The notes below the pieces were generated by a model. The model had not been told where the DNA came from. It worked only from the letters and a program-made list of their open reading frames with translations, and made no database searches. This document shows positions 1 to 64,000 of a DNA stretch of 64,000 bases, in pieces; position 1 is the first letter of the stretch, and every line of letters starts with the position of its first letter. The DNA is from Candidatus Sulfopaludibacter sp. SbA3 (GTDB taxonomy: Bacteria > Acidobacteriota > Terriglobia > Bryobacterales > Bryobacteraceae). A program made the position numbers and the translations under genes. The stretch covers positions 186,001 through 250,000 of the forward strand of contig CAMDCN010000011.1 of assembly GCA_945890485.1 (NCBI GenBank), in the 5' to 3' direction.

Positions 1-1
1 G

Positions 2-127
2 GCGACGTTGGCGAGATATGGCATGCCGGTGGGAGCAGGTCGATTGGCCGAGCCGGCGCCAGTGGAATTGTTGTTGGGGGAAGACGGAACGGTACGGGCG
101 ATTCGGCTGGTTTCGTCGATTCAATAA
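2..127 (+). CDS. C-terminal end of an unidentified protein (partial, 5' truncated)
   Basis: The frame starting at base 2 is open from the window edge to a TAA at 125-127 and encodes the last 41 residues of a protein. It ends in alternating hydrophobic and charged residues (VELLLGEDGTVRAIRLVSS), which looks like genuine beta-strand coding sequence. The other two frames give glycine/arginine-rich translations. The stop lies 19 nt before the next gene, which has its own AGGAG ribosome site, so the two probably share a transcript. The family cannot be named from this fragment. Confidence 0.55.
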   Translation, partial: ATLARYGMPVGAGRLAEPAPVELLLGEDGTVRAIRLVSSIQ

Positions 128-146
128 AGCTTTAGGAGAAACGGAA

Positions 147-1013
147 ATGAAGAAACTGATGGGAATGGGAATGATGGCGGGGGCTATTGTCTACGGGCAA
201 GCGCCGCTACCAACGGTGAATGTTCAGCGCACGGAGATTCGTCACACCGCGATGGGCGTCGCGACGTGGGACGGCGTCGGCGAGGTCTCAATCGAGATGG
301 CGCACGTGAAGGGCGCTCCATTTTCTGGCGAGTTCGTGACGGAAACCGTGCAGCAGTTGGCGGACGGAAACCGGATCACGTCGAAGCGGAGCGAAGTGTA
401 TGCGCGGGATGGCGAAGGCCGGACACGGCGCGAGATGGGGCCAATGACGTTTATCCATGACCCCGTGGCGAAGGTGGATCTGATTCTCGAAAATCACCAG
501 AAGACGGCGCGGAAAGTCACCCTGCCGGATCTTCCTGCCGGCGCCCAAGGCAAAAACATTATGGTCTTCAACTCGGCCGGGCCTACGCTTCCTCCGGGCG
601 CCCCGGGGCAGCGGATGGCAACCTTTACCCGTGCGATTCCGGCCATGCCGGTGGGCGAAGGCGGCGGGCCGAAGTTTGAAACCAAAACCGAGCCGCTCGG
701 GAAGCGCATGATCGAAGGCACCGAGGCGGAAGGAACCCGGACGACCGTGACAATTCCCGCAGGCGCCGTGGGCAATGACCTGCCGCTGGTGACCGTCAGT
801 GAACGGTGGATGTCTACCGAGCTGAAGACGCTCGTGCTTTCGACGCGAAAGGACCCGCAGTCGGGCGAAACCACATATCGCCTCACCAACCTTCGGAAGG
901 GCGAACCGGCCCGGATGCTGTTTGAGATGCCGTCCGATTACACCCTGGCCACGGAAGAGAACCACGGCCCGGTGATGATTCAGCGGATGCGGATCGAGAA
1001 GAAGAACGACTAA
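147..1013 (+). CDS. Secreted protein of unknown function
   Basis: A 288-residue protein. The ATG at 147 is chosen over the longer open frame because TAGGAG lies 8 nt upstream and because translation from here begins with a short signal peptide (MKKLMGMGMMAGAIVYGQA, probable cleavage near residue 18-20). The mature part has no cysteine cluster, repeat or catalytic motif that I recognise. It is rich in beta-forming segments, with a proline/glycine-rich stretch near the middle (PTLPPGAPGQ). It probably acts in the periplasm or outside the cell. The downstream DUF2721 gene begins 9 nt after its stop. The coding call is firm; the function is unknown. Confidence 0.75.
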   Translation: MKKLMGMGMMAGAIVYGQAPLPTVNVQRTEIRHTAMGVATWDGVGEVSIEMAHVKGAPFSGEFVTETVQQLADGNRITSKRSEVYARDGEGRTRREMGPMTFIHDPVAKVDLILENHQKTARKVTLPDLPAGAQGKNIMVFNSAGPTLPPGAPGQRMATFTRAIPAMPVGEGGGPKFETKTEPLGKRMIEGTEAEGTRTTVTIPAGAVGNDLPLVTVSERWMSTELKTLVLSTRKDPQSGETTYRLTNLRKGEPARMLFEMPSDYTLATEENHGPVMIQRMRIEKKND

Positions 1014-1022
1014 CCTATAAGG

Positions 1023-1556
1023 GTGCTTCAGCTTCCTCCGTTTTTAAGCCATCCGGAGTTTTTTACGCTATCCGCGGGGCTGGCCGTACTCACGTCGATG
1101 ATTACGCCAGCCCTTCTGCTTTCCGCGACCGGTACGTTTATTCTCTCAACCTCCACTCGTCTCGGCCGCTGCATCGATCGCATCCGCAAGATATCCGATC
1201 TACTGGAGAACGACTTCGATCCGACGCACGAGACGAGAATCAATCCCGAGCGGAAAAAAATGCTGTTGGGGCAGGTGGAGATCCTTGGACGCCGCGCGCG
1301 TCTGCTGCAACAGGTGATGCAGGTGATGTATCTGGCGGCCGCGATGTTTGTGGCCACCAGCGTCTCCATCGGCATCGCTTCCGTGTTCGTGAAGCAACTT
1401 AGTTGGATGCCCGTCACGATGGGATTGGGCGGAGCGTGCTTTCTGGCCTATGGGACTTTCCGGTTGATCTTTGAAGCGCGAATGTCAGCTCAGGGCCTGC
1501 TGTGGGAGATCGAGTTCATGGAGCGTGGGGCGGAGAAACATCAGGAGGTAAGGTGA
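1023..1556 (+). CDS. DUF2721 family membrane protein
   Basis: A 177-residue integral membrane protein. The N-terminal part carries the family pattern TPALLLSATGTFILSTSTRL followed by LGRCIDRIRKI, which I recognise as DUF2721. Three hydrophobic segments are visible, at about 17-40, 100-122 and 129-150, with a charged linker between the first and second. The family's function is unknown. The start is GTG at 1023 with no good ribosome site. A TAACCT box at 1011-1016 lies exactly 6 nt before it, which would fit a leaderless start but may be chance, since it overlaps the previous stop. Its stop overlaps the next start (GTGA), so the two are translationally coupled. Confidence 0.8.
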   Translation: MLQLPPFLSHPEFFTLSAGLAVLTSMITPALLLSATGTFILSTSTRLGRCIDRIRKISDLLENDFDPTHETRINPERKKMLLGQVEILGRRARLLQQVMQVMYLAAAMFVATSVSIGIASVFVKQLSWMPVTMGLGGACFLAYGTFRLIFEARMSAQGLLWEIEFMERGAEKHQEVR

Positions 1557-2128
1557 CCAACGGTCCCTTGCCACTCGTACTGGAGGACTACCGCCGGCAG
1601 ATTGAAAGCATCAAGGCCCGCGTAACGGCGCTGGCGGAGCGGTTGTCCGAGGCCGAGATGCGACAACGGCCCTCCTCAACGGAGTGGAGCCCGGTGGAGA
1701 TTCTCGATCATCTGCGTGTGACCGTAGAGCAGTATCTGTTTGCCATCGACGCAGCGTTGGCCACCGCACCGAAAATTGGCGTGGCAGACCGCGAGCCAAA
1801 ATACGGCTGGGTCTGGAGGCTATTCTTGCGGACGATTGAGCCGCCGGTGAAGAAGCGCTTCCGCGCGCCGAAAGCGTTTGAGCCCGGAGTGCAGCCCGGC
1901 GTTGCCGCTACTTTGCAGGCGTTCCTGGCCGCGCACGATGCCTTAATTGAACGGATCCACCGCGCCGCCGAATACGATCTCGAACGGGTCAAGGTGGTGT
2001 CGCCCGGGAATTCGCTGTTGAAGCCGCCGCTGGGCTGCGCGATCTTGACGATGGCAGCCCACGGGCGGAGGCACTTGGCCCAGTTGCAGCGATCAGCGGG
2101 TGCGGAACTTCCCGGAGAGGGCAGCTAG
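1553..2128 (+). CDS. DinB-superfamily metal-binding protein
   Basis: A 191-residue four-helix protein of the DinB/YfiT superfamily. These bind a divalent metal through three histidines; some members are thiol transferases and most are uncharacterised. Visible histidines are in the EWSPVEILDHL segment (helix 2) and in MAAHGRRHLAQL near the C-terminus. The GTG at 1553 is preferred over an upstream ATG because AGGAGG lies 4 nt before it and it overlaps the DUF2721 stop by 4 nt. The last 36 bases are antisense to the 3' end of tex, so the two convergent genes encode protein from both strands there. The substrate cannot be predicted. Confidence 0.75.
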   Translation: MTNGPLPLVLEDYRRQIESIKARVTALAERLSEAEMRQRPSSTEWSPVEILDHLRVTVEQYLFAIDAALATAPKIGVADREPKYGWVWRLFLRTIEPPVKKRFRAPKAFEPGVQPGVAATLQAFLAAHDALIERIHRAAEYDLERVKVVSPGNSLLKPPLGCAILTMAAHGRRHLAQLQRSAGAELPGEGS

Positions 2129-4330
2129 CTTATCCTGCATCGAAGGCTGCTGCTGTTGCGGCCGTTGCTGCTGCTGCGGTCGACCGCCGCCGGCCGGCTT
2201 CGGTTCCAGCGCCTTGATCGAAAGCGCGATGCGCTTCGTCTTCAGGTCCACCGAGAGGACGATGGCCTTGACGATCTGCCCCGCCTTCAGCGCCTCGGCT
2301 GGGTCCGTGATGTAGCGATGGCTGATCTCGCTAACGTGAACGAGGCCGTCCTGGTGGACCCCGATATCAACGAAGGCGCCGAACTTTGTGACGTTGGTGA
2401 CGACACCTTCGAGAATCATGCCAGCCACGACATCCTTCATCTCCTTGACGTCGTCGCGGAAGTTCGGAACCACAAACTTATCGCGCGGGTCACGCCCGGG
2501 TTTCCGGAGCTCTTCCCGAATATCGTTAAGGGTGTAGATGCCGACTTTCTCGGTTTTGAAGCCCTCGATTTTAACCTTTTCCACCAGATCAGGCTTGGCG
2601 ATCAGCTCCGGGACCGTGACGCCGAGCGATGCTGCAATGGCCTCGACGACGGGATACGATTCCGGGTGAACGGCGGTCATATCGAGCGGGTTCTCGCCAT
2701 TCCGAATGCGAAGGAATCCAGCCGCTTGTTCAAACGTCTTCGGGCCAAAGCCGGTGACGGCCATGAGTTGGACGCGGCTCTTGAACCGGCCGTTCTCATT
2801 GCGGAACTCGACGATCTTCTGGGCCACGCGTTCGCTGAGCCCAGCCACCTGCTTGAGCAGCGGCGCTGATGCCGTGTTGAGGTCGACCCCAACCCGGTTG
2901 ACGCAGCTTTCCACGGTCTGTTCGAGGCCCTGCTTCAGGCGGCGTTGGTCGACGTCGTGTTGATACTGGCCAACTCCGATGGACTTGGGATCCACTTTGA
3001 CGAGTTCGGCCAGCGGGTCCTGCAACCGGCGGGCGATCGAAATGGCGCCACGTACGGTGAGGTCGAGATCCGGGAACTCCTGCCGGGCGACGTCAGAGGC
3101 GGAGTAAACCGAGGCCCCGGCTTCGGAAACAACCACGGAAAACGGTCCGAGATTCGCTTGCTTGATGATGTCGGCGACCTCGCGGGAGCCGGTGCCGTTG
3201 CCAATGGCGAAGGCTTGGGCATTGTGCTGCTGAATCAGCCGGGAAAGCGTCCGGATGGACCCGGCGACGTCGTTCTTGGGCTCTAAGGGATAGATCACCG
3301 TGTGTTCAAGCAGCTTGCCGGTATCGTCGACAACGGCGATCTTGCAACCGGTGCGGATGCCGGGGTCGACGCCGATGACAGTAAGCGCGCCGGCAGGCGG
3401 CGACAGGAGCAGGTTCTCGAGGTTCTCACGGAAGACCTTGATGGCCTCCTCGTCGGAGCGGTCCTTCAAGTCGAGTCGAATCTCGGTTTGGATCGAGGGG
3501 TTAAGCAGCCGGTCGTAGCCATCCTCGATCGCTTCGTGGAGATGAGGCTGCCATTCGCCAGGCTCGCGGCAGACTTTGGTGCGCAGTGATGCGCACACTT
3601 CGTCGCGGTTGAGCTCGATCTCAAAGTGCAGGATGCCTTCCTTCGCGCCGCGGCGGATGGCCAACATGCGGTGGGAGGGAATCTTCGAAACCGGCTCCGA
3701 GAAGTCGCCGTACATTTTGAACTTGCCTTCCGGATCCGGAACGCCTTCGATGGCTTTTGAAACAACGATGCCCTTCTCGGCCATCATGCCGCGAACAGCT
3801 TTGCGGAAGTCGGCGTTTTCGGCCACCATTTCCGAGATAATGTGGCGGGCACCTTCGAGCGCCTCGTTCGGATCGCCAAACGTGGCGGCGTACTCGATGA
3901 GGGGTTGGCCGTTGGGGATCTGCTCCCAAAGGTAAAAGGCCAGGGGCTCGAAGCCCTTTTCGCGAGCGACGGAAGCCTTTGTCTTGCGCTTGGGCTTGTA
4001 GGGCAGGTAGAGGTCTTCGAGTTCCGATTTGTCCAGAGTTTTCTCGATTTTGGCCTGGAGTTCCGGCGTCAGCTTGCCTTGCTCGGCAATGGAGGAAAGG
4101 ACCGTGGCGCGGCGGTCTTCGAGTTCCCGGAAGTATTCAAGTTTTTCCTGGATGGCGAGGATCTTCACCTCGTCAAGGTTGCCCGTGGCTTCCTTGCGGT
4201 AGCGGGCGATGAAGGGGACGGTGCCGCCTTCGTCAAAAAGGGCTATGGTTGCGACCAGGCTTTGGAGCGAAATTTCGAGAAGTTTCGCGATATGAAGGAG
4301 GACAGGGGTAGGTAAGGCTTTGAGTTCCAT
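2093..4330 (-). CDS. tex: Tex, S1-domain transcription accessory / RNA-binding protein
   Basis: A 745-residue Tex protein, a cytoplasmic nucleic-acid-binding factor related to eukaryotic Spt6. Visible in order: the N-terminal helical region with GGTVPFIARYRKE, a YqgF/RNase H-like domain beginning VIGVDPGIRTG near residue 320, helix-hairpin-helix motifs (LNTASAPLLKQVAGL), and a C-terminal S1 domain (LEGVVTNVTKFGAFVDIGVH). Length and order match the family. The C-terminus adds a short glycine/glutamine-rich tail (RPQQQQRPQQQQP) that is probably flexible. The stop lies inside the 3' end of the convergent DinB gene. No ribosome site or -10 box is obvious at the ATG. Tex affects transcription and stress tolerance in other bacteria. 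Confidence 0.95.
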   Translation of the reverse strand: MELKALPTPVLLHIAKLLEISLQSLVATIALFDEGGTVPFIARYRKEATGNLDEVKILAIQEKLEYFRELEDRRATVLSSIAEQGKLTPELQAKIEKTLDKSELEDLYLPYKPKRKTKASVAREKGFEPLAFYLWEQIPNGQPLIEYAATFGDPNEALEGARHIISEMVAENADFRKAVRGMMAEKGIVVSKAIEGVPDPEGKFKMYGDFSEPVSKIPSHRMLAIRRGAKEGILHFEIELNRDEVCASLRTKVCREPGEWQPHLHEAIEDGYDRLLNPSIQTEIRLDLKDRSDEEAIKVFRENLENLLLSPPAGALTVIGVDPGIRTGCKIAVVDDTGKLLEHTVIYPLEPKNDVAGSIRTLSRLIQQHNAQAFAIGNGTGSREVADIIKQANLGPFSVVVSEAGASVYSASDVARQEFPDLDLTVRGAISIARRLQDPLAELVKVDPKSIGVGQYQHDVDQRRLKQGLEQTVESCVNRVGVDLNTASAPLLKQVAGLSERVAQKIVEFRNENGRFKSRVQLMAVTGFGPKTFEQAAGFLRIRNGENPLDMTAVHPESYPVVEAIAASLGVTVPELIAKPDLVEKVKIEGFKTEKVGIYTLNDIREELRKPGRDPRDKFVVPNFRDDVKEMKDVVAGMILEGVVTNVTKFGAFVDIGVHQDGLVHVSEISHRYITDPAEALKAGQIVKAIVLSVDLKTKRIALSIKALEPKPAGGGRPQQQQRPQQQQPSMQDKLAALSGKFRTR

Positions 4331-4462
4331 TGGGCTACAGGGAAGAAGGGATCGGCAGCGGCGGAATTGAGAAGGTGGCCCGTTCGCGACGATTCTGGTC
4401 GCGAGGTCCGTTGCCGTACTGCTTGGCCAGCTCTACAGTATTGTCGCAGGTTGGGTGACCGG

Positions 4463-5011
4463 CTACCTCTGGCTGAGTTCGCCAGCCGCCACGTTCGCGT
4501 TGAAATCGGCGGAGCGGTTGCGTGGAATCGTGAGCGTCTGCCAGTGGGGGCCAGCCAGGTGTTTGGCCAGAAAGATGATTTGGCCAGTATGCAGGGCATA
4601 GTGGGCCATCTGGCGGTTGATCGCCTGCATGACGGAGTGGGCTTCGCCTCGGATGGTGACGGTGCGTCCTAAGTCGGCTTCTCCGAGGGGCTCAAGAGCG
4701 CTGAAGAGGCATCTCCATCCCTCCTCCCAGGTCTCCAGCAACTCTTGACGGTTGGGAGGCGGGGCGGTGAACTCGCTATCGCGCTGCCGGTTCGGCTTTT
4801 CGCCGTCGGTGGTCAGGAAATCGGTCCAGCGGGATCGCATGTTGCCGGCCATGTGCTTGACGATGACGGCTACGGAGTTGCTTTCGGGATCGAGGGTGGC
4901 GAAGAGCTGGTCGTCGGTGAGCTGTCCAATGGCGCGTTCGGCAAAGGACTTGTATTGACGGAAGAGTGCGAGGGAATCTTCGAGGTAGGAGGTAGTGAAC
5001 TGCAGGGGCAC
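4463..5011 (-). CDS. DUF1572 / DinB-like protein
   Basis: A 182-residue protein of the DUF1572 branch of the DinB four-helix superfamily. It begins with the characteristic FTTSYLEDSLALFRQYKSF helix, followed by VIVKHMAGNM with a candidate metal-ligand histidine, and ends with INRQMAHYALHTGQIIFLA carrying two more. I chose GTG at 5011 over a TTG 30 nt upstream for two reasons. The TTG sits inside the T-run of the upstream gene's terminator, and a TACACT box lies exactly 6 nt before the GTG, as in a leaderless promoter. Together with the gene at 1553 it places a DinB-type protein on each side of tex. Substrate unknown. Confidence 0.8.
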   Translation of the reverse strand: MPLQFTTSYLEDSLALFRQYKSFAERAIGQLTDDQLFATLDPESNSVAVIVKHMAGNMRSRWTDFLTTDGEKPNRQRDSEFTAPPPNRQELLETWEEGWRCLFSALEPLGEADLGRTVTIRGEAHSVMQAINRQMAHYALHTGQIIFLAKHLAGPHWQTLTIPRNRSADFNANVAAGELSQR

Positions 5012-5017
5012 GGCTTC

Positions 5018-5023
5018 AGTGTA
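5018..5023 (-). promoter_or_regulatory. -10-like box TACACT, 6 nt before the GTG of the DUF1572 gene
   Basis: On the minus strand TACACT is followed by GAAGCC and then the GTG start, with no Shine-Dalgarno sequence. Transcription initiating about 7 nt after the box would begin at or next to the start codon (leaderless). No good -35 is visible. The terminator of the upstream gene ends about 17 nt before the box, so a promoter is needed here. Confidence 0.4.
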
Positions 5024-5039
5024 GACGAGGCCTGCGAGC

Positions 5040-5074
5040 AAAAAAGGTGGGCAGGCTTACGCACCTGCCCACCT
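5040..5074 (-). terminator. Intrinsic terminator of the mannonate-dehydratase-like gene
   Basis: Perfect 11-bp inverted repeat (AGGTGGGCAGG / CCTGCCCACCT) with an 8-nt loop, followed on the minus strand by six T residues. It begins 9 nt after the stop of the gene at 5083-6168 and reads in its direction. This is one of only three clear hairpin-plus-T-run terminators found in the window. Confidence 0.88.
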
Positions 5075-5082
5075 CGCTGATT

Positions 5083-6168
5083 CTAGCCTTCCATCTTGAG
5101 CATTTGGATGCCGGCCTGGATGTATCCAAAACAGAACGCAAAAGCCTTCTTGCCGCCGGGGTCGCTTTCGAAACGGGGCACGTGGTCCGGCATCACCATC
5201 CCGTCGTAGCCCACTTCCTTATACGTGCGGAGCGCTTCGAGCATGTTGACGGAGCCGTTGTCCGGGAAGGTCTCTTTAAAATCGAGGAAGCCGCCTTCGA
5301 TATTGCGGAAGTGAACGTTAAAGAGCTTCTTACGGGTGCCGAAGTAGCGGATGTAGTCGTGGATCTCTTTGTTGGGATTCACGAGGCCTTCGCTGACGGT
5401 GCCTTGGCAGAAGTTGAGCCCATGGTAGGGACTCTCGCGAATGGAGACGAATTTCTTCAATCCTTCGGGGCTAAGGACGGTTTCGCAACCGCGCCAGCCT
5501 TTGCGTTTGGGCATGGCGGGATCGTGTGGGTGGCAGGCCATCCGGATCTTGTACTCGTTGGCGACGGGAACCACACGGTCCAGGAAGTAGGTGATGCGTT
5601 CCCAGTAAATGTCCTCGGAAACTTCGCCGGCTTCGGTAAGAGGTGGATCCTGCTTCGCTCCTTCGTATTTGAAGCTCCGCTGGGTGACGCCGCCACGGCC
5701 TTTCGTCGCCGCCGTCGAAACGACGCCGAGGATGGACATGTTGTACTTGACGGCGGGGATGCCAGCTTCCTTCACATTCTTGATCATCTGGCAGACTTCC
5801 TCGATGGCGCGGTCGCGATCGGGAGACTTGCCGAGCATGATGGCCGGGTACTCGGCGCGGGTGATATAGGCCGAGCTCAGCGGCAGCGGCACCATGTCGA
5901 GGGTGATGCCGTGCTTGCTTACGCGGTCGCGGAGGGCTTTGAGGCTATCGACGCTCCATTTCTCGTCAAGCTTGCGGGACGGCAGACCGGAGCAGATATT
6001 GTTGACGCCGAAGGCGGCGAGGGTATTGAGGGTTTCTGGGTCGTCGGCGTGCTGGTGGCCGGCCTTCATCAGGACCGGTTTGCCTTGGCTTTTCGACTTG
6101 GCAGCGGAGGCGGGGAGTTGAGCGGCGGCGGCTAGGGCCGCGCCTTGAAAGAGTTCACGGCGTCGCAT
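5083..6168 (-). CDS. Mannonate dehydratase (UxuA)-like enzyme with export signal
   Basis: A 361-residue TIM-barrel protein related to D-mannonate dehydratase, which dehydrates D-mannonate to 2-keto-3-deoxygluconate in hexuronate breakdown. Family blocks seen: [10 protein letters not shown], the NFCQGT segment, [18 protein letters not shown] and MVMPDHVP. These carry the usual metal-ligand Cys, His and Asp residues. It is shorter than classical UxuA (near 390 residues). Unlike the cytoplasmic enzyme it begins with [16 protein letters not shown], a Tat-like signal, so it is probably exported; a related sugar epimerase/dehydratase activity is possible. It is monocistronic, with a strong terminator 9 nt downstream. 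A TTGACA-like -35 lies at 6203-6208, but the matching -10 is poor. Confidence 0.75.
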
Positions 6169-6204
6169 GATTAGCGAACGTTATTTCACGTTTGCCGTAG
6201 AGTG

Positions 6205-6798
6205 TCAAGCGCGGGAGGCGATTCCGGCTTGGAGCGTGGCGGTGAGGCGGAGACCGTCATCGGCCCAGAGCGCGGCGGAATCGAGCCAAAGGCCGGGGAA
6301 TTCGGGGGAACGGTAGATGCCATCGGCGTCGGGCTGGATTGCCTGGTACGAGCCATTAACGAGTTGCCGCCAGATGATCTTGGGCAGGAGCGTCTCGATC
6401 GTGATGTACTCTTGCACGCCGGCGCGCTGGTAGAGAGCGAGCTTGGGGCCGAAGTCGACCTCGGTATTTGTCTCGCACACCTCGACGGCCAATTCCGGTG
6501 CCTCCGCGCAAAATTCTCCCTGGGGAACCACGTTGCGGCCTAGGAAGGCGTTCGGTTGGGGTGAGCTTTCGAGCATGAGCCAAGTGGCGTTGTGCCCTGA
6601 CGTGCACCCGGGCGTATGATCGGCGTACCTCGTGAGCAATGTGACAATGTGGCAGTCGAGACGCGATTGCAATCGGCCGATTGGCAACGGAACGTGGACG
6701 AGTCCGTCAATCAACTCGGCGTGCTTCAGCTCAGGAATCTGCTCCCAACAAGCGAGAAACGCCTCACGGGTCATCCTTTGCCCGGTGATCAGTTGCAC
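6205..6798 (-). CDS. Uma2-family (DUF820) nuclease-fold protein, possibly inactive
   Basis: A 197-residue Uma2/DUF820 protein, a restriction-endonuclease-like PD-(D/E)XK fold that is strongly expanded in cyanobacteria and some soil bacteria; function is poorly known. The core APELAVEVCETNTEVDFGPK carries the Glu and Lys of the fold, followed by LYQRAGVQEYI. The first acidic position, normally in a PEPD-type segment, reads PQPNAFLG here, so an Asp appears replaced by Asn. Catalysis may be lost. The start is GTG at 6798, 6 nt after the prmC stop, so it is the distal gene of the prfA-prmC operon. A second Uma2 at 21.7 kb keeps the Asp. Confidence 0.8.
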   Translation of the reverse strand: MQLITGQRMTREAFLACWEQIPELKHAELIDGLVHVPLPIGRLQSRLDCHIVTLLTRYADHTPGCTSGHNATWLMLESSPQPNAFLGRNVVPQGEFCAEAPELAVEVCETNTEVDFGPKLALYQRAGVQEYITIETLLPKIIWRQLVNGSYQAIQPDADGIYRSPEFPGLWLDSAALWADDGLRLTATLQAGIASRA

Positions 6799-6804
6799 CG
6801 ATTA

Positions 6805-7650
6805 CTATTCCACAGGCCGCCGCGCGGCCAGCACGCGCGGAATCCGGGCCAGGTCAGGATGAATCACCACCTCATCCCAGCCGCTGAATAGGTCTTCGAT
6901 CGCGTCCGCCTGCCCCTGGCCGAACTCGCCGAGCAGCCACCCGCCGGGCCGGAGAAGCCGTCGACAGAGGGGCTCCAGCCGACGGTAATGGTCAAGGCCA
7001 TCCGCCCCGCTAAAGAGCGCCGAAGCCGGCTCCCATTCGCGAACGTCCCGCTGGAGCGTCGGCGCGTCGCCCGCCGGGACGTAGGGCGGATTCGTTACAA
7101 TCGCCCCAAAGGCGTGGTCCGCAAACGCTGCCGCCAGATCGGCTTGCACGAACTGGACCCGGGCGCCCAACGCATTCGCATTGGCTTTGGCAATCCGAAG
7201 CGCCTCGGCCGAAAGATCCGTCGCGAAAGTCTCGATATCCCATTCGAGCGCCAGCGTAATCGCCAGGATCCCCGACCCGGTACCGATATCCAGCACCGCG
7301 GTGGCTTCGTTTCGTAATCCGAGCTCCACGATCAGCTCCGTTTCGGGGCGGGGAATCAGTACGCCAGGTCCAACCGCGAACGGGCGTCCATAAAACTCCT
7401 GCTCCTTGGTAATGTACTGGAGCGGTTTCCCCTGCGTTCGCTCGTGCAGCCAACGGCCGAAGTGGATCCAGGCCAACTCCGGCAGCGGCGCCTCCGGGTG
7501 GGAATACAAATACACCCGCTCCTTATGTAACGCCCGGCAGAGCAGTACCTCGGCGGTCAGCCGAGGGCTATCGATGCCGTGTTCGCTCAGGAAACGGGTG
7601 GCTTGCTGCAGGGCTTGGCCGACGGAGAGTTTAGGCGGCTCGCTGGCCAT
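6805..7650 (-). CDS. prmC: PrmC, peptide chain release factor N5-glutamine methyltransferase
   Basis: A 281-residue class I methyltransferase that methylates the glutamine of the GGQ loop in release factors. It has the helical N-terminal domain, the PRPETE block near 100-105, the SAM-binding LDIGTGSG at about 120-127, and the diagnostic NPPY at 187-190 (IVTNPPYVP), which holds the substrate glutamine. Its start overlaps the end of prfA by 20 nt, so enzyme and substrate are encoded in one translationally linked pair, a common arrangement. Length and motif spacing are normal. Confidence 0.96.
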
Positions 7651-8722
7651 CCCCTGCCTGTTCCTTCAGCTTCTCGGACTGGTAGTAGGTGACGAGCCCG
7701 TCGATGATGGGTTCGATACGTCCTTCCATAACGAGATCGAGCTGATGCAGGGTGAGGCCGATCCGATGATCGGTCATCCGATTCTGCGGGAAGTTGTACG
7801 TGCGGATCTTCTCACTGCGGTCGCCGGAACCGACCATTTTCTTCCGCTCCGCGCCAATGGCAGCATGTTGCTTCTCCAGTTCCAGCTCATAAAGCCGGGA
7901 CCGGAGCACACGCATCGCCTTGTCCCGATTCTTGATCTGCGATTTTTCGTCCTGGCAGCTCACGACGACGCCCGTGGCGAGGTGGGTGATTCGGATGGCC
8001 GAATAGGTGGTGTTGACGCTCTGGCCGCCGGGGCCCGAGGAACAGAACGTATCAATCCGGATGTCCTTCGCCTCGACATGGATATCGACCTCTTCGGCTT
8101 CCGGCAGCACGGCCACTGTGACGGCCGAGGTGTGAACGCGGCCCTGCGTCTCCGTCTGCGGAACTCGCTGCACGCGATGCACTCCGGACTCGTACTTCAA
8201 CTTGCTGTAGACCTTATCGCCGCTGATGAGCGCGATGACTTCCTTGATCCCGCCTACCGATGAATCACTGATGTCCGTGATGTCGACCTTCCACCGCTGG
8301 CTCTCAAAATAGCGGGAGTACATCCGCCACAATTCCGCCGCGAACAGGGTGGCTTCATCGCCGCCAGTGCCGGCGCGAATTTCGAGCACGATGTTCTTAT
8401 CGTCGTTAGGATCCTTCGGCAACAGGAAGATCATGAGCTCTTCTTCGAGCTTGATCATCGCCGGTTCGAGTTCCGAGATCTCCGCCAGTGCCATTTCGCG
8501 CATCTCCGGATCCGAATCCTGGGACATGCCTTTGGCCTGGGATAGAGCGTCGTTCGCCTGCTTCCACTCGCGATATTTATTGACGACCTCTTCCATGTCA
8601 CGGTGGGACTTGGCGGTCTTGCGATAAGACTCCGGATCGTTGATCACGTCCGGATCAGCCATGGCGCGGCTCAGCTCTTCAAAGCGCGTTTCGAGCGCAT
8701 CCAACTTGTCGGCGTATTGCAT
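7631..8722 (-). CDS. prfA: Peptide chain release factor 1
   Basis: A 363-residue release factor. The GGQ loop that triggers peptide release is at 232-234 within [12 protein letters not shown]. The codon-recognition region reads [20 protein letters not shown], with PQT at 188-190 in place of the PAT of E. coli RF1; this P-x-T form marks RF1 (UAA/UAG) rather than RF2. No programmed frameshift is seen, consistent with RF1. It is preceded by the DUF1385 gene with one base between stop and start, and is followed by overlapping prmC. Confidence 0.96.
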
Positions 8723-8723
8723 G

Positions 8724-9758
8724 TTAGGCGATGACTAGTTGCCCGCCCTGCTTCTTTTCAAGCTCCATGGCGCCTTCGAGTGCATGAATGGCGATGGCGG
8801 TCTGATCATCCGAGGGGGGCTGGGTGGTAATTTTCTGGAGCCAAAGACCGGGAACGGTCATGGCGGCGAGCAGGGATCCGCGGCGCCGGGCGGCAAACCG
8901 GATCAGTTCGTAACTGAGACCAGCGATGACTGGAATCAACACGACGCGGGACGCGATCTTGGCCGGGATCGTGTTCAGACCCAATAGCGGGTCGACGATC
9001 ATGTACGTGGCCATCGAAATCAACATCACCACCAGGAGAAAGCTGGTGCCGCAGCGAGGGTGGAGCGTCGTAAAGCTCTGCGCATTCTCAATCGTCACGG
9101 GCCGGCCCGATTCAAAGTTGTACACCACTTTGTGCTCGGCGCCGTGGTATTCAAAAACCCGGTGAATATCTTTGTACTTCGAGATGCCGTAGAGGAACGC
9201 GAGGAAAATGATCAGCCGGATCACGCCATCCACCAGGCTGAACAGGGCGCCCTGCTGCAAAACCGGAAAATAGTTCGACAGTTGGCCGGTAGCAAAGGCT
9301 GGCAGCACCTTGTACATAACGATGAAGAAACCGATCGAAAAGACCAGGTTCAGCGTCATCATCCACGCCGGCACTTCTGAGGACGCCTCGGGCTTGCCCT
9401 TGGCCGCGTTCTCTTCTTCCATCGCGATGTTGGTGGAGAAGCGTAAGGCCTTCACTCCCAACGACATGGCTTGGCCGAGGGTGCCGACGCCACGGAGGAT
9501 CGGGAGCTTAAAGATTGGATACTTCTCGCTCACGCGCGGCAGCGGCGCTTCTTCGGTGGCGATTTCGCCATTGGACCGGCGAACAGCGACACAGTAGCTG
9601 TGCGGGGCGCGCATCATGACGCCTTCCATCACGGCTTGGCCGCCGACGAGGGTTTCCTCACCGCTTTCGAGCACGGGCAGAAGTTGAGTGTGCGTTACGA
9701 GGCGGACGAAATGACGCAGAGACATACGCGGAACCAGGAGAGCGCTTCCTTTCTTCAT
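8724..9758 (-). CDS. DUF1385 membrane protein (YqhQ-like)
   Basis: A 344-residue membrane protein of the DUF1385 family. Family blocks are [15 protein letters not shown] near the N-terminus, [17 protein letters not shown], and [14 protein letters not shown]. Four to five hydrophobic segments follow or intervene ([60 protein letters not shown]). The histidines and cysteine of the central blocks suggest a metal site, but no activity is established. DUF1385 genes commonly sit next to prfA and prmC, as here. The start is uncertain: ATG at 9758 is chosen, while a TTG 21 nt upstream and an ATG at 9725 are also in frame and none has a clear ribosome site. Confidence 0.87.
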
Positions 9759-9797
9759 CAGTATAGCTGTTTGATGCAAAGGAAGCGCTTCTGGTTG

Positions 9798-10616
9798 CTA
9801 TTGCCGGCGGAGTTCTGCCTCCACCTGGGTGAGCCAATCCTGAGCCACATCGCGGTCAGGTGCCGACGGCAGGGCGAGGTACTTCTTCAAGTGGTCGGCT
9901 GCTTCGTGCAGCCGATTGGACTGCGCCAGTAGCGGCGCCAGCGCAAAGTGGGCGCGACCGACCGTTCCACAGGATTGCTCCAACAACCGAATCGCCTCAT
10001 CGGTTTGTTTGCCTTGGCCGGCCAGGGAAATACCCAGAACGTAGAGACCTCTGGGAGCCAGGGGATCCGCCTTCACCGCGCGGCGCGCAAAGGACTCGGC
10101 TTCCGCGGGACGATTCCTGCGCAGCAGTAGGAACGCGAGGTTCGTGAGCACCGGGTGGGCGGTGGGGTCGAGCGCATAAGCTTTTTCGAAATTCACCTCC
10201 GCTGTCTTGAAATCGCCGGCGAGAATCTGGGCGCTGCCCAGGTTGTTCCAGGCCTCGATGTACTGCGGGTCGAGTGCCAGAGCTTTCTGATAGTAGAGGA
10301 TGGCCTTGGCGAGATCGCCATTGGCTTTCGATCGCTCAGCAGCCTGATAAGCTTTTCGCGCTTTTGCCGGCACTTCGTGGGTCAACTGATGATAGGAGAC
10401 GGAGGCCGTGCGCGGCTTCATGATGGGCTTTTGTTCTGCTGACGCCACTTCGCGTTCGAACTGCGACAGCGAAGGCGCCTTGGGGTCGCACATATGCCCC
10501 ACGGAAGCCGGCGGAATCACGCCGGAGGTCACGGGGACACACGAATCGGTCAAGAACTGGGCGGCCGCGCTGCCTACAAAAAGGCACACGACCGCCAACA
10601 GTTTGTATGTTGGCAT
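9798..10616 (-). CDS. Secreted tetratricopeptide-repeat protein
   Basis: A 272-residue protein with a signal peptide (MPTYKLLAVVCLFVGSAAAQ) and three to four TPR units between about 85 and 230. The clearest are GDLAKAILYYQKALALDP and GDFKTAEVNFEKAYALDP. TPRs form protein-binding superhelices, so this is probably a periplasmic scaffold; no enzyme domain is present. AGGAG lies 11 nt before the ATG. It heads the minus-strand run DUF1385-prfA-prmC-Uma2, separated from DUF1385 by about 40 nt, and may or may not be cotranscribed with it. Confidence 0.85.
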   Translation of the reverse strand: MPTYKLLAVVCLFVGSAAAQFLTDSCVPVTSGVIPPASVGHMCDPKAPSLSQFEREVASAEQKPIMKPRTASVSYHQLTHEVPAKARKAYQAAERSKANGDLAKAILYYQKALALDPQYIEAWNNLGSAQILAGDFKTAEVNFEKAYALDPTAHPVLTNLAFLLLRRNRPAEAESFARRAVKADPLAPRGLYVLGISLAGQGKQTDEAIRLLEQSCGTVGRAHFALAPLLAQSNRLHEAADHLKKYLALPSAPDRDVAQDWLTQVEAELRRQ

Positions 10617-10701
10617 AAGTGGAGATACTCCTCGAGTGAACGAATCAGTTAGAGGAAACTGGCGGAGTTTCTAATGGAGGGGGAACAGGGCTGCCCGGGA
10701 A

Positions 10702-11076
10702 TCAGGCGGCGACGGGTTTCTGCTTAGAAAGGTGGATGTCCAGGAGCCACCGGATCTGGGTGACTTCAAAAGGGGCGGCGCAGTAATCAGCGGCGCCGGC
10801 TTCGACAGACTCGAGCCACTCCGCTGTTTCAGGCAGGCGGCTGGTGGCGATAATGCGCAGGCGGGGGCGTTGCTGGGCCGTGGCCTGCAGGAGATTGGCT
10901 AGAGAACTCCGTTCCGCGGGACAAAATACCAAGTCGATTTCGGGCCAGGATACTGAGCCGGTCCGGATCTCCTCTTCATCCTCAATTTCAGGAACGTGGT
11001 GCGTCGTGATGAGTACGTCCCGCAGCTCGCGGGAGAGTTCGGCTGGTAAGCCATAGAGCAGTATTCTGGGGGACAT
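10702..11076 (-). CDS. Degenerate receiver-like protein
   Basis: A 124-residue single-domain protein with the alternating beta/alpha pattern of response-regulator receivers (PRILLYGL, EIDLVFCP, LRIIATSR, AADYCAAPF). All phosphotransfer residues appear lost. The acidic pair after strand 1 is Tyr8-Gly9, the phospho-acceptor region reads FCPAE with Cys52 and no Asp, and the Lys before the conserved Pro is Ala101. If the fold is right, it cannot be phosphorylated in the usual way and would work as a protein-interaction module. AAGGA lies 5 nt before the ATG. It is followed by the TPR gene after an 85-nt gap and is divergent from ispG. Confidence 0.65.
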   Translation of the reverse strand: MSPRILLYGLPAELSRELRDVLITTHHVPEIEDEEEIRTGSVSWPEIDLVFCPAERSSLANLLQATAQQRPRLRIIATSRLPETAEWLESVEAGAADYCAAPFEVTQIRWLLDIHLSKQKPVAA

Positions 11077-11249
11077 GTTGTCCTTCTCAATCCATCTGCA
11101 TTAGTCTGCTCTCGTACCCGGAGAAAGCGCCGCGCCGATATCGAACTCGGAGGGGCGGTGCGCCTACACTTACGGTATCGGATGGATCAGCCCGCAATCC
11201 AATCGAAAAATCTTATGGTTGCGATTCAAAGCCGGTGTCATGCCATTGG

Positions 11250-11255
11250 TACAAT
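11250..11255 (+). promoter_or_regulatory. Extended -10 box (TGG-TACAAT) upstream of ispG
   Basis: TACAAT preceded by TGG (an extended -10 form) ends 8 nt before the ATG at 11264. Initiation about 7 nt downstream would give a nearly leaderless ispG transcript and would exclude the alternative in-frame ATG at 11240. No Shine-Dalgarno sequence is present before either ATG. Confidence 0.42.
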
Positions 11256-11263
11256 TGCAGAGT

Positions 11264-12490
<1,227 letters not shown>

Positions 12491-12503
12491 TGGCGGCTTC
12501 TCA

Positions 12504-13532
12504 ATGACAGCGCGAGAGGTCGCCTTCGACGCGGCCTTGCGTGTCGAGAAAGGCGCCTGGGCTGAAGAGGTCCTGCGCGGGGCCGTCGCTGCGTTGGATC
12601 CGCGGGATGCGGACTTGGCCTGGGAGTTGGTTCTGGGCCCACTGCGGGTGCAGTCGCAATTGGACCATCTGATCCGGCTCTACTCCGGCAAGACAGCCAA
12701 ACTCGATCCGGAGGTCCGTGCGGCGCTGCGGATCGGAATCTACCAGCTTCGTTATCTGGACCGCATTCCGCCGCACGCCGCGGTCTCGGCGGCGGTGGAT
12801 CTCGTGAAACGGGCGCGGAAGCGGTCGGCGATGGGGTTCGTGAACGCGGTACTCCGGAAAGTGACGCGGGATCCCGTCGCCTGGCCCGGTCGCGACGTCG
12901 AGTTCGCCGCGCCGGCCTGGCTGTTAACCCGTTGGGAGAAGGCGTTCGGACCGGAGCAAGCTGCCGGGATCGCCCAGGCGTTCTTGGAGCCGCCCGCCGC
13001 CCCGGGCCAAGATCCGGGAGCCGCTGCCATTGTCCCGATGCTGCAAGTCGAGCCGGGGATGTCCGTGTTGGACCTCTGCGCCGCTCCGGGCAACAAAACC
13101 CGCCAGTTGGTGGCCGCCGGGGGCGTCGTCGTTGCCGCGGATCGCTACGGACACCGCTTGCGGCAGGTGGATGTGGCGGACCGGGTGGTGCTGGACGCTA
13201 CTTTGCCGTTGCCCTTTGTAAAAACATTTGACCGAATTCTCGTGGACGCGCCATGCAGCGGGACCGGAACGTTGGGGAGAAATCCGGAGATCAAATGGCG
13301 AATTTCCGCAGCGGATCTGACGGACTTGGCGGGCCGCCAACGGGCGATCCTGCGTAACGCTCTCGCTTGTCTCGCCCCAAGGGGCCGATTAGTTTACTCG
13401 ACATGCTCCCTGGAAAAAGAGGAAAATGAAGACGTGGTCCATTCGGTTTGCAGAGATCGGGTGGTGGAAGAGGGATATCGCTTGCCAGGGCAAGAGCCGG
13501 GGGACGGCTTTTGGCACGCCGTGATAGCATGA
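12504..13532 (+). CDS. rsmB: RsmB-type 16S rRNA cytosine-C5 methyltransferase
   Basis: A 342-residue fusion of an N-terminal NusB-like RNA-binding domain (about 1-115, with LRIGIYQLRYLDRIPPHAAV) and a C-terminal SAM-dependent m5C methyltransferase domain. Catalytic motifs: VLDLCAAPGNKTRQL (SAM site), VDAPCSGTGTLGRNPEIKW (motif IV Cys), and YSTCSLEKEEN (motif VI Cys). It is about 80-90 residues shorter than typical RsmB because the linker and the first half of the methyltransferase domain are compact (only about 40 residues between the SAM loop and motif IV). The target is probably C967 of 16S rRNA. It lies between ispG and rpe with gaps of only 13 nt. Confidence 0.9.
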   Translation: MTAREVAFDAALRVEKGAWAEEVLRGAVAALDPRDADLAWELVLGPLRVQSQLDHLIRLYSGKTAKLDPEVRAALRIGIYQLRYLDRIPPHAAVSAAVDLVKRARKRSAMGFVNAVLRKVTRDPVAWPGRDVEFAAPAWLLTRWEKAFGPEQAAGIAQAFLEPPAAPGQDPGAAAIVPMLQVEPGMSVLDLCAAPGNKTRQLVAAGGVVVAADRYGHRLRQVDVADRVVLDATLPLPFVKTFDRILVDAPCSGTGTLGRNPEIKWRISAADLTDLAGRQRAILRNALACLAPRGRLVYSTCSLEKEENEDVVHSVCRDRVVEEGYRLPGQEPGDGFWHAVIA

Positions 13533-13545
13533 GAACTGCGTTCCA

Positions 13546-14214
13546 ATGGTCGAGATTCTGCCATCTTTACTAGCTGCGGACTTTACCCGGCTGGGTGAGG
13601 AGATCGCGCGCGTCGAACAGGCGGGCGTTACGATGTTGCACGTCGACGTCATGGACGGCCATTTTGTGCCGAACATCACGATGGGGCCGCCGGTGGTTAA
13701 GAGCCTGCGCAAGATCACAAAAACCCACCTCGACGTCCATCTGATGATCACGGACCCGGACCGGTATGCCCCTGTGTTTATCGAAGCTGGTGCGGACAGC
13801 GTGTCCGTGCATCAAGAGGCGTGTCCGCATTTGGACAGAACGCTCCGCATGATCCAAGCGGAGGGCGCCTTGGCGGGCGTCGTTTTGAATCCGGCCACAC
13901 CGGCGGCGACCCTCGACGAAGTCTTGGAGTTCGTCGATTTTGTGCTTATCATGAGCGTCAACCCCGGATTCGGCGGGCAGCGGTTTCTACCTGGCTCGCT
14001 CCGGAAAATTCAGCAGTTGGCCGAACGCCGAGCCCGGTTTGGGTACGGGTTTAAAATAGAGATTGATGGCGGCGTGGGTCTCGATAACGTCGCAGAGATT
14101 GCCCAGGCGGGAGCAGAATGGCTCGTCGCGGGTTCCAGTGTGTTTGGGGCGCCGGATTCCGGCGCGGCCGTTCGTTCGCTGCGGGAAGCTGCGAACGTGG
14201 GGCATCTAGCTTAA
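13546..14214 (+). CDS. rpe: Ribulose-phosphate 3-epimerase
   Basis: A 222-residue TIM-barrel enzyme interconverting ribulose 5-phosphate and xylulose 5-phosphate in the pentose phosphate pathway. Hallmarks are ILPSLLAADF at the N-terminus, MLHVDVMDGHFVPNITMGP with metal-ligand His and catalytic Asp, the DVHLMITDPDRY block, IMSVNPGFGGQRFLP, and the phosphate-binding IDGGVG near 170. Length is normal. Rpe genes often follow rsmB, as here. Confidence 0.96.
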   Translation: MVEILPSLLAADFTRLGEEIARVEQAGVTMLHVDVMDGHFVPNITMGPPVVKSLRKITKTHLDVHLMITDPDRYAPVFIEAGADSVSVHQEACPHLDRTLRMIQAEGALAGVVLNPATPAATLDEVLEFVDFVLIMSVNPGFGGQRFLPGSLRKIQQLAERRARFGYGFKIEIDGGVGLDNVAEIAQAGAEWLVAGSSVFGAPDSGAAVRSLREAANVGHLA

Positions 14215-14232
14215 TCAGTGAGACTTGGAATT

Positions 14233-15474
14233 ATGTTTCTTTCGCGCAAGACGATGGTGGTTCTGATGGTGACGGCCTTGGCGATTCCTTCGCTCTCGAG
14301 CTGCTTCCGGAAGAAGAAGTACGAGAACCCGATTTCGAAAGATACGCAGCAGCCGGACAAAGTTTTGTTCGATAAAGCGGTCAAGGATATCGAGCGCGGC
14401 CGCTATGAAGTGGCGCGCATCACGTTGAACACGTTGATGAATACCTACGACACCTCCGAGTACCTCGCCAAGGCGAAGCTTGCCATCGCCGATAGCTGGA
14501 TGCGCGAAGGCGGCTCCAACGGTATGGCGCAGGCCGAGGCGGAATACAAGGACTTCATCCTGTTCTACCCGACCATGGAAGAGGCCGCCGAGGCGCAGCA
14601 GAAAGTCTGCATGATCCACTACAAGCAGATGGAGAAGCCGGACCGCGACGATCGCCACGCCTACAAATCGGAAGAGGAGTGCCGGACGCTGCTGACGCAA
14701 TTCCCCAATTCGAAGTTTGCGCCGCAGACCCAGCAACTGCTCCGGAACATCCAGGAGGTGCTGGCCGAGAAGGAGTTCCGCGTCGGCACCTTCTACAACA
14801 CCAAGGGTTCCAACCCGGCCGCCAGCAACCGCTTGCAGAACGTGGCCGACCAGTGGCCGCTCTACTCGAAGGCCGACATGGACCTATGGCTGCTCGCCGA
14901 TAGCTACTCGAAAATGGGCCCGCGGTTCAAAGTGAAAGCCGGCCAGAGCTATCAACGTCTCGTCCGCGACTATCCGCTCTCGCCGCTCGCCAAACAAGCC
15001 GTCGACAAACTGAAAGAGATGGAAATGCAGGTGCCGGAGGCCGATCCGGTGGCCGTTGCCCGCATGAAGTACGAAGAAGAGAACCGGACGAAGCCGGGCA
15101 TGATGTACAACTTCTGGGGCATCTTCAAGAAGAGCCCGGATACGATCGCCGCCGCCAAGGCCGGCACCCCGGCAATGGAAGCGTTACGGCCCACCCTCCC
15201 CGTCTCCATTCCGCTGCCGCTCGGCGTGGCAACCGGTGTGAACGACGTCGGCGGCCAGGTATTGACCGGCGAGTCCGCTCTCGAGAAGAAGGACGATGCC
15301 CGTTTGAGTTCGCAGCAGCCCGGCGGATCCGGCAGCGCCGCCCCGGCCGCCGCCGCTCCCGCCACGGAACCGCCGCCCGCCGCCGAGCAGGCCCCGGCCC
15401 CGCTGCCTAACAACCGGCAGGCCGTTCCCGCCAAGAAGCAGAAGAAAGAAAAGAAGACCAAGGTTAAGAACTAG
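14233..15474 (+). CDS. bamD: BamD-like outer-membrane assembly lipoprotein
   Basis: A 413-residue lipoprotein. The signal ends in lipobox LSSC with the lipidated Cys at 24. The following region has TPR-like helices of the BamD/YfiO type (LFDKAVKDIERGRYEVARI, LAIADSWMREGG, AEAEYKDFILFYPT), so it probably belongs to the BAM machinery that inserts beta-barrels in the outer membrane. It is much longer than E. coli BamD (about 245 residues). The extra C-terminal part is Pro/Ala-rich, low in complexity, and ends in a lysine-rich tail (KKQKKEKKTK). ATG at 14233 is preferred over GTG at 14218 because it gives a compact signal. Its TAG overlaps the next gene's GTG by one base. Confidence 0.78.
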   Translation: MFLSRKTMVVLMVTALAIPSLSSCFRKKKYENPISKDTQQPDKVLFDKAVKDIERGRYEVARITLNTLMNTYDTSEYLAKAKLAIADSWMREGGSNGMAQAEAEYKDFILFYPTMEEAAEAQQKVCMIHYKQMEKPDRDDRHAYKSEEECRTLLTQFPNSKFAPQTQQLLRNIQEVLAEKEFRVGTFYNTKGSNPAASNRLQNVADQWPLYSKADMDLWLLADSYSKMGPRFKVKAGQSYQRLVRDYPLSPLAKQAVDKLKEMEMQVPEADPVAVARMKYEEENRTKPGMMYNFWGIFKKSPDTIAAAKAGTPAMEALRPTLPVSIPLPLGVATGVNDVGGQVLTGESALEKKDDARLSSQQPGGSGSAAPAAAAPATEPPPAAEQAPAPLPNNRQAVPAKKQKKEKKTKVKN

Positions 15475-16016
15475 TGGCCGCACGGATCTTGCTCGCCGAT
15501 GACAGCGCCATCGCGCAGCGTCTCGGCGAGCGCATGTTGCGAGAAGAGGGTTTCGAGGTCGTCTCGGTGACCGATGGCGATACGGCGCTTTTGCGTCTGG
15601 CCGACGTCGATCCCGACGCGCTCATCGTCGATGCCTTCCTGCCCAAGCGATCGGGCTTTGAGCTGGCTGAGTTCGTCCGGGAGACGGTTGCCCATCGCCA
15701 TATTGGCGTGCTACTGACCGGAAGCATCACCGAGCCGGTTGACGAAGAGAAGGCCATGGCTTCCGGGGCCGACGGCGTCGTGCAGAAGCCATTCGGCGTC
15801 GTGTCCCTGCTCGAAGCCTTAACGCCGCTGCTTGAGAAGGTTGCGGAACGCCGGCTGGCCGGCGAATTCGGCACTGACGCGCCTCCCGTTCCAGTGATTC
15901 CGATCTCGGATGAAGAGCGGATCCGGGCCGCCGTGACCGTCGCTCTCGACGAAGCGATGCCACAGATGGTCGAGCTGATTACGCGGGAAGTGTTGCGGAC
16001 ATTGCGCCCAGCCTGA
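15474..16016 (+). CDS. Response regulator with C-terminal helical extension
   Basis: A 180-residue receiver protein. The acidic pair is Asp9-Asp10 (LLADDSAIAQ), the phospho-acceptor is Asp53 (LIVDAFLPKRSG), the switch Thr is Thr82 (LLTGS) and the Lys is Lys105 (VVQKPF), so phosphotransfer should be intact. After the receiver, a proline-rich linker leads to about 45 residues of amphipathic helix (EERIRAAVTVALDEAMPQMV) instead of a DNA-binding domain. Similar helices occur at the end of some proteobacterial regulators and may mediate localisation or oligomerisation; that comparison is from memory. No kinase is encoded nearby. It starts at GTG, overlapping the BamD-like stop (TAGTG). Confidence 0.85.
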   Translation: MAARILLADDSAIAQRLGERMLREEGFEVVSVTDGDTALLRLADVDPDALIVDAFLPKRSGFELAEFVRETVAHRHIGVLLTGSITEPVDEEKAMASGADGVVQKPFGVVSLLEALTPLLEKVAERRLAGEFGTDAPPVPVIPISDEERIRAAVTVALDEAMPQMVELITREVLRTLRPA

Positions 16017-16032
16017 CATCATCTAGTCTGAT

Positions 16033-16530
16033 ATGGCTGAAAACAGTTTTGACATCGTCTCCAAGGTGGAGATGCCGGAAGTGAGCAACGCGATCCAGCA
16101 GGCGCTGAAGGAAATCGGCACCCGTTATGATCTGAAGGACTCGAAGTCGTCGATCGAACTCAAAGAGAAAGACAACAAGATTCTGATGAGCTCGGCGGAC
16201 GAGTATAAGCTGGGGGCTGTCGTCGACATCCTGCAGTCGAAGCTGAATAAGCGCGGAATCTCACTCAAGGCGCTCACCTATGGACCCATCCAGCCCGCCA
16301 CCGGCATGAGCGTTCGCCAGGAAATCACGCTCCAGGCGGGTATCCCGATTGAGAAGGCGAAAGAGATTGTAAAGATCATCAAGGACGCCAAGATCAAGGT
16401 GCAGGCGTCCATCAACGGCGACGTCGTCCGCGTCTCCGGCAAGGACCGCGACTCGCTGCAGGAAGTAATCGCGCTGCTGAAACGGAACGACCTCGGGATC
16501 GACATGCAGTTTACGAACTACCGGAGCTAA
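16033..16530 (+). CDS. yajQ: YajQ-family nucleotide-binding protein
   Basis: A 165-residue protein matching YajQ along its full length: NSFDIVSKVEMPEVSNAIQQ at the N-terminus, RYDLKDSKSSIEL, KALTYGPIQPATGMSVRQE, and the C-terminal DLGIDMQFTNYR. YajQ has two ferredoxin-like domains. It has been reported to bind RNA/nucleotides, and a Xanthomonas member binds cyclic di-GMP. The gene lies 16 nt after the response regulator and 2 nt before the hydrolase, consistent with an operon. Confidence 0.95.
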   Translation: MAENSFDIVSKVEMPEVSNAIQQALKEIGTRYDLKDSKSSIELKEKDNKILMSSADEYKLGAVVDILQSKLNKRGISLKALTYGPIQPATGMSVRQEITLQAGIPIEKAKEIVKIIKDAKIKVQASINGDVVRVSGKDRDSLQEVIALLKRNDLGIDMQFTNYRS

Positions 16531-16532
16531 CG

Positions 16533-17165
16533 ATGGCCCGGCGGATTGAAACTCTATTCGTCCCTGGCCCGGCTGGCCGCTTGGAAGCCCTTCTCGAAGA
16601 GCCCGAGGACGGCGAACCGCGATACGCCGCGCTGGTTTGCCATCCCCACCCCCAACATGGCGGGACCATGCACACGAAAGTCGTCTACCGCATCGCCCGC
16701 GGACTCCGGAAGACCGGGGCGGTCGTCCTACGTTTCAATTACCGCGGAGTGAATCTCAGTGAGGGCGTCTACGCCGACGGCGTGGGCGAGCTCGAAGATG
16801 CCCGCGCCTGCCTAGCTTTCTTGCGCGAGCGTTACCCTGATTTGCCCTTCGTCGTCGCCGGCTTCAGCTTCGGCTCGCGGATCGCTTTGCAATTGGCCGG
16901 GCAACTGCCGGAGATGCGGCGGGCGATCGCCGTGGGCTTCCCCACCAAATATCCGGACAAGAGCTACCTGGAACCCTGCGCCGTGCCGCGGACGTTTATC
17001 CACTCGACGATCGACGTCCACGGGCCGATGGTCGAACTCGAGGCGTTGGCCAAAACGCTAAGTGGGCCGCCAACGGTCGATTTCGTCGTATCGAAGGACC
17101 ACTTCTTCGTCGATGCGCTCGACGCGTTCGAACAGGCCGTCGTCCGGGCAGGCGAAACGATCTAA
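16533..17165 (+). CDS. Alpha/beta hydrolase (serine-hydrolase family)
   Basis: A 210-residue cytoplasmic alpha/beta hydrolase of the small CPHPxxGG type. Visible: LVCHPHPQHGGTMHTKV near 35-50 (oxyanion region), VLRFNYRGVNLSEGVYADG, nucleophile elbow GFSFGS with Ser112, and a late His in SKDHFFVD near 188 as the probable catalytic histidine. The substrate is not predictable; related proteins are annotated as esterases or peptidase-like. It is the last gene of the BamD-like/yajQ run. Its TAA shares 4 nt (CTAA) with the stop of the convergent HxlR gene. Confidence 0.85.
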   Translation: MARRIETLFVPGPAGRLEALLEEPEDGEPRYAALVCHPHPQHGGTMHTKVVYRIARGLRKTGAVVLRFNYRGVNLSEGVYADGVGELEDARACLAFLRERYPDLPFVVAGFSFGSRIALQLAGQLPEMRRAIAVGFPTKYPDKSYLEPCAVPRTFIHSTIDVHGPMVELEALAKTLSGPPTVDFVVSKDHFFVDALDAFEQAVVRAGETI

Positions 17166-17500
17166 CGGCTATCGTAGCTGGCGCGCGCCGCTTGCACATC
17201 CGGCGCGTGCTTCTCTGCCCAGAGCCAGATGCCGCACACCGCCTCGCTCAGGCTTTCGCCGAGCGGCGTGAGCGTGTAGTCGACCCGCGGCGGAACCGTC
17301 GCGTGGACGAACCGCGTCACCAAACCGTCGCGCTCAAGCTGACGGAGCGTTTTCGTCAGCATCTTCTGGCTGATCCCGGGCACGCGGGCCTGCAACTGGG
17401 AGAACCGGAGCTGGCCGGAGTGCAGCTCTTCGATCACGTTCAGAGTCCATTTGTCGGCGACGCGGTCGAGAGTCTCCTGGACGAGGGCCTCAGTATCCAC
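17162..17500 (-). CDS. HxlR-family transcriptional regulator
   Basis: A 112-residue winged-helix repressor/activator of the HxlR type: DRVADKWTLNVIEEL, LRFSQLQARVPGISQKMLT (recognition region), LRQLERDGLVTR, and the wing VPPRVDYTLTPLGESL. HxlR proteins often sense electrophiles or quinones and control adjacent oxidoreductases. It is divergent from the aldo/keto reductase, its probable target. GTG at 17500 is preferred over TTG at 17518 because TATACT lies exactly 6 nt upstream and would be inside the longer reading frame. No Shine-Dalgarno sequence is seen before either. Confidence 0.88.
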   Translation of the reverse strand: MDTEALVQETLDRVADKWTLNVIEELHSGQLRFSQLQARVPGISQKMLTKTLRQLERDGLVTRFVHATVPPRVDYTLTPLGESLSEAVCGIWLWAEKHAPDVQAARASYDSR

Positions 17501-17506
17501 AAGGTA

Positions 17507-17512
17507 AGTATA
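17507..17512 (-). promoter_or_regulatory. -10 box TATACT, 6 nt before the HxlR GTG
   Basis: Near-consensus TATACT on the minus strand, followed by TACCTT and then GTG, with no ribosome site. This arrangement predicts a leaderless transcript. No clear -35. On the opposite strand GATACT at 17554-17559 lies 6 nt before the ATG of the reductase, a one-mismatch version of the same pattern. Confidence 0.45.
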
Positions 17513-17565
17513 GAACAAAAAGGTGCCTACTTCCCAGAAGTGACTATTGCGTGGATACTGGCTTT

Positions 17566-18492
17566 ATGAACAAACTTGGACTTGGCTGTATGGGGATGTC
17601 CGGCATGTATGGCGCCTCGGACGACCGCGAAAGCGTCGCAACGATTCAGGCCGCGCTCGATGCCGGGATCTCTCTGCTCGATACGGGTGACTTCTACGGA
17701 ATGGGCCACAACGAGATGCTGTTGGGCGAGGCGATCCGCGGCCGCCGCGAACAGGCCGTGATCAGTGTCAAATTCGGCGCTCTCCGAACGCCCGACGGTG
17801 GCTGGACCGGAGTGGACGCCCGGCCGGTGGCCGTGAAGAACTTCCTGACCTACACCCTGCGGCGTCTAAACGTCGAGTACATTGACATCTACCGTCCCGC
17901 CCGGCTGGACCCCTCCGTACCGATTGAAGACACCGTCGGCGCGATCGCCGAAATGGTGGCCGCCGGATACGTGCGGAAGATCGGCCTCTCTGAGATGGGT
18001 GCCGACACCATTCGCCGCGCTCACGCCGTCCATCCCATCACCGATTTGCAGATTGAATACTCCCTGATCAGCCGGGGTGTCGAGGAGAAGATCGTTCCTG
18101 TGCTCGATGAACTCGGCATCGGGATGACGGCCTATGGCGTTTTGTCACGTGGGCTACTGAGCGGCTCGAAACCGGCTGGGGCAGGGGACTTCCGAGCGCA
18201 CCTCCCGCGCTTCACGGAAGGGAACGGGGCCGTGGTCGCTGCCCTGAACACGCTGGCGGCGGAACGCGGCATCACGGCGACGCAGTTGGCGATCGCTTGG
18301 GTGATGGCAAAGGGGCCACGGATTGTCCCCGTCGTCGGCGCCCGCAAGCGGACACAACTCAACGAAATGCTCGGGGCCCTTGCCCTCAACCTGAGTGCAG
18401 ACGAAGCGTCACGCCTGGAATTGGCTCTGCCCGAGGCGCAAGGTACCCGCTACGATCGCCACCAGATGGCGATGTTGGACAGTGAGCGCTAG
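17566..18492 (+). CDS. Aldo/keto reductase
   Basis: A 308-residue NADPH-dependent (alpha/beta)8 oxidoreductase. The catalytic Asp39, Tyr44 and Lys69 are in LLDTGDFYG and SVKFG. The segment that normally supplies the tetrad His reads YIDIYRPARLDPSVPIEDT, so the His is replaced; this form is shared by a known subgroup related to quinone- and aldehyde-reducing enzymes. The C-terminal cofactor segment is RIVPVVGARKRTQLNEML. ATG at 17566 is chosen over GTG at 17551. It is divergent from HxlR, suggesting induction by reactive carbonyl or quinone compounds (inference). It shares a CTAG stop with the convergent receiver gene. Confidence 0.9.
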   Translation: MNKLGLGCMGMSGMYGASDDRESVATIQAALDAGISLLDTGDFYGMGHNEMLLGEAIRGRREQAVISVKFGALRTPDGGWTGVDARPVAVKNFLTYTLRRLNVEYIDIYRPARLDPSVPIEDTVGAIAEMVAAGYVRKIGLSEMGADTIRRAHAVHPITDLQIEYSLISRGVEEKIVPVLDELGIGMTAYGVLSRGLLSGSKPAGAGDFRAHLPRFTEGNGAVVAALNTLAAERGITATQLAIAWVMAKGPRIVPVVGARKRTQLNEMLGALALNLSADEASRLELALPEAQGTRYDRHQMAMLDSER

Positions 18493-18929
18493 TTCCGGAT
18501 GCGCATTTCGCGAACGAGCTGGCGGGAGGCTCGTTCGCCGATCATATCGGCGACCTGCTCCAACAGCTCCGGCACGTTCTCGGGTTCAATCAGCATGGTC
18601 CCGGGGGCACGATTGGCTTCGTTTTGTTCCCGCCACGAGGTAATCAGCGCCGTGGCCGGACGGTAGTCCATCATCCGCGCATGCGAAATGACCTGCAGCC
18701 CCGCTTCCGGCGACTCCATATGGAGGTCGCTGAGAACTAAGGCGTACTCTTCGCTGTCCAACATGCCGATCGCCTCAATCGCGGTCGCCGCCGTATCCAC
18801 TCCGTAACCCCCAGCCTGCAAAACAGTTCGCAAAATGATGCGAGCGGTGGGATCGTCATCGACGAGCAGAACGCGAGCGACTTCGCGGGCCTGAAAGGTC
18901 GGAACTGGGACACATTTAGCGGATGCCAT
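18489..18929 (-). CDS. Stand-alone receiver-domain protein lacking the conserved Lys
   Basis: A 146-residue protein with a single response-regulator receiver. Acidic residues Asp24-26 (VLLVDDDPTA), acceptor Asp68 (LVLSDLHMES) and switch Thr97 (ALITSW) are present. The conserved Lys before Pro is replaced by Glu115 (MLIEPENV), which should weaken or alter phosphorylation signalling. No output domain follows, only a short helical tail. ATG at 18929 is chosen because the longer upstream open frame has no receiver homology and a promoter (TTGGAT-16-TACACT) lies just before this start. It overlaps the reductase by 4 nt at CTAG. Confidence 0.8.
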   Translation of the reverse strand: MASAKCVPVPTFQAREVARVLLVDDDPTARIILRTVLQAGGYGVDTAATAIEAIGMLDSEEYALVLSDLHMESPEAGLQVISHARMMDYRPATALITSWREQNEANRAPGTMLIEPENVPELLEQVADMIGERASRQLVREMRIRN

Positions 18930-18948
18930 CGAAGGAACTCTTAACCAT

Positions 18949-18976
18949 AGTGTATTGGAAATGAGAAAATATCCAA
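18949..18976 (-). promoter_or_regulatory. Probable sigma-70 promoter of the receiver gene
   Basis: Minus strand: TTGGAT (18976-18971), 16-nt spacer, TACACT (18954-18949), then 19 nt to the ATG. The spacer and -35 region are AT-rich against a GC-rich background. An ACCAA-T-TTGGT inverted repeat at 18979-18989 lies just upstream and could be an operator. Confidence 0.4.
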
Positions 18977-19110
18977 GTACCAATTTGGTTCGGGTCCTAA
19001 TGGGAATTTGCGGTTGGTTGAAAACCCGTTTAGTTTCTGTATGTTGCGTTAAGATTTGCCGAAGGAAGTTTCTGGCAATCAACTCCACCAGTACGGATCC
19101 CGGACGGGTT

Positions 19111-19151
19111 CTAGCCCAAATAGGGTAGTGCTAGTGGGCTAGGGCTAGCCC
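19111..19151. repeat. CTAGCCC/GGGCTAG inverted repeats at the 3' end of the aminotransferase gene
   Basis: CTAGCCC at 19111-19117 and GGGCTAG at 19136-19142 can pair across an 18-nt loop. The palindrome GGGCTAGCCC at 19142-19151 contains the gene's stop codon. There is no T-run, so this is a possible transcript-end stabiliser or Rho-independent-like pause rather than a proven terminator. Confidence 0.4.
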
Positions 19152-20302
19152 TTCAATGCCCGAAGCACCTGGTCGATCTCAGCCTCGGTGTTGTAAACGT
19201 GCGGCGAAAACCGCAAACCAGCAGCGTCCCCCGAGTCCGTTTTGGCGATCGCAATGCGGTGCTTGGTCCAGAGCCGGTTGTAGATTTCTGTCAGATTCTG
19301 CCCCGGGAAGTCGATCTTGACGACCGGCCCGGAGACGGCCAATTCGCCGCTGCCCTTCAGTTTGGCGCCGGGGACCCCAGCCACGCCGTTCCGCAAGCGA
19401 GACGAAAGCGCCAGCGCGCGCGATTCGATCTGCGCCATCCCAGTGGTCTCCAGGAACTCGATCGTCTTTTCAAGACCTCGTAGCTTGGGGTCGTCCCGCT
19501 GCCCGAGGGTTTCGAACTTCCGGGCCCCGGTGGGTTTGTCGGACCAGTAATCGACGCTTAGGATTGCCGGCGTCAACTCGTCCAAACGCGCAGCCCGAAC
19601 GAACAGCATGCCGCTTTCGAGCGGTCCCATTGGCCACTTGTGGAAGCTGCCCGAAAATGAGTCAATCTTCAATTTCGGCAGATTCAGGTTCATCCAGCCA
19701 AACGACTGAGCGCCGTCGACGTGGCACCAGGCGTTCTGCCTGTGGGCGAGGTCGGCGATGGCGTCGATTGGGTAGAGCAGACCGGTCGTATTCGTAAAGT
19801 GCGAGACGGCGATCACCCTGGTCTTGGGCGTCACCTTTCGAGCAAGCGTTGCCAACAGCTCGTCGGGAGATTTGGCGAACACAGGTACTTCCGCCGTCAC
19901 CACCGTGGCGCCGGATTGACGCGCGCGTAACTGCCAGCTTTGCGTGTTGGAGGGGTGATTGTGGGCTGTGATCAGGATCTCGTCGCCAGTCTGCAATCGC
20001 AGCCCCTGCGCGATGAGGTTGTTGCTTTCGCTGGAGTTGCGGGTGAGCGCGATCTCGTCCGGCGCCGAGCCGAGCAGTTTTGCCAGCCGGGCGCGAACAC
20101 TCTCGGAAAGCGTCTTGTACACCTCGCGGTTTTGAAACGCAGGGTTCTGCTGGAAGTCGCTCAACTGCTTCAGATACTCCGCCATCGCCGCTTTCCCGCA
20201 CGGCGCGATGTTGGCGGCGTTCATATAGACGAGATCCTTCTGCAGCGCTACCAACGGCCGCACAGCGGCGGCCGTTAGCAGAGAACGCCGGGATAGAGAC
20301 AT
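19145..20302 (-). CDS. Class V aminotransferase-like PLP enzyme with Tat-type signal
   Basis: A 385-residue fold-type I PLP enzyme of the class V group (cysteine desulfurase / isopenicillin N epimerase-like). Visible: VYMNAANIAPCGKAAM at the N-terminus, LTRNSSESNNLIAQGL, VSHFTNTTGLLYPI, CHVDGAQSFGW (PLP-ring Asp), and SGSFHKWPMGP with the PLP-binding Lys. The protein starts MSLSRRSLLTAAA, a twin-arginine-like signal, suggesting export after folding with its cofactor. ATG at 20302 has GGAGG 8 nt upstream. It follows purB by 4 nt. The substrate is unknown; the exported location argues against a housekeeping Fe-S role. Confidence 0.82.
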   Translation of the reverse strand: MSLSRRSLLTAAAVRPLVALQKDLVYMNAANIAPCGKAAMAEYLKQLSDFQQNPAFQNREVYKTLSESVRARLAKLLGSAPDEIALTRNSSESNNLIAQGLRLQTGDEILITAHNHPSNTQSWQLRARQSGATVVTAEVPVFAKSPDELLATLARKVTPKTRVIAVSHFTNTTGLLYPIDAIADLAHRQNAWCHVDGAQSFGWMNLNLPKLKIDSFSGSFHKWPMGPLESGMLFVRAARLDELTPAILSVDYWSDKPTGARKFETLGQRDDPKLRGLEKTIEFLETTGMAQIESRALALSSRLRNGVAGVPGAKLKGSGELAVSGPVVKIDFPGQNLTEIYNRLWTKHRIAIAKTDSGDAAGLRFSPHVYNTEAEIDQVLRALKG

Positions 20303-20306
20303 GGAC

Positions 20307-21617
20307 TTACCCTCCGAAGACGCGAGCGAAAATCTTGTCGACGTTGGCGAGTTGGCGATCCAACGCAAAGGACTTTTCGAGCTGGTCGGGGCTCAGGCAG
20401 GTTTGCACTTCGGGGTCGGCGGCGATGGCGGCGCGGAAATCGCCATCCTCTTCCCAGCTCTTCATGGCATGGGCTTGCACCAGTTTATACGCCTTTTCCC
20501 GCAGCATGCCGGCGGCGGTCAGATCGAGCAGCAACTGGCCGGAAAAGATCAGGCCTTTCGTGAGATGCAAGTTGTGGAGCATCCGGTCAGCATTCACGCG
20601 CATGCCATCGACCAGCCAAATCGTCTTGGCGAGCAGATAGTCGACCAGGCAGCAGGAATCGGGCAGAATGACACGCTCGACGCTCGAATGCGAGATGTCG
20701 CGTTCATGCCACAGGGCGATATTCTCATAGGCCGCCTGGACGTTCGAACGGACCACCCGCGCCAGGCCGGAGATCTGCTCGCAAGTCACTGGGTTGCGCT
20801 TATGGGGCATCGCTGACGAGCCCTTCTGGCCCGGAGCAAAAGGCTCCTCCGCCTCGCGAACCTCGGTCCGCTGGAGGTGGCGAACTTCGAGCGCGACTTT
20901 TTCACAGGTCGCGGCAATAAGCGCCAGGGCGCTGATGAAGGCAGCATGCGAATCGCGGGAGATGACTTGGGAGGCGATGGCGGCGGGTTTAAGCCCAAGG
21001 CGCGTGCAGATCTTCTCTTCGGCCTCCGGCCCGATATGGCCGAAGGTGCCGACAGCGCCAGAGATCTTGCCGGCGCGCATGTCCTCCGCGGCGGCGGCGA
21101 GGCGGGCGCGGTTGCGGACGAGTTCGTCGAACCAAAGGGCGAGCTTCAGGCCAAAGGTATACGGTTCCGCGTGGATGCCATGCGTGCGGCCCATCTGCAC
21201 CGTATCTTTGAACTCGAACGCCCGGCGGCGGAGGATATCTAGGAGCTGATCGGTAGCGGCCAGCAGCAGGTCCGCCGACTGCTTCACCTGCAACGCTTGG
21301 GCGGTGTCGACGACATCGTTCGACGTCATTCCATAGTGGAACCAGCGGGAAGCCTCGGCCACGCCGGCGGCGGCCATCTTCTCGGCGACCGTTGTCGTGA
21401 AGGCGATCACGTCATGCTTCACTTCGCGTTCGATCTCGAAAAGCCGCTCTACATCGACTGCCGCGTGAGCGCGAAGCGCCTGGGCGGCCTCGACCGGCAC
21501 GTCGCCGAGCTCGGCGAGAGCCTCGCTGGCGGCTAGTTCGACGGCGAGCCAGCACTGGTACTTGTTGCCGTCACTCCAGATCGCGCCCATGGCCGGGCGG
21601 GTATAACGTTGAATCAA
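20307..21617 (-). CDS. purB: Adenylosuccinate lyase
   Basis: A 436-residue fumarase/aspartase-superfamily enzyme catalysing two steps of purine synthesis (SAICAR to AICAR, adenylosuccinate to AMP). The N-terminus IQRYTRPAMGAIWSDGNKYQ and signature GSSAMPHKRNPVTCEQ (flexible catalytic loop) are diagnostic. Other blocks are FHYGMTSNDVVDTAQAL and MGRTHGIHAEPYTFG, the latter carrying the general-acid His. I chose TTG at 21617: TAGGAG lies about 7 nt upstream and the resulting N-terminus matches the Bacillus-type enzyme (about 430 residues). Longer in-frame extensions would be unlike the family. Confidence 0.93.
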   Translation of the reverse strand: MIQRYTRPAMGAIWSDGNKYQCWLAVELAASEALAELGDVPVEAAQALRAHAAVDVERLFEIEREVKHDVIAFTTTVAEKMAAAGVAEASRWFHYGMTSNDVVDTAQALQVKQSADLLLAATDQLLDILRRRAFEFKDTVQMGRTHGIHAEPYTFGLKLALWFDELVRNRARLAAAAEDMRAGKISGAVGTFGHIGPEAEEKICTRLGLKPAAIASQVISRDSHAAFISALALIAATCEKVALEVRHLQRTEVREAEEPFAPGQKGSSAMPHKRNPVTCEQISGLARVVRSNVQAAYENIALWHERDISHSSVERVILPDSCCLVDYLLAKTIWLVDGMRVNADRMLHNLHLTKGLIFSGQLLLDLTAAGMLREKAYKLVQAHAMKSWEEDGDFRAAIAADPEVQTCLSPDQLEKSFALDRQLANVDKIFARVFGG

Positions 21618-21678
21618 TGAAAAGCTCCTAGGGAAAGGGTCAGGATACCAAGTGCCGGAACGGAACGGAACGATGCGG

Positions 21679-21684
21679 TATGTT
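21679..21684 (+). promoter_or_regulatory. -10-like TATGTT, 6 nt before the Uma2 ATG
   Basis: TATGTT followed by GAAGGG and ATG at 21691. The spacer GAAGGG also resembles a ribosome site but would be too close to this ATG. Two earlier in-frame starts (GTG 21652, ATG 21673) lack both a ribosome site and a -10 box. Confidence 0.35.
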
Positions 21685-21690
21685 GAAGGG

Positions 21691-22275
21691 ATGGAGATGG
21701 TGTTGCAACGCGCGGGCGGAACGGCCGAGCAGGTACGGCCGGCGCGGATCAGCGTCGAACGGTACCACCGGATGATTGAGCAGGATATCTTGACGCCGGA
21801 CGACCGGATCGAGCTGCTCGATGGGTACCTGGTGGAGAAGATGAGTAAGAAGCCGGCGCACTGCACAATCACTGCGATTGTTTACTCGATGTTGATTCGG
21901 CGGCTGCCTCCCGGGTGGACGATCCGTTCGCAGGATCCGATCACCCTCATCGACAGCGAGCCAGAGCCCGACTTGGTGGTGGTTCGTGGCCAGGTCCGCG
22001 ACTATCAGTTTCGCCACCCCCTGGCGCCAGATATCGGGCTTGTTGTAGAGGTCGCCGACTCCAGCGTAGACCGCGACCGCATCTGGAAGCGCGAGATTTA
22101 CGCCCGCGCGGGACTCCCCGTCTATTGGCTGATCAATTTGCAGGAGAAGACCGTCGAGGTCTACTCCCGCCCCGTCGACGGCACCTACCAGAACCACACA
22201 ATCGTAAAACCGACCGAAACCTTGACCCTCCAGGAACCCGCCCTGGAGATGCCAGCAGGAGAGATTTGGGCATGA
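21691..22275 (+). CDS. Uma2-family (DUF820) nuclease-fold protein
   Basis: A 194-residue Uma2 protein with the complete restriction-like core: PEPDLVVVRG (Asp), IGLVVEVADSSVDRDR (Glu), and KREIYARAGLPVYWLINL (Lys). The N-terminal YHRMIEQDILTPDDRIELLDG is the usual Uma2 lead-in. This copy keeps the acidic residue that is Asn in the Uma2 at 6205-6798. Function is unproven; nuclease activity is possible. Start placed at ATG 21691 from the upstream -10 spacing; 21673 (200 residues) or 21652 are alternatives. Its stop overlaps the next start (ATGA). Confidence 0.83.
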   Translation: MEMVLQRAGGTAEQVRPARISVERYHRMIEQDILTPDDRIELLDGYLVEKMSKKPAHCTITAIVYSMLIRRLPPGWTIRSQDPITLIDSEPEPDLVVVRGQVRDYQFRHPLAPDIGLVVEVADSSVDRDRIWKREIYARAGLPVYWLINLQEKTVEVYSRPVDGTYQNHTIVKPTETLTLQEPALEMPAGEIWA

Positions 22276-22904
22276 AGATGAAGTTATGGATGGCCGGGCT
22301 CATTTACGGCACGGTCGCTTTCGCGCAGATACAGGGCAGCTTGCCGGCCCGCACAGCGCCCACCGAGTATCAGGTGCAGGCCAAGGCCGGCGACATCACC
22401 ATAGCCGCTGACTTTGTCGCGCACTCAGTGCCTACGATGGAAGGGCCGCTGACGTCCGAGGACCATGTTGCCGTAGAGGTAGGCCTCTTTGGGCCACCCG
22501 AATCGAAAACGCAGCTCTCTTGGGAGCATTTCTCGATCCGGATCAACGGAAAGAAAGTTCCCACGCCGGCGGTCCCGGTGGGCATGGCCATGAAGGGTCT
22601 CAAGGACCCGGAATGGATTCCACCCGAGCCGCCCGAAGGCAGCAAATCAAAAGGCGGCGGCCTGAGCGCCGGTGGCGGCGGCGCAGCCGGCGACCCGAAG
22701 CCCGATCCGCCCAAGATGCCGCTACCGCTTCGGCGCGCCATGGAACAACGCGCACGCAAGTCGGCGATGGCCGAAGGCGAACGGCCGCTGCCCCAGGCTG
22801 GCCTGATCTTCTTCCCCTATCGCGGCAAAGATTCGAACATTGAGAAGGTCGAACTGATCTACGAAGGCCCAGCCGGCAAGGCCGTTCTCCCCTTCGAACG
22901 GTAG
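22272..22904 (+). CDS. Secreted protein of unknown function
   Basis: A 210-residue protein starting MKMKLWMAGLIYGTVAFAQ, a clear signal peptide. The first half looks like a beta-sandwich (DITIAADFVAHSVPTM, WEHFSIRINGKK). Then comes a flexible Pro/Gly/Lys-rich linker (about 115-150, GGGLSAGGGGAAGDPKPDPP) and a short C-terminal strand region (AGLIFFPYRGKDSNIEKVEL). No family recognised. ATG overlaps the Uma2 stop by 4 nt, so the nuclease-fold and secreted proteins are coexpressed. Its stop is 2 nt from the convergent beta-lactamase-fold gene. Confidence 0.75.
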   Translation: MKMKLWMAGLIYGTVAFAQIQGSLPARTAPTEYQVQAKAGDITIAADFVAHSVPTMEGPLTSEDHVAVEVGLFGPPESKTQLSWEHFSIRINGKKVPTPAVPVGMAMKGLKDPEWIPPEPPEGSKSKGGGLSAGGGGAAGDPKPDPPKMPLPLRRAMEQRARKSAMAEGERPLPQAGLIFFPYRGKDSNIEKVELIYEGPAGKAVLPFER

Positions 22905-22906
22905 CC

Positions 22907-23677
22907 TCAATACTCGAAAGCGCAACTGGCCACACCCGGCTCCGCAACGTGCAAGCGTGGTTTCAGACCGCGCTGCCCCAGCGCCTGCTCAGCCATCTGC
23001 TGCACCAGGGTCGGGTAGTTGTTGTGCTCGCTCAGGTGGCCCAGGATCAGCGTGGAAACGCTCGAATCCATATCGTTCGTGATGAACTCGAAGGCGGCAT
23101 CGTTCGACAGATGCCCCTTCCGGCCCATAATGCGCTGCTTAATCGACCACGGATAAGGGCCCACTTTCAGCATTTCGAGATTGTGGTTCGATTCGAGCAG
23201 CAGAGCGTCCACTCCACGCAGGTGCATCTTGATCGAGTCCGGCATGTAGCCCAAATCGGTCACCACGGCACAGCTCAGCCCCTGCGAACGCAGCACGTAG
23301 CCCACCGGGTCGATCGCGTCATGCGGAATCGTAAACGTGCCAATGTCCAGGTCGCCGATCGTGAATCCGGTGCCGGCCTGAAACGTCTGCCGCGGCACCG
23401 CGATGCCGTCCCAGTCGATAGCCGTTTCAGTCAGGTGCGTCAAATAAATCGGCTTCTTGTATTTGCGCGACATCACCCCCAGGCCGCTCACGTGGTCGCT
23501 GTGTTCGTGCGTCACTAGAATCGCGTCGAGATTGGCCGGGTCTTCGCCAATCGCGAACAGGCGCGCCTCGATCTCGCGGCGGCTCAGCCCGGTGTCGATC
23601 AGCACCCGGGTGCGGTCGGTTCCGACGAAAATCGAATTGCCGGAACTGGATGAGGCCAGGACGCAGAACTTAAGAAT
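22907..23677 (-). CDS. Metallo-beta-lactamase-fold hydrolase (WalJ/YycJ-like), apparent ATT start
   Basis: A 256-residue MBL-fold protein. The metal site is HEHSDH at 57-62, with later ligands in AVVTDLGY, LLLESNHNLEML and ILGHLSEHNN; these match the YycJ/WalJ nuclease-like group. The family N-terminus (KFCVLASSSSGNSIFVG, before VLIDTGLSRREI) is encoded in frame upstream of the first conventional start (GTG at 23605). That stretch has no ATG, GTG or TTG. An ATT at 23677 lies exactly 7 nt after GGAG (23688-23685) and gives a normal family length, so I infer an ATT start. A sequencing error upstream is the alternative. It is divergent from the enolase-superfamily gene over 32 nt. Confidence 0.8.
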   Translation of the reverse strand: MLKFCVLASSSSGNSIFVGTDRTRVLIDTGLSRREIEARLFAIGEDPANLDAILVTHEHSDHVSGLGVMSRKYKKPIYLTHLTETAIDWDGIAVPRQTFQAGTGFTIGDLDIGTFTIPHDAIDPVGYVLRSQGLSCAVVTDLGYMPDSIKMHLRGVDALLLESNHNLEMLKVGPYPWSIKQRIMGRKGHLSNDAAFEFITNDMDSSVSTLILGHLSEHNNYPTLVQQMAEQALGQRGLKPRLHVAEPGVASCAFEY

Positions 23678-23697
23678 GGGAATGCTCCAAAACTCAT

Positions 23698-23704
23698 TAT
23701 GATA
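23698..23704. promoter_or_regulatory. Symmetric -10 element (TATGATA) between divergent genes
   Basis: On the plus strand TATGAT (23698-23703) is followed by AGCGGG and the ATG of the enolase-superfamily gene (6-nt leaderless spacing). On the minus strand TATCAT (23704-23699) reads toward the beta-lactamase-fold gene and would give a leader with GGAG. Five of six bases are shared, as in bidirectional promoters. No clear -35 on either side. Confidence 0.45.
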
Positions 23705-23709
23705 GCGGG

Positions 23710-24828
23710 ATGAAAATTACGAAAGTCGAGGCGCTGTATTTGCGGCAGCCCGAGGTGAAGGACCAGTGCGATAGCGGGCAGGATGCCATCATCATCCGCG
23801 TCGAAACCGACGCCGGCATCACCGGGCTCGGCGAGGTCGATTCGGCCCCGCTCGCCATCAAAGGCGTCATCGACGGCCCCTATTCCCACTCCATCACCAG
23901 CGGCCTTGCGCATCTGCTCATCGGCGAGGATCCCTTCGCCACGGAATACCTTTGGTACAAGATGGTGAAGGCAAACTCCTACTGCGCCCGGCGCGGCCTT
24001 CTGATGCACGCGATCAGCGGCATCGACCTCGCCCTTTGGGATATCAAAGGCAAAGCGCTGGGGCTGCCGGTTTGGAAACTGCTCGGCGGAGGTTTCCATG
24101 AAAAGATCCGTTGCTACGCCTCGACCCTCTTCGGCCGCACTCCCGATGACACGGAATTGATCGGCCGCCGTTTGGTCGACCAAGGCTTCGGCGCCGTGAA
24201 GTTCGGCTGGCACCCAATGGGCGAGTCGCGGGAGATGGACGAAGCGCTCGTCCGCAGCGCCCGGAGTGGCGTCGGCGCCAAGGCCGACCTGATGATCGAC
24301 GCTGGCCTCGTCTGGGACTCGAAGACCGCCCTGCAGCGCGCCAACGCCTTCGCCGCCGAAGATATCTTCTGGCTCGAAGAGCCGTTGCGGGAAAACGACT
24401 ACGTGGGCTACGGCAAGCTCGCCGCCTCGACGCCAGTCCGCATCGCCGCCGGGGAGCACGAAAGCGACCGGCAGAGCTATCAGAACCTGATGGACCAAGG
24501 CCAAGTGGATGTAGTGCAGGTCGATCTCACCCGCTGCGGCGGCTTCACCGAAGCCATGAAGATCGCGTCTCTCGCCTATGATCGCGGTCTGCCCGTCGCT
24601 AACCATGGCTTCTCCACGTATCTGAACGTGGCCGCCGCGCTGCACTGGCTCAACGCGGTACCGAACGCGCTCATTTGCGAGTTTGTTGCGCAAGAGGCCA
24701 CCAATCTTCGTGAGCAGATCACCCGCCAGAAGTTCCGCGCCGTCGACGGCTACCTCACCGTACCGCAGGAGCCCGGCCTCGGCATCGATCTCGACGAAGA
24801 CGCCGTCAGCCGCCTCCGTATTCTCTGA
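23710..24828 (+). CDS. Mandelate racemase / muconate lactonizing enzyme family (sugar-acid dehydratase-like)
   Basis: A 372-residue enolase-superfamily enzyme. It abstracts an alpha-proton of a carboxylate substrate; many relatives dehydrate aldonic acids. Metal ligands are in MIDAGLVWD (Asp), FWLEEPL (Glu) and IAAGEHES (Glu). The KFGW segment supplies the base-side Lys region, and LPVANHGFSTYL has the His seen in MR-type acid-sugar dehydratases. The capping domain occupies the first 120 residues. Substrate specificity cannot be read from sequence. The MFS gene at 25193 is of the hexuronate-carrier type, so a sugar-acid pathway is plausible. The promoter looks leaderless. Confidence 0.88.
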   Translation: MKITKVEALYLRQPEVKDQCDSGQDAIIIRVETDAGITGLGEVDSAPLAIKGVIDGPYSHSITSGLAHLLIGEDPFATEYLWYKMVKANSYCARRGLLMHAISGIDLALWDIKGKALGLPVWKLLGGGFHEKIRCYASTLFGRTPDDTELIGRRLVDQGFGAVKFGWHPMGESREMDEALVRSARSGVGAKADLMIDAGLVWDSKTALQRANAFAAEDIFWLEEPLRENDYVGYGKLAASTPVRIAAGEHESDRQSYQNLMDQGQVDVVQVDLTRCGGFTEAMKIASLAYDRGLPVANHGFSTYLNVAAALHWLNAVPNALICEFVAQEATNLREQITRQKFRAVDGYLTVPQEPGLGIDLDEDAVSRLRIL

Positions 24829-24881
24829 GGGTTACTTTTGTGAGAGATTTGTGCGGACAGACGCACTACCCGGTATAACTT

Positions 24882-25196
24882 ATGGCTGTCACTAAGCCTC
24901 GCAACCGGTTGGTTAACTTCCGGGTCAGCGAAGAAGAATTCCAAAACCTGCGTGAAGCTTGCCTGTCAGGCGGAGCCCGCAGCATCTCTGATTTCGCACG
25001 GTCGGCGGTGCTCAACACCTTCGGCAGTTCCGGCGAAGTGGGGGGCCAACTGAAGATCCGACTCTCCACCATCGATCAAAAGATGGATGAGCTGGACTCC
25101 AGTCTACGAACACTGCTCGGGCGATTAAGCTCCGCGGTGCCGCAGGCGACCCTCGACGTGCATGAGGAGCGCCTGCTGCAGCAACAGCATTCTTAG
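24882..25196 (+). CDS. Ribbon-helix-helix-like protein with coiled-coil tail
   Basis: A 104-residue protein. The N-terminal half (RLVNFRVSEEEFQNLREACL, then SISDFARSAVLNTFG) has the strand-helix-helix pattern of ribbon-helix-helix DNA-binding domains, closest in style to MobC-type accessory proteins. The second half is a predicted coiled coil (IRLSTIDQKMDELDSSLRTL) for dimerisation. No relaxase or mobility gene is nearby, so a chromosomal regulator role is more likely. TATAAC lies only 2 nt before the ATG, too close for a standard promoter. Its stop shares TTAG with the convergent MFS gene. Confidence 0.68.
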   Translation: MAVTKPRNRLVNFRVSEEEFQNLREACLSGGARSISDFARSAVLNTFGSSGEVGGQLKIRLSTIDQKMDELDSSLRTLLGRLSSAVPQATLDVHEERLLQQQHS

Positions 25197-26470
25197 GCAA
25201 ATACCGGCTTGGGCTCGGGCGCGGGAGCGCGCTCGGGCACCAGCAGTTGCGTGGGGTCGATCCGCGTGAAGAAAAACGCGCTGATCAACAGCATACAAGC
25301 CAACGGCAGCAACGCCTTGTTGTAATCGCCACCCATCCAGCCGACCAGATAGCCGAACAGCACGGAGCTCGAAAAGCTGCCGAGCTGGCCGGCCATATTC
25401 ATGCTGCCGCTCACCGCGCCAGAGTACTTCTTGCCGATGTCCATGCACACCGCCCACGACACCGGCAGCATACAGTCCATGCAGCCGTAGCCGAGCGCCA
25501 GGCACACAACGGCCACCTGCTTGTCGGCCACTTGGGTGCAGATGATCATGAACATCCCGGCCAATGCCAAACCGGTAGCGCCGATGACGCGGCGGCCGAA
25601 CTTCAAGCCGCGAGTTTTCACTAGGCGGTCGCTCAGCCATCCGCCGAAAAGATTGCCGCACGCCCCGACGATAAACGGCAGTGTCGACCAGAGCTTCATC
25701 TCGTCTTCACTGAAGCCGCGGCCGCGCTGCAGATAGGTGTGCAGCCAACTGAGATAAAAGTACGAACCCCAGCAATAGGTGTGGTACATCAGCAGCAGAT
25801 AGCGGAAGTTCGGCGATTTCAGCACTTCGCGCCAGGGCAGCGAATGATGCGCCTCGGCCACTTTGGGAGTGCCGATGTGGAGGAGTTCCTCTTCCGTGAT
25901 GCCGGCCTTGTCGCGCGGGTTATCGCGGAAGTAGAACCACCACACGATGCACCAAACGACGCCGATTGCGCCGAAGATGTAGAACGTAGCGCGCCAACCG
26001 TAGGCGATCTGAATTGGGACTACGATGAGCGGCGATAGGGCGCCGCCGATACGGGAGGCCATCCACGTCACGCCGACCGCGCGAGCCCGTTCTTGCGCGG
26101 GGAACCAGCGGGAGACGGTGGCGGCGATATTGGGATAGGCGCCGGCCTCGCCCGCGCCGAACAGGAACCGAACGCCGAGCAGCAAACCGTAGCTGGAAAC
26201 TGCACCGGTCATGGCGGTAAAGGCCGACCACCACAACACGATACGGGTAAGAATATTGCGCGGGCCATATTTGTCGCCCCAGACCCCGGCGGGGATCTCA
26301 AACGCGGCGTAGGAGATGGTGAAGGCGCCGACCACCCAGCCCCACATTTCGGGCGTAATCAGGAGTTCATCCTGCATGCGCTTGCCAGCCACGGAGATAC
26401 AAACGCGATCCAGGTAAGTGATGATCGACAGCATGAACAGCAAGCCGAGCATCCGATAGCGATAAGGCAT
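25193..26470 (-). CDS. MFS transporter, anion:cation symporter type
   Basis: A 425-residue 12-helix major facilitator. The N-terminal helix (LGLLFMLSIITYLDRVCIS) and loop 2-3 motif (GVWGDKYGPRN) fit the anion:cation symporter family, which includes hexuronate (ExuT) and glucarate/galactonate carriers. Other helices include LLLGVRFLFGAGEAGAYPN and the paired ATFYIFGAIGVVWCIVWWF. It probably imports sugar acids with protons. Gene order (enolase-superfamily enzyme, RHH protein, transporter) suggests a small sugar-acid locus, although the transporter is on the opposite strand. Confidence 0.87.
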   Translation of the reverse strand: MPYRYRMLGLLFMLSIITYLDRVCISVAGKRMQDELLITPEMWGWVVGAFTISYAAFEIPAGVWGDKYGPRNILTRIVLWWSAFTAMTGAVSSYGLLLGVRFLFGAGEAGAYPNIAATVSRWFPAQERARAVGVTWMASRIGGALSPLIVVPIQIAYGWRATFYIFGAIGVVWCIVWWFYFRDNPRDKAGITEEELLHIGTPKVAEAHHSLPWREVLKSPNFRYLLLMYHTYCWGSYFYLSWLHTYLQRGRGFSEDEMKLWSTLPFIVGACGNLFGGWLSDRLVKTRGLKFGRRVIGATGLALAGMFMIICTQVADKQVAVVCLALGYGCMDCMLPVSWAVCMDIGKKYSGAVSGSMNMAGQLGSFSSSVLFGYLVGWMGGDYNKALLPLACMLLISAFFFTRIDPTQLLVPERAPAPEPKPVFA

Positions 26471-26484
26471 AGGTTCGCTATTCT

Positions 26485-26512
26485 TTCACAACTTCGGGCT
26501 GCCCGGTATGAT
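26485..26512 (+). promoter_or_regulatory. Promoter of the gene at 26519 (TTCACA-16-TATGAT)
   Basis: TTCACA (26485-26490), 16-nt spacer and TATGAT (26507-26512), then 6 nt (GGGAGT) to ATG. The GGGAG is only 1 nt from the ATG, too near to serve as a ribosome site. This is among the best examples of the window's leaderless layout because a plausible -35 is also present. Confidence 0.47.
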
Positions 26513-26518
26513 GGGAGT

Positions 26519-27205
26519 ATGCAAAAGTTCGTAATTGCGTTGTTGTTTTCCGGTGTCTCGCTTTTCGCGCAGCTTGGCGCTGTGCAAATTGTCCCTGTTG
26601 AAATCGCGGTGCCCTTCGGTACGGCTGCCGGGAAGTTGGTCCTACACGACGGCTATGCTGTGTTCCTCGATGACGAGAAGCCCGAGTCTTCGTTCGCCGT
26701 CGCTCGAATGGACATGACTGGATTCGCTACCGAGGCCGGCATGATGAATGCTCTCTTCAAGAAGAACTTCCGCGATCGCGCAGGAGAAAAGAATCGTCTC
26801 AGCCTGCGGGCCGTGCGGCCAGAAGACGCCGACACCTTGCAGCGTTGGTTCTCGGCGCCTCCCACGACTCCGGCTGTGTCGAACGGCACAGGTGCGGCGA
26901 AGCCTGGCGACACCCCGATCGAATTCAAACTCGAAGTGCAGCAAAAGAAGCGCTTTGGCAAGAACCAGAAGGGACGTTTGATGCTCGCTGGCACCCAGTT
27001 GATCTTTGAATCGATCGATGATCCGAGCAGCTCCCGCCGCTGGGAGTTAAAGGAGATCAAGTCGCTCGAAAACAAGAACCCGTACGAGCTCCGCGTGGAG
27101 CCGTTCACGGGCGATGACTACCGGTTCGAGTTTGTGGGCACGCCCATTGAGGCCGCCCAGTACAAGTCGCTCGTGGATAAGGTCACCGCCGCGCGCGTCA
27201 ACTAG
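26519..27205 (+). CDS. Secreted protein with PH/GRAM-like C-terminal region
   Basis: A 228-residue protein with signal peptide MQKFVIALLFSGVSLFAQ. The middle has PFGTAAGKLVLHDGYAVFLD and a proline-rich linker. The C-terminal 95 residues (KKRFGKNQKGRLMLAGTQLI, RRWELKEIKSLENKNPYELR, DDYRFEFVG) have the strand order of a PH/GRAM-like domain (bacterial pleckstrin-type). This is a pattern judgement, not a firm family call. Function unknown; probably periplasmic. It overlaps the convergent esterase by 8 nt at the 3' ends. Leaderless-type start at ATG 26519. Confidence 0.72.
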   Translation: MQKFVIALLFSGVSLFAQLGAVQIVPVEIAVPFGTAAGKLVLHDGYAVFLDDEKPESSFAVARMDMTGFATEAGMMNALFKKNFRDRAGEKNRLSLRAVRPEDADTLQRWFSAPPTTPAVSNGTGAAKPGDTPIEFKLEVQQKKRFGKNQKGRLMLAGTQLIFESIDDPSSSRRWELKEIKSLENKNPYELRVEPFTGDDYRFEFVGTPIEAAQYKSLVDKVTAARVN

Positions 27206-28346
27206 TCAGCGCTTTCTTGAGGAAAGGGATACCGCGGCCGCCATGGAAGCTATGTTCCCCGGGGAACACCTCATGGCCGACGCGGTCCCCGGCTTCGAAA
27301 GTGCTATAGATCGCTTGCAGCGCTTGGAAGCACTGCCGGCTGGCTTCCACCGGGAAGATATCGTCCTTGTCGCCGGACTCCATGAACAGCGGCCGTGGCG
27401 CAATCAGCCCCGCGACGTCGGACATCTCGGCCCACTGCAGAATCCCCGGCACGTAGTTGTCGATGCAGTGCGCCAGCGAGAGAATCGAGTCCCGGAAACT
27501 ATTCAGATAGCCGCTCACCATGGCTGCGCGAATGCGGGGTTCGACGGCGGCGGCAAACGTCGTGCAGGTGCCGCCTCCGCTGATGCCCATGCAGCCCACG
27601 CGCTTGGCATCCAACTCCGTCCGCGTCTCGATCCAGTCGATCGTCCGCATGATGTCATAAACGCGCCAGGCGATCATCGTCTCGCCGAACAGCAGCGCCG
27701 CGCCTGCCGTTGGCTGGCACGCGGAATTGCCCAGCCCGCGCTTCTTCGTCCGGGCATCGCGCCGGCAGCCAAAGGCGATGGGCTCGACGGCAATGGCAGC
27801 CATTCCCGCCTCGACCGCTTGAATCGCGAAGTCATGTTGATAGCCGGCCTTGTCGAACCGGGGCTGCCCCTTGGCATCAATGCCGACAATGTCGTCCACA
27901 CCGCGCCCGTGGCCCGGAACGCAGATCACGACCGGGACCGGCCCCTTGGCGTTCAGCGGCGTCAGCAGGTAGCCCAGCGACATCATGCCGGGACGCGTTT
28001 CTATGACGAACTTCTCCCGGCGATACGTCGGGAAGGTCTTGGTCTCGAGCGTCTGAGGAGCCAGCGGCGTCCGCGTCGACGGGAAGCCTCCGAGCAGTTC
28101 GACGATCTTCGGGCGCAGCTTCTTCTGCCAAGCCTCCGCCGCCTTGCGGTTCGTTGCCCGGAACTGCAGCTTGCGCGGCATCTCGTTGTACCGCTGCAAC
28201 GTCCAGTCCACCGGGTCAAACTTCGCCATCGGCAGCTTGGATTCCAAGCCGTCGAGCGCCCCGGTGTAAGGGGTCTCCGCCGCCTCAGCCACCGACGCCG
28301 TAAAGAGCGCCGCGGCGCCTAGTTGTCTCCGCGTGAATTTCGCCAT
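27198..28346 (-). CDS. Tat-exported alpha/beta hydrolase (acetyl-xylan-esterase-like)
   Basis: A 382-residue secreted alpha/beta hydrolase. The signal MAKFTRRQLGAAALFTASVA contains a twin-arginine motif. Catalytic elements: VPVVICVPGHGRG (oxyanion side), nucleophile elbow MGISGGGTC, an acid in FMESGDKDDIFPVE, and His in GEHSFHGGRG. Domain layout resembles the abhydrolase_7 group that includes acetyl-xylan and methyl-glucuronoyl-type esterases, so it may remove ester groups from plant polymers. TATCAT lies exactly 6 nt before the ATG. Substrate uncertain. Confidence 0.82.
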   Translation of the reverse strand: MAKFTRRQLGAAALFTASVAEAAETPYTGALDGLESKLPMAKFDPVDWTLQRYNEMPRKLQFRATNRKAAEAWQKKLRPKIVELLGGFPSTRTPLAPQTLETKTFPTYRREKFVIETRPGMMSLGYLLTPLNAKGPVPVVICVPGHGRGVDDIVGIDAKGQPRFDKAGYQHDFAIQAVEAGMAAIAVEPIAFGCRRDARTKKRGLGNSACQPTAGAALLFGETMIAWRVYDIMRTIDWIETRTELDAKRVGCMGISGGGTCTTFAAAVEPRIRAAMVSGYLNSFRDSILSLAHCIDNYVPGILQWAEMSDVAGLIAPRPLFMESGDKDDIFPVEASRQCFQALQAIYSTFEAGDRVGHEVFPGEHSFHGGRGIPFLKKALTS

Positions 28347-28352
28347 GCGGAG

Positions 28353-28358
28353 ATGATA
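28353..28358 (-). promoter_or_regulatory. -10 box TATCAT, 6 nt before the esterase ATG
   Basis: Minus strand TATCAT, then CTCCGC, then ATG, with no ribosome site. The box sits just after the stop (28362-28364) of the small upstream ORF, so the esterase can be transcribed separately from cpaF. No convincing -35 is visible. Confidence 0.4.
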
Positions 28359-28361
28359 ACG

Positions 28362-28478
28362 CTATTCGTCCTTGCCTTCCGATTTGCCTTTCAGCCAATC
28401 GACCCAAGCGGTGGGCGGCGTCACTAACAGGGTGATCAGCAAGACTCCCAAGAGAGTCAAGCCCATGATGATGTACAT
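28362..28478 (-). CDS. Small (38-residue) single-span membrane peptide downstream of cpaF
   Basis: Open frame of 38 codons starting ATG at 28478, only 2 nt after the cpaF stop. It encodes one hydrophobic helix (residues 3-20, IIMGLTLLGVLLITLLV) followed by a short polar tail rich in Lys/Glu (WLKGKSEGKDE). The topology would be a one-pass inner-membrane peptide with a charged end. TAGG just before the ATG is a weak ribosome site; coupling to cpaF termination is likely. It fills most of a 134-nt gap and has no competing ORF. I do not recognise a family. It could also be chance coding. Confidence 0.5.
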   Translation of the reverse strand: MYIIMGLTLLGVLLITLLVTPPTAWVDWLKGKSEGKDE

Positions 28479-28480
28479 AC

Positions 28481-29911
28481 CTATAGGTTAACGTCCATCA
28501 CCTCGTCAAAGATACCCTCCGGTAATTTGATGCCGTTAATGCGCAGTCGCTCGAGAATGCGTGGCTGCCGGTTGAAGCAGCGGAACCGGCCTTGCACCTT
28601 GCCCGCTTCGCTCAGCCCCACTCGCTCAAACGCGAACACATCCTGCACTTCAATCTGGTCGCCCTCCAGGCCAATCACTTCGGAAATGTTGATGATCTTA
28701 CGCGAACCATCCTGCAGGCGGGTCACCTGCACCACCATCTTGATGGCGCTCGCCAACTGCTGCTGAATCACTCTCGTCGGAATCTGCAACTCGGCCATCA
28801 GGATCATCGCTTCCAATCGCGAGAAAGCGTCCTTCGGCGTGTTGGCGTGGATGGTCGTCATCGATCCTTCGACGCCGGTATTCATTGCCTGCAGCATGTC
28901 GAGCGCCTCCGGGCCGCGGCACTCGCCAACCACGATTCGGTCAGGCCGCATGCGGAGCGCGGTGCGTACGAGAACCCGCTGGTTGATGCCGCCCTCCTTA
29001 TTGAGGTTCGTCGGCCGGGTTTCGAACTTCACCAGGTGCCGCTGCTGCAGTTGCAGTTCTGCCGTGTCTTCAATCGTGACGATTCGCTCGTCTTCCGGAA
29101 TGAAACGCGAAAGCGCGTTCAGCGTCGTGGTCTTGCCGGAACCGGTGCCGCCGGAGATCAGAATCGTGGTCTTGGCCTGCACGCACGCCGCCAGGAACTG
29201 CAGCATGGCGGGCATGATGGTCTGATAGGCCACCATCTCATCGCTCGTGATGACGTGGCGGCCGAAGCGGCGGATGGAGAGCGAAGGCCCATCGAGCGAG
29301 AGCGGCGAGATGATCGCGTTGACGCGCGATCCATCCTTCAACCGGGCGTCGACGATCGGTTGGGCTTCATCGACGCGCCGCCCGACTTGCGCCACGATCT
29401 TCTCGATGATGTGGAGCAGGTGGGCGTTGTCCTTGAACCGGACCGGCGTCCGTTGCAGCTTGCCCTGCCGCTCGATGAAGACCTTGTCGTAGCCGTTCAC
29501 CAGGATGTCGGAGATCGAAGGCTCTTTCAGCAACGGTTCCAGCGGCCCCAGGCCGAGCACCTCGTCGAGAACTTCTTCAACGATCCGATTCTGCTCCGCC
29601 GTCGTCATCGGGACGCGCTCTTCGTCGAGCAGGCGCTCCACCACGCGGCCAATCTCGCTCCGGATGCGATCTTTCGGAATCGACGACACCTGATCGAGAT
29701 TCAACACGCCGATCAGCTTTCGATGGATCTCGCTCTTGATCTCGAACATTCGGTCTGCCGAGCGCGCACTGCCGGGCATCGTCGCCACCGGGCGCTCCCG
29801 GTTCGGCGTTGGCTTTTCCATCGCGGCCTTTGTCGCGCTGGCTTTCGCCGCCATCAATGCGGCCAGACTGGGCCGCGCAGGCTTGGGCGGGAGTTGCGGA
29901 TCGGTCGACAT
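28481..29911 (-). CDS. cpaF: CpaF/TadA-type secretion ATPase
   Basis: A 476-residue type II/IV secretion (GspE-family) ATPase of the CpaF/TadA branch that powers Tad/Flp pilus assembly. The catalytic core has Walker A GGTGSGKTT near residue 255, an Asp box/Walker B region ending VGECRGPEALDMLQAMNTG, and conserved TTIHANTPKDAFSRLE. The N-terminal region has a Pro/Ala-rich stretch followed by the usual CpaF helical domain (VERLLDEERVPMT). No other tad/cpa genes (pilin, prepilin peptidase, secretin, TadB/C) lie in the window, so it is orphaned here. It is followed by a 38-residue membrane peptide. The 5' end has a TACACT box 18 nt upstream. Confidence 0.93.
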   Translation of the reverse strand: MSTDPQLPPKPARPSLAALMAAKASATKAAMEKPTPNRERPVATMPGSARSADRMFEIKSEIHRKLIGVLNLDQVSSIPKDRIRSEIGRVVERLLDEERVPMTTAEQNRIVEEVLDEVLGLGPLEPLLKEPSISDILVNGYDKVFIERQGKLQRTPVRFKDNAHLLHIIEKIVAQVGRRVDEAQPIVDARLKDGSRVNAIISPLSLDGPSLSIRRFGRHVITSDEMVAYQTIMPAMLQFLAACVQAKTTILISGGTGSGKTTTLNALSRFIPEDERIVTIEDTAELQLQQRHLVKFETRPTNLNKEGGINQRVLVRTALRMRPDRIVVGECRGPEALDMLQAMNTGVEGSMTTIHANTPKDAFSRLEAMILMAELQIPTRVIQQQLASAIKMVVQVTRLQDGSRKIINISEVIGLEGDQIEVQDVFAFERVGLSEAGKVQGRFRCFNRQPRILERLRINGIKLPEGIFDEVMDVNL

Positions 29912-29929
29912 AAGGCAGGAGTTGAAACT

Positions 29930-29939
29930 AGTGTACCCT
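29930..29939. promoter_or_regulatory. Overlapping -10-like boxes between cpaF and the monooxygenase-like gene
   Basis: Plus strand TACCCT (29934-29939) is 7 nt before the ATG at 29947. Minus strand TACACT (29935-29930) is 18 nt before the cpaF ATG. The two overlap by 2 nt in a 35-nt intergenic region, so both promoters must be compressed here. Confidence 0.3.
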
Positions 29940-29946
29940 TACCCAA

Positions 29947-30243
29947 ATGAGTCAGAAAATTGATGTCGTCGCCCACATTGAGGCGCTGCCGGGTGAAGAG
30001 GCGCTGGTGCGGGAGGTCCTCGAAAGCTACATTGCCCCCACGCGATTGGAAGACGGCTGCATTCGCTACGATCTCTTCGTCGATCAAAGCAATCCGTGCA
30101 AGTTCACGTTTATCGAGGAGTGGGCTTCCATTGAAGCGTTGCAAAAACACTCGCAATCGCCGCATCTTGCCGCAGGACGGCCCCGCGTCGCCGGAAAGCT
30201 GGCGGGGCCAAACTGGGTGCAGATTCTGGACCGCGTCGGCTAA
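29947..30243 (+). CDS. Antibiotic biosynthesis monooxygenase (ABM)-domain protein, YgiN-like
   Basis: A 98-residue dimeric alpha/beta ferredoxin-like protein of the ABM family, a cofactor-free quinol/polyketide monooxygenase fold. The pattern is IDVVAHIEALPGEEALVREV, LEDGCIRYDLFVDQ, FTFIEEWASIEALQKHSQS and an N-terminal His/Asn surface typical of the family. In other bacteria YgiN-like proteins act in quinone redox or signal turnover. It stands alone between cpaF and DUF1501, with CTAA shared with the latter. Confidence 0.85.
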   Translation: MSQKIDVVAHIEALPGEEALVREVLESYIAPTRLEDGCIRYDLFVDQSNPCKFTFIEEWASIEALQKHSQSPHLAAGRPRVAGKLAGPNWVQILDRVG

Positions 30244-31658
30244 GCCAGCATCGCCTTCACCACGTTGCCATGCACGTCGGTGAGGCGGAAATCACGGCCC
30301 ATGTGCCGGTAGGTCAGCTTGGTATGGTCGAAACCGAGGCAGTGGAGCATGGTGGCCTGCAGATCATGCACGGCCACTTTGTCCCGGGTGATGGTGAAGC
30401 CGAGTTCGTCGGTTTCGCCAATCACCTGGCCGCCCTTGATGCCGCCGCCAGCCAGCCACATGGAATAGCCGTTCGGGTGATGGTCGCGCCCGGCGTTTTC
30501 CGGGTCGGATGTATTCCGGATCTCGGAGATTGGCGTCCGGCCAAACTCGCCGCCCCAAACGACCAGCGTCTCGTCGAGCAAGCCGCGCTGCTTCAAATCC
30601 TTGAGTAGCGCCGCCACGGGCTGATCGGTGGCCTGCGTCTTCTTTTTCAGGGAGCTATTCAGGTTCGTGTGCGTGTCCCACGATGCGTCCATCATCAAAA
30701 CGAACCGGACGCCGCGTTCCACCATTCGCCGGGCCAACAGGGCGTTGGTGGCGTACTGGTTCGTGGGTTCCTTTCCGATGCCGTACATCTCCATCGTCTC
30801 CTTCGACTCCTTCGAGAAGTCGAGAAGTTCGGGTGCGGAAGTCTGCATCCGGTAGGCGAGTTCGTAGCTCTGAATGCGAGCGGCGATCTCGGGGTCGCCA
30901 ACATCGGCGAGGTGCGCTTCGTTGAGTTCCTTGATCGCGTCCAGCCCGGCCCGCTGCGTCGCGGGGCTGATGCCTTCGGGGTTCGACAGATAGAGAATCG
31001 GCTCGCCGCCGCTGCGGAACTGGGTTCCCTGATAGGTGGACGGCAGGAAGCCGCTCATAAAGTTCGAAGCGCCGCCGGAGGTGCCGACGCCGCTCGAAAG
31101 GACAACGAACCCCGGCAGGTTCTGCGACTCGCTGCCAAGGCCATAGACGCTCCAGGCGCCCATCGTCGGCCGGCCAAACTGAATGGAACCCGTAAACAGG
31201 AAAAGCTGCCCCGGATGATGGTTTACCGCTTCGGTATGCATCGACCGGACAAGACAGATGTCGTCGGCGAGGTCGTGCATGTGTGGAATATAGTCCGACA
31301 TCATCATGCCGCTCTTGCCGCAGGGCCGGAAAACGCGGGGGCTCGCGAGGGCCGCGGCCGTGGGCTTGGTGAAGGCGAGCTTCAGATCCTTGGTGTATTC
31401 GGCCGGCAGCGGTTTGCCGTGATATTTGGTCAGGGCCGGCTTGGGGTCGAAGAGATCCATCTGGCTCGGGCCGCCCTCCATGAAGAGGAAGATCACGCTC
31501 TTGGCCTTGCCGGGGAAGTGGGGTTTCTTCGGCGCCAGCGGGTTGGTCGAGGCGGCATAGCCGTCGCGGGCGAGCAGGTCACCGAGGGCCATGGAGCCAA
31601 AGCCGTAGGCCCAATTCTTCAGAAACTGACGGCGGCGGAGAGTGTTGAGGTATTCCAT
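30240..31658 (-). CDS. DUF1501 Tat-exported protein (pair 1)
   Basis: A 472-residue alkaline-phosphatase-fold-like protein of DUF1501. It has the twin-arginine start LRRRQFLKNWAYGFGSMALG, the phosphatase-like VIFLFMEGGPSQMDLFDPKP, WGGEFGRTPISEIR, and DHHPNGYSMWLAGGGIKGG near the C-terminus. DUF1501 genes nearly always accompany DUF1549/DUF1553 partners in Planctomycetes and Solibacter-type acidobacteria. Probable periplasmic enzyme; sulfatase or phosphatase-like activity is inferred from fold only. It starts 2 nt after the DUF1553 stop. Its own stop overlaps the monooxygenase-like gene by 4 nt. Confidence 0.9.
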   Translation of the reverse strand: MEYLNTLRRRQFLKNWAYGFGSMALGDLLARDGYAASTNPLAPKKPHFPGKAKSVIFLFMEGGPSQMDLFDPKPALTKYHGKPLPAEYTKDLKLAFTKPTAAALASPRVFRPCGKSGMMMSDYIPHMHDLADDICLVRSMHTEAVNHHPGQLFLFTGSIQFGRPTMGAWSVYGLGSESQNLPGFVVLSSGVGTSGGASNFMSGFLPSTYQGTQFRSGGEPILYLSNPEGISPATQRAGLDAIKELNEAHLADVGDPEIAARIQSYELAYRMQTSAPELLDFSKESKETMEMYGIGKEPTNQYATNALLARRMVERGVRFVLMMDASWDTHTNLNSSLKKKTQATDQPVAALLKDLKQRGLLDETLVVWGGEFGRTPISEIRNTSDPENAGRDHHPNGYSMWLAGGGIKGGQVIGETDELGFTITRDKVAVHDLQATMLHCLGFDHTKLTYRHMGRDFRLTDVHGNVVKAMLA

Positions 31659-31660
31659 GG

Positions 31661-34096
31661 CTAGTTCCGGTTGATGAATTCGTCGGTGTTGAGCAGGACG
31701 CGAGCGACCCCGGTCCAGGCTTCGTCCGCGGGGCGGCCTTCGGCCTTCAGAATGCCAATCTGCTTATCGAGATAGCGAGCGAGCGACGCGCGTTCCGACT
31801 CGACCGGCTTGCGGCCGAGCACGATCTCAAACATGCGGTCGATCCGGTTGGGCTCCGCGGCAGTGCGGATGGCCAAGCCGTGAGCGGCTTCAAGAAAGAC
31901 AGGGTCGTTCAGCAGGTTCAGAGCCTGCAGCGGGGTGTTTGAGGTGCGCCGGCGCGAGCAGGAGACGTTCGAATCGGGCGCGTCGAAATTAACGAGCAGT
32001 GGGTATGGCGTCGTCCGTTGATAGTGGACGTACAGCCCGCGGCGGTAGCGATCCTTGCCGGTGCTCTCGGCCCACTTCACGCTGTTGCCGTATCCCAGTT
32101 CGGCGACGCCTTTCGGCAGCGGCGGCTTGATGGACTTGCCGCCGACTTCGAGGCTGAGAATGTCGCCAGCGAACAGCGCCGCGTCGCGGATCTGTTCGGC
32201 CGGCAGGCGCAGGCGACTCTGCCGCGAAAGGAGCATGTTCTCCGGATCCTTCTCGGCGGCCTCGGGCCGGTACTTCGAACTCTGCTGATAGGTGGCCGAG
32301 GTGACGATCATCCGGTGTAGTTTCTTCACGCTCCAGCCGCTGTCGATGAAGCTGGTGGCCAAGGCATCGAGCAACTCCGGATGCGACGGCTTGTCGCCCT
32401 GCGTGCCGAAGTCTTCCGACGTCTTCACGAGCCCGCGGCCGAAATACTCCTGCCAGTAGCGGTTGACGATGACGCGCGCCGTGAGCGGGTTCTCCGGCGA
32501 AACCAGCCAACGGGCGAAACCGAGGCGGCCGGGCTCCTTCATCGCCGGAAGGATTTCGAGCGTCCCGGGTTCCACTTTGATGCCGAGGTTTTTGTAGTCG
32601 CCGCGGACGGCGATCTGCGTCACCGGGTTATCCGGATGAGCCGTAATCGTATACGCCTGGGTTAGGGCGGGGAAGCTGGCATCAAGCGCCTGCAATTTCG
32701 TGCGGAGCTCTTTGAACTTCTCCGTGAGTTCTTTGTTGTCCCGATATTGAGGGCCAGGGTTGTTTACGAAGTAGTTCACCAGCCGGTCCTGGTCGCGTTG
32801 GCTTCGTTTCGTAATTGGCGTGTGGACCACGCGCTTGGCGTGATCGAACATTGCCGACATCGACGTCACCCAGAAATCGAACTCCGGATCCTTGCCGGGG
32901 TTGGCCCAGGTTTCCCGCATCTTGTCTTCCCAGCCGGCGAGCATCGCGGGGATCTTGTACTCCTCGATCAAGGCCTGGCGCTGCTTGCGGTACTCGGGCA
33001 GAGCGCGGAGGTAGGGGCCCATCTCGCCGTTCAGCGGCGCGTCGATATCGACGTCGTCAGCGCCGTTCATGAAGGCGAAGAATTGGTAGTACTCTTTCTG
33101 GGAGATCGGGTCGTATTTGTGGTCGTGGCACTGCGCGCAACCGGCGGTGAGGCCGAGCCATGTCGTCGTAACGGTGTTCGTGCGATTAATCAGTTGCTCG
33201 TAGCGAGCCTCGGCGCGGTCGACACCAGCCTCGCGGTTCACAAGAACGTTGCGATGGAATCCGGTGGCGACGCGCTGTTCGGTGGTCGCGTTCGGCAGCA
33301 GGTCGCCGGCGATCTGTTCGACGGTGAACTGGTCAAAGGGCATGTCGGCATTGAGCGCGTTGATCACCCACTGCCGGTAGCGCCAAGCGTGGGGCCGGAC
33401 CTGATCTTTCTCGTAGCCGTCGGAGTCGGCGTAGCGGGCGAGGTCGAGCCACTGGCGGGCCCACTTCTCGCCAAAGTGCGGCGAAGCAAGGTAGGTGTCG
33501 ACGAGCCGCTCGTAAGCGTCCGGGCGGGTGTCGGCGACGAACGCCGCGACTTCGTCCGCAGTGGGAGGCAGGCCGAGCAGATCCAGCTTCAGGCGGCGGA
33601 TAAGTTGCGGCTTGGCGGCGCGGGGTGAGGGCGTCAGGCTCTCCTTCTGCAAGCGAGCGAGGACGTAGCTATCGATGGATCCGGTTTCGCGTTTCACCGG
33701 TTGGAACGCCCAATGCGAACTACCCCGGCGCTTGGCCATCGGCTTGGCCCGCTGCGGCCAAACGGCTCCGGCGTTGATCCAGGCTTGCAGGCGGCTGATC
33801 TCGTCGTTGCTCAGGCGGGGGCCGGAGGGCGGCATCACGATGCTGGATTTGTCGCTCATCACACGCCGAATGAGCTCCGACTCCGTGCCCTTGCCCGGAA
33901 TGATGACGGGGCCGCTGTAGCCGCCTTTCAGGGCGCTTTCGCCGTCGTCGAAGCGCAGGCCATTCGTCTGCACCGCGGGCCCATGGCAGCCGACACAAGA
34001 GCGCTTAAAAATGGGCTCGATGTCCTTGGCGAAATCAACCGGCGATTGGGCCATTGCCCCGGCGGCAATGGACAGGGACAGAAGCAGCCTACGCAT
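31661..34096 (-). CDS. Secreted DUF1549/DUF1553 protein with CxxCH heme motif (pair 1)
   Basis: An 811-residue secreted protein. After the signal peptide comes a PSD1 (planctomycete cytochrome c-like) region with CVGCH at 34-38. DUF1549 follows, with LGLTAGCAQCHDHKYDPISQ holding a second CxxCH. The C-terminal DUF1553 has LTARVIVNRYWQEYFGRGLV, SRRRTSNTPLQALNLLNDP and LARYLDKQIGILKAEG. Two heme-binding motifs suggest periplasmic electron transfer; the complex with DUF1501 is known only from conserved pairing. TAGAAT lies exactly 6 nt before the ATG. The neighbouring gene at 34138 is divergent. Confidence 0.92.
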   Translation of the reverse strand: MRRLLLSLSIAAGAMAQSPVDFAKDIEPIFKRSCVGCHGPAVQTNGLRFDDGESALKGGYSGPVIIPGKGTESELIRRVMSDKSSIVMPPSGPRLSNDEISRLQAWINAGAVWPQRAKPMAKRRGSSHWAFQPVKRETGSIDSYVLARLQKESLTPSPRAAKPQLIRRLKLDLLGLPPTADEVAAFVADTRPDAYERLVDTYLASPHFGEKWARQWLDLARYADSDGYEKDQVRPHAWRYRQWVINALNADMPFDQFTVEQIAGDLLPNATTEQRVATGFHRNVLVNREAGVDRAEARYEQLINRTNTVTTTWLGLTAGCAQCHDHKYDPISQKEYYQFFAFMNGADDVDIDAPLNGEMGPYLRALPEYRKQRQALIEEYKIPAMLAGWEDKMRETWANPGKDPEFDFWVTSMSAMFDHAKRVVHTPITKRSQRDQDRLVNYFVNNPGPQYRDNKELTEKFKELRTKLQALDASFPALTQAYTITAHPDNPVTQIAVRGDYKNLGIKVEPGTLEILPAMKEPGRLGFARWLVSPENPLTARVIVNRYWQEYFGRGLVKTSEDFGTQGDKPSHPELLDALATSFIDSGWSVKKLHRMIVTSATYQQSSKYRPEAAEKDPENMLLSRQSRLRLPAEQIRDAALFAGDILSLEVGGKSIKPPLPKGVAELGYGNSVKWAESTGKDRYRRGLYVHYQRTTPYPLLVNFDAPDSNVSCSRRRTSNTPLQALNLLNDPVFLEAAHGLAIRTAAEPNRIDRMFEIVLGRKPVESERASLARYLDKQIGILKAEGRPADEAWTGVARVLLNTDEFINRN

Positions 34097-34101
34097 ACCC
34101 C

Positions 34102-34108
34102 TATTCTA
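34102..34108. promoter_or_regulatory. Overlapping -10 boxes for two divergent genes
   Basis: Plus-strand TATTCT (34102-34107) and minus-strand TAGAAT (34108-34103) share five bases. The minus box is followed by AGGGGT and the ATG of the DUF1553 gene (6 nt). The plus box is 21-30 nt before the ATGs of the gene at 34138. Confidence 0.4.
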
Positions 34109-34137
34109 CATCCCGCTCTTATGCCAGAATGCTGAAG

Positions 34138-34824
34138 ATGAACCCACAATATACCCAGCCGCCGATGCCGCAACCCGCAAAAAAGGGCACGCCCGTCTGG
34201 GTTTGGATCTTAGCCGGAGTGCTCGGATTGTTCTTGTTGGCCGGAATTGCGGTGGTCGCCACAGGCGTCTTCATTTACAACCAAGCCAAGGATGTAGCCG
34301 ACAACCCGACTGCGGCTCTCGCGAAGCTTGCGGCGATTTCCAATCCGAACATTGAAGTGCTAGGAGTGGACGACGCGAACGGCAAGGTGACGATCAAGGA
34401 TAAGGAGACCGGCAAAACGGTCACGGTGTCGATCGACGATCTGAAGCAGGGCAAGCTCGAAATCTCCAGCGAGGAAGGAACCGTGCAAGTGGGCGCGAAC
34501 GTGGACGGGAAAGCGCCGGACTTCGTCCCGATCTATCCCGGTGCCAAGCAGACCAATGTCATGAGCTCGAAGATGCAGGACTCCGAAGGCGGCACCTTGA
34601 TGCTCGAGGTGAAGGAAGAGTTCAGCAAGGTAAAGACCTGGTACGAAGAGCAGATCAATAGCGGCGGCTTCGAAACGAAGTCGACAACATCCGTGGCTGG
34701 CTCCGAGGGACCGGGGGCGATGATGGTGGCTTCGAAGAACGACGAGAAGCAGACTCTGCACGTGATGCTGAACACGGAGCCCGAATTTACACGCGTCACG
34801 ATCACTTACGGCTTGAAGAAGTAG
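34138..34824 (+). CDS. Single-span membrane protein of unknown function
   Basis: A 228-residue protein. A proline/glutamine-rich N-terminus (NPQYTQPPMPQPAKKGT) precedes one transmembrane helix (VWIWILAGVLGLFLL-like, about 20-45), then a mainly beta ectodomain (VDDANGKVTIKDKETGKTVT; DFVPIYPGAKQTNVM). The Pro/Gln-rich cytoplasmic stretch is typical of single-pass anchors. ATG at 34138 is chosen; ATG at 34129 is also in frame. No family recognised. It is divergent from DUF1553 pair 1 and ends 1 nt from the convergent propeller gene. Confidence 0.7.
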   Translation: MNPQYTQPPMPQPAKKGTPVWVWILAGVLGLFLLAGIAVVATGVFIYNQAKDVADNPTAALAKLAAISNPNIEVLGVDDANGKVTIKDKETGKTVTVSIDDLKQGKLEISSEEGTVQVGANVDGKAPDFVPIYPGAKQTNVMSSKMQDSEGGTLMLEVKEEFSKVKTWYEEQINSGGFETKSTTSVAGSEGPGAMMVASKNDEKQTLHVMLNTEPEFTRVTITYGLKK

Positions 34825-34825
34825 G

Positions 34826-35914
34826 TTAACCGCCGAAGCAGAACACGCGGCCGTCCTGCGCGGCGATCACGACCTTGCCGTTACCGATGGCGGGGCTGCT
34901 CGAAAGCGCGGCTCCGGCTTCATACTCCCACAGCTTCTTGCCCGTGGCGGCGTCGAGCACATAGAAGCGGCCGTCGTTAGAGCCGATATAGACACGGCCA
35001 TCGGCAGCGGCGGGGCTGGACTCGACGCGACTGCGCGTCAGAAAAGTCCAGACGCCTTTGCCGGTCTTCGCGTCAATGGCGTGAACCATCTTGTCGCGGC
35101 CGCCCAGAATCACTTTGCCATCGACGAGGGTGGCGCTCGAATAGTACGGGAACTTCCGCACCGGATGCTCATAACGCCACACAATCTTTTTCGCGGCCAT
35201 ATCGACGCCGTACACCTCGTTGCCGAAGGTACCGAAATAGGCCATGTTGCCCGAAAGCAGGGGGCTTGCGCCGGTATACGCGCCGCTCGATACCTGAAAG
35301 ACCTCTTTGCCATCGGTGATGCGGATGGCGCGGAAGTGCTCATCGCAGCCGGTAACGTAAGCGATGCCATCCTTGATGGCCGGCGTCCCGTGGACCGGGC
35401 CTGTGGTCTCGTATTTCCATGCCAATTTGCCGGTCTTGGCTTCGAGGGCGTAGACGTTCTGGTCATAGCTTCCGACCAGCACACGACCATCCGAAACCAC
35501 CGGGGAGGACTTGATCTCCGTGGCGGTCTGGTACTTCCACAGCCCTTTGCCATCCGCAGCGTTAATGGCGTGGAGGACGCCCTTCAAATCCCCTATGTAG
35601 ACAACCCCGTTCCCGATAGCCGGGGTCGATTCGCCGATCTCGCTGCCGGCCGCGTATTTCCATTTGGTCTTGCCCGTTGCCAGATCGATCGCCAGCAAAT
35701 CGCCGGCCCCGGAGCCAATGTAGACGACGCCATCGGAGATGATCGGCGACGACTCGAACTGTTCGCCGCCCTCCCAAGTCCAAAGGAGTTTGAGCTGTGC
35801 GGGGGGGGCGCCGGTCGGGGCGATGCCGGTCAGTGCGGGGTTGCCGCGGAACTGCGGCCACTGGGCGAAGAGGGCGGACGACAGGACTGTTGTGGCGAGG
35901 ATCAGAAAGCGCAT
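34826..35914 (-). CDS. Secreted PQQ-like beta-propeller repeat protein
   Basis: A 362-residue exported protein (signal MRFLILATTVLSSALFAQ, then WPQFRGNPALTG, the classic lead-in of PQQ-like propellers). Seven or so repeats follow with the pattern SSPIISDGVVYIGSGAG ... LLAIDLATGKTKWKY. The repeats are similar enough to form a closed propeller. No catalytic cofactor residues for quinoprotein dehydrogenases are obvious, so a binding or scaffold role (BamB-like) is possible. ATG at 35914 has GGAG 8 nt upstream and overlaps the 3' end of the dehydrogenase by 13 nt. Confidence 0.87.
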   Translation of the reverse strand: MRFLILATTVLSSALFAQWPQFRGNPALTGIAPTGAPPAQLKLLWTWEGGEQFESSPIISDGVVYIGSGAGDLLAIDLATGKTKWKYAAGSEIGESTPAIGNGVVYIGDLKGVLHAINAADGKGLWKYQTATEIKSSPVVSDGRVLVGSYDQNVYALEAKTGKLAWKYETTGPVHGTPAIKDGIAYVTGCDEHFRAIRITDGKEVFQVSSGAYTGASPLLSGNMAYFGTFGNEVYGVDMAAKKIVWRYEHPVRKFPYYSSATLVDGKVILGGRDKMVHAIDAKTGKGVWTFLTRSRVESSPAAADGRVYIGSNDGRFYVLDAATGKKLWEYEAGAALSSSPAIGNGKVVIAAQDGRVFCFGG

Positions 35915-36963
35915 TGGTAAAGCTCCAGAGCGGCGACGGCGTCGAACGGACGAGGGTTGTGGCGGCCGGTCCATTGCTGCGCCGCGTCTTCGGCGAGTTG
36001 GGGCAACACTTCCATCGTCACCCCGCACTCGCGCAGAGGCAAGGCCAGGCCCACGGCCAGCTCGGCCAGATAGCTGGACAAATTCGGATGCAGGTCGGCG
36101 TATTCGGGGCAGGCGTTCCAGCGGACGACGTGCGGCAGCATAATGGCGATGGCGACTCCGTGCGTGATGCCGAAGCGGGCGGTCAGCGGATTGGCGCAGG
36201 CGTGGGCCGCGCCGAGCATCGACCCTTCAATGGCGCAACCCGCGAACCAGGCGCCAAGCTGGAGGTCAGCGTTCGAATCGAGCGAGGCCGGCGCGGCGAA
36301 GCTTTCGTGGAGCAGACGCCAGGCCTGCCGGGAGAGGAGCTGGGACGATTGGGTTCGTTTCGTAGTTACGTAGGTTTCCACCGCGTGGCTGATGGCATCG
36401 TAGCCGGAAGCGGCGCGGACGGCCGCCGGCTGCGAAAGCGTAAGCAACGGGTCGAGCACCGCGTAGCGAAACGAAGCCATGGGGTCGCCGCAGGCCATTT
36501 TGACGTGGGTTTCGGGGTCGCTGATGAGCGCATAAGATTGCGCCTCGCTGCCGGTGCCGGTGGTGGCGGGAATACCGATCATCGGCAGCAGCGGCTTGGT
36601 GGCCTTGCCATAGCCCCAGTAGTCCTTCATGGTTCCCCCGTTGGTCAGGACGAAGTTGATCCCTTTCGCGGCATCAAGGGAACTCCCTCCGCCGAGGCCG
36701 ATCAGCGAATCGATCTCCAACTGCGCCGCGAACTCACGACCACGTTCGATCATGGCCGAATCGGGGTTGGCGCTGAAGTTCGACCAGGGGGAGCACTCGA
36801 CGCCGGCTTCGGATAGCGTGGCGACGAGCGAGGCGATGTGGCCTGCGTGTTCCATGCCGTGGTCGGCGACGATGAGCGTGCGGCGAAAGCCGAGGCCGCG
36901 GGCGAGCGCGCCGACCTGGGTCAGCGCGCCGGGAGCGTAGAGAAGAGGAGGAGCCGGGTTCAT
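35902..36963 (-). CDS. Iron-containing alcohol dehydrogenase
   Basis: A 353-residue group III alcohol dehydrogenase. NAD-binding motif LIGLGGGSSLDAAKGI; metal ligands Asp and three His are in the segments SGYDAISHAVETYVT and GAAHACANPLTARFGITHGV. The family oxidises alcohols or reduces aldehydes with NAD(P)H. ATG at 36963 overlaps the amidohydrolase stop (ATGA). Longer in-frame upstream sequence lies within that gene and is not used. The three genes amidohydrolase, dehydrogenase and propeller are overlapping and surely cotranscribed. Confidence 0.9.
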   Translation of the reverse strand: MNPAPPLLYAPGALTQVGALARGLGFRRTLIVADHGMEHAGHIASLVATLSEAGVECSPWSNFSANPDSAMIERGREFAAQLEIDSLIGLGGGSSLDAAKGINFVLTNGGTMKDYWGYGKATKPLLPMIGIPATTGTGSEAQSYALISDPETHVKMACGDPMASFRYAVLDPLLTLSQPAAVRAASGYDAISHAVETYVTTKRTQSSQLLSRQAWRLLHESFAAPASLDSNADLQLGAWFAGCAIEGSMLGAAHACANPLTARFGITHGVAIAIMLPHVVRWNACPEYADLHPNLSSYLAELAVGLALPLRECGVTMEVLPQLAEDAAQQWTGRHNPRPFDAVAALELYQCAF

Positions 36964-38378
36964 TGCTTGCGTGCTTGTTCGACGAGGGACTTCACTTCGG
37001 ATAGGAGCCGGGGGATATGGTACGGGAAGCCGGCCTTGATGGTCCATTCGATGCCGGTCTTGGTGCCCGAGTTGGGCGATACAGGGTAGAGGACTTTGAA
37101 ATCTTCAAGCGGGTTACCGTTGACGATGAGCAGGTCGGCGGACCAGCCGGCGCGGACGCGGCCGATGGTGCTTTCAGCGTTGAGCACCTTGGCGCCGTTT
37201 ACGGTGGCGTGGCGAAGGACGCGGAGCGGATGGAAGCCGGCCTCCTGATGGAGTTCGAGATTGCGGAGCATGCCGAAGCCGTACATCTGATAGATGTAAC
37301 CGGCATCTTCGCCTATCGTGATGGTGCCGCCGCGGGCTTCGAAGTCGCGGACGGCGGCCAGCCAGAGGCGGAAGTTTTCCTTCCAGAAGGCCTCGTCGGT
37401 GCTCGACCAGTTGATGAAGTAGCTGCCGTGGTTGTTCAGGTTGGGTTCGAAAAACGAACCCAGCACGGGATGGAGATAATCGCGGAACCAGGGCTGACTC
37501 TGGGCCCGTTGGAGGTCGCGGGAGGCTTCGTAGATTTCGAGTGTTGGGTCCCACGCGACGCCATTGGCCACCATGCCGTCGAGGACGGCAGCCAGTTTCT
37601 TCGGGTCGGCTTCGCGCCAGAGGCGGCCGGCGTAGCGGAAGCGGTCGGCTTCATTCATGTAGTTATAGTTGGATGGGAAGTTCTGGACGCCGGCGGGGAT
37701 GGCGGCGTCGGGGATGCCGTACCAATGCTCGATGGTGGCGACTTTATTGCGGATGGCGTCGGCGGCGTTGGTCTCTTCGACGCCTATGTGGATGGCAATG
37801 GGGAGTCCGTTACCCGCAGCCTCCAGGGCGGCCGCATCGAAGGTATTGCGCCAGGCGCCGACGATCTTCATGCCGTCCGCGCCGCGCGCCTTGATTTCCT
37901 TGACGCGGTTGACGGCGGCCTCCGGCGTACCGGGGCGGCCGAGCACCGGATAGACAAACAGGCGAGGGGCGACCAGCTCACCGCGTTCGGATTTCGCTTT
38001 CGCATCCAGAGTGAACTGCAGCGAACTGCCGACGTCGCGAACCGTGGTGATGCCGCAGGCCAACCACAGCTTCAGGACGTAGTTGGGGTCCATTGGCACG
38101 CCGCCGCGTTCCTGATGCAGGTGCCCATGCATGTTGATGAGGCCGGGAATGACGTACTTGCCACGGGCGTCGACTTCGACATCACCGGGCCGCGATTGCG
38201 AGCCGCGGGCGATCTGGGTGATCACTCCGTTTTCGATCGTGATGTCGACAGGGCCTTGGGCGGGGGTGCCGGTGCCTTCGACGACCGTCGCCCCCTTGAT
38301 GATCATGCGGGCGGGCCGCACCCCGTGCTGCGGCTGAGCAACCGCCGAAACGGCCAGCAGAAAAAGCCAGAAACGCAC
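36960..38378 (-). CDS. Secreted amidohydrolase-family metal hydrolase
   Basis: A 472-residue metal-dependent hydrolase of the amidohydrolase superfamily (imidazolonepropionase-like). Signal peptide MRFWLFLLAVSAVAQP; first two metal His in INMHGHLHQERGG; later metal ligands in LPIAIHIGVEE and TIEHWYGIP; catalytic Asp region ITIGEDAGYIYQ; C-terminal LRHATVNGAKVLNAESTIG and DLLIVNGNPLEDF typical of the family. Substrate unknown. GTG start, 3 nt after the GH63 stop, so the GH63 gene may lead the same transcript. Confidence 0.88.
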   Translation of the reverse strand: MRFWLFLLAVSAVAQPQHGVRPARMIIKGATVVEGTGTPAQGPVDITIENGVITQIARGSQSRPGDVEVDARGKYVIPGLINMHGHLHQERGGVPMDPNYVLKLWLACGITTVRDVGSSLQFTLDAKAKSERGELVAPRLFVYPVLGRPGTPEAAVNRVKEIKARGADGMKIVGAWRNTFDAAALEAAGNGLPIAIHIGVEETNAADAIRNKVATIEHWYGIPDAAIPAGVQNFPSNYNYMNEADRFRYAGRLWREADPKKLAAVLDGMVANGVAWDPTLEIYEASRDLQRAQSQPWFRDYLHPVLGSFFEPNLNNHGSYFINWSSTDEAFWKENFRLWLAAVRDFEARGGTITIGEDAGYIYQMYGFGMLRNLELHQEAGFHPLRVLRHATVNGAKVLNAESTIGRVRAGWSADLLIVNGNPLEDFKVLYPVSPNSGTKTGIEWTIKAGFPYHIPRLLSEVKSLVEQARKQ

Positions 38379-38381
38379 TGA

Positions 38382-41009
38382 TTATTCTCCGTTTTGCGCG
38401 ATCAACTTAGCGATGAGAGCCGTCCAGCCAGTTTGATGGCTGGCGCCGAGCCCTTCGCCGGTGTCGCCGTTAAAGTATTCAAAGAAGAGCAGATGATCCT
38501 TAAACTCCGGATCGGTCTGTTGTTTCTCGTAGGGGCCGAAAACGGGGCGGCGACCCTTTCCATCGCGCGTGAACAACTTGGTAAGCCGGTGCGAGAGCGC
38601 CTCGGCAAGCTCCCATAAATTCACCCGGTCGCCGGTGCCGAGCGGGTAGTCCACGGTGAAGTTGTCGCCGAAGTAGAAGTGGAACTTTTGTAGAGATTCG
38701 ATGAGGAGATAGTTGACGGGGAACCAGATGGGTCCGCGCCAGTTGGAGTTGCCACCGAACAGGTGCGTGTTCGATTCGGCCGGTTCGTAGCCGACCCGGT
38801 AGACGTCGTGGTTGACGTGCAGCTCGAATGGACTGTCCTTATGGAATTTCGACAAGGCGCGGACTCCGTAGTCGGAGAGGAACTCGTTCGGATCGACAAG
38901 CCGGCGAAGAATGCGGCGGAGCTTGTCCGGCGTGACGACGGAAAGCAGGACGCGTTCGTGCTGGCCGCGTTCAAACAGTGACGCCACGTTGTGGCAGAGG
39001 TCAGGACGGTGGCGCATGAACCACTGCATGCGATGGCGGAAGCCATGGAGATTGGCGATCTGCGTGGCGTCAATGGTCGTGACGGCGAAGAGCGGAATGA
39101 TGCCGACCATGCTCCGGATCCGCATGCGGAACGGCTCGCGATTGGGGACGCGCAGCAGGTCGTAGTAGAAACCGTCCTGCTCATCCCACAAGCCCTCCTG
39201 GCCAGGTTTGTTCATCGCGCTGGCGATATAGAGGAAGTGCTCGAAGAACTTGCTGGCGATGTCCTCGTAGGCGCGATTGTATTCGGCCAAGTCGAGGGCG
39301 ATGGTCAGCATGTTCAGGCAGTACATCGCCATCCAACTGGTGCCGTCGGACTGCTCGATTGTGCCGCCAGTGGGCAGGGGCGAGGAGCGATCGAAAACCC
39401 CAATGTTGTCGAGGCCGAGGAAGCCGCCTTCAAAGACGTTGTTGCCGGTGGTATCTTTGCGATTCACCCACCAGGTGAAGTTCATCAGCAGCTTGTGAAA
39501 GCAGCGTTCGAGGAATGCGAAATCGCGCTTGCCGGTCAGGCGGGTATCGATCTGAAAGACGCGATGGACGGCCCAGGCATGCACCGGCGGATTCACATCG
39601 CCGAAGGCCCATTCATAGGCGGGGATCTGCCCGTTGGGATGCATGTACCACTCGCGCAGGAAGAGCTTCAACTGGCTCTTGGCGAAGCCGGGATCGATCA
39701 TCGCCATGGGGATCATGTGGAAGGCCGAGTCCCACGCGGCGTACCAGGGATACTCCCACTTGTCGGGCATCGAGATGATGTCGTCGTTGAAGAGGTGCGA
39801 CCATTCGGAGTTGCGCCCGCGCTTGCGCCGCTCGGGCGGCGGAGGCGTATTCGGGTCGCCTTTCAGCCAGTCTTCGATGACGAAGTGGTAGAACTGCTTG
39901 GTCCAGAGCAGTCCGGCCATGGACTGGCGAAAGATGCGGGTGCCGTCTTCAGAGAGCGGGACGCTGTGGACGCCGTTGTAGAAGCGGTCGGCTTCGGCGC
40001 GGCGGTCCTCCATCACCTCTTCGGGATAGATAGCGGCGGGGAGGTCCGAATCGTCCTTTAGCCCGGTGAGCCTGGCGCAGACGGTGCGCGATTCGCCGGG
40101 AGCCAACCTGAACGCGAAGACCCCGGCGGCCTTGGTGCCAGAGTTGGCAGGGTTCACCGCGGCGGTTTGGCCTTCGACCACATAGCGTTGGAAGGCGCTT
40201 TTGACATAGCCCGAGTTTGTCCCGCCCCAGAGGCGTTCGCTATCGCCATTGTTCTCGGTGAACAACTGGGTGGTTGGCTCCGCGAAGGTGAAAACGTAGT
40301 GGCCCAGGTCCTGGTGCTTGCAGGCGATGGTGCGATCGTTGACGCGGTACAGGACGGGCTTGGGCGAGTGGGAGCGGCCCCAGGTCCAGGTGTTGCGAAA
40401 CCAGAGTTGGGGGAGGATGGTGAGCGGCGCTGCTTCGGGGCCGCGGTTAGTGGCCGTAATCTCAATGACGATGTCGTCGATGTCGGCCTTGGCGTACTCG
40501 ATCTGGATGTCGAAGTAGCGGTCCTCGTCGAAAATGCCGGTATCGAGGAGTTCGTACTCTCGTTCCTGGCGGCTGCGGCGCTGGTTCTCTTCGCGTAGTT
40601 GCTGATAGGGAAAGGCGGCTTGCGGGTACTTGTACAGCGCCTTCATGTAGGAGTGGGTCGGCGTCGAATCGAGGTAGTAGTAGAGCTCTTTGACGTCCTC
40701 GGAATGGTTGCCTTGCGGACCGCTCAGGCCATACAGGCGCTCCTTCAGGATCGGGTCGTTTCCATTCCAGAGAGCGAGGCCGAAGCAGAGGCGCTGATGG
40801 TTGTCACTGATGCCGAGCAGGCCATCTTCCGACCAGCGAAACGCCCTTAAATGCGCATGTTCAAAAGGGAAATAGTCCCATGCGGTGCCATCGGGCGAGT
40901 AGTCTTCCCGCACCGTTCCCCAAGCGCGATCACTGAGATACGGTCCCCATCGACGCCAATGGCGTTCGCGTTTATCGGTTTCGATGAGGCGAAGGCGTTC
41001 CGGATCCAT
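38382..41009 (-). CDS. GH63-family alpha-glucosidase-like hydrolase
   Basis: An 875-residue cytoplasmic or unsignalled protein resembling bacterial GH63 (MGH1-like) glucosidases. N-terminal beta domain begins [20 protein letters not shown]; the (alpha/alpha)6 catalytic barrel covers the second half with [15 protein letters not shown] (Asp in EWD-like acid region), [14 protein letters not shown], and C-terminal [16 protein letters not shown] with acidic residues. It probably acts on alpha-glucosylglycerate/mannosyl-type or other alpha-glucosides; specificity not readable. Length normal for the family. First gene of the minus run ending at the propeller; ATG 3 nt after the metalloprotease stop. 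Confidence 0.9.
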
Positions 41010-41012
41010 GTT

Positions 41013-43736
41013 TCATGGTAACCCTACTGTATTGGAGTCCACGCCGTCGGCAGTAAGCGTCAGCAACTCACCAGGAGTGCCGCCGCGGATGTTGATTTGC
41101 TGCAGGCCGATGAACCCGGGCGCGAGGCCGGAGAAGAGCACTTCGCCGGCGCGGTTGCCAATCCGGGCCGTGACGGCGGCGGAGCCGAACCCGGTTCCGT
41201 AGATCTCGTAGATCGTCTCGCCGCGAGGGATCGCGGCGGCCAGGCCGGAAGCCGCGTCAAAGAAGATGCCGGGTTGGGCGGCGAGCACCGGGACTGTGAG
41301 CTCCGTCGTGCCGGCTGGATTGATGGCGGCGATCTCCGCGCTCGATCCGGCGAGGCCGGTGGGCACCGCGAAGTTCGCTTGCGTTTCGTTACTAAAGAAG
41401 ACGACGGCCGGGAAGCCGTTAACGGTGATCTCGGCTCCGCGCAGGTTGGCTCCGAAAGCCGTCGCAATGCCGCCCGGGACGATACCAGGACGGAAAGAAG
41501 CGGCATTGACCACGCCGTTGGCCGCGAGGGCGGGCATCCGGGCGACGCTGGCGGAGATGCCGGTGCCCGGTACGGTAATCTGTTCGACGCCGGGCGGGAA
41601 GGCGGCCACACCGTTCGCGTCGGTGGTGACGACGGTGTCGCCGGCGGCGAGCCGGAGGCCGGGATAGGGCAGTTCGTTGATGTCCTGGGCGCGGAAGACG
41701 GGTCCATCACCTGGTTCATCGACCGGTACGACGCTGAGGCCGGCGCCATCGGCGGGCAACACCTGGATGCGGGCTTCGACCGGCGCGTACTCCGTGGGGC
41801 CTTCAGCACGGAGCAGGTCGACGCCGGAGCGGCCGGCGGCAATCTCGACCGGGACACTGGTTTGACCGGCGGGGATGACGACACTGCCGGGCACAGTGAC
41901 GAGGCCGGACTCACTGCGAAGGGCGACCGTGACGGCGGTGGGGCTCGGACGATCGATCGAAAGCGAGGCGGTGGCGGCGCGTCCGGCCAGCAGGCCGGCG
42001 GCCGGTTCGACGTTCAGGCGCAGGTTGCGGCGGAAGGAGGTATCGAGGCTGGCGCGGCCACCGGAATAGCGGGTCCATGCCGCTTCGAGTTCGCGGCGAT
42101 AGAGGTCGACCTTGGCGAGTTCAGCAGCGGTGGGTGTGGTGCCGGTAGGCACGATGAGAACGAAGCCGATGCGGTAACGGCGCTGCTCGACCGTGTGATC
42201 AGGGGTCCGGCGGCCCTCGGCGGCTATGATCTCTTCCACTCCAATGTTGCGGCGGGTGCCGTCGAAGGTCATTCCCACGCGGGGAGCCGTCAGGGCGGGG
42301 GAGAGTCCGGAGTTCTGGACATAAAAGGTGGGGGGCACTTCGTTGGCGGGGCGCAGGCCCATCAGGTATTGATCAAGAGGAGAGAAGCCTTCGACCGTGG
42401 CTACGGTGCGGAAGCGGGGGCTGACTCCTTCACCGGCATCTTCGATCCGATTGCCTTCGAGGAGAGAGGCTTCGGAGTTGAACGTAAAGGCCCAGTGGAA
42501 GCCTTGGCGGCCAAGCATGGGTCGGCTGTTGCCCTCACGGTTCGAGGCGAAGGCGAGGAACAGGTGGCCCGCTTCATGCGCGACCACGGTGAGCCCGGTG
42601 TCGCCGGTGCCGGCGCGGGAAGGCATCAAGGCATTGGGATCGTCCGGGTACTGCGAGAGAGGCCCCATGTTCAAGACCGCTTGCAGGCGGTTAGGGGAAC
42701 CATACTCGCGTCCGGTATCCAGCAGGAAGTCGCCAATTCCTTTGCGGCGCGCGCGGACGCTGACTTGAAAGGCGATGGTGCCGCCGCCCGGGGAGACGCC
42801 CCCCGTATTGAAGAACGCGAAATAGTCAAAGGCATCGTCATGGTTCTCGTAGATCTTTTGTGCGGCCGTGACGAGATCGACGGAGGTGGTATCGCCGAAG
42901 CTTTCGCCGACGGTACCGGTGAAGATACGTTCGCTGCCAGTGTTGAAGCTGACGAGCGCGGAGGAGCCCTGCAGACCGCCGGGCGAGATGCCAACGACGG
43001 ACTCGGCGAGATTGACCTGGCTCCAGGCGAAGGCGATTGCGCCGTCAGGCGTCAGCGTGATTTGAAAAGTCTGCGGCTGGCCGAAGCCGAAGTCGCTGTA
43101 CTCGCGGACGCGCAGCCAAGTGACGCTGAAGCGCGTGGCGGAGCGAAAGATGTTGACGCCGTCGCCGTTGGCGGAGGGATCCAGGTCAGCGAACAAACCC
43201 GCGATGCGGGGGAGGCCGGAGTTAAGGCGCCCGAAGCTGCGGGCGCTCGTATCGACGTCGCCGCCACCGAAGCTCAGGTTGCCGTCGGAGTTGACCGAGA
43301 TTTTGGTGTACTCGGCGCCGTAGAAACGAAAGGGGAACGGAAGGTCGAGTTCGCGGGTGTCGTCGTCGCCGAGTTCGGCGATGCGATCTCCGACGGCAGC
43401 CGTGTTGATAGTGGCGGCGGCGGAGGTGAAACGGTAGCCGCTGTCGCTCGGAGTGAAGGTGACGCCGCGGTTGAGCAGGTTAAACGGGTTGCGCCGTGCG
43501 ACCACGCCGTCGGCATCGTCGAGCACCAGAATGTTTCCTTCGATCCGTGAAGCCGGCCGACCGGTGGCCGCCTTGAACTTGCCTCCGCGTATCGATTTGC
43601 GGTGGAGGTCGAGTTCCTCGTAAGTCTGGCCGGGATAAGTGCCGCACCAGGAAGTGTTGGATTTCGCTTCGGCGAGCCCGGCGAAAAACGGAACCAGCAG
43701 CGCGAGACTTGCGTAACGAAATATCGAGGGGCTCAT
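41013..43736 (-). CDS. Secreted metalloprotease-like protein with nidogen-like and Solibacter C-terminal domains
   Basis: A 907-residue protein. Signal peptide to about residue 24. A nidogen-like beta domain at about 115-280 (PFPFRFYGAEYTKISVNSDG, AGLFADLDPS). A putative zinc-protease segment with HEAGH at 387-391 (VVAHEAGHLFLAF); the third ligand is not obvious. A Calx-beta-like strand domain at about 640-720 (RPSPTAVTVALRSESGLVTV). The C-terminal 200 residues are the Ig-like domain characteristic of Solibacter-group proteins (NAASFRPGIVPGGIATAFG ... EIYGTGFGSAAVTARIG, PGFIGLQQINI). ATG at 43736 chosen: a TACAAT box ends 5 nt before it. The role may be extracellular adhesion or polymer attack. 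Confidence 0.8.
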   Translation of the reverse strand: MSPSIFRYASLALLVPFFAGLAEAKSNTSWCGTYPGQTYEELDLHRKSIRGGKFKAATGRPASRIEGNILVLDDADGVVARRNPFNLLNRGVTFTPSDSGYRFTSAAATINTAAVGDRIAELGDDDTRELDLPFPFRFYGAEYTKISVNSDGNLSFGGGDVDTSARSFGRLNSGLPRIAGLFADLDPSANGDGVNIFRSATRFSVTWLRVREYSDFGFGQPQTFQITLTPDGAIAFAWSQVNLAESVVGISPGGLQGSSALVSFNTGSERIFTGTVGESFGDTTSVDLVTAAQKIYENHDDAFDYFAFFNTGGVSPGGGTIAFQVSVRARRKGIGDFLLDTGREYGSPNRLQAVLNMGPLSQYPDDPNALMPSRAGTGDTGLTVVAHEAGHLFLAFASNREGNSRPMLGRQGFHWAFTFNSEASLLEGNRIEDAGEGVSPRFRTVATVEGFSPLDQYLMGLRPANEVPPTFYVQNSGLSPALTAPRVGMTFDGTRRNIGVEEIIAAEGRRTPDHTVEQRRYRIGFVLIVPTGTTPTAAELAKVDLYRRELEAAWTRYSGGRASLDTSFRRNLRLNVEPAAGLLAGRAATASLSIDRPSPTAVTVALRSESGLVTVPGSVVIPAGQTSVPVEIAAGRSGVDLLRAEGPTEYAPVEARIQVLPADGAGLSVVPVDEPGDGPVFRAQDINELPYPGLRLAAGDTVVTTDANGVAAFPPGVEQITVPGTGISASVARMPALAANGVVNAASFRPGIVPGGIATAFGANLRGAEITVNGFPAVVFFSNETQANFAVPTGLAGSSAEIAAINPAGTTELTVPVLAAQPGIFFDAASGLAAAIPRGETIYEIYGTGFGSAAVTARIGNRAGEVLFSGLAPGFIGLQQINIRGGTPGELLTLTADGVDSNTVGLP

Positions 43737-43741
43737 CCCCC

Positions 43742-43755
43742 ATTGTAAAATACAA
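43742..43755. promoter_or_regulatory. Overlapping divergent -10 boxes in a TTGTA-AAA-TACAA inverted repeat
   Basis: Inverted repeat TTGTA AAA TACAA (43743-43755) in the 39-nt gap. Minus-strand TACAAT (43747-43742) ends 5 nt before the metalloprotease ATG. Plus-strand TAAAAT (43746-43751) overlaps it by 2 nt and precedes the AIM24 gene, which has TGAGGA 9 nt before its ATG. A single regulator or polymerase footprint could control both genes. Confidence 0.4.
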
Positions 43756-43775
43756 CTTGCTGAGGATTTGTTTCG

Positions 43776-44633
43776 ATGGCGTTCTGTAATAAGTGTGGAG
43801 CGAATCAGGCGGACGATGCCAGATTCTGTTTCCAGTGCGGTACGCAAATGGGTGCAGCCGGTGGGGCCGTGGCCTATGTGCCGCAGCCGCTCGAGTATAC
43901 GATTCAAGGGGATAACCTCCAAGTGGCCCGCGTGAAATTGCAGCCCGGACAAGAGATATACGCGGAGGCGGGCAAGATGGTGTACAAGACACCGTCGGTG
44001 CAGTGGGAAACAAGGATGTCCGGGAACTCGATCGGCGAGAAGATCTGGGGCGCCTTGAAACGGAAACTCTCGGGTGAGTCTCTGTTCATGACCTACTTCC
44101 GGGCCAATGGGATGGGGGAAGTTGGATTTGCCGGATCGTATCCGGGCCGGATTCAGGCGTTTGACCTGCCGCCGGGCAAGAGCGTGTTGGTGCAGCGCGA
44201 CGGATTTCTGGCGGCACAGCCGACCGTTCAGTTAAGCATCGCGCTCGTGAAGAAGATTGGCAGCGGTTTGTTTGGCGGTGAAGGGTTTATTCTTCAGAAA
44301 TTGACTGGACCTGGGGTCGTGTTTATTCACGGCGGGGGCGACTTCATCGAGTTCAACCTGGCGCCGGGCGAAATGCTGCAGGTCGACACCGGTTGTATTG
44401 TGGCGTTTGAAGATACGGTGCAGTACGACATTCAATTTGTGGGCGGGATCAAAACGGCGATCTTCGGCGGCGAGGGTCTGTTTCTCGCTACTCTGACAGG
44501 ACCGGGGCGGGCGATTGTGCAATCCATGACGCTGAGCAAGCTGCGGCGTGAACTGGCGCCTTCGGCCACCGGCGGCGGCGATGAACGAAGCGCCCTCGGA
44601 GCGATTACAGGGATTTTTGGTTCGGATGACTAA
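43776..44633 (+). CDS. Zinc-ribbon AIM24 / TIGR00266-type protein
   Basis: A 285-residue protein. Residues 4-21 form a zinc ribbon (CNKC ... CFQC, Cys4/7/18/21). The rest is an AIM24 (TIGR00266, formerly DUF124) beta-rich domain with repeats: LQPGQEIYAEAGKMVYK, FVGGIKTAIFGGEGLFLATL and LTGPGRAIVQSM. The glycine-rich FGGEGF repeats are characteristic. Mitochondrial AIM24 affects membrane organisation; bacterial roles are unknown. The fusion of a zinc ribbon to AIM24 is a variant. TGAGGA 9 nt before ATG; last 8 nt overlap the GAF-like gene. Confidence 0.87.
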   Translation: MAFCNKCGANQADDARFCFQCGTQMGAAGGAVAYVPQPLEYTIQGDNLQVARVKLQPGQEIYAEAGKMVYKTPSVQWETRMSGNSIGEKIWGALKRKLSGESLFMTYFRANGMGEVGFAGSYPGRIQAFDLPPGKSVLVQRDGFLAAQPTVQLSIALVKKIGSGLFGGEGFILQKLTGPGVVFIHGGGDFIEFNLAPGEMLQVDTGCIVAFEDTVQYDIQFVGGIKTAIFGGEGLFLATLTGPGRAIVQSMTLSKLRRELAPSATGGGDERSALGAITGIFGSDD

Positions 44634-45441
44634 TACGCAGATAGCGCAGATTCGCGACGAAGTGGCGGCCCTATTGAGCAGCCGGCTGGCGGCGGTGCCA
44701 ACGGAGGCCGCCGCGCTGCAGCGAGCGGCCCGGGCGCTGCGGCAATCGGAATCGATTGACCAATGGATTCAGATTGTGGCCGATGCCGCGGCGGCGTTTG
44801 CTCCTCGGGTGGCTTTGTTTTCCATCGATGGCGACCGCGTGGTGGCCAAGGCGTTGCGAGGGCCGGGCGAATTGCCGGCGGAGCCGCTGGCGCTGGCCGA
44901 AGCGCCGGCGCTGCAGCAGGTGATCGATACGAAAGAGTTGGTAGTGTGTTTGACGGCGGCTTCGCAGTTGGGCGCCGCGCTGTTCACTCCGGTGCTGGCC
45001 AAGCGGGCACATCTGTTGCCGGTGGTGGGGAAGTCGAGGGTGCTGGGGATTCTGTATGCCGAGGGCGATGCGAACCTGCCGGCGCTGGAGACGTTGACGT
45101 CGCTGGCGGCCGGGTCGCTCGAACTGCGAAAGGTGAATGGATCGGCGCCGCTGATTCAGCCGGCGGCGGCGGAGCCGGAGCACCGTCATCCGGTGGAGCT
45201 GGCGCCCGCTCCTGCCCTTGTCGTGACCGAAAGTGTGGACTGGCGGGCCAAGCGCGGGGCCAGCGTGGCGGTGGCGAAATTGATTCTGCAGAACAGCGAG
45301 ACACTGGCCGAAGGGCGGGCGCGCAACAAGGTCTACGCTGCTTTGCGGTTGCCGATTGAGGCGGCACGGCTCGATTTTCGGGACCGGTTCCCGGGCAAGG
45401 AAAGCTACCTGGAAGCCGAGTTCGACGCGCGGCTGTTCTAG
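44626..45441 (+). CDS. GAF-like domain protein
   Basis: A 271-residue protein. Residues about 45-185 (IDQWIQIVADAAAAFAPRVA, VLAKRAHLLPVVGKSRVLGI, LYAEGDAN, LETLTSLAAGSLEL) have the GAF small-molecule-sensing fold. The N-terminal helix and C-terminal helical part (RARNKVYAALRLPIEAARLD) surround it. No kinase or cyclase domain is attached, so it may be a sensor or regulatory partner. ATG at 44626 overlaps the AIM24 stop by 8 nt (ATGACTAA), so expression is coupled. It shares CTAG with the convergent propeller. Confidence 0.7.
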   Translation: MTNTQIAQIRDEVAALLSSRLAAVPTEAAALQRAARALRQSESIDQWIQIVADAAAAFAPRVALFSIDGDRVVAKALRGPGELPAEPLALAEAPALQQVIDTKELVVCLTAASQLGAALFTPVLAKRAHLLPVVGKSRVLGILYAEGDANLPALETLTSLAAGSLELRKVNGSAPLIQPAAAEPEHRHPVELAPAPALVVTESVDWRAKRGASVAVAKLILQNSETLAEGRARNKVYAALRLPIEAARLDFRDRFPGKESYLEAEFDARLF

Positions 45442-46388
45442 TGAAGTTCCATGGCCGGATCCGGTGAGAAGCCCTTGTTCAGGGTCCACTCCTTCACGAT
45501 CCGTCGAGCCGCGAGATCGATCGTGTAGACCTTGTCGAGGTTCTCGTTGGAAGCGTAGGCCAGTTTGCCGTCGGGGCTTAAGTGGAGGCTGACGATTTGG
45601 CCGAGCGGGGCGGGGAGTTCGACTCGGCCCGCTACCTTGCCAGTGTTCGTGTCGGTCCAGCCGACAGCCTTTTCATCGAGCAGGCCATAGACGACGTAGC
45701 GGTTGTCGGGGGTGACGTCAATGCGGACGGGGCCGGGGCCGGAGTCGAGCGTGCGGACCACTTTGTGTGTGGCGGTGTCGATTTCGGCGATGCCTTTGCC
45801 GTCGCGCTGGCAGACGTAGAGGCGCTTACCGTCAGGCGAAAGGATGCTGCCTTCGGGGCGTGGGCCGGTGGGGATGAGCTTCACTTCACCGGTGGCGAGA
45901 TGGATGGCGGAGACGTTCGAGGAAGTTGAGTTGGAAACCCAGGCCCACTGGCCGTCGCGGCTGGCCGTAACCATGTGCGCCGTTTTGCCCTGCGTTTGGT
46001 AAGTGCGAAGGATGGTGCGTTTGGCCGGGTCAACGAGGAGTAGCGCGTCGGGGAGTTCGGTGGAGATGAGCAGGTTGCCGTTGGGCAGGCGGGCGATGCC
46101 GTGGGGCCGGCGATACTGGCCGGTAGAGATTTCGCCGATCTTTTCGCGGCGCTCGAGATCGATGATCGAAACTGTGTTGCCGCCTTGGCCAGCCTGCTCG
46201 ATGCGCATAGTGCCGTTGTCGGTGGTGAAGAGCAGTTTGCCATCGGCGGAGCGGACCATTTCGTGAGGATGGGCGTTGACGGCCACCTTTTTCTCGAGCT
46301 TTCCATCGGCGGAGTAGAAGCCGAGGGAGCTATCGCCCTTATGGAGGACGAGCCACGTGGAGGCGGCAAGGAGGAGAAGAGACGGCAT
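45438..46388 (-). CDS. YVTN/lactonase-type beta-propeller protein
   Basis: A 316-residue secreted seven-bladed propeller of the YVTN type (signal MPSLLLLAASTWLVLH, then GDSSLGFYSADGKLEKKV). Repeats include GAKLLFTTDNG-like blades such as MVRSADGKLLFTTDNGTM, LSPDGKRLYVCQRDGKGIAE and LSPDGKLAYASNENLDKVYT. Relatives are lactonases or surface-binding proteins; no catalytic residues can be assigned. It follows the sulfatase gene (3-nt gap), so it may be a substrate-binding companion. Confidence 0.82.
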   Translation of the reverse strand: MPSLLLLAASTWLVLHKGDSSLGFYSADGKLEKKVAVNAHPHEMVRSADGKLLFTTDNGTMRIEQAGQGGNTVSIIDLERREKIGEISTGQYRRPHGIARLPNGNLLISTELPDALLLVDPAKRTILRTYQTQGKTAHMVTASRDGQWAWVSNSTSSNVSAIHLATGEVKLIPTGPRPEGSILSPDGKRLYVCQRDGKGIAEIDTATHKVVRTLDSGPGPVRIDVTPDNRYVVYGLLDEKAVGWTDTNTGKVAGRVELPAPLGQIVSLHLSPDGKLAYASNENLDKVYTIDLAARRIVKEWTLNKGFSPDPAMELH

Positions 46389-46391
46389 GGG

Positions 46392-47855
46392 CTATTTTCC
46401 CTTTCTGCGGTACGTATTGGTGTTGAAATCGAAATCGAATTCGGTGCGCTGGGGTTGGGCCTTCGCGTTGGTGGTGGGCATGTAGCGGGCGAGTTCCGCC
46501 TTCAGCTTGGTGTGGGCCGGGTCGCCGGCGAGGTTGCGCCATTCGTTGGGATCGGCCACGCAATCGTACAGCTCTTCGGTGTTGTCGCGGTAACGGATGT
46601 AGCGCCAGCGCTCTGTACGGACGGCGTGGTTGCCTTCGAGATAGGTGATGACGGCAGGCGGGCGCTTGGCTTTCGGGTTGCGGAGTTGGGGCACGAGGCT
46701 GAGCCCTTCGTTGCGCGGGTTTTTGGGCAAGCCGCAAAGGTCAAGGACCGTGGGATAGAGATCGAGCAGACTGACCGCCTGGGTACGGGTGACCCCGGGC
46801 TTGGACGTGCCAGGCCCGGCGATGATGAGCGGGATGTGGGTCGACCGTTGCCACAATGTCGACTTGTGCCAATGCTGTTTTTCTCCGAGGTGCCAGCCGT
46901 TGTCGCTCCAGAAAACGATGACGGTGTTCTTGGCGTGGGCCGACTTGTCGAGCGCGTCGAGGAGTTGGCCGACCATGGCGTCGGCGAAAGTGACGCAGGC
47001 GAGATAGGAGCGGACGGCGTCTTTGTGCTTGCCCGTGGCGACGATGCGTTCGTGCTCGGAGCGGCGGAAGGCGGCGAACTCCTGGCCGATCTTGGGAACG
47101 TCGTTGAGGTCGTCGGCGGGGGCTTCGGGGAGGGTGACCTTCTCTGGTGGGTAGAGGTCGAAGTACTTCTGCGGGGCGTACATCGGGATGTGCGGATGCC
47201 ACAAGCCGATGGCGAGGAAGAAGGGTTTGGCGTGCGATTTCGCGAGGAACTTCGAGCCGAACTCGATGGCGCGCTGGTCGCCATAGGCCTGTTCCTGATA
47301 GGGCAGGACGCCCCAATCGAATTCGCCCTGGAAATTATCGAGGCCGTTCAACGGAATGCCTGGAGGGGCGGGGATGCGCTTGTTCCAGGGGTACCAGTCG
47401 GCGCGGCGATACCAGGGGTCGTCGAAGACCTGGAGTTGGAACTCGTCCCATTGCGAGGGCGGATTGTTGCCGGCGGTGTGATGGAATATTTTGCCGGCGC
47501 CGGCGACGTGGTAGCCGTTCTGCTTGAAGTACATGGGCAGTGTCAGGGCATCGGGAAGGACCGGCGGCCAGAACTGGTCGTTGTTGTACATGCCCGTCGT
47601 GGACGGGCGCTGGCCCAAGAGCAGGGCGGCCCGGGAGGGGTTGCAGAGCGGCGAGGCGCAGTGCGCATTCGCGAAGAGGACGCCGCGTTTGGCGAGGCGA
47701 TCAATGTTCGGCGTCTGCACGCCGGGATAGCCGCGCAGGCAGCCAACCCAATCGTTCATGTCGTCAACCGAAACGAAGAGGACGTTGGGCCGGGACGGAG
47801 CGGCAGCGGCGGACGCTGCGGCGGCAGAGGCGAGGAAGGCGCGGCGGGTAAGCAT
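46392..47855 (-). CDS. Tat-exported sulfatase
   Basis: A 487-residue type I sulfatase of the iduronate-2-sulfatase-like group. Twin-arginine start MLTRRAFLASAAAASAAAA; N-terminal VLFVSVDDMNDWVGC (metal Asp31-Asp32); C-x-P-S-R motif at Cys71 (CNPSRAALLLG) for formylglycine conversion; later PFFLAIGLWHPHIPM, VIVFWSDNGWHLGEKQHWHK and C-terminal IRYRDNTEELYDCVADPNEW. It hydrolyses sulfate esters, probably on polysaccharides. The activating enzyme (FGE or anSME) is not in the window. Followed by the YVTN propeller. Confidence 0.93.
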   Translation of the reverse strand: MLTRRAFLASAAAASAAAAPSRPNVLFVSVDDMNDWVGCLRGYPGVQTPNIDRLAKRGVLFANAHCASPLCNPSRAALLLGQRPSTTGMYNNDQFWPPVLPDALTLPMYFKQNGYHVAGAGKIFHHTAGNNPPSQWDEFQLQVFDDPWYRRADWYPWNKRIPAPPGIPLNGLDNFQGEFDWGVLPYQEQAYGDQRAIEFGSKFLAKSHAKPFFLAIGLWHPHIPMYAPQKYFDLYPPEKVTLPEAPADDLNDVPKIGQEFAAFRRSEHERIVATGKHKDAVRSYLACVTFADAMVGQLLDALDKSAHAKNTVIVFWSDNGWHLGEKQHWHKSTLWQRSTHIPLIIAGPGTSKPGVTRTQAVSLLDLYPTVLDLCGLPKNPRNEGLSLVPQLRNPKAKRPPAVITYLEGNHAVRTERWRYIRYRDNTEELYDCVADPNEWRNLAGDPAHTKLKAELARYMPTTNAKAQPQRTEFDFDFNTNTYRRKGK

Positions 47856-47876
47856 GTTCCCGCAGATTATATCCGG

Positions 47877-48506
47877 TTAGCTCTTCAGGCGGACGAGGTA
47901 GACGGCGGTCTCCGCGAGCAAGTTCGGCAACATCTTTACTTCGCGATTGTCATCGAGGAAAACCCGCTTCTCGATGTTCCAGTTCTCTTTCGCGGCGAGG
48001 ATCTCAAAATCGTCGACGGTGAAGAAATGAATGTTGGGCGAGTCGTACCATTCGTGCGGAAACCGAGTGGTTTTTGGGGCGCGGCCCGTCAGCAAATGCG
48101 CGAGGCGGACGCGCCAGTGGCCGAAGTTCGGGAAGGCGACGATGGCCCGGCGGCCGACGCGCAGCATCTCGTTCATCACCTGCAAGGGGCGGCGCACTTC
48201 TTGCAGTGTCTGGCTGAGGATGACGTAGTCGAAGGCGCCATCGGGGTAGTCGGCCAGGCACTCTTCGAGATTGCCCTGGTAGCAACTGACGCCCTTGGCG
48301 ATGGCCTTCTGCACCTTGGCGGCGTCCATCTCGACTCCTCGCGCGTCGACGTCTTTGTTCTCGGCGAGCCAACTCAGCAGTTCGCCGTCGCCGCAGCCGA
48401 GGTCGAGGACGCAGGTTTGCGGGGCGACGATTTCACTAAAGATCGCGTAGTCGCCGCGGCCGAGCAGGTTGCGCACAAAGGGATCGGTTCTCTGGGCTGC
48501 GGTCAT
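47877..48506 (-). CDS. metW: MetW, methionine biosynthesis protein
   Basis: A 209-residue Rossmann-fold protein with SAM-binding VLDLGCGDGELLSWLAE and conserved GVEMDAAKVQKAIAKG, SQTLQEVRRPLQVMNEMLRV and FPNFGHWRVRLAHLL, all MetW family blocks. MetW works with MetX; in bacteria with the metXW pair it is required for homoserine acyltransferase function. ATG at 48506 overlaps the metX stop (ATGA), the standard arrangement. Stops 21 nt before the sulfatase start. Confidence 0.93.
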   Translation of the reverse strand: MTAAQRTDPFVRNLLGRGDYAIFSEIVAPQTCVLDLGCGDGELLSWLAENKDVDARGVEMDAAKVQKAIAKGVSCYQGNLEECLADYPDGAFDYVILSQTLQEVRRPLQVMNEMLRVGRRAIVAFPNFGHWRVRLAHLLTGRAPKTTRFPHEWYDSPNIHFFTVDDFEILAAKENWNIEKRVFLDDNREVKMLPNLLAETAVYLVRLKS

Positions 48507-49594
48507 CGGCGGTTCACTCCTTTCGTGACGCGGTGCAGGAAGCCCTTCACGATCTCGGTCTGCTCTTCCACTTCGACGAGGAAGGCGTCGTGGCCGTACT
48601 TCGACGTGAGTTCGATATAGGCGACGTCCTGGTTGCGGCGGCGCAGGGCGTTGACCACCTCCTGCGATTGATAGGACGGGTAAAGCCAATCGGAGGTGAA
48701 GCTGATGACGAGGAACTTGGTCTTCGATCGTTCGAGCACGGCGGTGAGCGATTGCTGGCCGCCGGCGAGATCGAACAGGTCCATCGCTTTCGTGATGTAG
48801 AGATACGAGTTCGCGTCAAAGCGATCGACGAACTGGCTGCCGCGGTAGCGGAGATAGCTTTCGACTTCGAAGATGCCTTGATCCTCGCGCTGGCGGCGGC
48901 CGAACTTCTGGCGCATCGACTCATCGCTCATGTAGGTGATGTGGCCCACCATGCGGGCGACGGAGAGGCCGCGGCCGGGTAGTTTGCCGCCGTAGTAGTT
49001 GCCGTTGTTCCAGTCAGGATCGGCCATGATCGCCTGGCGGCCGACTTCGTTGAAGGCGATCTGCTGGGCGCTATGGCGCGGCGTGGTGGCGATGGGAATG
49101 GCCGAGGCGACGCGGTCGGGATAGCGGGCCGCCCATTCGAGCACCTGCATGCCGCCCATGGAGCCGCCGGCGACGCAGAGCAACCGCTCGATGCCGAGGG
49201 CTGCGATCAGCTTGGCCTGCAGGCGCACCATGTCGCCGATGGTGATGACCGGGAAGGTCATGCCGAAGACTTCGCCGGTGGCGGGGTCGATGGAGCCGGG
49301 CCCGGTGGTGCCGCGGCAGCCGCCAAGCACGTTCGAGCAGATGACAAAATGCTGATCGGTATCGAAGCCCTTGTCCGGGCCGATCATGCTGTCCCACCAG
49401 CCTTTTTGCTGGGTTTGCGGGTCAATTCCGGCCGCGTGGGCGTCACCCGAAAAGGCGTGCGTGATGAGGATGGCGTTCGAACGCTCGGCGTTCAACGTTC
49501 CGTATGTTTGGTAAGCGACGTCGACTGGAGCGAGGGTGACCCCACAATCAAGCTCCAAGGAATCGAATCGCCTCGTCTGCGTGGAAACGACCAT
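48503..49594 (-). CDS. metX: Homoserine O-acyltransferase
   Basis: A 363-residue alpha/beta hydrolase-fold enzyme that acylates homoserine in methionine synthesis. Landmarks: VAYQTYGTLNAERSNAILI, NVLGGCRGTTGPGSIDPATG, nucleophile VAGGSMGGMQVLEW with Ser145, and His in KYGHDAFLVE near 344. The sequence fits the acetyl-CoA type, though some MetX proteins prefer succinyl-CoA. No SAM riboswitch fits: the divergent gene begins 26 nt upstream. Expression probably uses TATCCT in the shared promoter. Confidence 0.94.
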   Translation of the reverse strand: MVVSTQTRRFDSLELDCGVTLAPVDVAYQTYGTLNAERSNAILITHAFSGDAHAAGIDPQTQQKGWWDSMIGPDKGFDTDQHFVICSNVLGGCRGTTGPGSIDPATGEVFGMTFPVITIGDMVRLQAKLIAALGIERLLCVAGGSMGGMQVLEWAARYPDRVASAIPIATTPRHSAQQIAFNEVGRQAIMADPDWNNGNYYGGKLPGRGLSVARMVGHITYMSDESMRQKFGRRQREDQGIFEVESYLRYRGSQFVDRFDANSYLYITKAMDLFDLAGGQQSLTAVLERSKTKFLVISFTSDWLYPSYQSQEVVNALRRRNQDVAYIELTSKYGHDAFLVEVEEQTEIVKGFLHRVTKGVNRR

Positions 49595-49607
49595 GACTGG
49601 AATCCCT

Positions 49608-49614
49608 TAGGATA
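49608..49614. promoter_or_regulatory. Symmetric -10 element (TAGGATA) between metX and the ceramidase-like gene
   Basis: Plus TAGGAT (49608-49613) is followed by 7 nt and the ATG of the ceramidase-like gene. Minus TATCCT (49614-49609) lies 14 nt before the metX ATG, and AAGGG sits in that leader. Five bases are shared by the two boxes. The gap is only 26 nt. Confidence 0.42.
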
Positions 49615-49620
49615 ACAGGC

Positions 49621-50964
49621 ATGGTGCGATTGGCTCTCTTCGTGATGTTGGCGTCCGCTGCGGCGGCGCAGTGGAAGGTGGGACGGGCGGAGGTGGACAT
49701 CACGCCGCCGGCAAAAATGCCGATGGCGGGATACTACTACGTCCGGCTGAACGAAGGGTTGCATGACGCGCTGCATGCGAAGGCGATGGTCGTCGAACAG
49801 GCGGGCGTGCGTGTGGCGCTGGTGGCCGTCGACTACGTGCAGATTCCGGGGCAGTTCGTCGAGGAAGCGCGCAAGTTGATCACGGCGCGGACCGGCATTC
49901 CGGCCACGCATGTGATGATCTCGGCGACGCACTCGCACACGGGGCCGGAGTTGGGGACGCGGCTGCGCAATGTGGAGCCGGAGATCGATGCGTTGGCGAA
50001 GGGCTTCTGGCAGAAGATTCCGGGGCTGATTGCGGAAAGCGTGGAGAAGGCCAATGCAGCGCTGGCGCCGGCCGAAATCAGCGTTGGCGTAGGGAAGGAG
50101 GATTCGATCAGCTTCATTCGGCGCTTCCGGATGATCGACGGAACGACGGGTTGGAACCCAGGCAAACGGAATCCGAAGATTGACAAGGTGCTGGGGACGA
50201 TTGACCCGGATGTGGCCGTCGTTGCCGCGGGTACGGGCGCTTACGTCAACTTTGCGCTGCACCTGGACACGGTGGGCGGCGCGGAGTTTTCAGCCGACTA
50301 TGCCTATGCGTTAAGCGAGAACATGAAGCGGGTGAAGGGTCCTGGCTACTCGACGCTCTTCACGATTGGCTGCGCGGGGAACATCAACCATATTGATGTC
50401 TCCCACAATCGGCCACAGAAGGGCCACGGCGAGGCGGCGCGGATCGGGACGGTGCTGGCCGCGGCGGTGCTGAAGACGATGGAGCGGATGACGCCGGTGG
50501 CGGTGCAGCCGGTGCGGGCTTCGACGCGGCTAGTGAATTTGGCGCCCGCACCGTACCCGGCGGAGGACGTGGAGCGGGCCAAGGCGATCATCGCGAACTA
50601 CGGGAAGCAGAACGCGAATCCGTTTTATGACCAGGTGAACGCGTTCAAGGTGATGGATATTGTGGAGCGCGGGGGGAAGCCGTTTCCGGCCGAGGTGCAG
50701 GTGATTGCTCTGGGCAAGTCGGTGGCGTGGGTGGGCCTGCCGGGCGAGATATTCAATGAGCATGGCCGGGCGATCAAGCTGGCGTCGCCGTTTCCGGTGA
50801 CGATTGTGGCCGAGCTGGCGAACGGGAACTTGGGTTACGTACCGGACCGGAAGGCGTACACCGAAGGCGCCTACGAGGTGATCTCGTCGCGGCTGGCGGC
50901 CGGGGGCGGGGAGGCGATGGTCGCCTCCGCCGTTGAGCAGTTGGTGGCGTTGTTCAAGGACTAG
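49621..50964 (+). CDS. Secreted neutral/alkaline ceramidase-like protein
   Basis: A 447-residue secreted protein (signal MVRLALFVMLASAAAAQ). The start of the mature part, WKVGRAEVDITPPAKMPMAGY, and the metal-site block VMISATHSHTGPELG match the N-terminal domain of neutral/alkaline (non-lysosomal) ceramidase. It has GNINHIDVSHN with further candidate ligands. It lacks the C-terminal beta domain of full-length ceramidases. Many bacterial relatives have unknown activity. Upstream TAGGAT at 7 nt, no ribosome site. Its stop shares CTAG with the convergent DUF1501. Confidence 0.82.
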   Translation: MVRLALFVMLASAAAAQWKVGRAEVDITPPAKMPMAGYYYVRLNEGLHDALHAKAMVVEQAGVRVALVAVDYVQIPGQFVEEARKLITARTGIPATHVMISATHSHTGPELGTRLRNVEPEIDALAKGFWQKIPGLIAESVEKANAALAPAEISVGVGKEDSISFIRRFRMIDGTTGWNPGKRNPKIDKVLGTIDPDVAVVAAGTGAYVNFALHLDTVGGAEFSADYAYALSENMKRVKGPGYSTLFTIGCAGNINHIDVSHNRPQKGHGEAARIGTVLAAAVLKTMERMTPVAVQPVRASTRLVNLAPAPYPAEDVERAKAIIANYGKQNANPFYDQVNAFKVMDIVERGGKPFPAEVQVIALGKSVAWVGLPGEIFNEHGRAIKLASPFPVTIVAELANGNLGYVPDRKAYTEGAYEVISSRLAAGGGEAMVASAVEQLVALFKD

Positions 50965-52337
50965 GCGTTCAGCAACCAGGAGGTGAATTCGTTTTCGCCG
51001 TGGACATCGGTGAGGCGCATGTCGCGGCTCTGGTAGCGGTAGGTGAGCTTCAAGTGGTCCATGCCGAGCAGGCGCAGCAGAGTGGCATGAATATCGTGAA
51101 CGTCCTTGCGCTGCTCGACGGCGCGCAGGCCGAACTCATCGGTGGAGCCGAGGACGCGACCACCCGCGATACCCGCGCCGGCCATCCAGGTGGTGAAGCC
51201 GTAGGGATGGTGGTCGCGGCCGTTCTTGCCTTCGGCGAGCGGGGTGCGGCCGAATTCGGTCGACCAGACGACGAGCGTCGAATCGAGCAGGCCGCGGGAG
51301 GCCAGGTCGGTGAGCAGCCCGGCGATGGGTTGGTCTGACTTCTTGGCCATCTTGTTGTGGGAGCCGAGCAGGTCGAGATGGGCGTCGTCCCAATCGTCGC
51401 CGAGGTTGGTGCCTTGGTAGAGCTGCACGAAGCGAACGCCGCGTTCGACCAGACGGCGGGCGAGCAGGCACTTGCGGCCGAAGTCGTCGGTCATCGGTTC
51501 GTCGATGCCGTATAGGGCCTTTGTGGCCGCTGATTCTTTGGTCAGGTCTACGGCGTCGGGTGCTTCGGACTGCATTCGGTAGGCGAGTTCGTACGAGGAG
51601 ATGCGGGCCTCGAGCGTCGTGTCTTCTTCGCGCGTAGCGAAGTGGCGGCGGTTCATGCGGTCGATGAGCGAGAGCGTTTCCTTCTGGGCTTCGGGAGTGA
51701 TGCCGTCAGGGGAGGCAAGGTGGAGCACGGGGTTCTTGCCGCTACGGAACGCCGTGCCTTGATAGGCGGCAGGGAGGAAGCCAGCGCCGTAGGCCCCGGC
51801 GCCGGACTTCATCGCTCCGTCGCTCATCACGACGAACGAGGGCAGGTTCTTGTTCTCGGATCCGAGTCCGTACACGGCCCACGCGCCGAGCGAGGGGCGA
51901 CCGGGGAACTGATTGCCGCTGGTGCGGAGGTTAATGGCCGGGGCGTGGTCGAAGGCATCGCCATGGCAGGAGCGGATAACGGCGAGCTTGTCGGCGTGCT
52001 TTTGGACGTGCGGGTAGAGGTCCGAAATCTCGATGCCGGATTGGCCGTTGCGGGTGAAGTTCCACGGGGAGGCCAGCATGCGTGCTTTGCGGAAGTCGAT
52101 GCGGCTGGTGACGAGGCCTTCGCCGAACGAACCCGGCAGCGGCTGGCCGTTGAATTTGGCGAGCGCGGGCTTGGGGTCGAAGGTGTCGACGTGGCTGACG
52201 CCGCCGTGCATAAACAGATAGATGATCCGCTTTGCTTTGGTAGCGGCGAGGAGGTTCTCCTGCATCATGCCGGAGAGGGCCACGAAGCCGAAGCCTTGGC
52301 CGGCGCGAGTGAGAAATTGGCGGCGGGAGGTGTACAT
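50961..52337 (-). CDS. DUF1501 Tat-exported protein (pair 2)
   Basis: A 458-residue second DUF1501 copy with twin-arginine start SRRQFLTRAGQGFGFVALSG, RIIYLFMHGGVSHVDTFDPK, VVWSTEFGRTPLAEG, and KNGRDHHPYGFTTWMAGAGI. The architecture matches pair 1 but sequences differ markedly, so this is not a recent duplication. The gene lies 7 nt after its DUF1553 partner. Probable periplasmic enzyme of unknown substrate. Confidence 0.9.
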   Translation of the reverse strand: MYTSRRQFLTRAGQGFGFVALSGMMQENLLAATKAKRIIYLFMHGGVSHVDTFDPKPALAKFNGQPLPGSFGEGLVTSRIDFRKARMLASPWNFTRNGQSGIEISDLYPHVQKHADKLAVIRSCHGDAFDHAPAINLRTSGNQFPGRPSLGAWAVYGLGSENKNLPSFVVMSDGAMKSGAGAYGAGFLPAAYQGTAFRSGKNPVLHLASPDGITPEAQKETLSLIDRMNRRHFATREEDTTLEARISSYELAYRMQSEAPDAVDLTKESAATKALYGIDEPMTDDFGRKCLLARRLVERGVRFVQLYQGTNLGDDWDDAHLDLLGSHNKMAKKSDQPIAGLLTDLASRGLLDSTLVVWSTEFGRTPLAEGKNGRDHHPYGFTTWMAGAGIAGGRVLGSTDEFGLRAVEQRKDVHDIHATLLRLLGMDHLKLTYRYQSRDMRLTDVHGENEFTSWLLNA

Positions 52338-52344
52338 GGGGCTC

Positions 52345-54750
52345 CTAATCGACGTAGAGGAATTCGTTGGTATTGAACAAGCCGCGCGCGAGTTCGGCGG
52401 CGGCCTTTTCGACGCTGCCGAGCAATTGGGATTGTTTCGTCAGGAAGTCGCGGGCCATGGTGAGTTCGTTCGCGTCGGGCCGGCGGGCGAGCGTGGCGAG
52501 GAAAACGGCTTCGCTGATGGCCGATTCGTCCCCTTTCAGGGAAGCGGCTGCCAGAGCCAGCGCCTGATGGCGGGTGAAGTCGCTATTAAGCAGCGAGAGC
52601 GACTGCGTCGGCGTGGTCGAGGATTCCCGGCGTGCGCAGCTTAAGACTCCTTCGGGGCGGTCGAAGACTTCGAGCATCGGCATGCGGAAGTTCCGACGGG
52701 AAATCATGTAGATGCTACGGCGGGTGTGTTCGGTGGGGTCGGAGGTTACCACCCAGGCGTTGCCGAGCGGTTGGCTCATGCCGTAGAGCTCTTCAGCGGC
52801 GAGGGCGGGAACCACGGGCTTACCGTGCATCTTCGGGTTGAGCGTACCGGCGGCGAGCAGGACGGCGTCGCGGACCTCTTCGGCTTCGAGGCGGCGGCGC
52901 GTGAAGTGCGAGAGCCATTGGTTCTCGGGGTCTTTGGTCAGTGCGGCGGGGGACGGTTTGGTCTGCTGGCGATAGACACTCGAAAGCATCATCGTGCGAT
53001 GGAGCTGCTTGAAGCTCCAGCCTTTGGCGACGAACTCGTTGGCGAGCCATTCGAGAAGCTCCGGGTGAGTCGCAGGCGTGCTGCGTGCTCCGAAGTCGGA
53101 TGTCGTTGCGACTATGCCGCGGCCGAAATGAGCCTGCCAAACACGGTTCACGGCGACGCGCGCCGTCAGCGGATGTTCCGGCGAGGCGATCCATTCGGCA
53201 AGTGCCTTGCGGCGGAGCGTGGTGGCGGAGCCCGGAGGCGGCGGCGGGATGTCGCCGCCTCCGAGGGCGGAAAGGAAGCCGGGCGGAACTTCGTCGCTCT
53301 CCTTGCCAGGGATGTAAACGGGCGGGCCGAGCGGGCCGGAATCGGTGACGCTGGGTGAGAAGGGGCCGGGGGCGTAATTGCTATATAGCGAAAGCAGGCG
53401 AGTCTTCAGGCGATCGAGCTTCGCTTTCTCGTCCGGCGTCAGGAGCGAAAAAACCTCGTCGTCGCGCGGCGCCACCTTCTTCGTAAACATTTCGAAGTCG
53501 GCCTTCTGCTGCGGGGTCCGCTGGTCCTCTTCGGTGGCGAAGGCGATCTGGACTGCCTGGGGGAGCTGCGCGAGCTTTTCGGCGCGGAGTCGCTTTACGT
53601 AGGGGGCTTTCATCCGCTGGAACTCGTCGGCGAGATCGTAGAGCTTCCATTGCCGGGTGTTCTCCTGCAGGTCGTACTGGCGGGCGAGGTTGTACGTGAG
53701 GAAGACGCGGGACTTCACGATGGGCGCGAAGATGGCCTGCAGCCGGAAGTAGTCCTTCTGCGAGATGGGATCGTACTTGTGGTCGTGGCAGCGCGCGCAG
53801 CCGACCGTGAGGCCGAGAAAGACGCTGGAAGTGGTGTCGACGAAGTCGGTCATCGTTTCAACCCGATTGATGTCTTCGACTTTGAAGAGCATGTCGCGGT
53901 TCGGTCCGACGGTGTAGTAGCCGGTCCCTTGCTGGGCGATAGGCTCTTCGTAGATTTCGTCACCGGCCAGTTGTTCCTTCACGAAGCGGTCGTACGGTTT
54001 GTCGGCATTGAAGCTATCGATAACGTAGTCGCGATAGCGCCAGGCGTAGAGCAGATAGGGATCCTGTTCGAAGCCGGAAGTGTCGCCATAGCGGACGAGG
54101 TCGAGCCAGTTCTTACCCCACTTTTCGCCGTAGCGGGTGGAGGCGAGCAGGCGGTCGACGAGTTTTTCGTAGGCGTCGGGGGCAGAGTCTTTCTCGAAGG
54201 CTTCGATCTCAGCGGCCGTGGGAGGCAGGCCGTGCAGGTCGAGCATGGCGCGGCGGATCAAGGTACGCCGGTCAGCCTCTGGCGCGGCGGAGAGACCCCT
54301 GGCGCGGAGTTGCTGCAGGATGAAGGCGTCGACGGGCGTGCGAACCCAGGCATCGGCCAGCACCGGCGGCTTCACCGGCTTCACCTTTTCAAACGACCAC
54401 CACTTCTTGGCCGCGACGGCCTCTGTGGGCCAAACGGCCCCCGCGGTGATCCATTCGCGGAGCAGGGACACCTCGGCCGGGCCTAATGGGCCGGTGGGGG
54501 GCATCGCGACCTTGTCGCCGCCGGAGATAACGCGGAATAGCAGGCTGTCCTGCGGTTTACCCGGGGTGAGTGCGGCGCCCTGTTTGCCGCCACGCAGGAT
54601 CGCTTCCCGCGTATCCAGGCGCAAGCCGGAAAGCTGCACCTGCGGTCCATGGCACGATTGGCATTTTTGCGAGAGCAGCGCCACCGCCGAACCCTTTAGG
54701 TCAGCCGCCGGCAAAGAAACCGCGAAAGTAAGTAGGACGACAAAACGCAC
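52345..54750 (-). CDS. Secreted DUF1549/DUF1553 protein with CxxCH heme motif (pair 2)
   Basis: An 801-residue secreted protein. Signal peptide, then the PSD1 region with CQSCH at 30-34, DUF1549 with VGCARCHDHKYDPISQKDYF (second CxxCH), and C-terminal DUF1553 with LTARVAVNRVWQAHFGRGIV and SCARRESSTTPTQSLSLLNS. Start is GTG at 54750; a weak TAAACT lies 9 nt upstream. It pairs with the DUF1501 gene immediately downstream. Role presumed in periplasmic redox or polymer-linked metabolism; unproven. Confidence 0.92.
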   Translation of the reverse strand: MRFVVLLTFAVSLPAADLKGSAVALLSQKCQSCHGPQVQLSGLRLDTREAILRGGKQGAALTPGKPQDSLLFRVISGGDKVAMPPTGPLGPAEVSLLREWITAGAVWPTEAVAAKKWWSFEKVKPVKPPVLADAWVRTPVDAFILQQLRARGLSAAPEADRRTLIRRAMLDLHGLPPTAAEIEAFEKDSAPDAYEKLVDRLLASTRYGEKWGKNWLDLVRYGDTSGFEQDPYLLYAWRYRDYVIDSFNADKPYDRFVKEQLAGDEIYEEPIAQQGTGYYTVGPNRDMLFKVEDINRVETMTDFVDTTSSVFLGLTVGCARCHDHKYDPISQKDYFRLQAIFAPIVKSRVFLTYNLARQYDLQENTRQWKLYDLADEFQRMKAPYVKRLRAEKLAQLPQAVQIAFATEEDQRTPQQKADFEMFTKKVAPRDDEVFSLLTPDEKAKLDRLKTRLLSLYSNYAPGPFSPSVTDSGPLGPPVYIPGKESDEVPPGFLSALGGGDIPPPPPGSATTLRRKALAEWIASPEHPLTARVAVNRVWQAHFGRGIVATTSDFGARSTPATHPELLEWLANEFVAKGWSFKQLHRTMMLSSVYRQQTKPSPAALTKDPENQWLSHFTRRRLEAEEVRDAVLLAAGTLNPKMHGKPVVPALAAEELYGMSQPLGNAWVVTSDPTEHTRRSIYMISRRNFRMPMLEVFDRPEGVLSCARRESSTTPTQSLSLLNSDFTRHQALALAAASLKGDESAISEAVFLATLARRPDANELTMARDFLTKQSQLLGSVEKAAAELARGLFNTNEFLYVD

Positions 54751-54796
54751 GTTGCCGAGAGTTTATCAACATTTCAGCCGCGTTTATTGCGGGGGG

Positions 54797-54825
54797 TTGG
54801 CCCAATGTGTTCCAATAGGTAAAAT
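54797..54825 (+). promoter_or_regulatory. Probable carAB promoter (TTGGCC-17-TAAAAT)
   Basis: TTGGCC at 54797-54802, 17-nt spacer and TAAAAT at 54820-54825. GGGAGG at 54831-54836 is 9 nt from the TTG start. Initiation around 54832 would leave a very short leader. No obvious attenuator or PyrR-like site is seen in the 95-nt gap. Confidence 0.45.
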
Positions 54826-54845
54826 CCAGCGGGAGGTTCCCCGAA

Positions 54846-55976
54846 TTGAATCCAGCACTCCTCGCCTTAGAAGACGGGACAGTCTTCGAGGGCCGGGCAT
54901 TTGGAGCGCAAACGGAGCGCTCTGGGGAAGTAGTTTTTAACACTTCCATTACGGGCTATCAGGAAATCTTTTCCGACCCTTCTTATTCAGGCCAAATCGT
55001 TGTCCTGACCTACCCGCAAATCGGGAATTATGGCGCCAATGAAGGCGACATGGAATCGGCCAAACCCTATATCGAGGGGCTAGTCGTGCGCGATTTTTCG
55101 CCCATCGTCTCCAACTGGCGTTCAGAAAGCCCGGCCGATCAGTTTCTGGCCGGCGCGAATGTGCCGATCATTGATTCGATCGACACTCGCAAGTTGGTGC
55201 GCCACCTGCGCACGCGCGGCGTGATGCGGGGCGTTTTGTCGACGATTTCCACCAACGCCGCCGAACTCGTGGAAAAGGCGAAAGCGTCGCCATCCATGGC
55301 TGGCCTCGACCTGGCGACCCGCGTTTCGACGCCGGAGAGCTATCGCTGGACCAATCCGGTGGAGCCCGTATCCCCTTCCGAACGGCTCGGCAAACTGCGT
55401 CCGGCGGACTATCATGTCGTCGCTTTCGACTTTGGTATCAAACGGAACATTCTCCGCCGCCTGGTGACGAGCGGTTGCCACGTGACGGTGGTCCCGGCCT
55501 CGACCAGCGCCGAAGACGTGTTGGCGCTTCGCCCCGATGGCGTGTTTCTCTCGAACGGTCCCGGCGACCCGGAACCGCTGCAGGCGCAAGCGGCGCAAGT
55601 GCGCCAACTAATCGGCGAGACGCCCATCTTCGGGATCTGCCTGGGGCATCAAGTCCTCGGCCTCGCGCTCGGTGGCAGGACGTACAAGCTGAAGTTTGGC
55701 CATCGCGGCGGCAACCATCCGGTGCTGAATAAACGGAACGGCAAGGTGGAAATCACCGCGCAGAACCATGGCTTCGCGGTCGATCCCGACTCGCTGGCCG
55801 ATTCGGCCGTCGAAATCACGCACATCAATCTGAACGACCAAACCGTGGAGGGCTTGCGCCACAAATCGGCTCCGCTCTTCTGCGTCCAATATCATCCGGA
55901 GGCCGCCCCGGGCCCCCATGACTCCCTCTACCTGTTCGACGAATTCATCGATCTTATGAAAGAGGCCAAGCGCTAA
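54846..55976 (+). CDS. carA: Carbamoyl-phosphate synthase small subunit
   Basis: A 376-residue glutamine amidotransferase subunit supplying ammonia for carbamoyl phosphate (pyrimidine and arginine synthesis). N-terminal [18 protein letters not shown] and [16 protein letters not shown]; class I amidotransferase nucleophile in [11 protein letters not shown] (Cys near 265) and the His-Glu pair in [16 protein letters not shown] start at 54846 with GGGAGG 9 nt upstream. Followed after 3 nt by carB. Confidence 0.96.
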
Positions 55977-55979
55977 TCG

Positions 55980-59195
<3,216 letters not shown>

Positions 59196-59248
59196 TCAAC
59201 AAGTTTGTCGGTGGCTCCTCCGCCTAACACCCCAGCCACCGGCAAAAC

Positions 59249-59283
59249 GCCACGAGCCCTCTCCCCACCCCTGGGCTCGTGGC
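59249..59283. repeat. GC-rich inverted repeat after carB (no T-run)
   Basis: Perfect 11-bp inverted repeat GCCACGAGCCC / GGGCTCGTGGC with a 13-nt C-rich loop, starting 54 nt after the carB stop. No T-run follows, so it is not a standard intrinsic terminator. It may protect or pause transcripts ahead of the terminator at 59308. Confidence 0.5.
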
Positions 59284-59307
59284 ACCCCACAGAATCGCGG
59301 AAAACCC

Positions 59308-59356
59308 AGTTCACAACGCATCGCTGTTTATTTTGCGCCGTGAACTCTTTTTGTTT
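59308..59356 (+). terminator. Intrinsic terminator after carAB
   Basis: AGTTCAC pairs with GTGAACT (7 bp), and after a symmetric 2x2 internal loop CGCA pairs with TGCG (4 bp), closing a 13-nt loop. The 3' arm is followed directly by CTTTTTGTTT. This is the natural end of the carAB transcript. Confidence 0.78.
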
Positions 59357-59427
59357 CTAGCGTCTACCGAAAATCGGTTTGCGATGGTGGTTCGGTCGGT
59401 CACGCCGCGCCTATACGTTGAAGTCTG

Positions 59428-59456
59428 AAGGTGCCCCTCCCGGGCACCTTTTTTAT
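59428..59456 (+). terminator. Intrinsic terminator / attenuator 22 nt upstream of the 59479 gene
   Basis: AAGGTGCCC-CTCCC-GGGCACCTT, a perfect 9-bp stem with 5-nt loop, followed by TTTTATTT. It sits only 22 nt before the ATG at 59479, leaving no room for a normal promoter in between. Upstream, a weak box (TACGTT, 59414-59419) and a small hairpin (ACCGA-AAA-TCGGT, 59366-59378) lie in the 70 nt between this hairpin and the carAB terminator. Either the next gene is controlled by read-through (attenuation) or this is the 3' end of a short RNA. Confidence 0.85.
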
Positions 59457-59478
59457 TTCACCGTAGGAGGGTGGATTT

Positions 59479-59802
59479 ATGTCGCAAGTCAATTGGCCGG
59501 AGTCGTTCAATCCGGCGAAGCATCGGGCGTTCCTGGACAGCAATGGGAAGGCGGTCTTTACCGATATCCCGAAAGAGGTCGCTGAGCTCGCATTCATCGA
59601 GCCGAGCGAAGGGGCGGATCCGTTCGCGGCCCGGATCGAGCGGGCAACGCAGCTCGCCAGCAAGGGCTATGTGATCGATGCGCAGATCGACGTTTGGGGC
59701 TGGGGCGCTGAAAATACGATGCGCCTTCGCCGTTTGTATGGGAAGACGCAGGTGCCGGATGCGTTCGGCACGGTGCAGATTCTCGTTCCGCCGGCGAAGT
59801 AG
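59479..59802 (+). CDS. Conserved-looking small protein of unknown function
   Basis: A 107-residue soluble acidic protein with no signal peptide or membrane span. It has MSQVNWPESFNPAKHRAFLD, DIPKEVAELAFIEPSEGADP and VIDAQIDVWGWGAENTMRLR segments that look like folded alpha/beta sequence; no family recognised. The ribosome site is strong (TAGGAGGG, 9 nt before ATG). It is unusual in being placed directly behind an intrinsic terminator. It ends next to a perfect hairpin at 59812-59837 that separates it from the convergent gene at 59841. Confidence 0.72.
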   Translation: MSQVNWPESFNPAKHRAFLDSNGKAVFTDIPKEVAELAFIEPSEGADPFAARIERATQLASKGYVIDAQIDVWGWGAENTMRLRRLYGKTQVPDAFGTVQILVPPAK

Positions 59803-59811
59803 CCGGGTCGG

Positions 59812-59837
59812 TGGCGGGAGGTGCAAACCTCCCGCCA
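59812..59837. terminator. Bidirectional hairpin with GCAA tetraloop between convergent genes
   Basis: Perfect 11-bp stem TGGCGGGAGGT / ACCTCCCGCCA closing a GCAA (GNRA) tetraloop, 10 nt after the stop of the 59479 gene and 4 nt before the stop of the 59841 gene. No T-run on either side, so it is a hairpin of uncertain termination strength that would form in both transcripts. Confidence 0.55.
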
Positions 59838-59840
59838 TGG

Positions 59841-60395
59841 TCACAACAGTATCGCCGGACAGGCGATGCAGATTCCCACCAAGCCAAACCAGTACAAAAG
59901 CACCCACAGCACGCGCCGATCCGTACGCAGCGGTGGTCCCTCTGTCCGGCTCACTTCCCTCATCCCCAGCAGCTTTCCGACTCTATACGCCTCCTGCTGC
60001 GCCGCCATCTCGGTTTCATATTGTTCCGGCAGGTCAACCAATTCGTCCTGCCGCGAGGCGACGATGACCGCCCAATGCGAATCTTCGCCCGAGCGGTGAC
60101 CGCGGAAGTTGTAGCGCCAATGGACCGCCGCGACATCCGCGCGGGCCACGCGGCGATCCCGGTAGCCGGCAGGGATGACGCCTTCGCGGACAAAAACTCC
60201 GTCAGCGGTAACGGTGGCGGTAGTGAAGTTCAGAAGTAGGGTCAGGGAAAGGTGCAACCCGAAGAAGAGCAGAGGCAGAGCGGCCAGCCTATCCCGTCCC
60301 TCTATGCTGAGGACCACCCAGATCACCCCCGCCGTCAGGATCGCTGTCACAATTCCGACCCAGACGGGACACCATCGCCGCCGGTGGACGATCAT
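59841..60395 (-). CDS. Small membrane protein with PH-like soluble segment
   Basis: A 184-residue protein. Two N-terminal helices (VGIVTAILTAGVIWVVLS and ALPLLFFGLHLSLTLLLNFT) flank a short loop. A soluble segment follows (TATVTADGVFVREGVIPAGY, RVARADVAAVHWRYNF, HWAVIVASRQDELVDLP) with the strand pattern of bacterial PH-type domains. A C-terminal helix (VLWVLLYWFGLVGICIAC) ends it. A membrane-bound PH-like sensor is possible; no family confirmed. ATG at 60395 has a GGGGGG run 8 nt upstream. Confidence 0.65.
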   Translation of the reverse strand: MIVHRRRWCPVWVGIVTAILTAGVIWVVLSIEGRDRLAALPLLFFGLHLSLTLLLNFTTATVTADGVFVREGVIPAGYRDRRVARADVAAVHWRYNFRGHRSGEDSHWAVIVASRQDELVDLPEQYETEMAAQQEAYRVGKLLGMREVSRTEGPPLRTDRRVLWVLLYWFGLVGICIACPAILL

Positions 60396-60446
60396 TCTCG
60401 CGTCCCCCCAACTTCATAGCCTGGACGTAATGGGGGCACTGTGAGC

Positions 60447-60737
60447 CTAGCGGCAGGCAGGACTGCCCGCGTAGCTGGGCATATTGTGGGTCGTCCGAGA
60501 TACGTGCCGAGGCATCTTTGCATCGATGCCGGCGTCGACGGGAATGATGACGATGTGGGAACACGCGGCGGTGCTGGCAACGAGGCGGGCGGGCGCAGGT
60601 CGAGGGATAATCAAGCTTTGCAGTACCGGCTTCTTTGCCGGCAGTACTGGCCGGACGAGGGTAACGTGCCCGGGTAGAGGTTTGCTGTCGGCCAACAAGG
60701 GGAGCGTGAGGAGAAGCGATGCGAGGATGTACCGCAT
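60447..60737 (-). CDS. Small secreted protein of unknown function
   Basis: A 96-residue protein with a signal peptide (MRYILASLLLTLPLLADS). The mature part has a proline-rich stretch (VLPAKKPVLQSLIIPRPAP) and two Cys (about 59 and near the end) in a C-terminal segment CSHIVIIPVDAGIDAKM. It resembles small acidobacterial secreted proteins of the same general form that I have seen but cannot name. A TTGACG-17-TAGTCT promoter ends 6 nt before the ATG, so it appears leaderless. Confidence 0.65.
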   Translation of the reverse strand: MRYILASLLLTLPLLADSKPLPGHVTLVRPVLPAKKPVLQSLIIPRPAPARLVASTAACSHIVIIPVDAGIDAKMPRHVSRTTHNMPSYAGSPACR

Positions 60738-60743
60738 GGCCTT

Positions 60744-60772
60744 AGACTATGCATCTTGCCCCAAAACGTCAA
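60744..60772 (-). promoter_or_regulatory. Promoter of the small secreted protein (TTGACG-17-TAGTCT)
   Basis: Minus strand: TTGACG (60772-60767), 17-nt spacer, TAGTCT (60749-60744), then AAGGCC and ATG. This is the best-supported leaderless promoter in the window since both hexamers and ideal spacing are present. A CAAAAC/GTTTTG inverted repeat overlaps the -35. Confidence 0.5.
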
Positions 60773-60890
60773 CAGTTTTGTTTCGTTACCGGAGTAGATG
60801 AATTGTCCCAGCCTTCGATCGCCAAGGGTGCACGATCATTCGAGCGGCCCACCCTCACAATTCGATATCCTATTGAGTTGGTTCTCTTTC

Positions 60891-61625
60891 ATGTCTGGTC
60901 ACTCTAAATGGCACACAATTAAACACAAGAAGGGCGCCCTCGATGCCAAACGAGGCCGCATCTTCACCCGCATTATCAAGGAGATCACAATCGCTGCCCG
61001 TGGCGGCGGCGATCCGGACGGCAATCCCCGCCTCCGTACTGCCATCACGGCGGCCAAGGGCGTCTCGATGCCCGCCGACAATATCAAGCGCGCCATCCAA
61101 CGGGGCACGGGCGAAATTGAAGGCCTGACGATTGAGGAATATACCTATGAAGGGTATGGTCCCGGCGGCGCCGCCATCCTCGTCAACGTGGCGACGGACA
61201 ACAAGAATCGGACGGTCGCCGACATTCGCCACATCTTTAGCAAGTGGGGCGGAAACATGGGCGAACCCGGCTCGGTGAATTGGATGTTCGAGAAAAAGTC
61301 GAACATCATCATCGAAGCTGACAAAGTTGATGAAGAGAAACTGATGAACCTGGCTCTCGAAGCCGGGGCTGACGACGTCCAACAGCAGGGCGACGTTTGG
61401 CAGGTGCTCTCTGATCCGGCAGCGCACGAAGCCGTCGTGGAAGCGCTCGCCGCCGCGAAGATCGAAACCCTCAGCGCCGAAGTCGGCATGGTGCCCAAGA
61501 ACACCATCAAACTCGAAGGCACCGCGGCGAAGGGCATGATGCGGCTGAACGACGCGCTCGAAGACTACGACGACGTCCAGAGCGTGTTCTCCAACTACGA
61601 GATCGACGAAGCTGACTTGGAATAG
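60891..61625 (+). CDS. yebC: YebC/PmpR-family regulator
   Basis: A 244-residue YebC-family protein with the invariant N-terminus MSGHSKWHTIKHKKGALDAK and blocks MPADNIKRAIQRGTGE and YEGYGPGGAAILVN. YebC proteins act as transcriptional regulators in some species and have been shown to help ribosomes through polyproline stretches. Longer in-frame sequence upstream is not coding by homology. It is followed by ruvC (3-nt gap), the widespread yebC-ruvC association. No clear ribosome site or -10 is seen within 20 nt of the ATG. Confidence 0.96.
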   Translation: MSGHSKWHTIKHKKGALDAKRGRIFTRIIKEITIAARGGGDPDGNPRLRTAITAAKGVSMPADNIKRAIQRGTGEIEGLTIEEYTYEGYGPGGAAILVNVATDNKNRTVADIRHIFSKWGGNMGEPGSVNWMFEKKSNIIIEADKVDEEKLMNLALEAGADDVQQQGDVWQVLSDPAAHEAVVEALAAAKIETLSAEVGMVPKNTIKLEGTAAKGMMRLNDALEDYDDVQSVFSNYEIDEADLE

Positions 61626-61628
61626 CCG

Positions 61629-62120
61629 ATGCGGATTCTCGGCATCGATTGTGGATCGGAACGGACCGGCTATGGGGTGATTGAATCCGATGGCCGGACC
61701 CACCGTCTCGTCGTTGCCGGGGTGATCAAGACCTCGCCGAAGGCTCCTTTGGCGGATCGGCTGCTGACCATCGCAACCGGCCTGCGTGAGGTGATTGTGG
61801 CCCAAGCACCGCAGGCTGCCGCGGTGGAAGCGGTGTTTCACGCCGTCAACACCCAGACGGCTCTGAAACTGGCCCACGTTCGCGGCGTTGCGTTGCTGGT
61901 GCTGGCCGAAGCCGGGTTGGCGGTTGGCGAATACTCGCCTCTCGAAATCAAGACGAGCGTCGTCGGCTACGGCCGCGCGGAGAAGGAGCAGGTCCAACTG
62001 ATGGTTCGCTCCTTGCTCCATCTGGATGAAATCATCAAGAGCCAGGATGCGTCCGATGCATTAGCGGCTGCCATCTGTCATGCCAACCAGGTGCGCTACC
62101 AGGAGGCCATTCGCGTATGA
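61629..62120 (+). CDS. ruvC: RuvC, Holliday-junction resolvase
   Basis: A 163-residue resolvase cutting Holliday junctions with RuvAB. Catalytic acidic residues are visible: Asp7 ([14 protein letters not shown]), Glu67 ([12 protein letters not shown]), Asp140 and Asp143 ([17 protein letters not shown]). Length and spacing are normal. ruvA and ruvB are not in the window. Its TGA overlaps the next ATG by 4 nt. Confidence 0.96.
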
Positions 62121-62737
62121 AATTTCTTCTTGCCCTTTGCCTGCTGGCGGCCGGACTCTCCGCCGAGCCCCAAGTGATCTATAGCAAATCCTTCCCCGGC
62201 TCCTTGCCGGAATGGGTGCAGATTACGCTGACGAAAGATGGGAAGGGAATCTATACCGATCAGAAGGACGATCCGCAGCCGTTGGCGTTCGCGTTGACTG
62301 CCGACCAGACCTCGACCATTTTTGCGCTGGCCGAAAAGCTGAACTTCTTCAACCGCCCATTGGAATCAGGATTGGCTGTGGCGAAGATGGGCGAAAAAAG
62401 CTTTCGGTGGATCGACGGCGACAAGGCTTTTGAAGCGAAGTTCAACTATACCCAAGACCTGGATGCGCAGGCCCTGCACGACTGGTTTGAAAAGATCACC
62501 GAGACCGAAAGCCATCGGATTAACCTCGAACGGGCGGCTCGCTTCGACAAACTCGGCGTGAATAGGGCGCTACTCCTCCTGCAGTCAAGTTGGGAGCGGA
62601 AGCGAATCGTTGCGCCGGACCAGTTTTATAAGACGCTCGAACGGATCGTGAAGAACGAATCGTATCTAAACATCGCCCGCGACCGCGCCGCGTTTCTGGT
62701 GAATGCCTTCCGCGCGGAGTCGGAGGCGAAGCAATGA
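62117..62737 (+). CDS. Secreted protein of unknown function
   Basis: A 206-residue protein with signal peptide [18 protein letters not shown]. The first half is beta-rich ([40 protein letters not shown]), the second half helical ([20 protein letters not shown]). No family recognised. It is coupled at both ends by ATGA overlaps (ruvC and the redoxin gene), so it is translated with them; the linkage to ruvC is probably organisational. Confidence 0.75.
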
Positions 62738-63939
62738 GGCTATTGGCATTCTTCTGGGCCGGGTTGCTGATGGCCCAAGGTTCGTTGCCGCCGGCGGAGC
62801 AGCAGGAGCTATCGAACGCCCTGGCCGAAGCCGGCAACTCGTCGCACGAGTTCCTCGCCGCGCTCGAAACGCATTTGAAGAAGTACCCAAAAACGCCCTC
62901 CCGCTTCGAACTGGAACGCGCCATTACGAAATCGGCGATCGAGATCAAAGACACTGCCCGCATCGTGCAATACGGCGAACAGGTGCTGGCGCAGGATCCC
63001 GAAGACTTGGCAACCCTTGATGCCGTTTCCCGCGCGCTGCTTTTGGCGGGTAAGGCCGAAAAGGCGCTCGCCTATGCGCAGCGCTACGAGAAGTCGCTGC
63101 GTTCGCTGGATACCCCCGACATCTCCCGCTGGCAAACCCGCGCTGAACTTGACCAGGGCCTTGGCCGGGCTCTGCTGTATCAAAGCCGGGCCCAACTTGC
63201 TCTCAATAAAGTTCCGGAAGCGGTGACCTTGGCACAGCAATCGCACGCCGCCAATCCGACGGCGGAGTCGGCCCGCGCGCTCGGCCAAGCTTACGCCGCG
63301 CAAAAAAAGCCAGAGGCCTGCGATGCGTTCGCCGAGGCCTTCGTCGTTTCGCAGGACGCCGAGCGTACCGCCGATCTGGCCGTGCTCCGCGCCGAGTGGC
63401 GCAAGACGCACCCCGATGAGAAGGGCTTGGGAGACGTCGTCCTGGCAGCGCACGACCGCGCCGTGGAACGGGGCAAACAACGGTTGATCCGGCTGCGCGC
63501 CATCGATCCGAACGCCATGCGGTCTACCGCTGGTGACTTTGTGGTTACGGGTCCGGGAGGAGCCAAACTCGACCTGGCCACGCTTCGCGGGAAGGTCGTC
63601 GTGCTCGATTTTTGGGCAACCTGGTGCGGACCCTGCCGGACGCAGCATCCGCTCTACGAGCAGGTGAAGGAACGGTTTAAAGACCGGACTGACGTCGTAT
63701 TCCTTAACATCAATACTGACGAGGATCGCACTCTCGTGGCCCCGTTCCTTGAAAAGAACCAATGGAACAAGTCTGTCTTCTTTGAAGGCGGATTGTCGCG
63801 GCTGATGAACGTCAGTTCGATTCCGTCCACCATCATCCTGAATAAACGCGGCGAACTCGCCAGCCGGATGAACGGCTTCATCCCGGATCGCTTTGTCGAT
63901 TCACTCACCGACCGCGTCAAGCGGATACTGGAAGAGTAA
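62734..63939 (+). CDS. TlpA-like thioredoxin-domain protein with TPR-like region
   Basis: A 401-residue secreted protein (signal [16 protein letters not shown]). The first 250 residues are helical with TPR-like pairs (AEKALAYAQRYEKSLRSL, VPEAVTLAQQSHAANPTAES). The C-terminal 140 residues form a TlpA/ResA-type thioredoxin domain with WATWCGPCRTQH redox motif (Cys pair), FLNINTDEDRTLV, and cis-Pro region SSIPSTIILNKRG. Probable periplasmic disulfide reductase. ATGA overlap upstream; TAATG overlap with deoB downstream. Confidence 0.87.
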   Translation: MRLLAFFWAGLLMAQGSLPPAEQQELSNALAEAGNSSHEFLAALETHLKKYPKTPSRFELERAITKSAIEIKDTARIVQYGEQVLAQDPEDLATLDAVSRALLLAGKAEKALAYAQRYEKSLRSLDTPDISRWQTRAELDQGLGRALLYQSRAQLALNKVPEAVTLAQQSHAANPTAESARALGQAYAAQKKPEACDAFAEAFVVSQDAERTADLAVLRAEWRKTHPDEKGLGDVVLAAHDRAVERGKQRLIRLRAIDPNAMRSTAGDFVVTGPGGAKLDLATLRGKVVVLDFWATWCGPCRTQHPLYEQVKERFKDRTDVVFLNINTDEDRTLVAPFLEKNQWNKSVFFEGGLSRLMNVSSIPSTIILNKRGELASRMNGFIPDRFVDSLTDRVKRILEE

Positions 63940-64000
63940 TGCCCTATTCTCGCGTCATCTGGATCGTGCTCGACTCGGTGGGTATCGGCGAAATGCCGGA
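63939..64000 (+). CDS. deoB: Phosphopentomutase, N-terminal fragment (runs off the window)
   Basis: The first 20 codons of a phosphopentomutase: MPYSRVIWIVLDSVGIGEMP, with the metal-binding Asp in the VLDSVGIGE motif diagnostic of DeoB. The enzyme interconverts ribose/deoxyribose 1- and 5-phosphates in nucleoside salvage. The ATG at 63939 overlaps the redoxin stop by one base (TAATG). The rest lies beyond the window. Confidence 0.85.
   Translation, partial: MPYSRVIWIVLDSVGIGEMP

What the first reader, a model, noticed from the sequence alone, without database searches (positions are those of the whole stretch)
1011..60749. Recurring TANNNT-N6-start layout: candidate leaderless transcription as a major mode
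Many genes at the head of a transcript lack a Shine-Dalgarno sequence and instead carry a -10-like TANNNT whose last base is 5-8 nt (usually exactly 6) before ATG or GTG. Exact 6-nt cases: TACACT/5011 GTG, TATACT/17500 GTG, TATGTT/21691, TATGAT/23710, TATGAT/26519, TATCAT/28346, TAGAAT/34096, TAGTCT/60737, and more doubtfully TAACCT/1023. Near cases: TACAAT/43736 (5), TACCCT/29947 and TAGGAT/49621 (7), TACAAT/11264 (8). Since initiation falls about 7 nt after a -10, these transcripts would begin at the start codon. With A and T each near 0.2, a fixed TANNNT match is expected at roughly 1 position in 125, so this density is unlikely by chance. Three of these starts (5011, 17500, 21691) were partly chosen because of the box, which biases the count. 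Genes inside operons mostly use overlaps or AGGAG sites instead. Leaderless mRNAs are known in actinobacteria and Deinococcus; I am not aware of this being described for this lineage.
Basis: partly seen in the sequence, partly recalled or inferred. Interest (0 to 1): 0.75.

Follow-up and report, generated by a model that had tools for sequence, protein, structure and literature searches.

The report
Leaderless gene starts in an acidobacterium
Many genes of this soil-type bacterium appear to begin transcription right at the start codon; the pattern looks real and conserved, but it was already predicted for its phylum.

Summary
In 828 kb of the window's 7.1 Mb genome, TANNNT lies exactly 6 nt before 30 of 635 starts predicted without using the box, against 4.6 per offset in background. 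Counts step from 7 at spacing 5 to 30 at 6 and tail off to 9, as expected if transcription begins at or just before the start codon. E. coli shows no excess; Deinococcus deserti P2 does. Box and spacing are kept in same-genus relatives. Leaderless or near-leaderless sigma70-type promoters explain this best; no RNA data were available. "Major mode" is too strong: about 10% of head genes by excess, 20% by a mixture fit with decoys at 3-9%. Novelty fails at phylum level: Zheng et al. 2011 predicted TANNNT-led leaderless genes in 3 of 3 Acidobacteria genomes, 9.7-19.4%. Cited starts 21691 and 1023 are weak, and the box-blind caller chose only 6 of the 13 cited starts. No -35 enrichment was found.

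The parts
5018..5023 (-). TACACT, 6 nt before GTG 5011 (gene 4463-5011, DUF1572/DinB-like)
   Evidence: Present; in G009 the box is TAAGCT at the same spacing and the start is ATG; Pfam. Box-blind caller preferred TTG 5041.
17507..17512 (-). TATACT, 6 nt before GTG 17500 (gene 17162-17500, HxlR-type regulator)
   Evidence: Present; kept in G001 and G006, start ATG in G006. Box-blind caller chose 17500 but TTG 17518.
21679..21684 (+). TATGTT, 6 nt before ATG 21691 (gene to 22275, Uma2); weak case
   Evidence: Present, but coding score prefers GTG 21652 and the whole upstream stretch is conserved.
23698..23703 (+). TATGAT, 6 nt before ATG 23710 (gene to 24828, galactonate-dehydratase-like, below NCBIfam cut-offs)
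   Evidence: Present; box and spacing kept in 7 of 7 relatives; start chosen box-blind.
26507..26512 (+). TATGAT, 6 nt before ATG 26519 (gene to 27205, no Pfam family)
   Evidence: Present; kept in G009 and G001; start chosen box-blind.
26485..26490 (+). TTCACA, 16 nt upstream of the TATGAT box: -35-like, 5 of 6 to TTGACA
   Evidence: best match 5; in G009 an 8-nt insertion lies between the two elements, so the pairing is not conserved there.
28353..28358 (-). TATCAT, 6 nt before ATG 28346 (gene 27198-28346, alpha/beta hydrolase)
   Evidence: Present; TATGAT or TAGAAT at the same spacing in 4 of 4 relatives; start chosen box-blind.
34103..34108 (-). TAGAAT, 6 nt before ATG 34096 (gene 31661-34096, PSCyt1/PSCyt2/PSD1 protein)
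   Evidence: Present; kept in 4 of 4 relatives. Box-blind caller preferred 34054, inside what looks by eye like a signal peptide.
60744..60749 (-). TAGTCT, 6 nt before ATG 60737 (gene 60447-60737, 96 aa, signal-peptide-like by eye)
   Evidence: Present; TAGACT in G009 and TACCCT in G017 at the same spacing although flanks are unlike (the G017 match begins at residue 24, its start is extrapolated). Gene not called by my finder.
60767..60772 (-). TTGACG, 17 nt upstream of the TAGTCT box: -35-like, 5 of 6 to TTGACA
   Evidence: Read from the sequence printed; not seen at that place in G009.
1011..1016 (+). TAACCT, 6 nt before GTG 1023 (gene to 1556, DUF2721); doubtful, TAA is the stop codon of the preceding ORF 18-1013
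   Evidence: kept in G009 and G017, but a stop codon there would be kept anyway; box-blind caller preferred 1098.
43742..43747 (-). TACAAT, 5 nt before ATG 43736 (gene 41013-43736)
   Evidence: Present; kept in G009, G016, G017; absent at a 31%-identity partial hit in G006; start chosen box-blind.
29934..29939 (+). TACCCT, 7 nt before ATG 29947 (gene to 30243, ABM family)
   Evidence: Present; kept in 4 of 4 relatives; start chosen box-blind.
49608..49613 (+). TAGGAT, 7 nt before ATG 49621 (gene to 50964, ceramidase-like)
   Evidence: Present; kept in 3 of 3 relatives; start chosen box-blind.
11250..11255 (+). TACAAT, 8 nt before ATG 11264 (gene to 12490, IspG/GcpE)
   Evidence: Present; the upstream alignment was cut from the output, so its conservation was not seen; box-blind caller preferred GTG 11291.

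Best explanation
The boxes are -10 elements of housekeeping-sigma (sigma70-type) promoters placed so that RNA polymerase starts at the A or G of the start codon, or 1-3 nt before it. The resulting mRNAs are leaderless or nearly so and would be translated by ribosomes that recognise the 5'-terminal start codon without a Shine-Dalgarno contact. Shown here: the motif, its preferred spacing with a sharp lower edge at 6, its conservation in same-genus relatives, the Shine-Dalgarno deficit and the lack of excess in E. coli. Inferred: the transcription start itself and translation of leaderless mRNA. In this genome it serves a minority of genes, roughly a tenth to a fifth of genes at the head of a transcript.
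For: 30 of 635 box-blind starts have TANNNT at spacing 6 against 4.6 per offset background; against an expectation from base composition at each position it is 30 against 10.8, and TANNNT ranks first of 64 XY...Z patterns there. Counts at spacings 4-9 are 4, 7, 30, 20, 14, 15. At the fourth box position, G is rarer in boxes at spacings 6-7 than in control boxes (6 of 50 against 72 of 249, P = 0.013). Boxes at spacing 6-9 are retained in same-genus relatives in 18 of 20 comparisons against 51 of 87 for boxes at 20 or more (P = 0.009; comparisons not independent), 25 of 40 at 10-19 and 6 of 12 at 0-5. Head or gap genes with a box at 6-9 have a Shine-Dalgarno 4-mer in 2 of 46 cases against 29 of 129 with a box elsewhere and 28 of 145 with none. 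D. deserti plasmid P2 gives a like profile, E. coli no excess. G009 and G017, in the stretch syntenic with the window, show it too.
Against: No RNA data. No -35 enrichment over control boxes (28 head/gap cases at spacing 6: mean best match 2.39 of 6, against 2.40 for 264 at spacings 21-60 and 2.32 for 1865 inside genes; matches of 5 or more in 7%, 2% and 1%). The fifth box position shows no G deficit (P = 0.56). The box overlaps the Shine-Dalgarno region, so that deficit is partly built in. Starts are predictions, and the box-blind caller chose only 6 of the 13 cited ones. Genes classed as inner also carry the box, which a simple head-of-transcript model does not predict. Outside the genus, single genomes such as G028 and G084 show no significant peak at 6.
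Confidence: 0.85

Rival explanations
1. The boxes are chance AT-rich hexamers, picked because starts were chosen to fit.
Against: The spacing-6 excess survives box-blind starts, equal treatment of all spacings and the rest of the sampled genome (35 against 10.1).
Confidence: 0.03
2. The signal is a translation feature: an AT-rich, unstructured stretch or non-Shine-Dalgarno ribosome site ahead of the start codon in leadered mRNAs.
For: A-richness rises modestly near starts; box counts stay above background to spacing 9.
Against: Composition by position predicts 10.8, not 30, at spacing 6; the specific TA...T pattern and the step between 5 and 6 are promoter-like; seven decoy motifs fit 3-9% of head genes against 20%, though in E. 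coli and some small samples the same fit gives decoys as much as or more than TANNNT.
Confidence: 0.08
3. Some boxes are coincidences with stop codons (TAA/TAG) of the preceding gene.
For: 1023 is such a case; among 310 inner genes 7 of 32 boxes at spacings 6-9 begin at the previous stop codon.
Against: Head and gap genes cannot show it by their definition (neighbour on the other strand or at least 60 nt away) and still have 46 boxes at 6-9 against 12.6 expected; 25 boxes remain at inner genes against about 5.9 expected.
Confidence: 0.04

Closest known systems
TA-led leaderless genes of bacteria (Zheng et al. 2011, PMC3160421; passages read)
   Same: Consensus TANNNT, about 12 nt before the start codon, high-GC genomes with uninformative middle bases; Acidobacteria listed with 3 of 3 genomes, average 13.3% (9.7-19.4%).
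   Different: That study used RefSeq genomes of 2010; the passages seen do not name the three. Here the unit is a Bryobacterales-like genome, with orthologue conservation added.
Leaderless mRNAs of Deinococcus deserti (de Groot et al. 2014; seen only as a title in the reference list of PMC9581028; paper not held)
   Same: Like box and spacing profile with the same pipeline on 150 kb of plasmid P2.
   Different: By its title based on RNA sequencing; here no RNA data. Another phylum.
Leaderless class of GeneMarkS-2 (Lomsadze et al. 2018; not held; as described in passages of PMC9581028)
   Different: Whether Acidobacteriota are in that class was not seen.

Membership tests
TA-led leaderless bacterial genes | TANNNT enriched with first T about 12 nt upstream of the start | tested here: met
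   30 of 635 at spacing 6 (first T at -12) against 4.6 background
TA-led leaderless bacterial genes | Box-led genes lack a Shine-Dalgarno | tested here: met
   2 of 46 against 29 of 129; partly built in because the box overlaps the region
TA-led leaderless bacterial genes | Confined to single genes and operon-proximal genes | tested here: inconclusive
   Excess 10.4% of 320 head/gap genes but also 8.6% of 315 inner genes, part of it from stop codons
TA-led leaderless bacterial genes | Transcription starts at the start codon | not testable with these tools
   No RNA data held
sigma70-type promoter | -10 element with conserved T1, A2, T6 | tested here: met
   TA...T ranks first of 64 patterns at that place; boxes at 6-9 retained in 18 of 20 comparisons
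sigma70-type promoter | -35 element TTGACA at 16-18 nt | tested here: not met
   No enrichment over control boxes as a set; 5-of-6 matches at two cited starts, 26519 and 60737 (sequence)

The most novel reading that the evidence does not exclude
Besides transcript heads, genes lying less than 60 nt behind a co-directional neighbour also carry start-codon-abutting -10 boxes: 25 boxes at spacings 6-9 among 310 inner genes after removing stop-codon coincidences, about 5.9 expected. This lineage may run leaderless sub-operon transcripts from promoters inside the preceding gene.
Probability: 0.45. Interest if true: 0.4.

Novelty: new member of a known kind. Interest (0 to 1): 0.3.

Why it matters
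Acidobacteriota are abundant in soil (general knowledge), and the listings of my literature searches (open-licence papers only) showed no TSS map for them. If these genes are leaderless, gene finders that lean on Shine-Dalgarno sites will misplace starts, and antibiotics or stresses that spare leaderless translation would act unevenly on this group. The result extends a 2011 prediction to this genus and adds conservation; it does not open a new kind of mechanism.

Tried and rejected
A -35 search over boxes at each spacing gave no enrichment. The 16S 3' end could not be checked: no 16S rRNA match was found in the assembly. Rfam found nothing in the window at gathering scores, so no known riboswitch leader was seen. 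A whole-genome pattern count was considered and not run, because coding-frame effects on TANNNT inside genes (internal starts) would blur it. The mixture fit is poorly calibrated where A+T is higher or samples are small: in E. coli head genes decoys reach 0.13-0.24 against 0.08 for TANNNT, and in G024, G084 and G050 decoys fit about as well as TANNNT. Outside the genus, pooled over six genomes at 200 kb each, spacings 6-9 give 49 against 20.9 in head/gap genes, but over all genes of single genomes the peak at 6 ranged from clear (G066, G093) to not significant (G028, G084, G050). Rows dropped: 6 of 641 called genes too near a stretch end, pairs with upstream identity over 0.93 or under 0.45, protein identity under 65%, a match starting after residue 15, coverage under 60%, or too near a contig end. 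Papers PMC3160421, PMC10783764 and PMC9581028 were seen as passages only; all others as search listings.

Full report
Origin. The window is bases 186001-250000 of contig C11 of a 7.1 Mb, 35-contig, 97% complete genome. The lineage is therefore taken as Acidobacteriota, near Solibacter.

Observation. 13 of 13 cited boxes are present with the stated spacing. To avoid choosing starts by the box, I wrote a gene finder that uses coding statistics and start-codon priors only. It was run on 828 kb of the same genome: C11:1-250000 with the window, and parts of C7, C3, C6, C1, C2, C4 and C5. It called 641 genes, of which 635 were used. It chose 6 of the 13 cited starts (23710, 26519, 28346, 29947, 43736, 49621), other starts for six, and did not call the 60737 gene.

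Enrichment. TANNNT at spacings 0-9 before the 635 starts occurs 4, 4, 5, 5, 4, 7, 30, 20, 14, 15 times; the mean over spacings 20-73 is 4.6. Poisson P at spacing 6 is 4e-15 against that background and 1e-6 against an expectation from base composition at each position (10.75). Of 64 patterns of the form XY...Z at that place, TA...T ranks first. Internal in-frame ATG and GTG codons show no peak at 6: 5 of 3640 and 9 of 5559, against 10.1 and 15.6 per offset. The step between 5 and 6 fits transcription starting no earlier than the start codon.

In the window. Giving each gene any plausible 5' ATG or GTG, 8 of 57 genes have the box at spacing 6 against a mean of 1.0 at spacings 12-40; the remaining 584 genes give 35 against 10.1. 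By that count the window is denser than the rest (odds ratio 2.6, Fisher P = 0.045); with box-blind starts it is 3 of 31 against 15 of 289 head/gap genes.

Conservation. In the visible alignments, TANNNT at the same spacing is kept in 36 of 37 relative rows over 12 of the 13 loci; the miss is a 31%-identity partial hit of G006 to the 43736 protein, and the thirteenth locus, 11264, was cut from the output. Rows of close relatives are not independent. The interior often changes while T, A and T stay: TATCAT, TATGAT and TAGAAT at 28346; TAGTCT, TAGACT and TACCCT at 60737; TACACT and TAAGCT at 5011, where the start changes from GTG to ATG. In a test from box-blind starts over the syntenic region, boxes at spacing 6-9 were retained in 18 of 20 comparisons, at 20 or more in 51 of 87 (P = 0.009), at 10-19 in 25 of 40 and at 0-5 in 6 of 12.

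Shine-Dalgarno. Head or gap genes show a Shine-Dalgarno 4-mer in 18%, inner genes in 35%, against 9% in a control stretch. Head or gap genes with the box at 6-9 have one in 2 of 46, with a box elsewhere in 29 of 129, with no box in 28 of 145.

Controls and relatives. The same pipeline on 150 kb of D. deserti plasmid P2 gives 9 boxes at spacings 6-9 against 2.1 expected in 64 head/gap genes; on 150 kb of E. coli K-12 it gives 3 against 6.4 in 72. Excess in head/gap genes: own genome 10.4% of 320; same-genus G009 19.0% of 35 and G017 18.3% of 39 (both syntenic with the window, so not separate samples of the genome); family G024 4.8% of 119; order G028 6.0% of 70; class G084 1.8% of 94; same phylum G093 10.9% of 74, G066 4.3% of 100, G050 4.6% of 91. 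Pooled over the six genomes outside the genus: 49 against 20.9; singly, over all genes, the peak at 6 is clear in G066 and G093, marginal in G024 (P = 0.036) and not significant in G084, G050 and G028. A mixture fit puts 20% of own head genes in the box class against 3-9% for seven decoy motifs, and 15% of inner genes against 1-9%; in E. coli and several small samples decoys fit as well or better, so those single estimates are not reliable.

Against a tidy story. No -35 enrichment was found; 26519 and 60737 have 5-of-6 matches, but at neither is the pairing kept in G009. Genes within 60 nt of a co-directional neighbour also show an excess (33 boxes at 315 genes, which include 5 edge genes, against 5.9); 7 of 32 boxes at 310 inner genes start on the previous stop codon, the rest do not. 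1023 is such a stop-codon case, and 21691 may not be the true start. The fourth box position shows a G deficit (P = 0.013), the fifth does not (P = 0.56).

Prior knowledge. Zheng et al. 2011 (PMC3160421, passages) describe TANNNT about 12 nt upstream of starts as the mark of bacterial leaderless genes and list Acidobacteria with 3 of 3 genomes, 13.3% on average (9.7-19.4%). My estimate of roughly 10-20% of head genes is of the same order. [quoted passage not shown] I saw no TSS map of an acidobacterium in the listings of searches, which cover open-licence papers only.

Verdict.

Noticed in passing
49594-49621: Divergent starts 26 nt apart share a near-palindromic stretch: TAGGAT on + lies 7 nt before ATG 49621 and TATCCT on - lies 14 nt before ATG 49594, a possible bidirectional promoter (sequence).
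   Followed up: no
inner genes of the sampled 828 kb: Start-abutting TANNNT boxes are also enriched at genes close behind a co-directional neighbour, hinting at promoters inside operons.
   Followed up: partly
60447-60737 (-): A 96-codon gene missed by the coding-score finder, with matches at 57-58% identity in G009 and G017 and no Pfam family.
   Followed up: partly
26470-26519: Divergent gene pair separated by only 48 nt, so both promoters must lie in or near that gap.
   Followed up: no
G000 genome: No 16S rRNA match in a 97% complete assembly, so the anti-Shine-Dalgarno could not be read.
   Followed up: no
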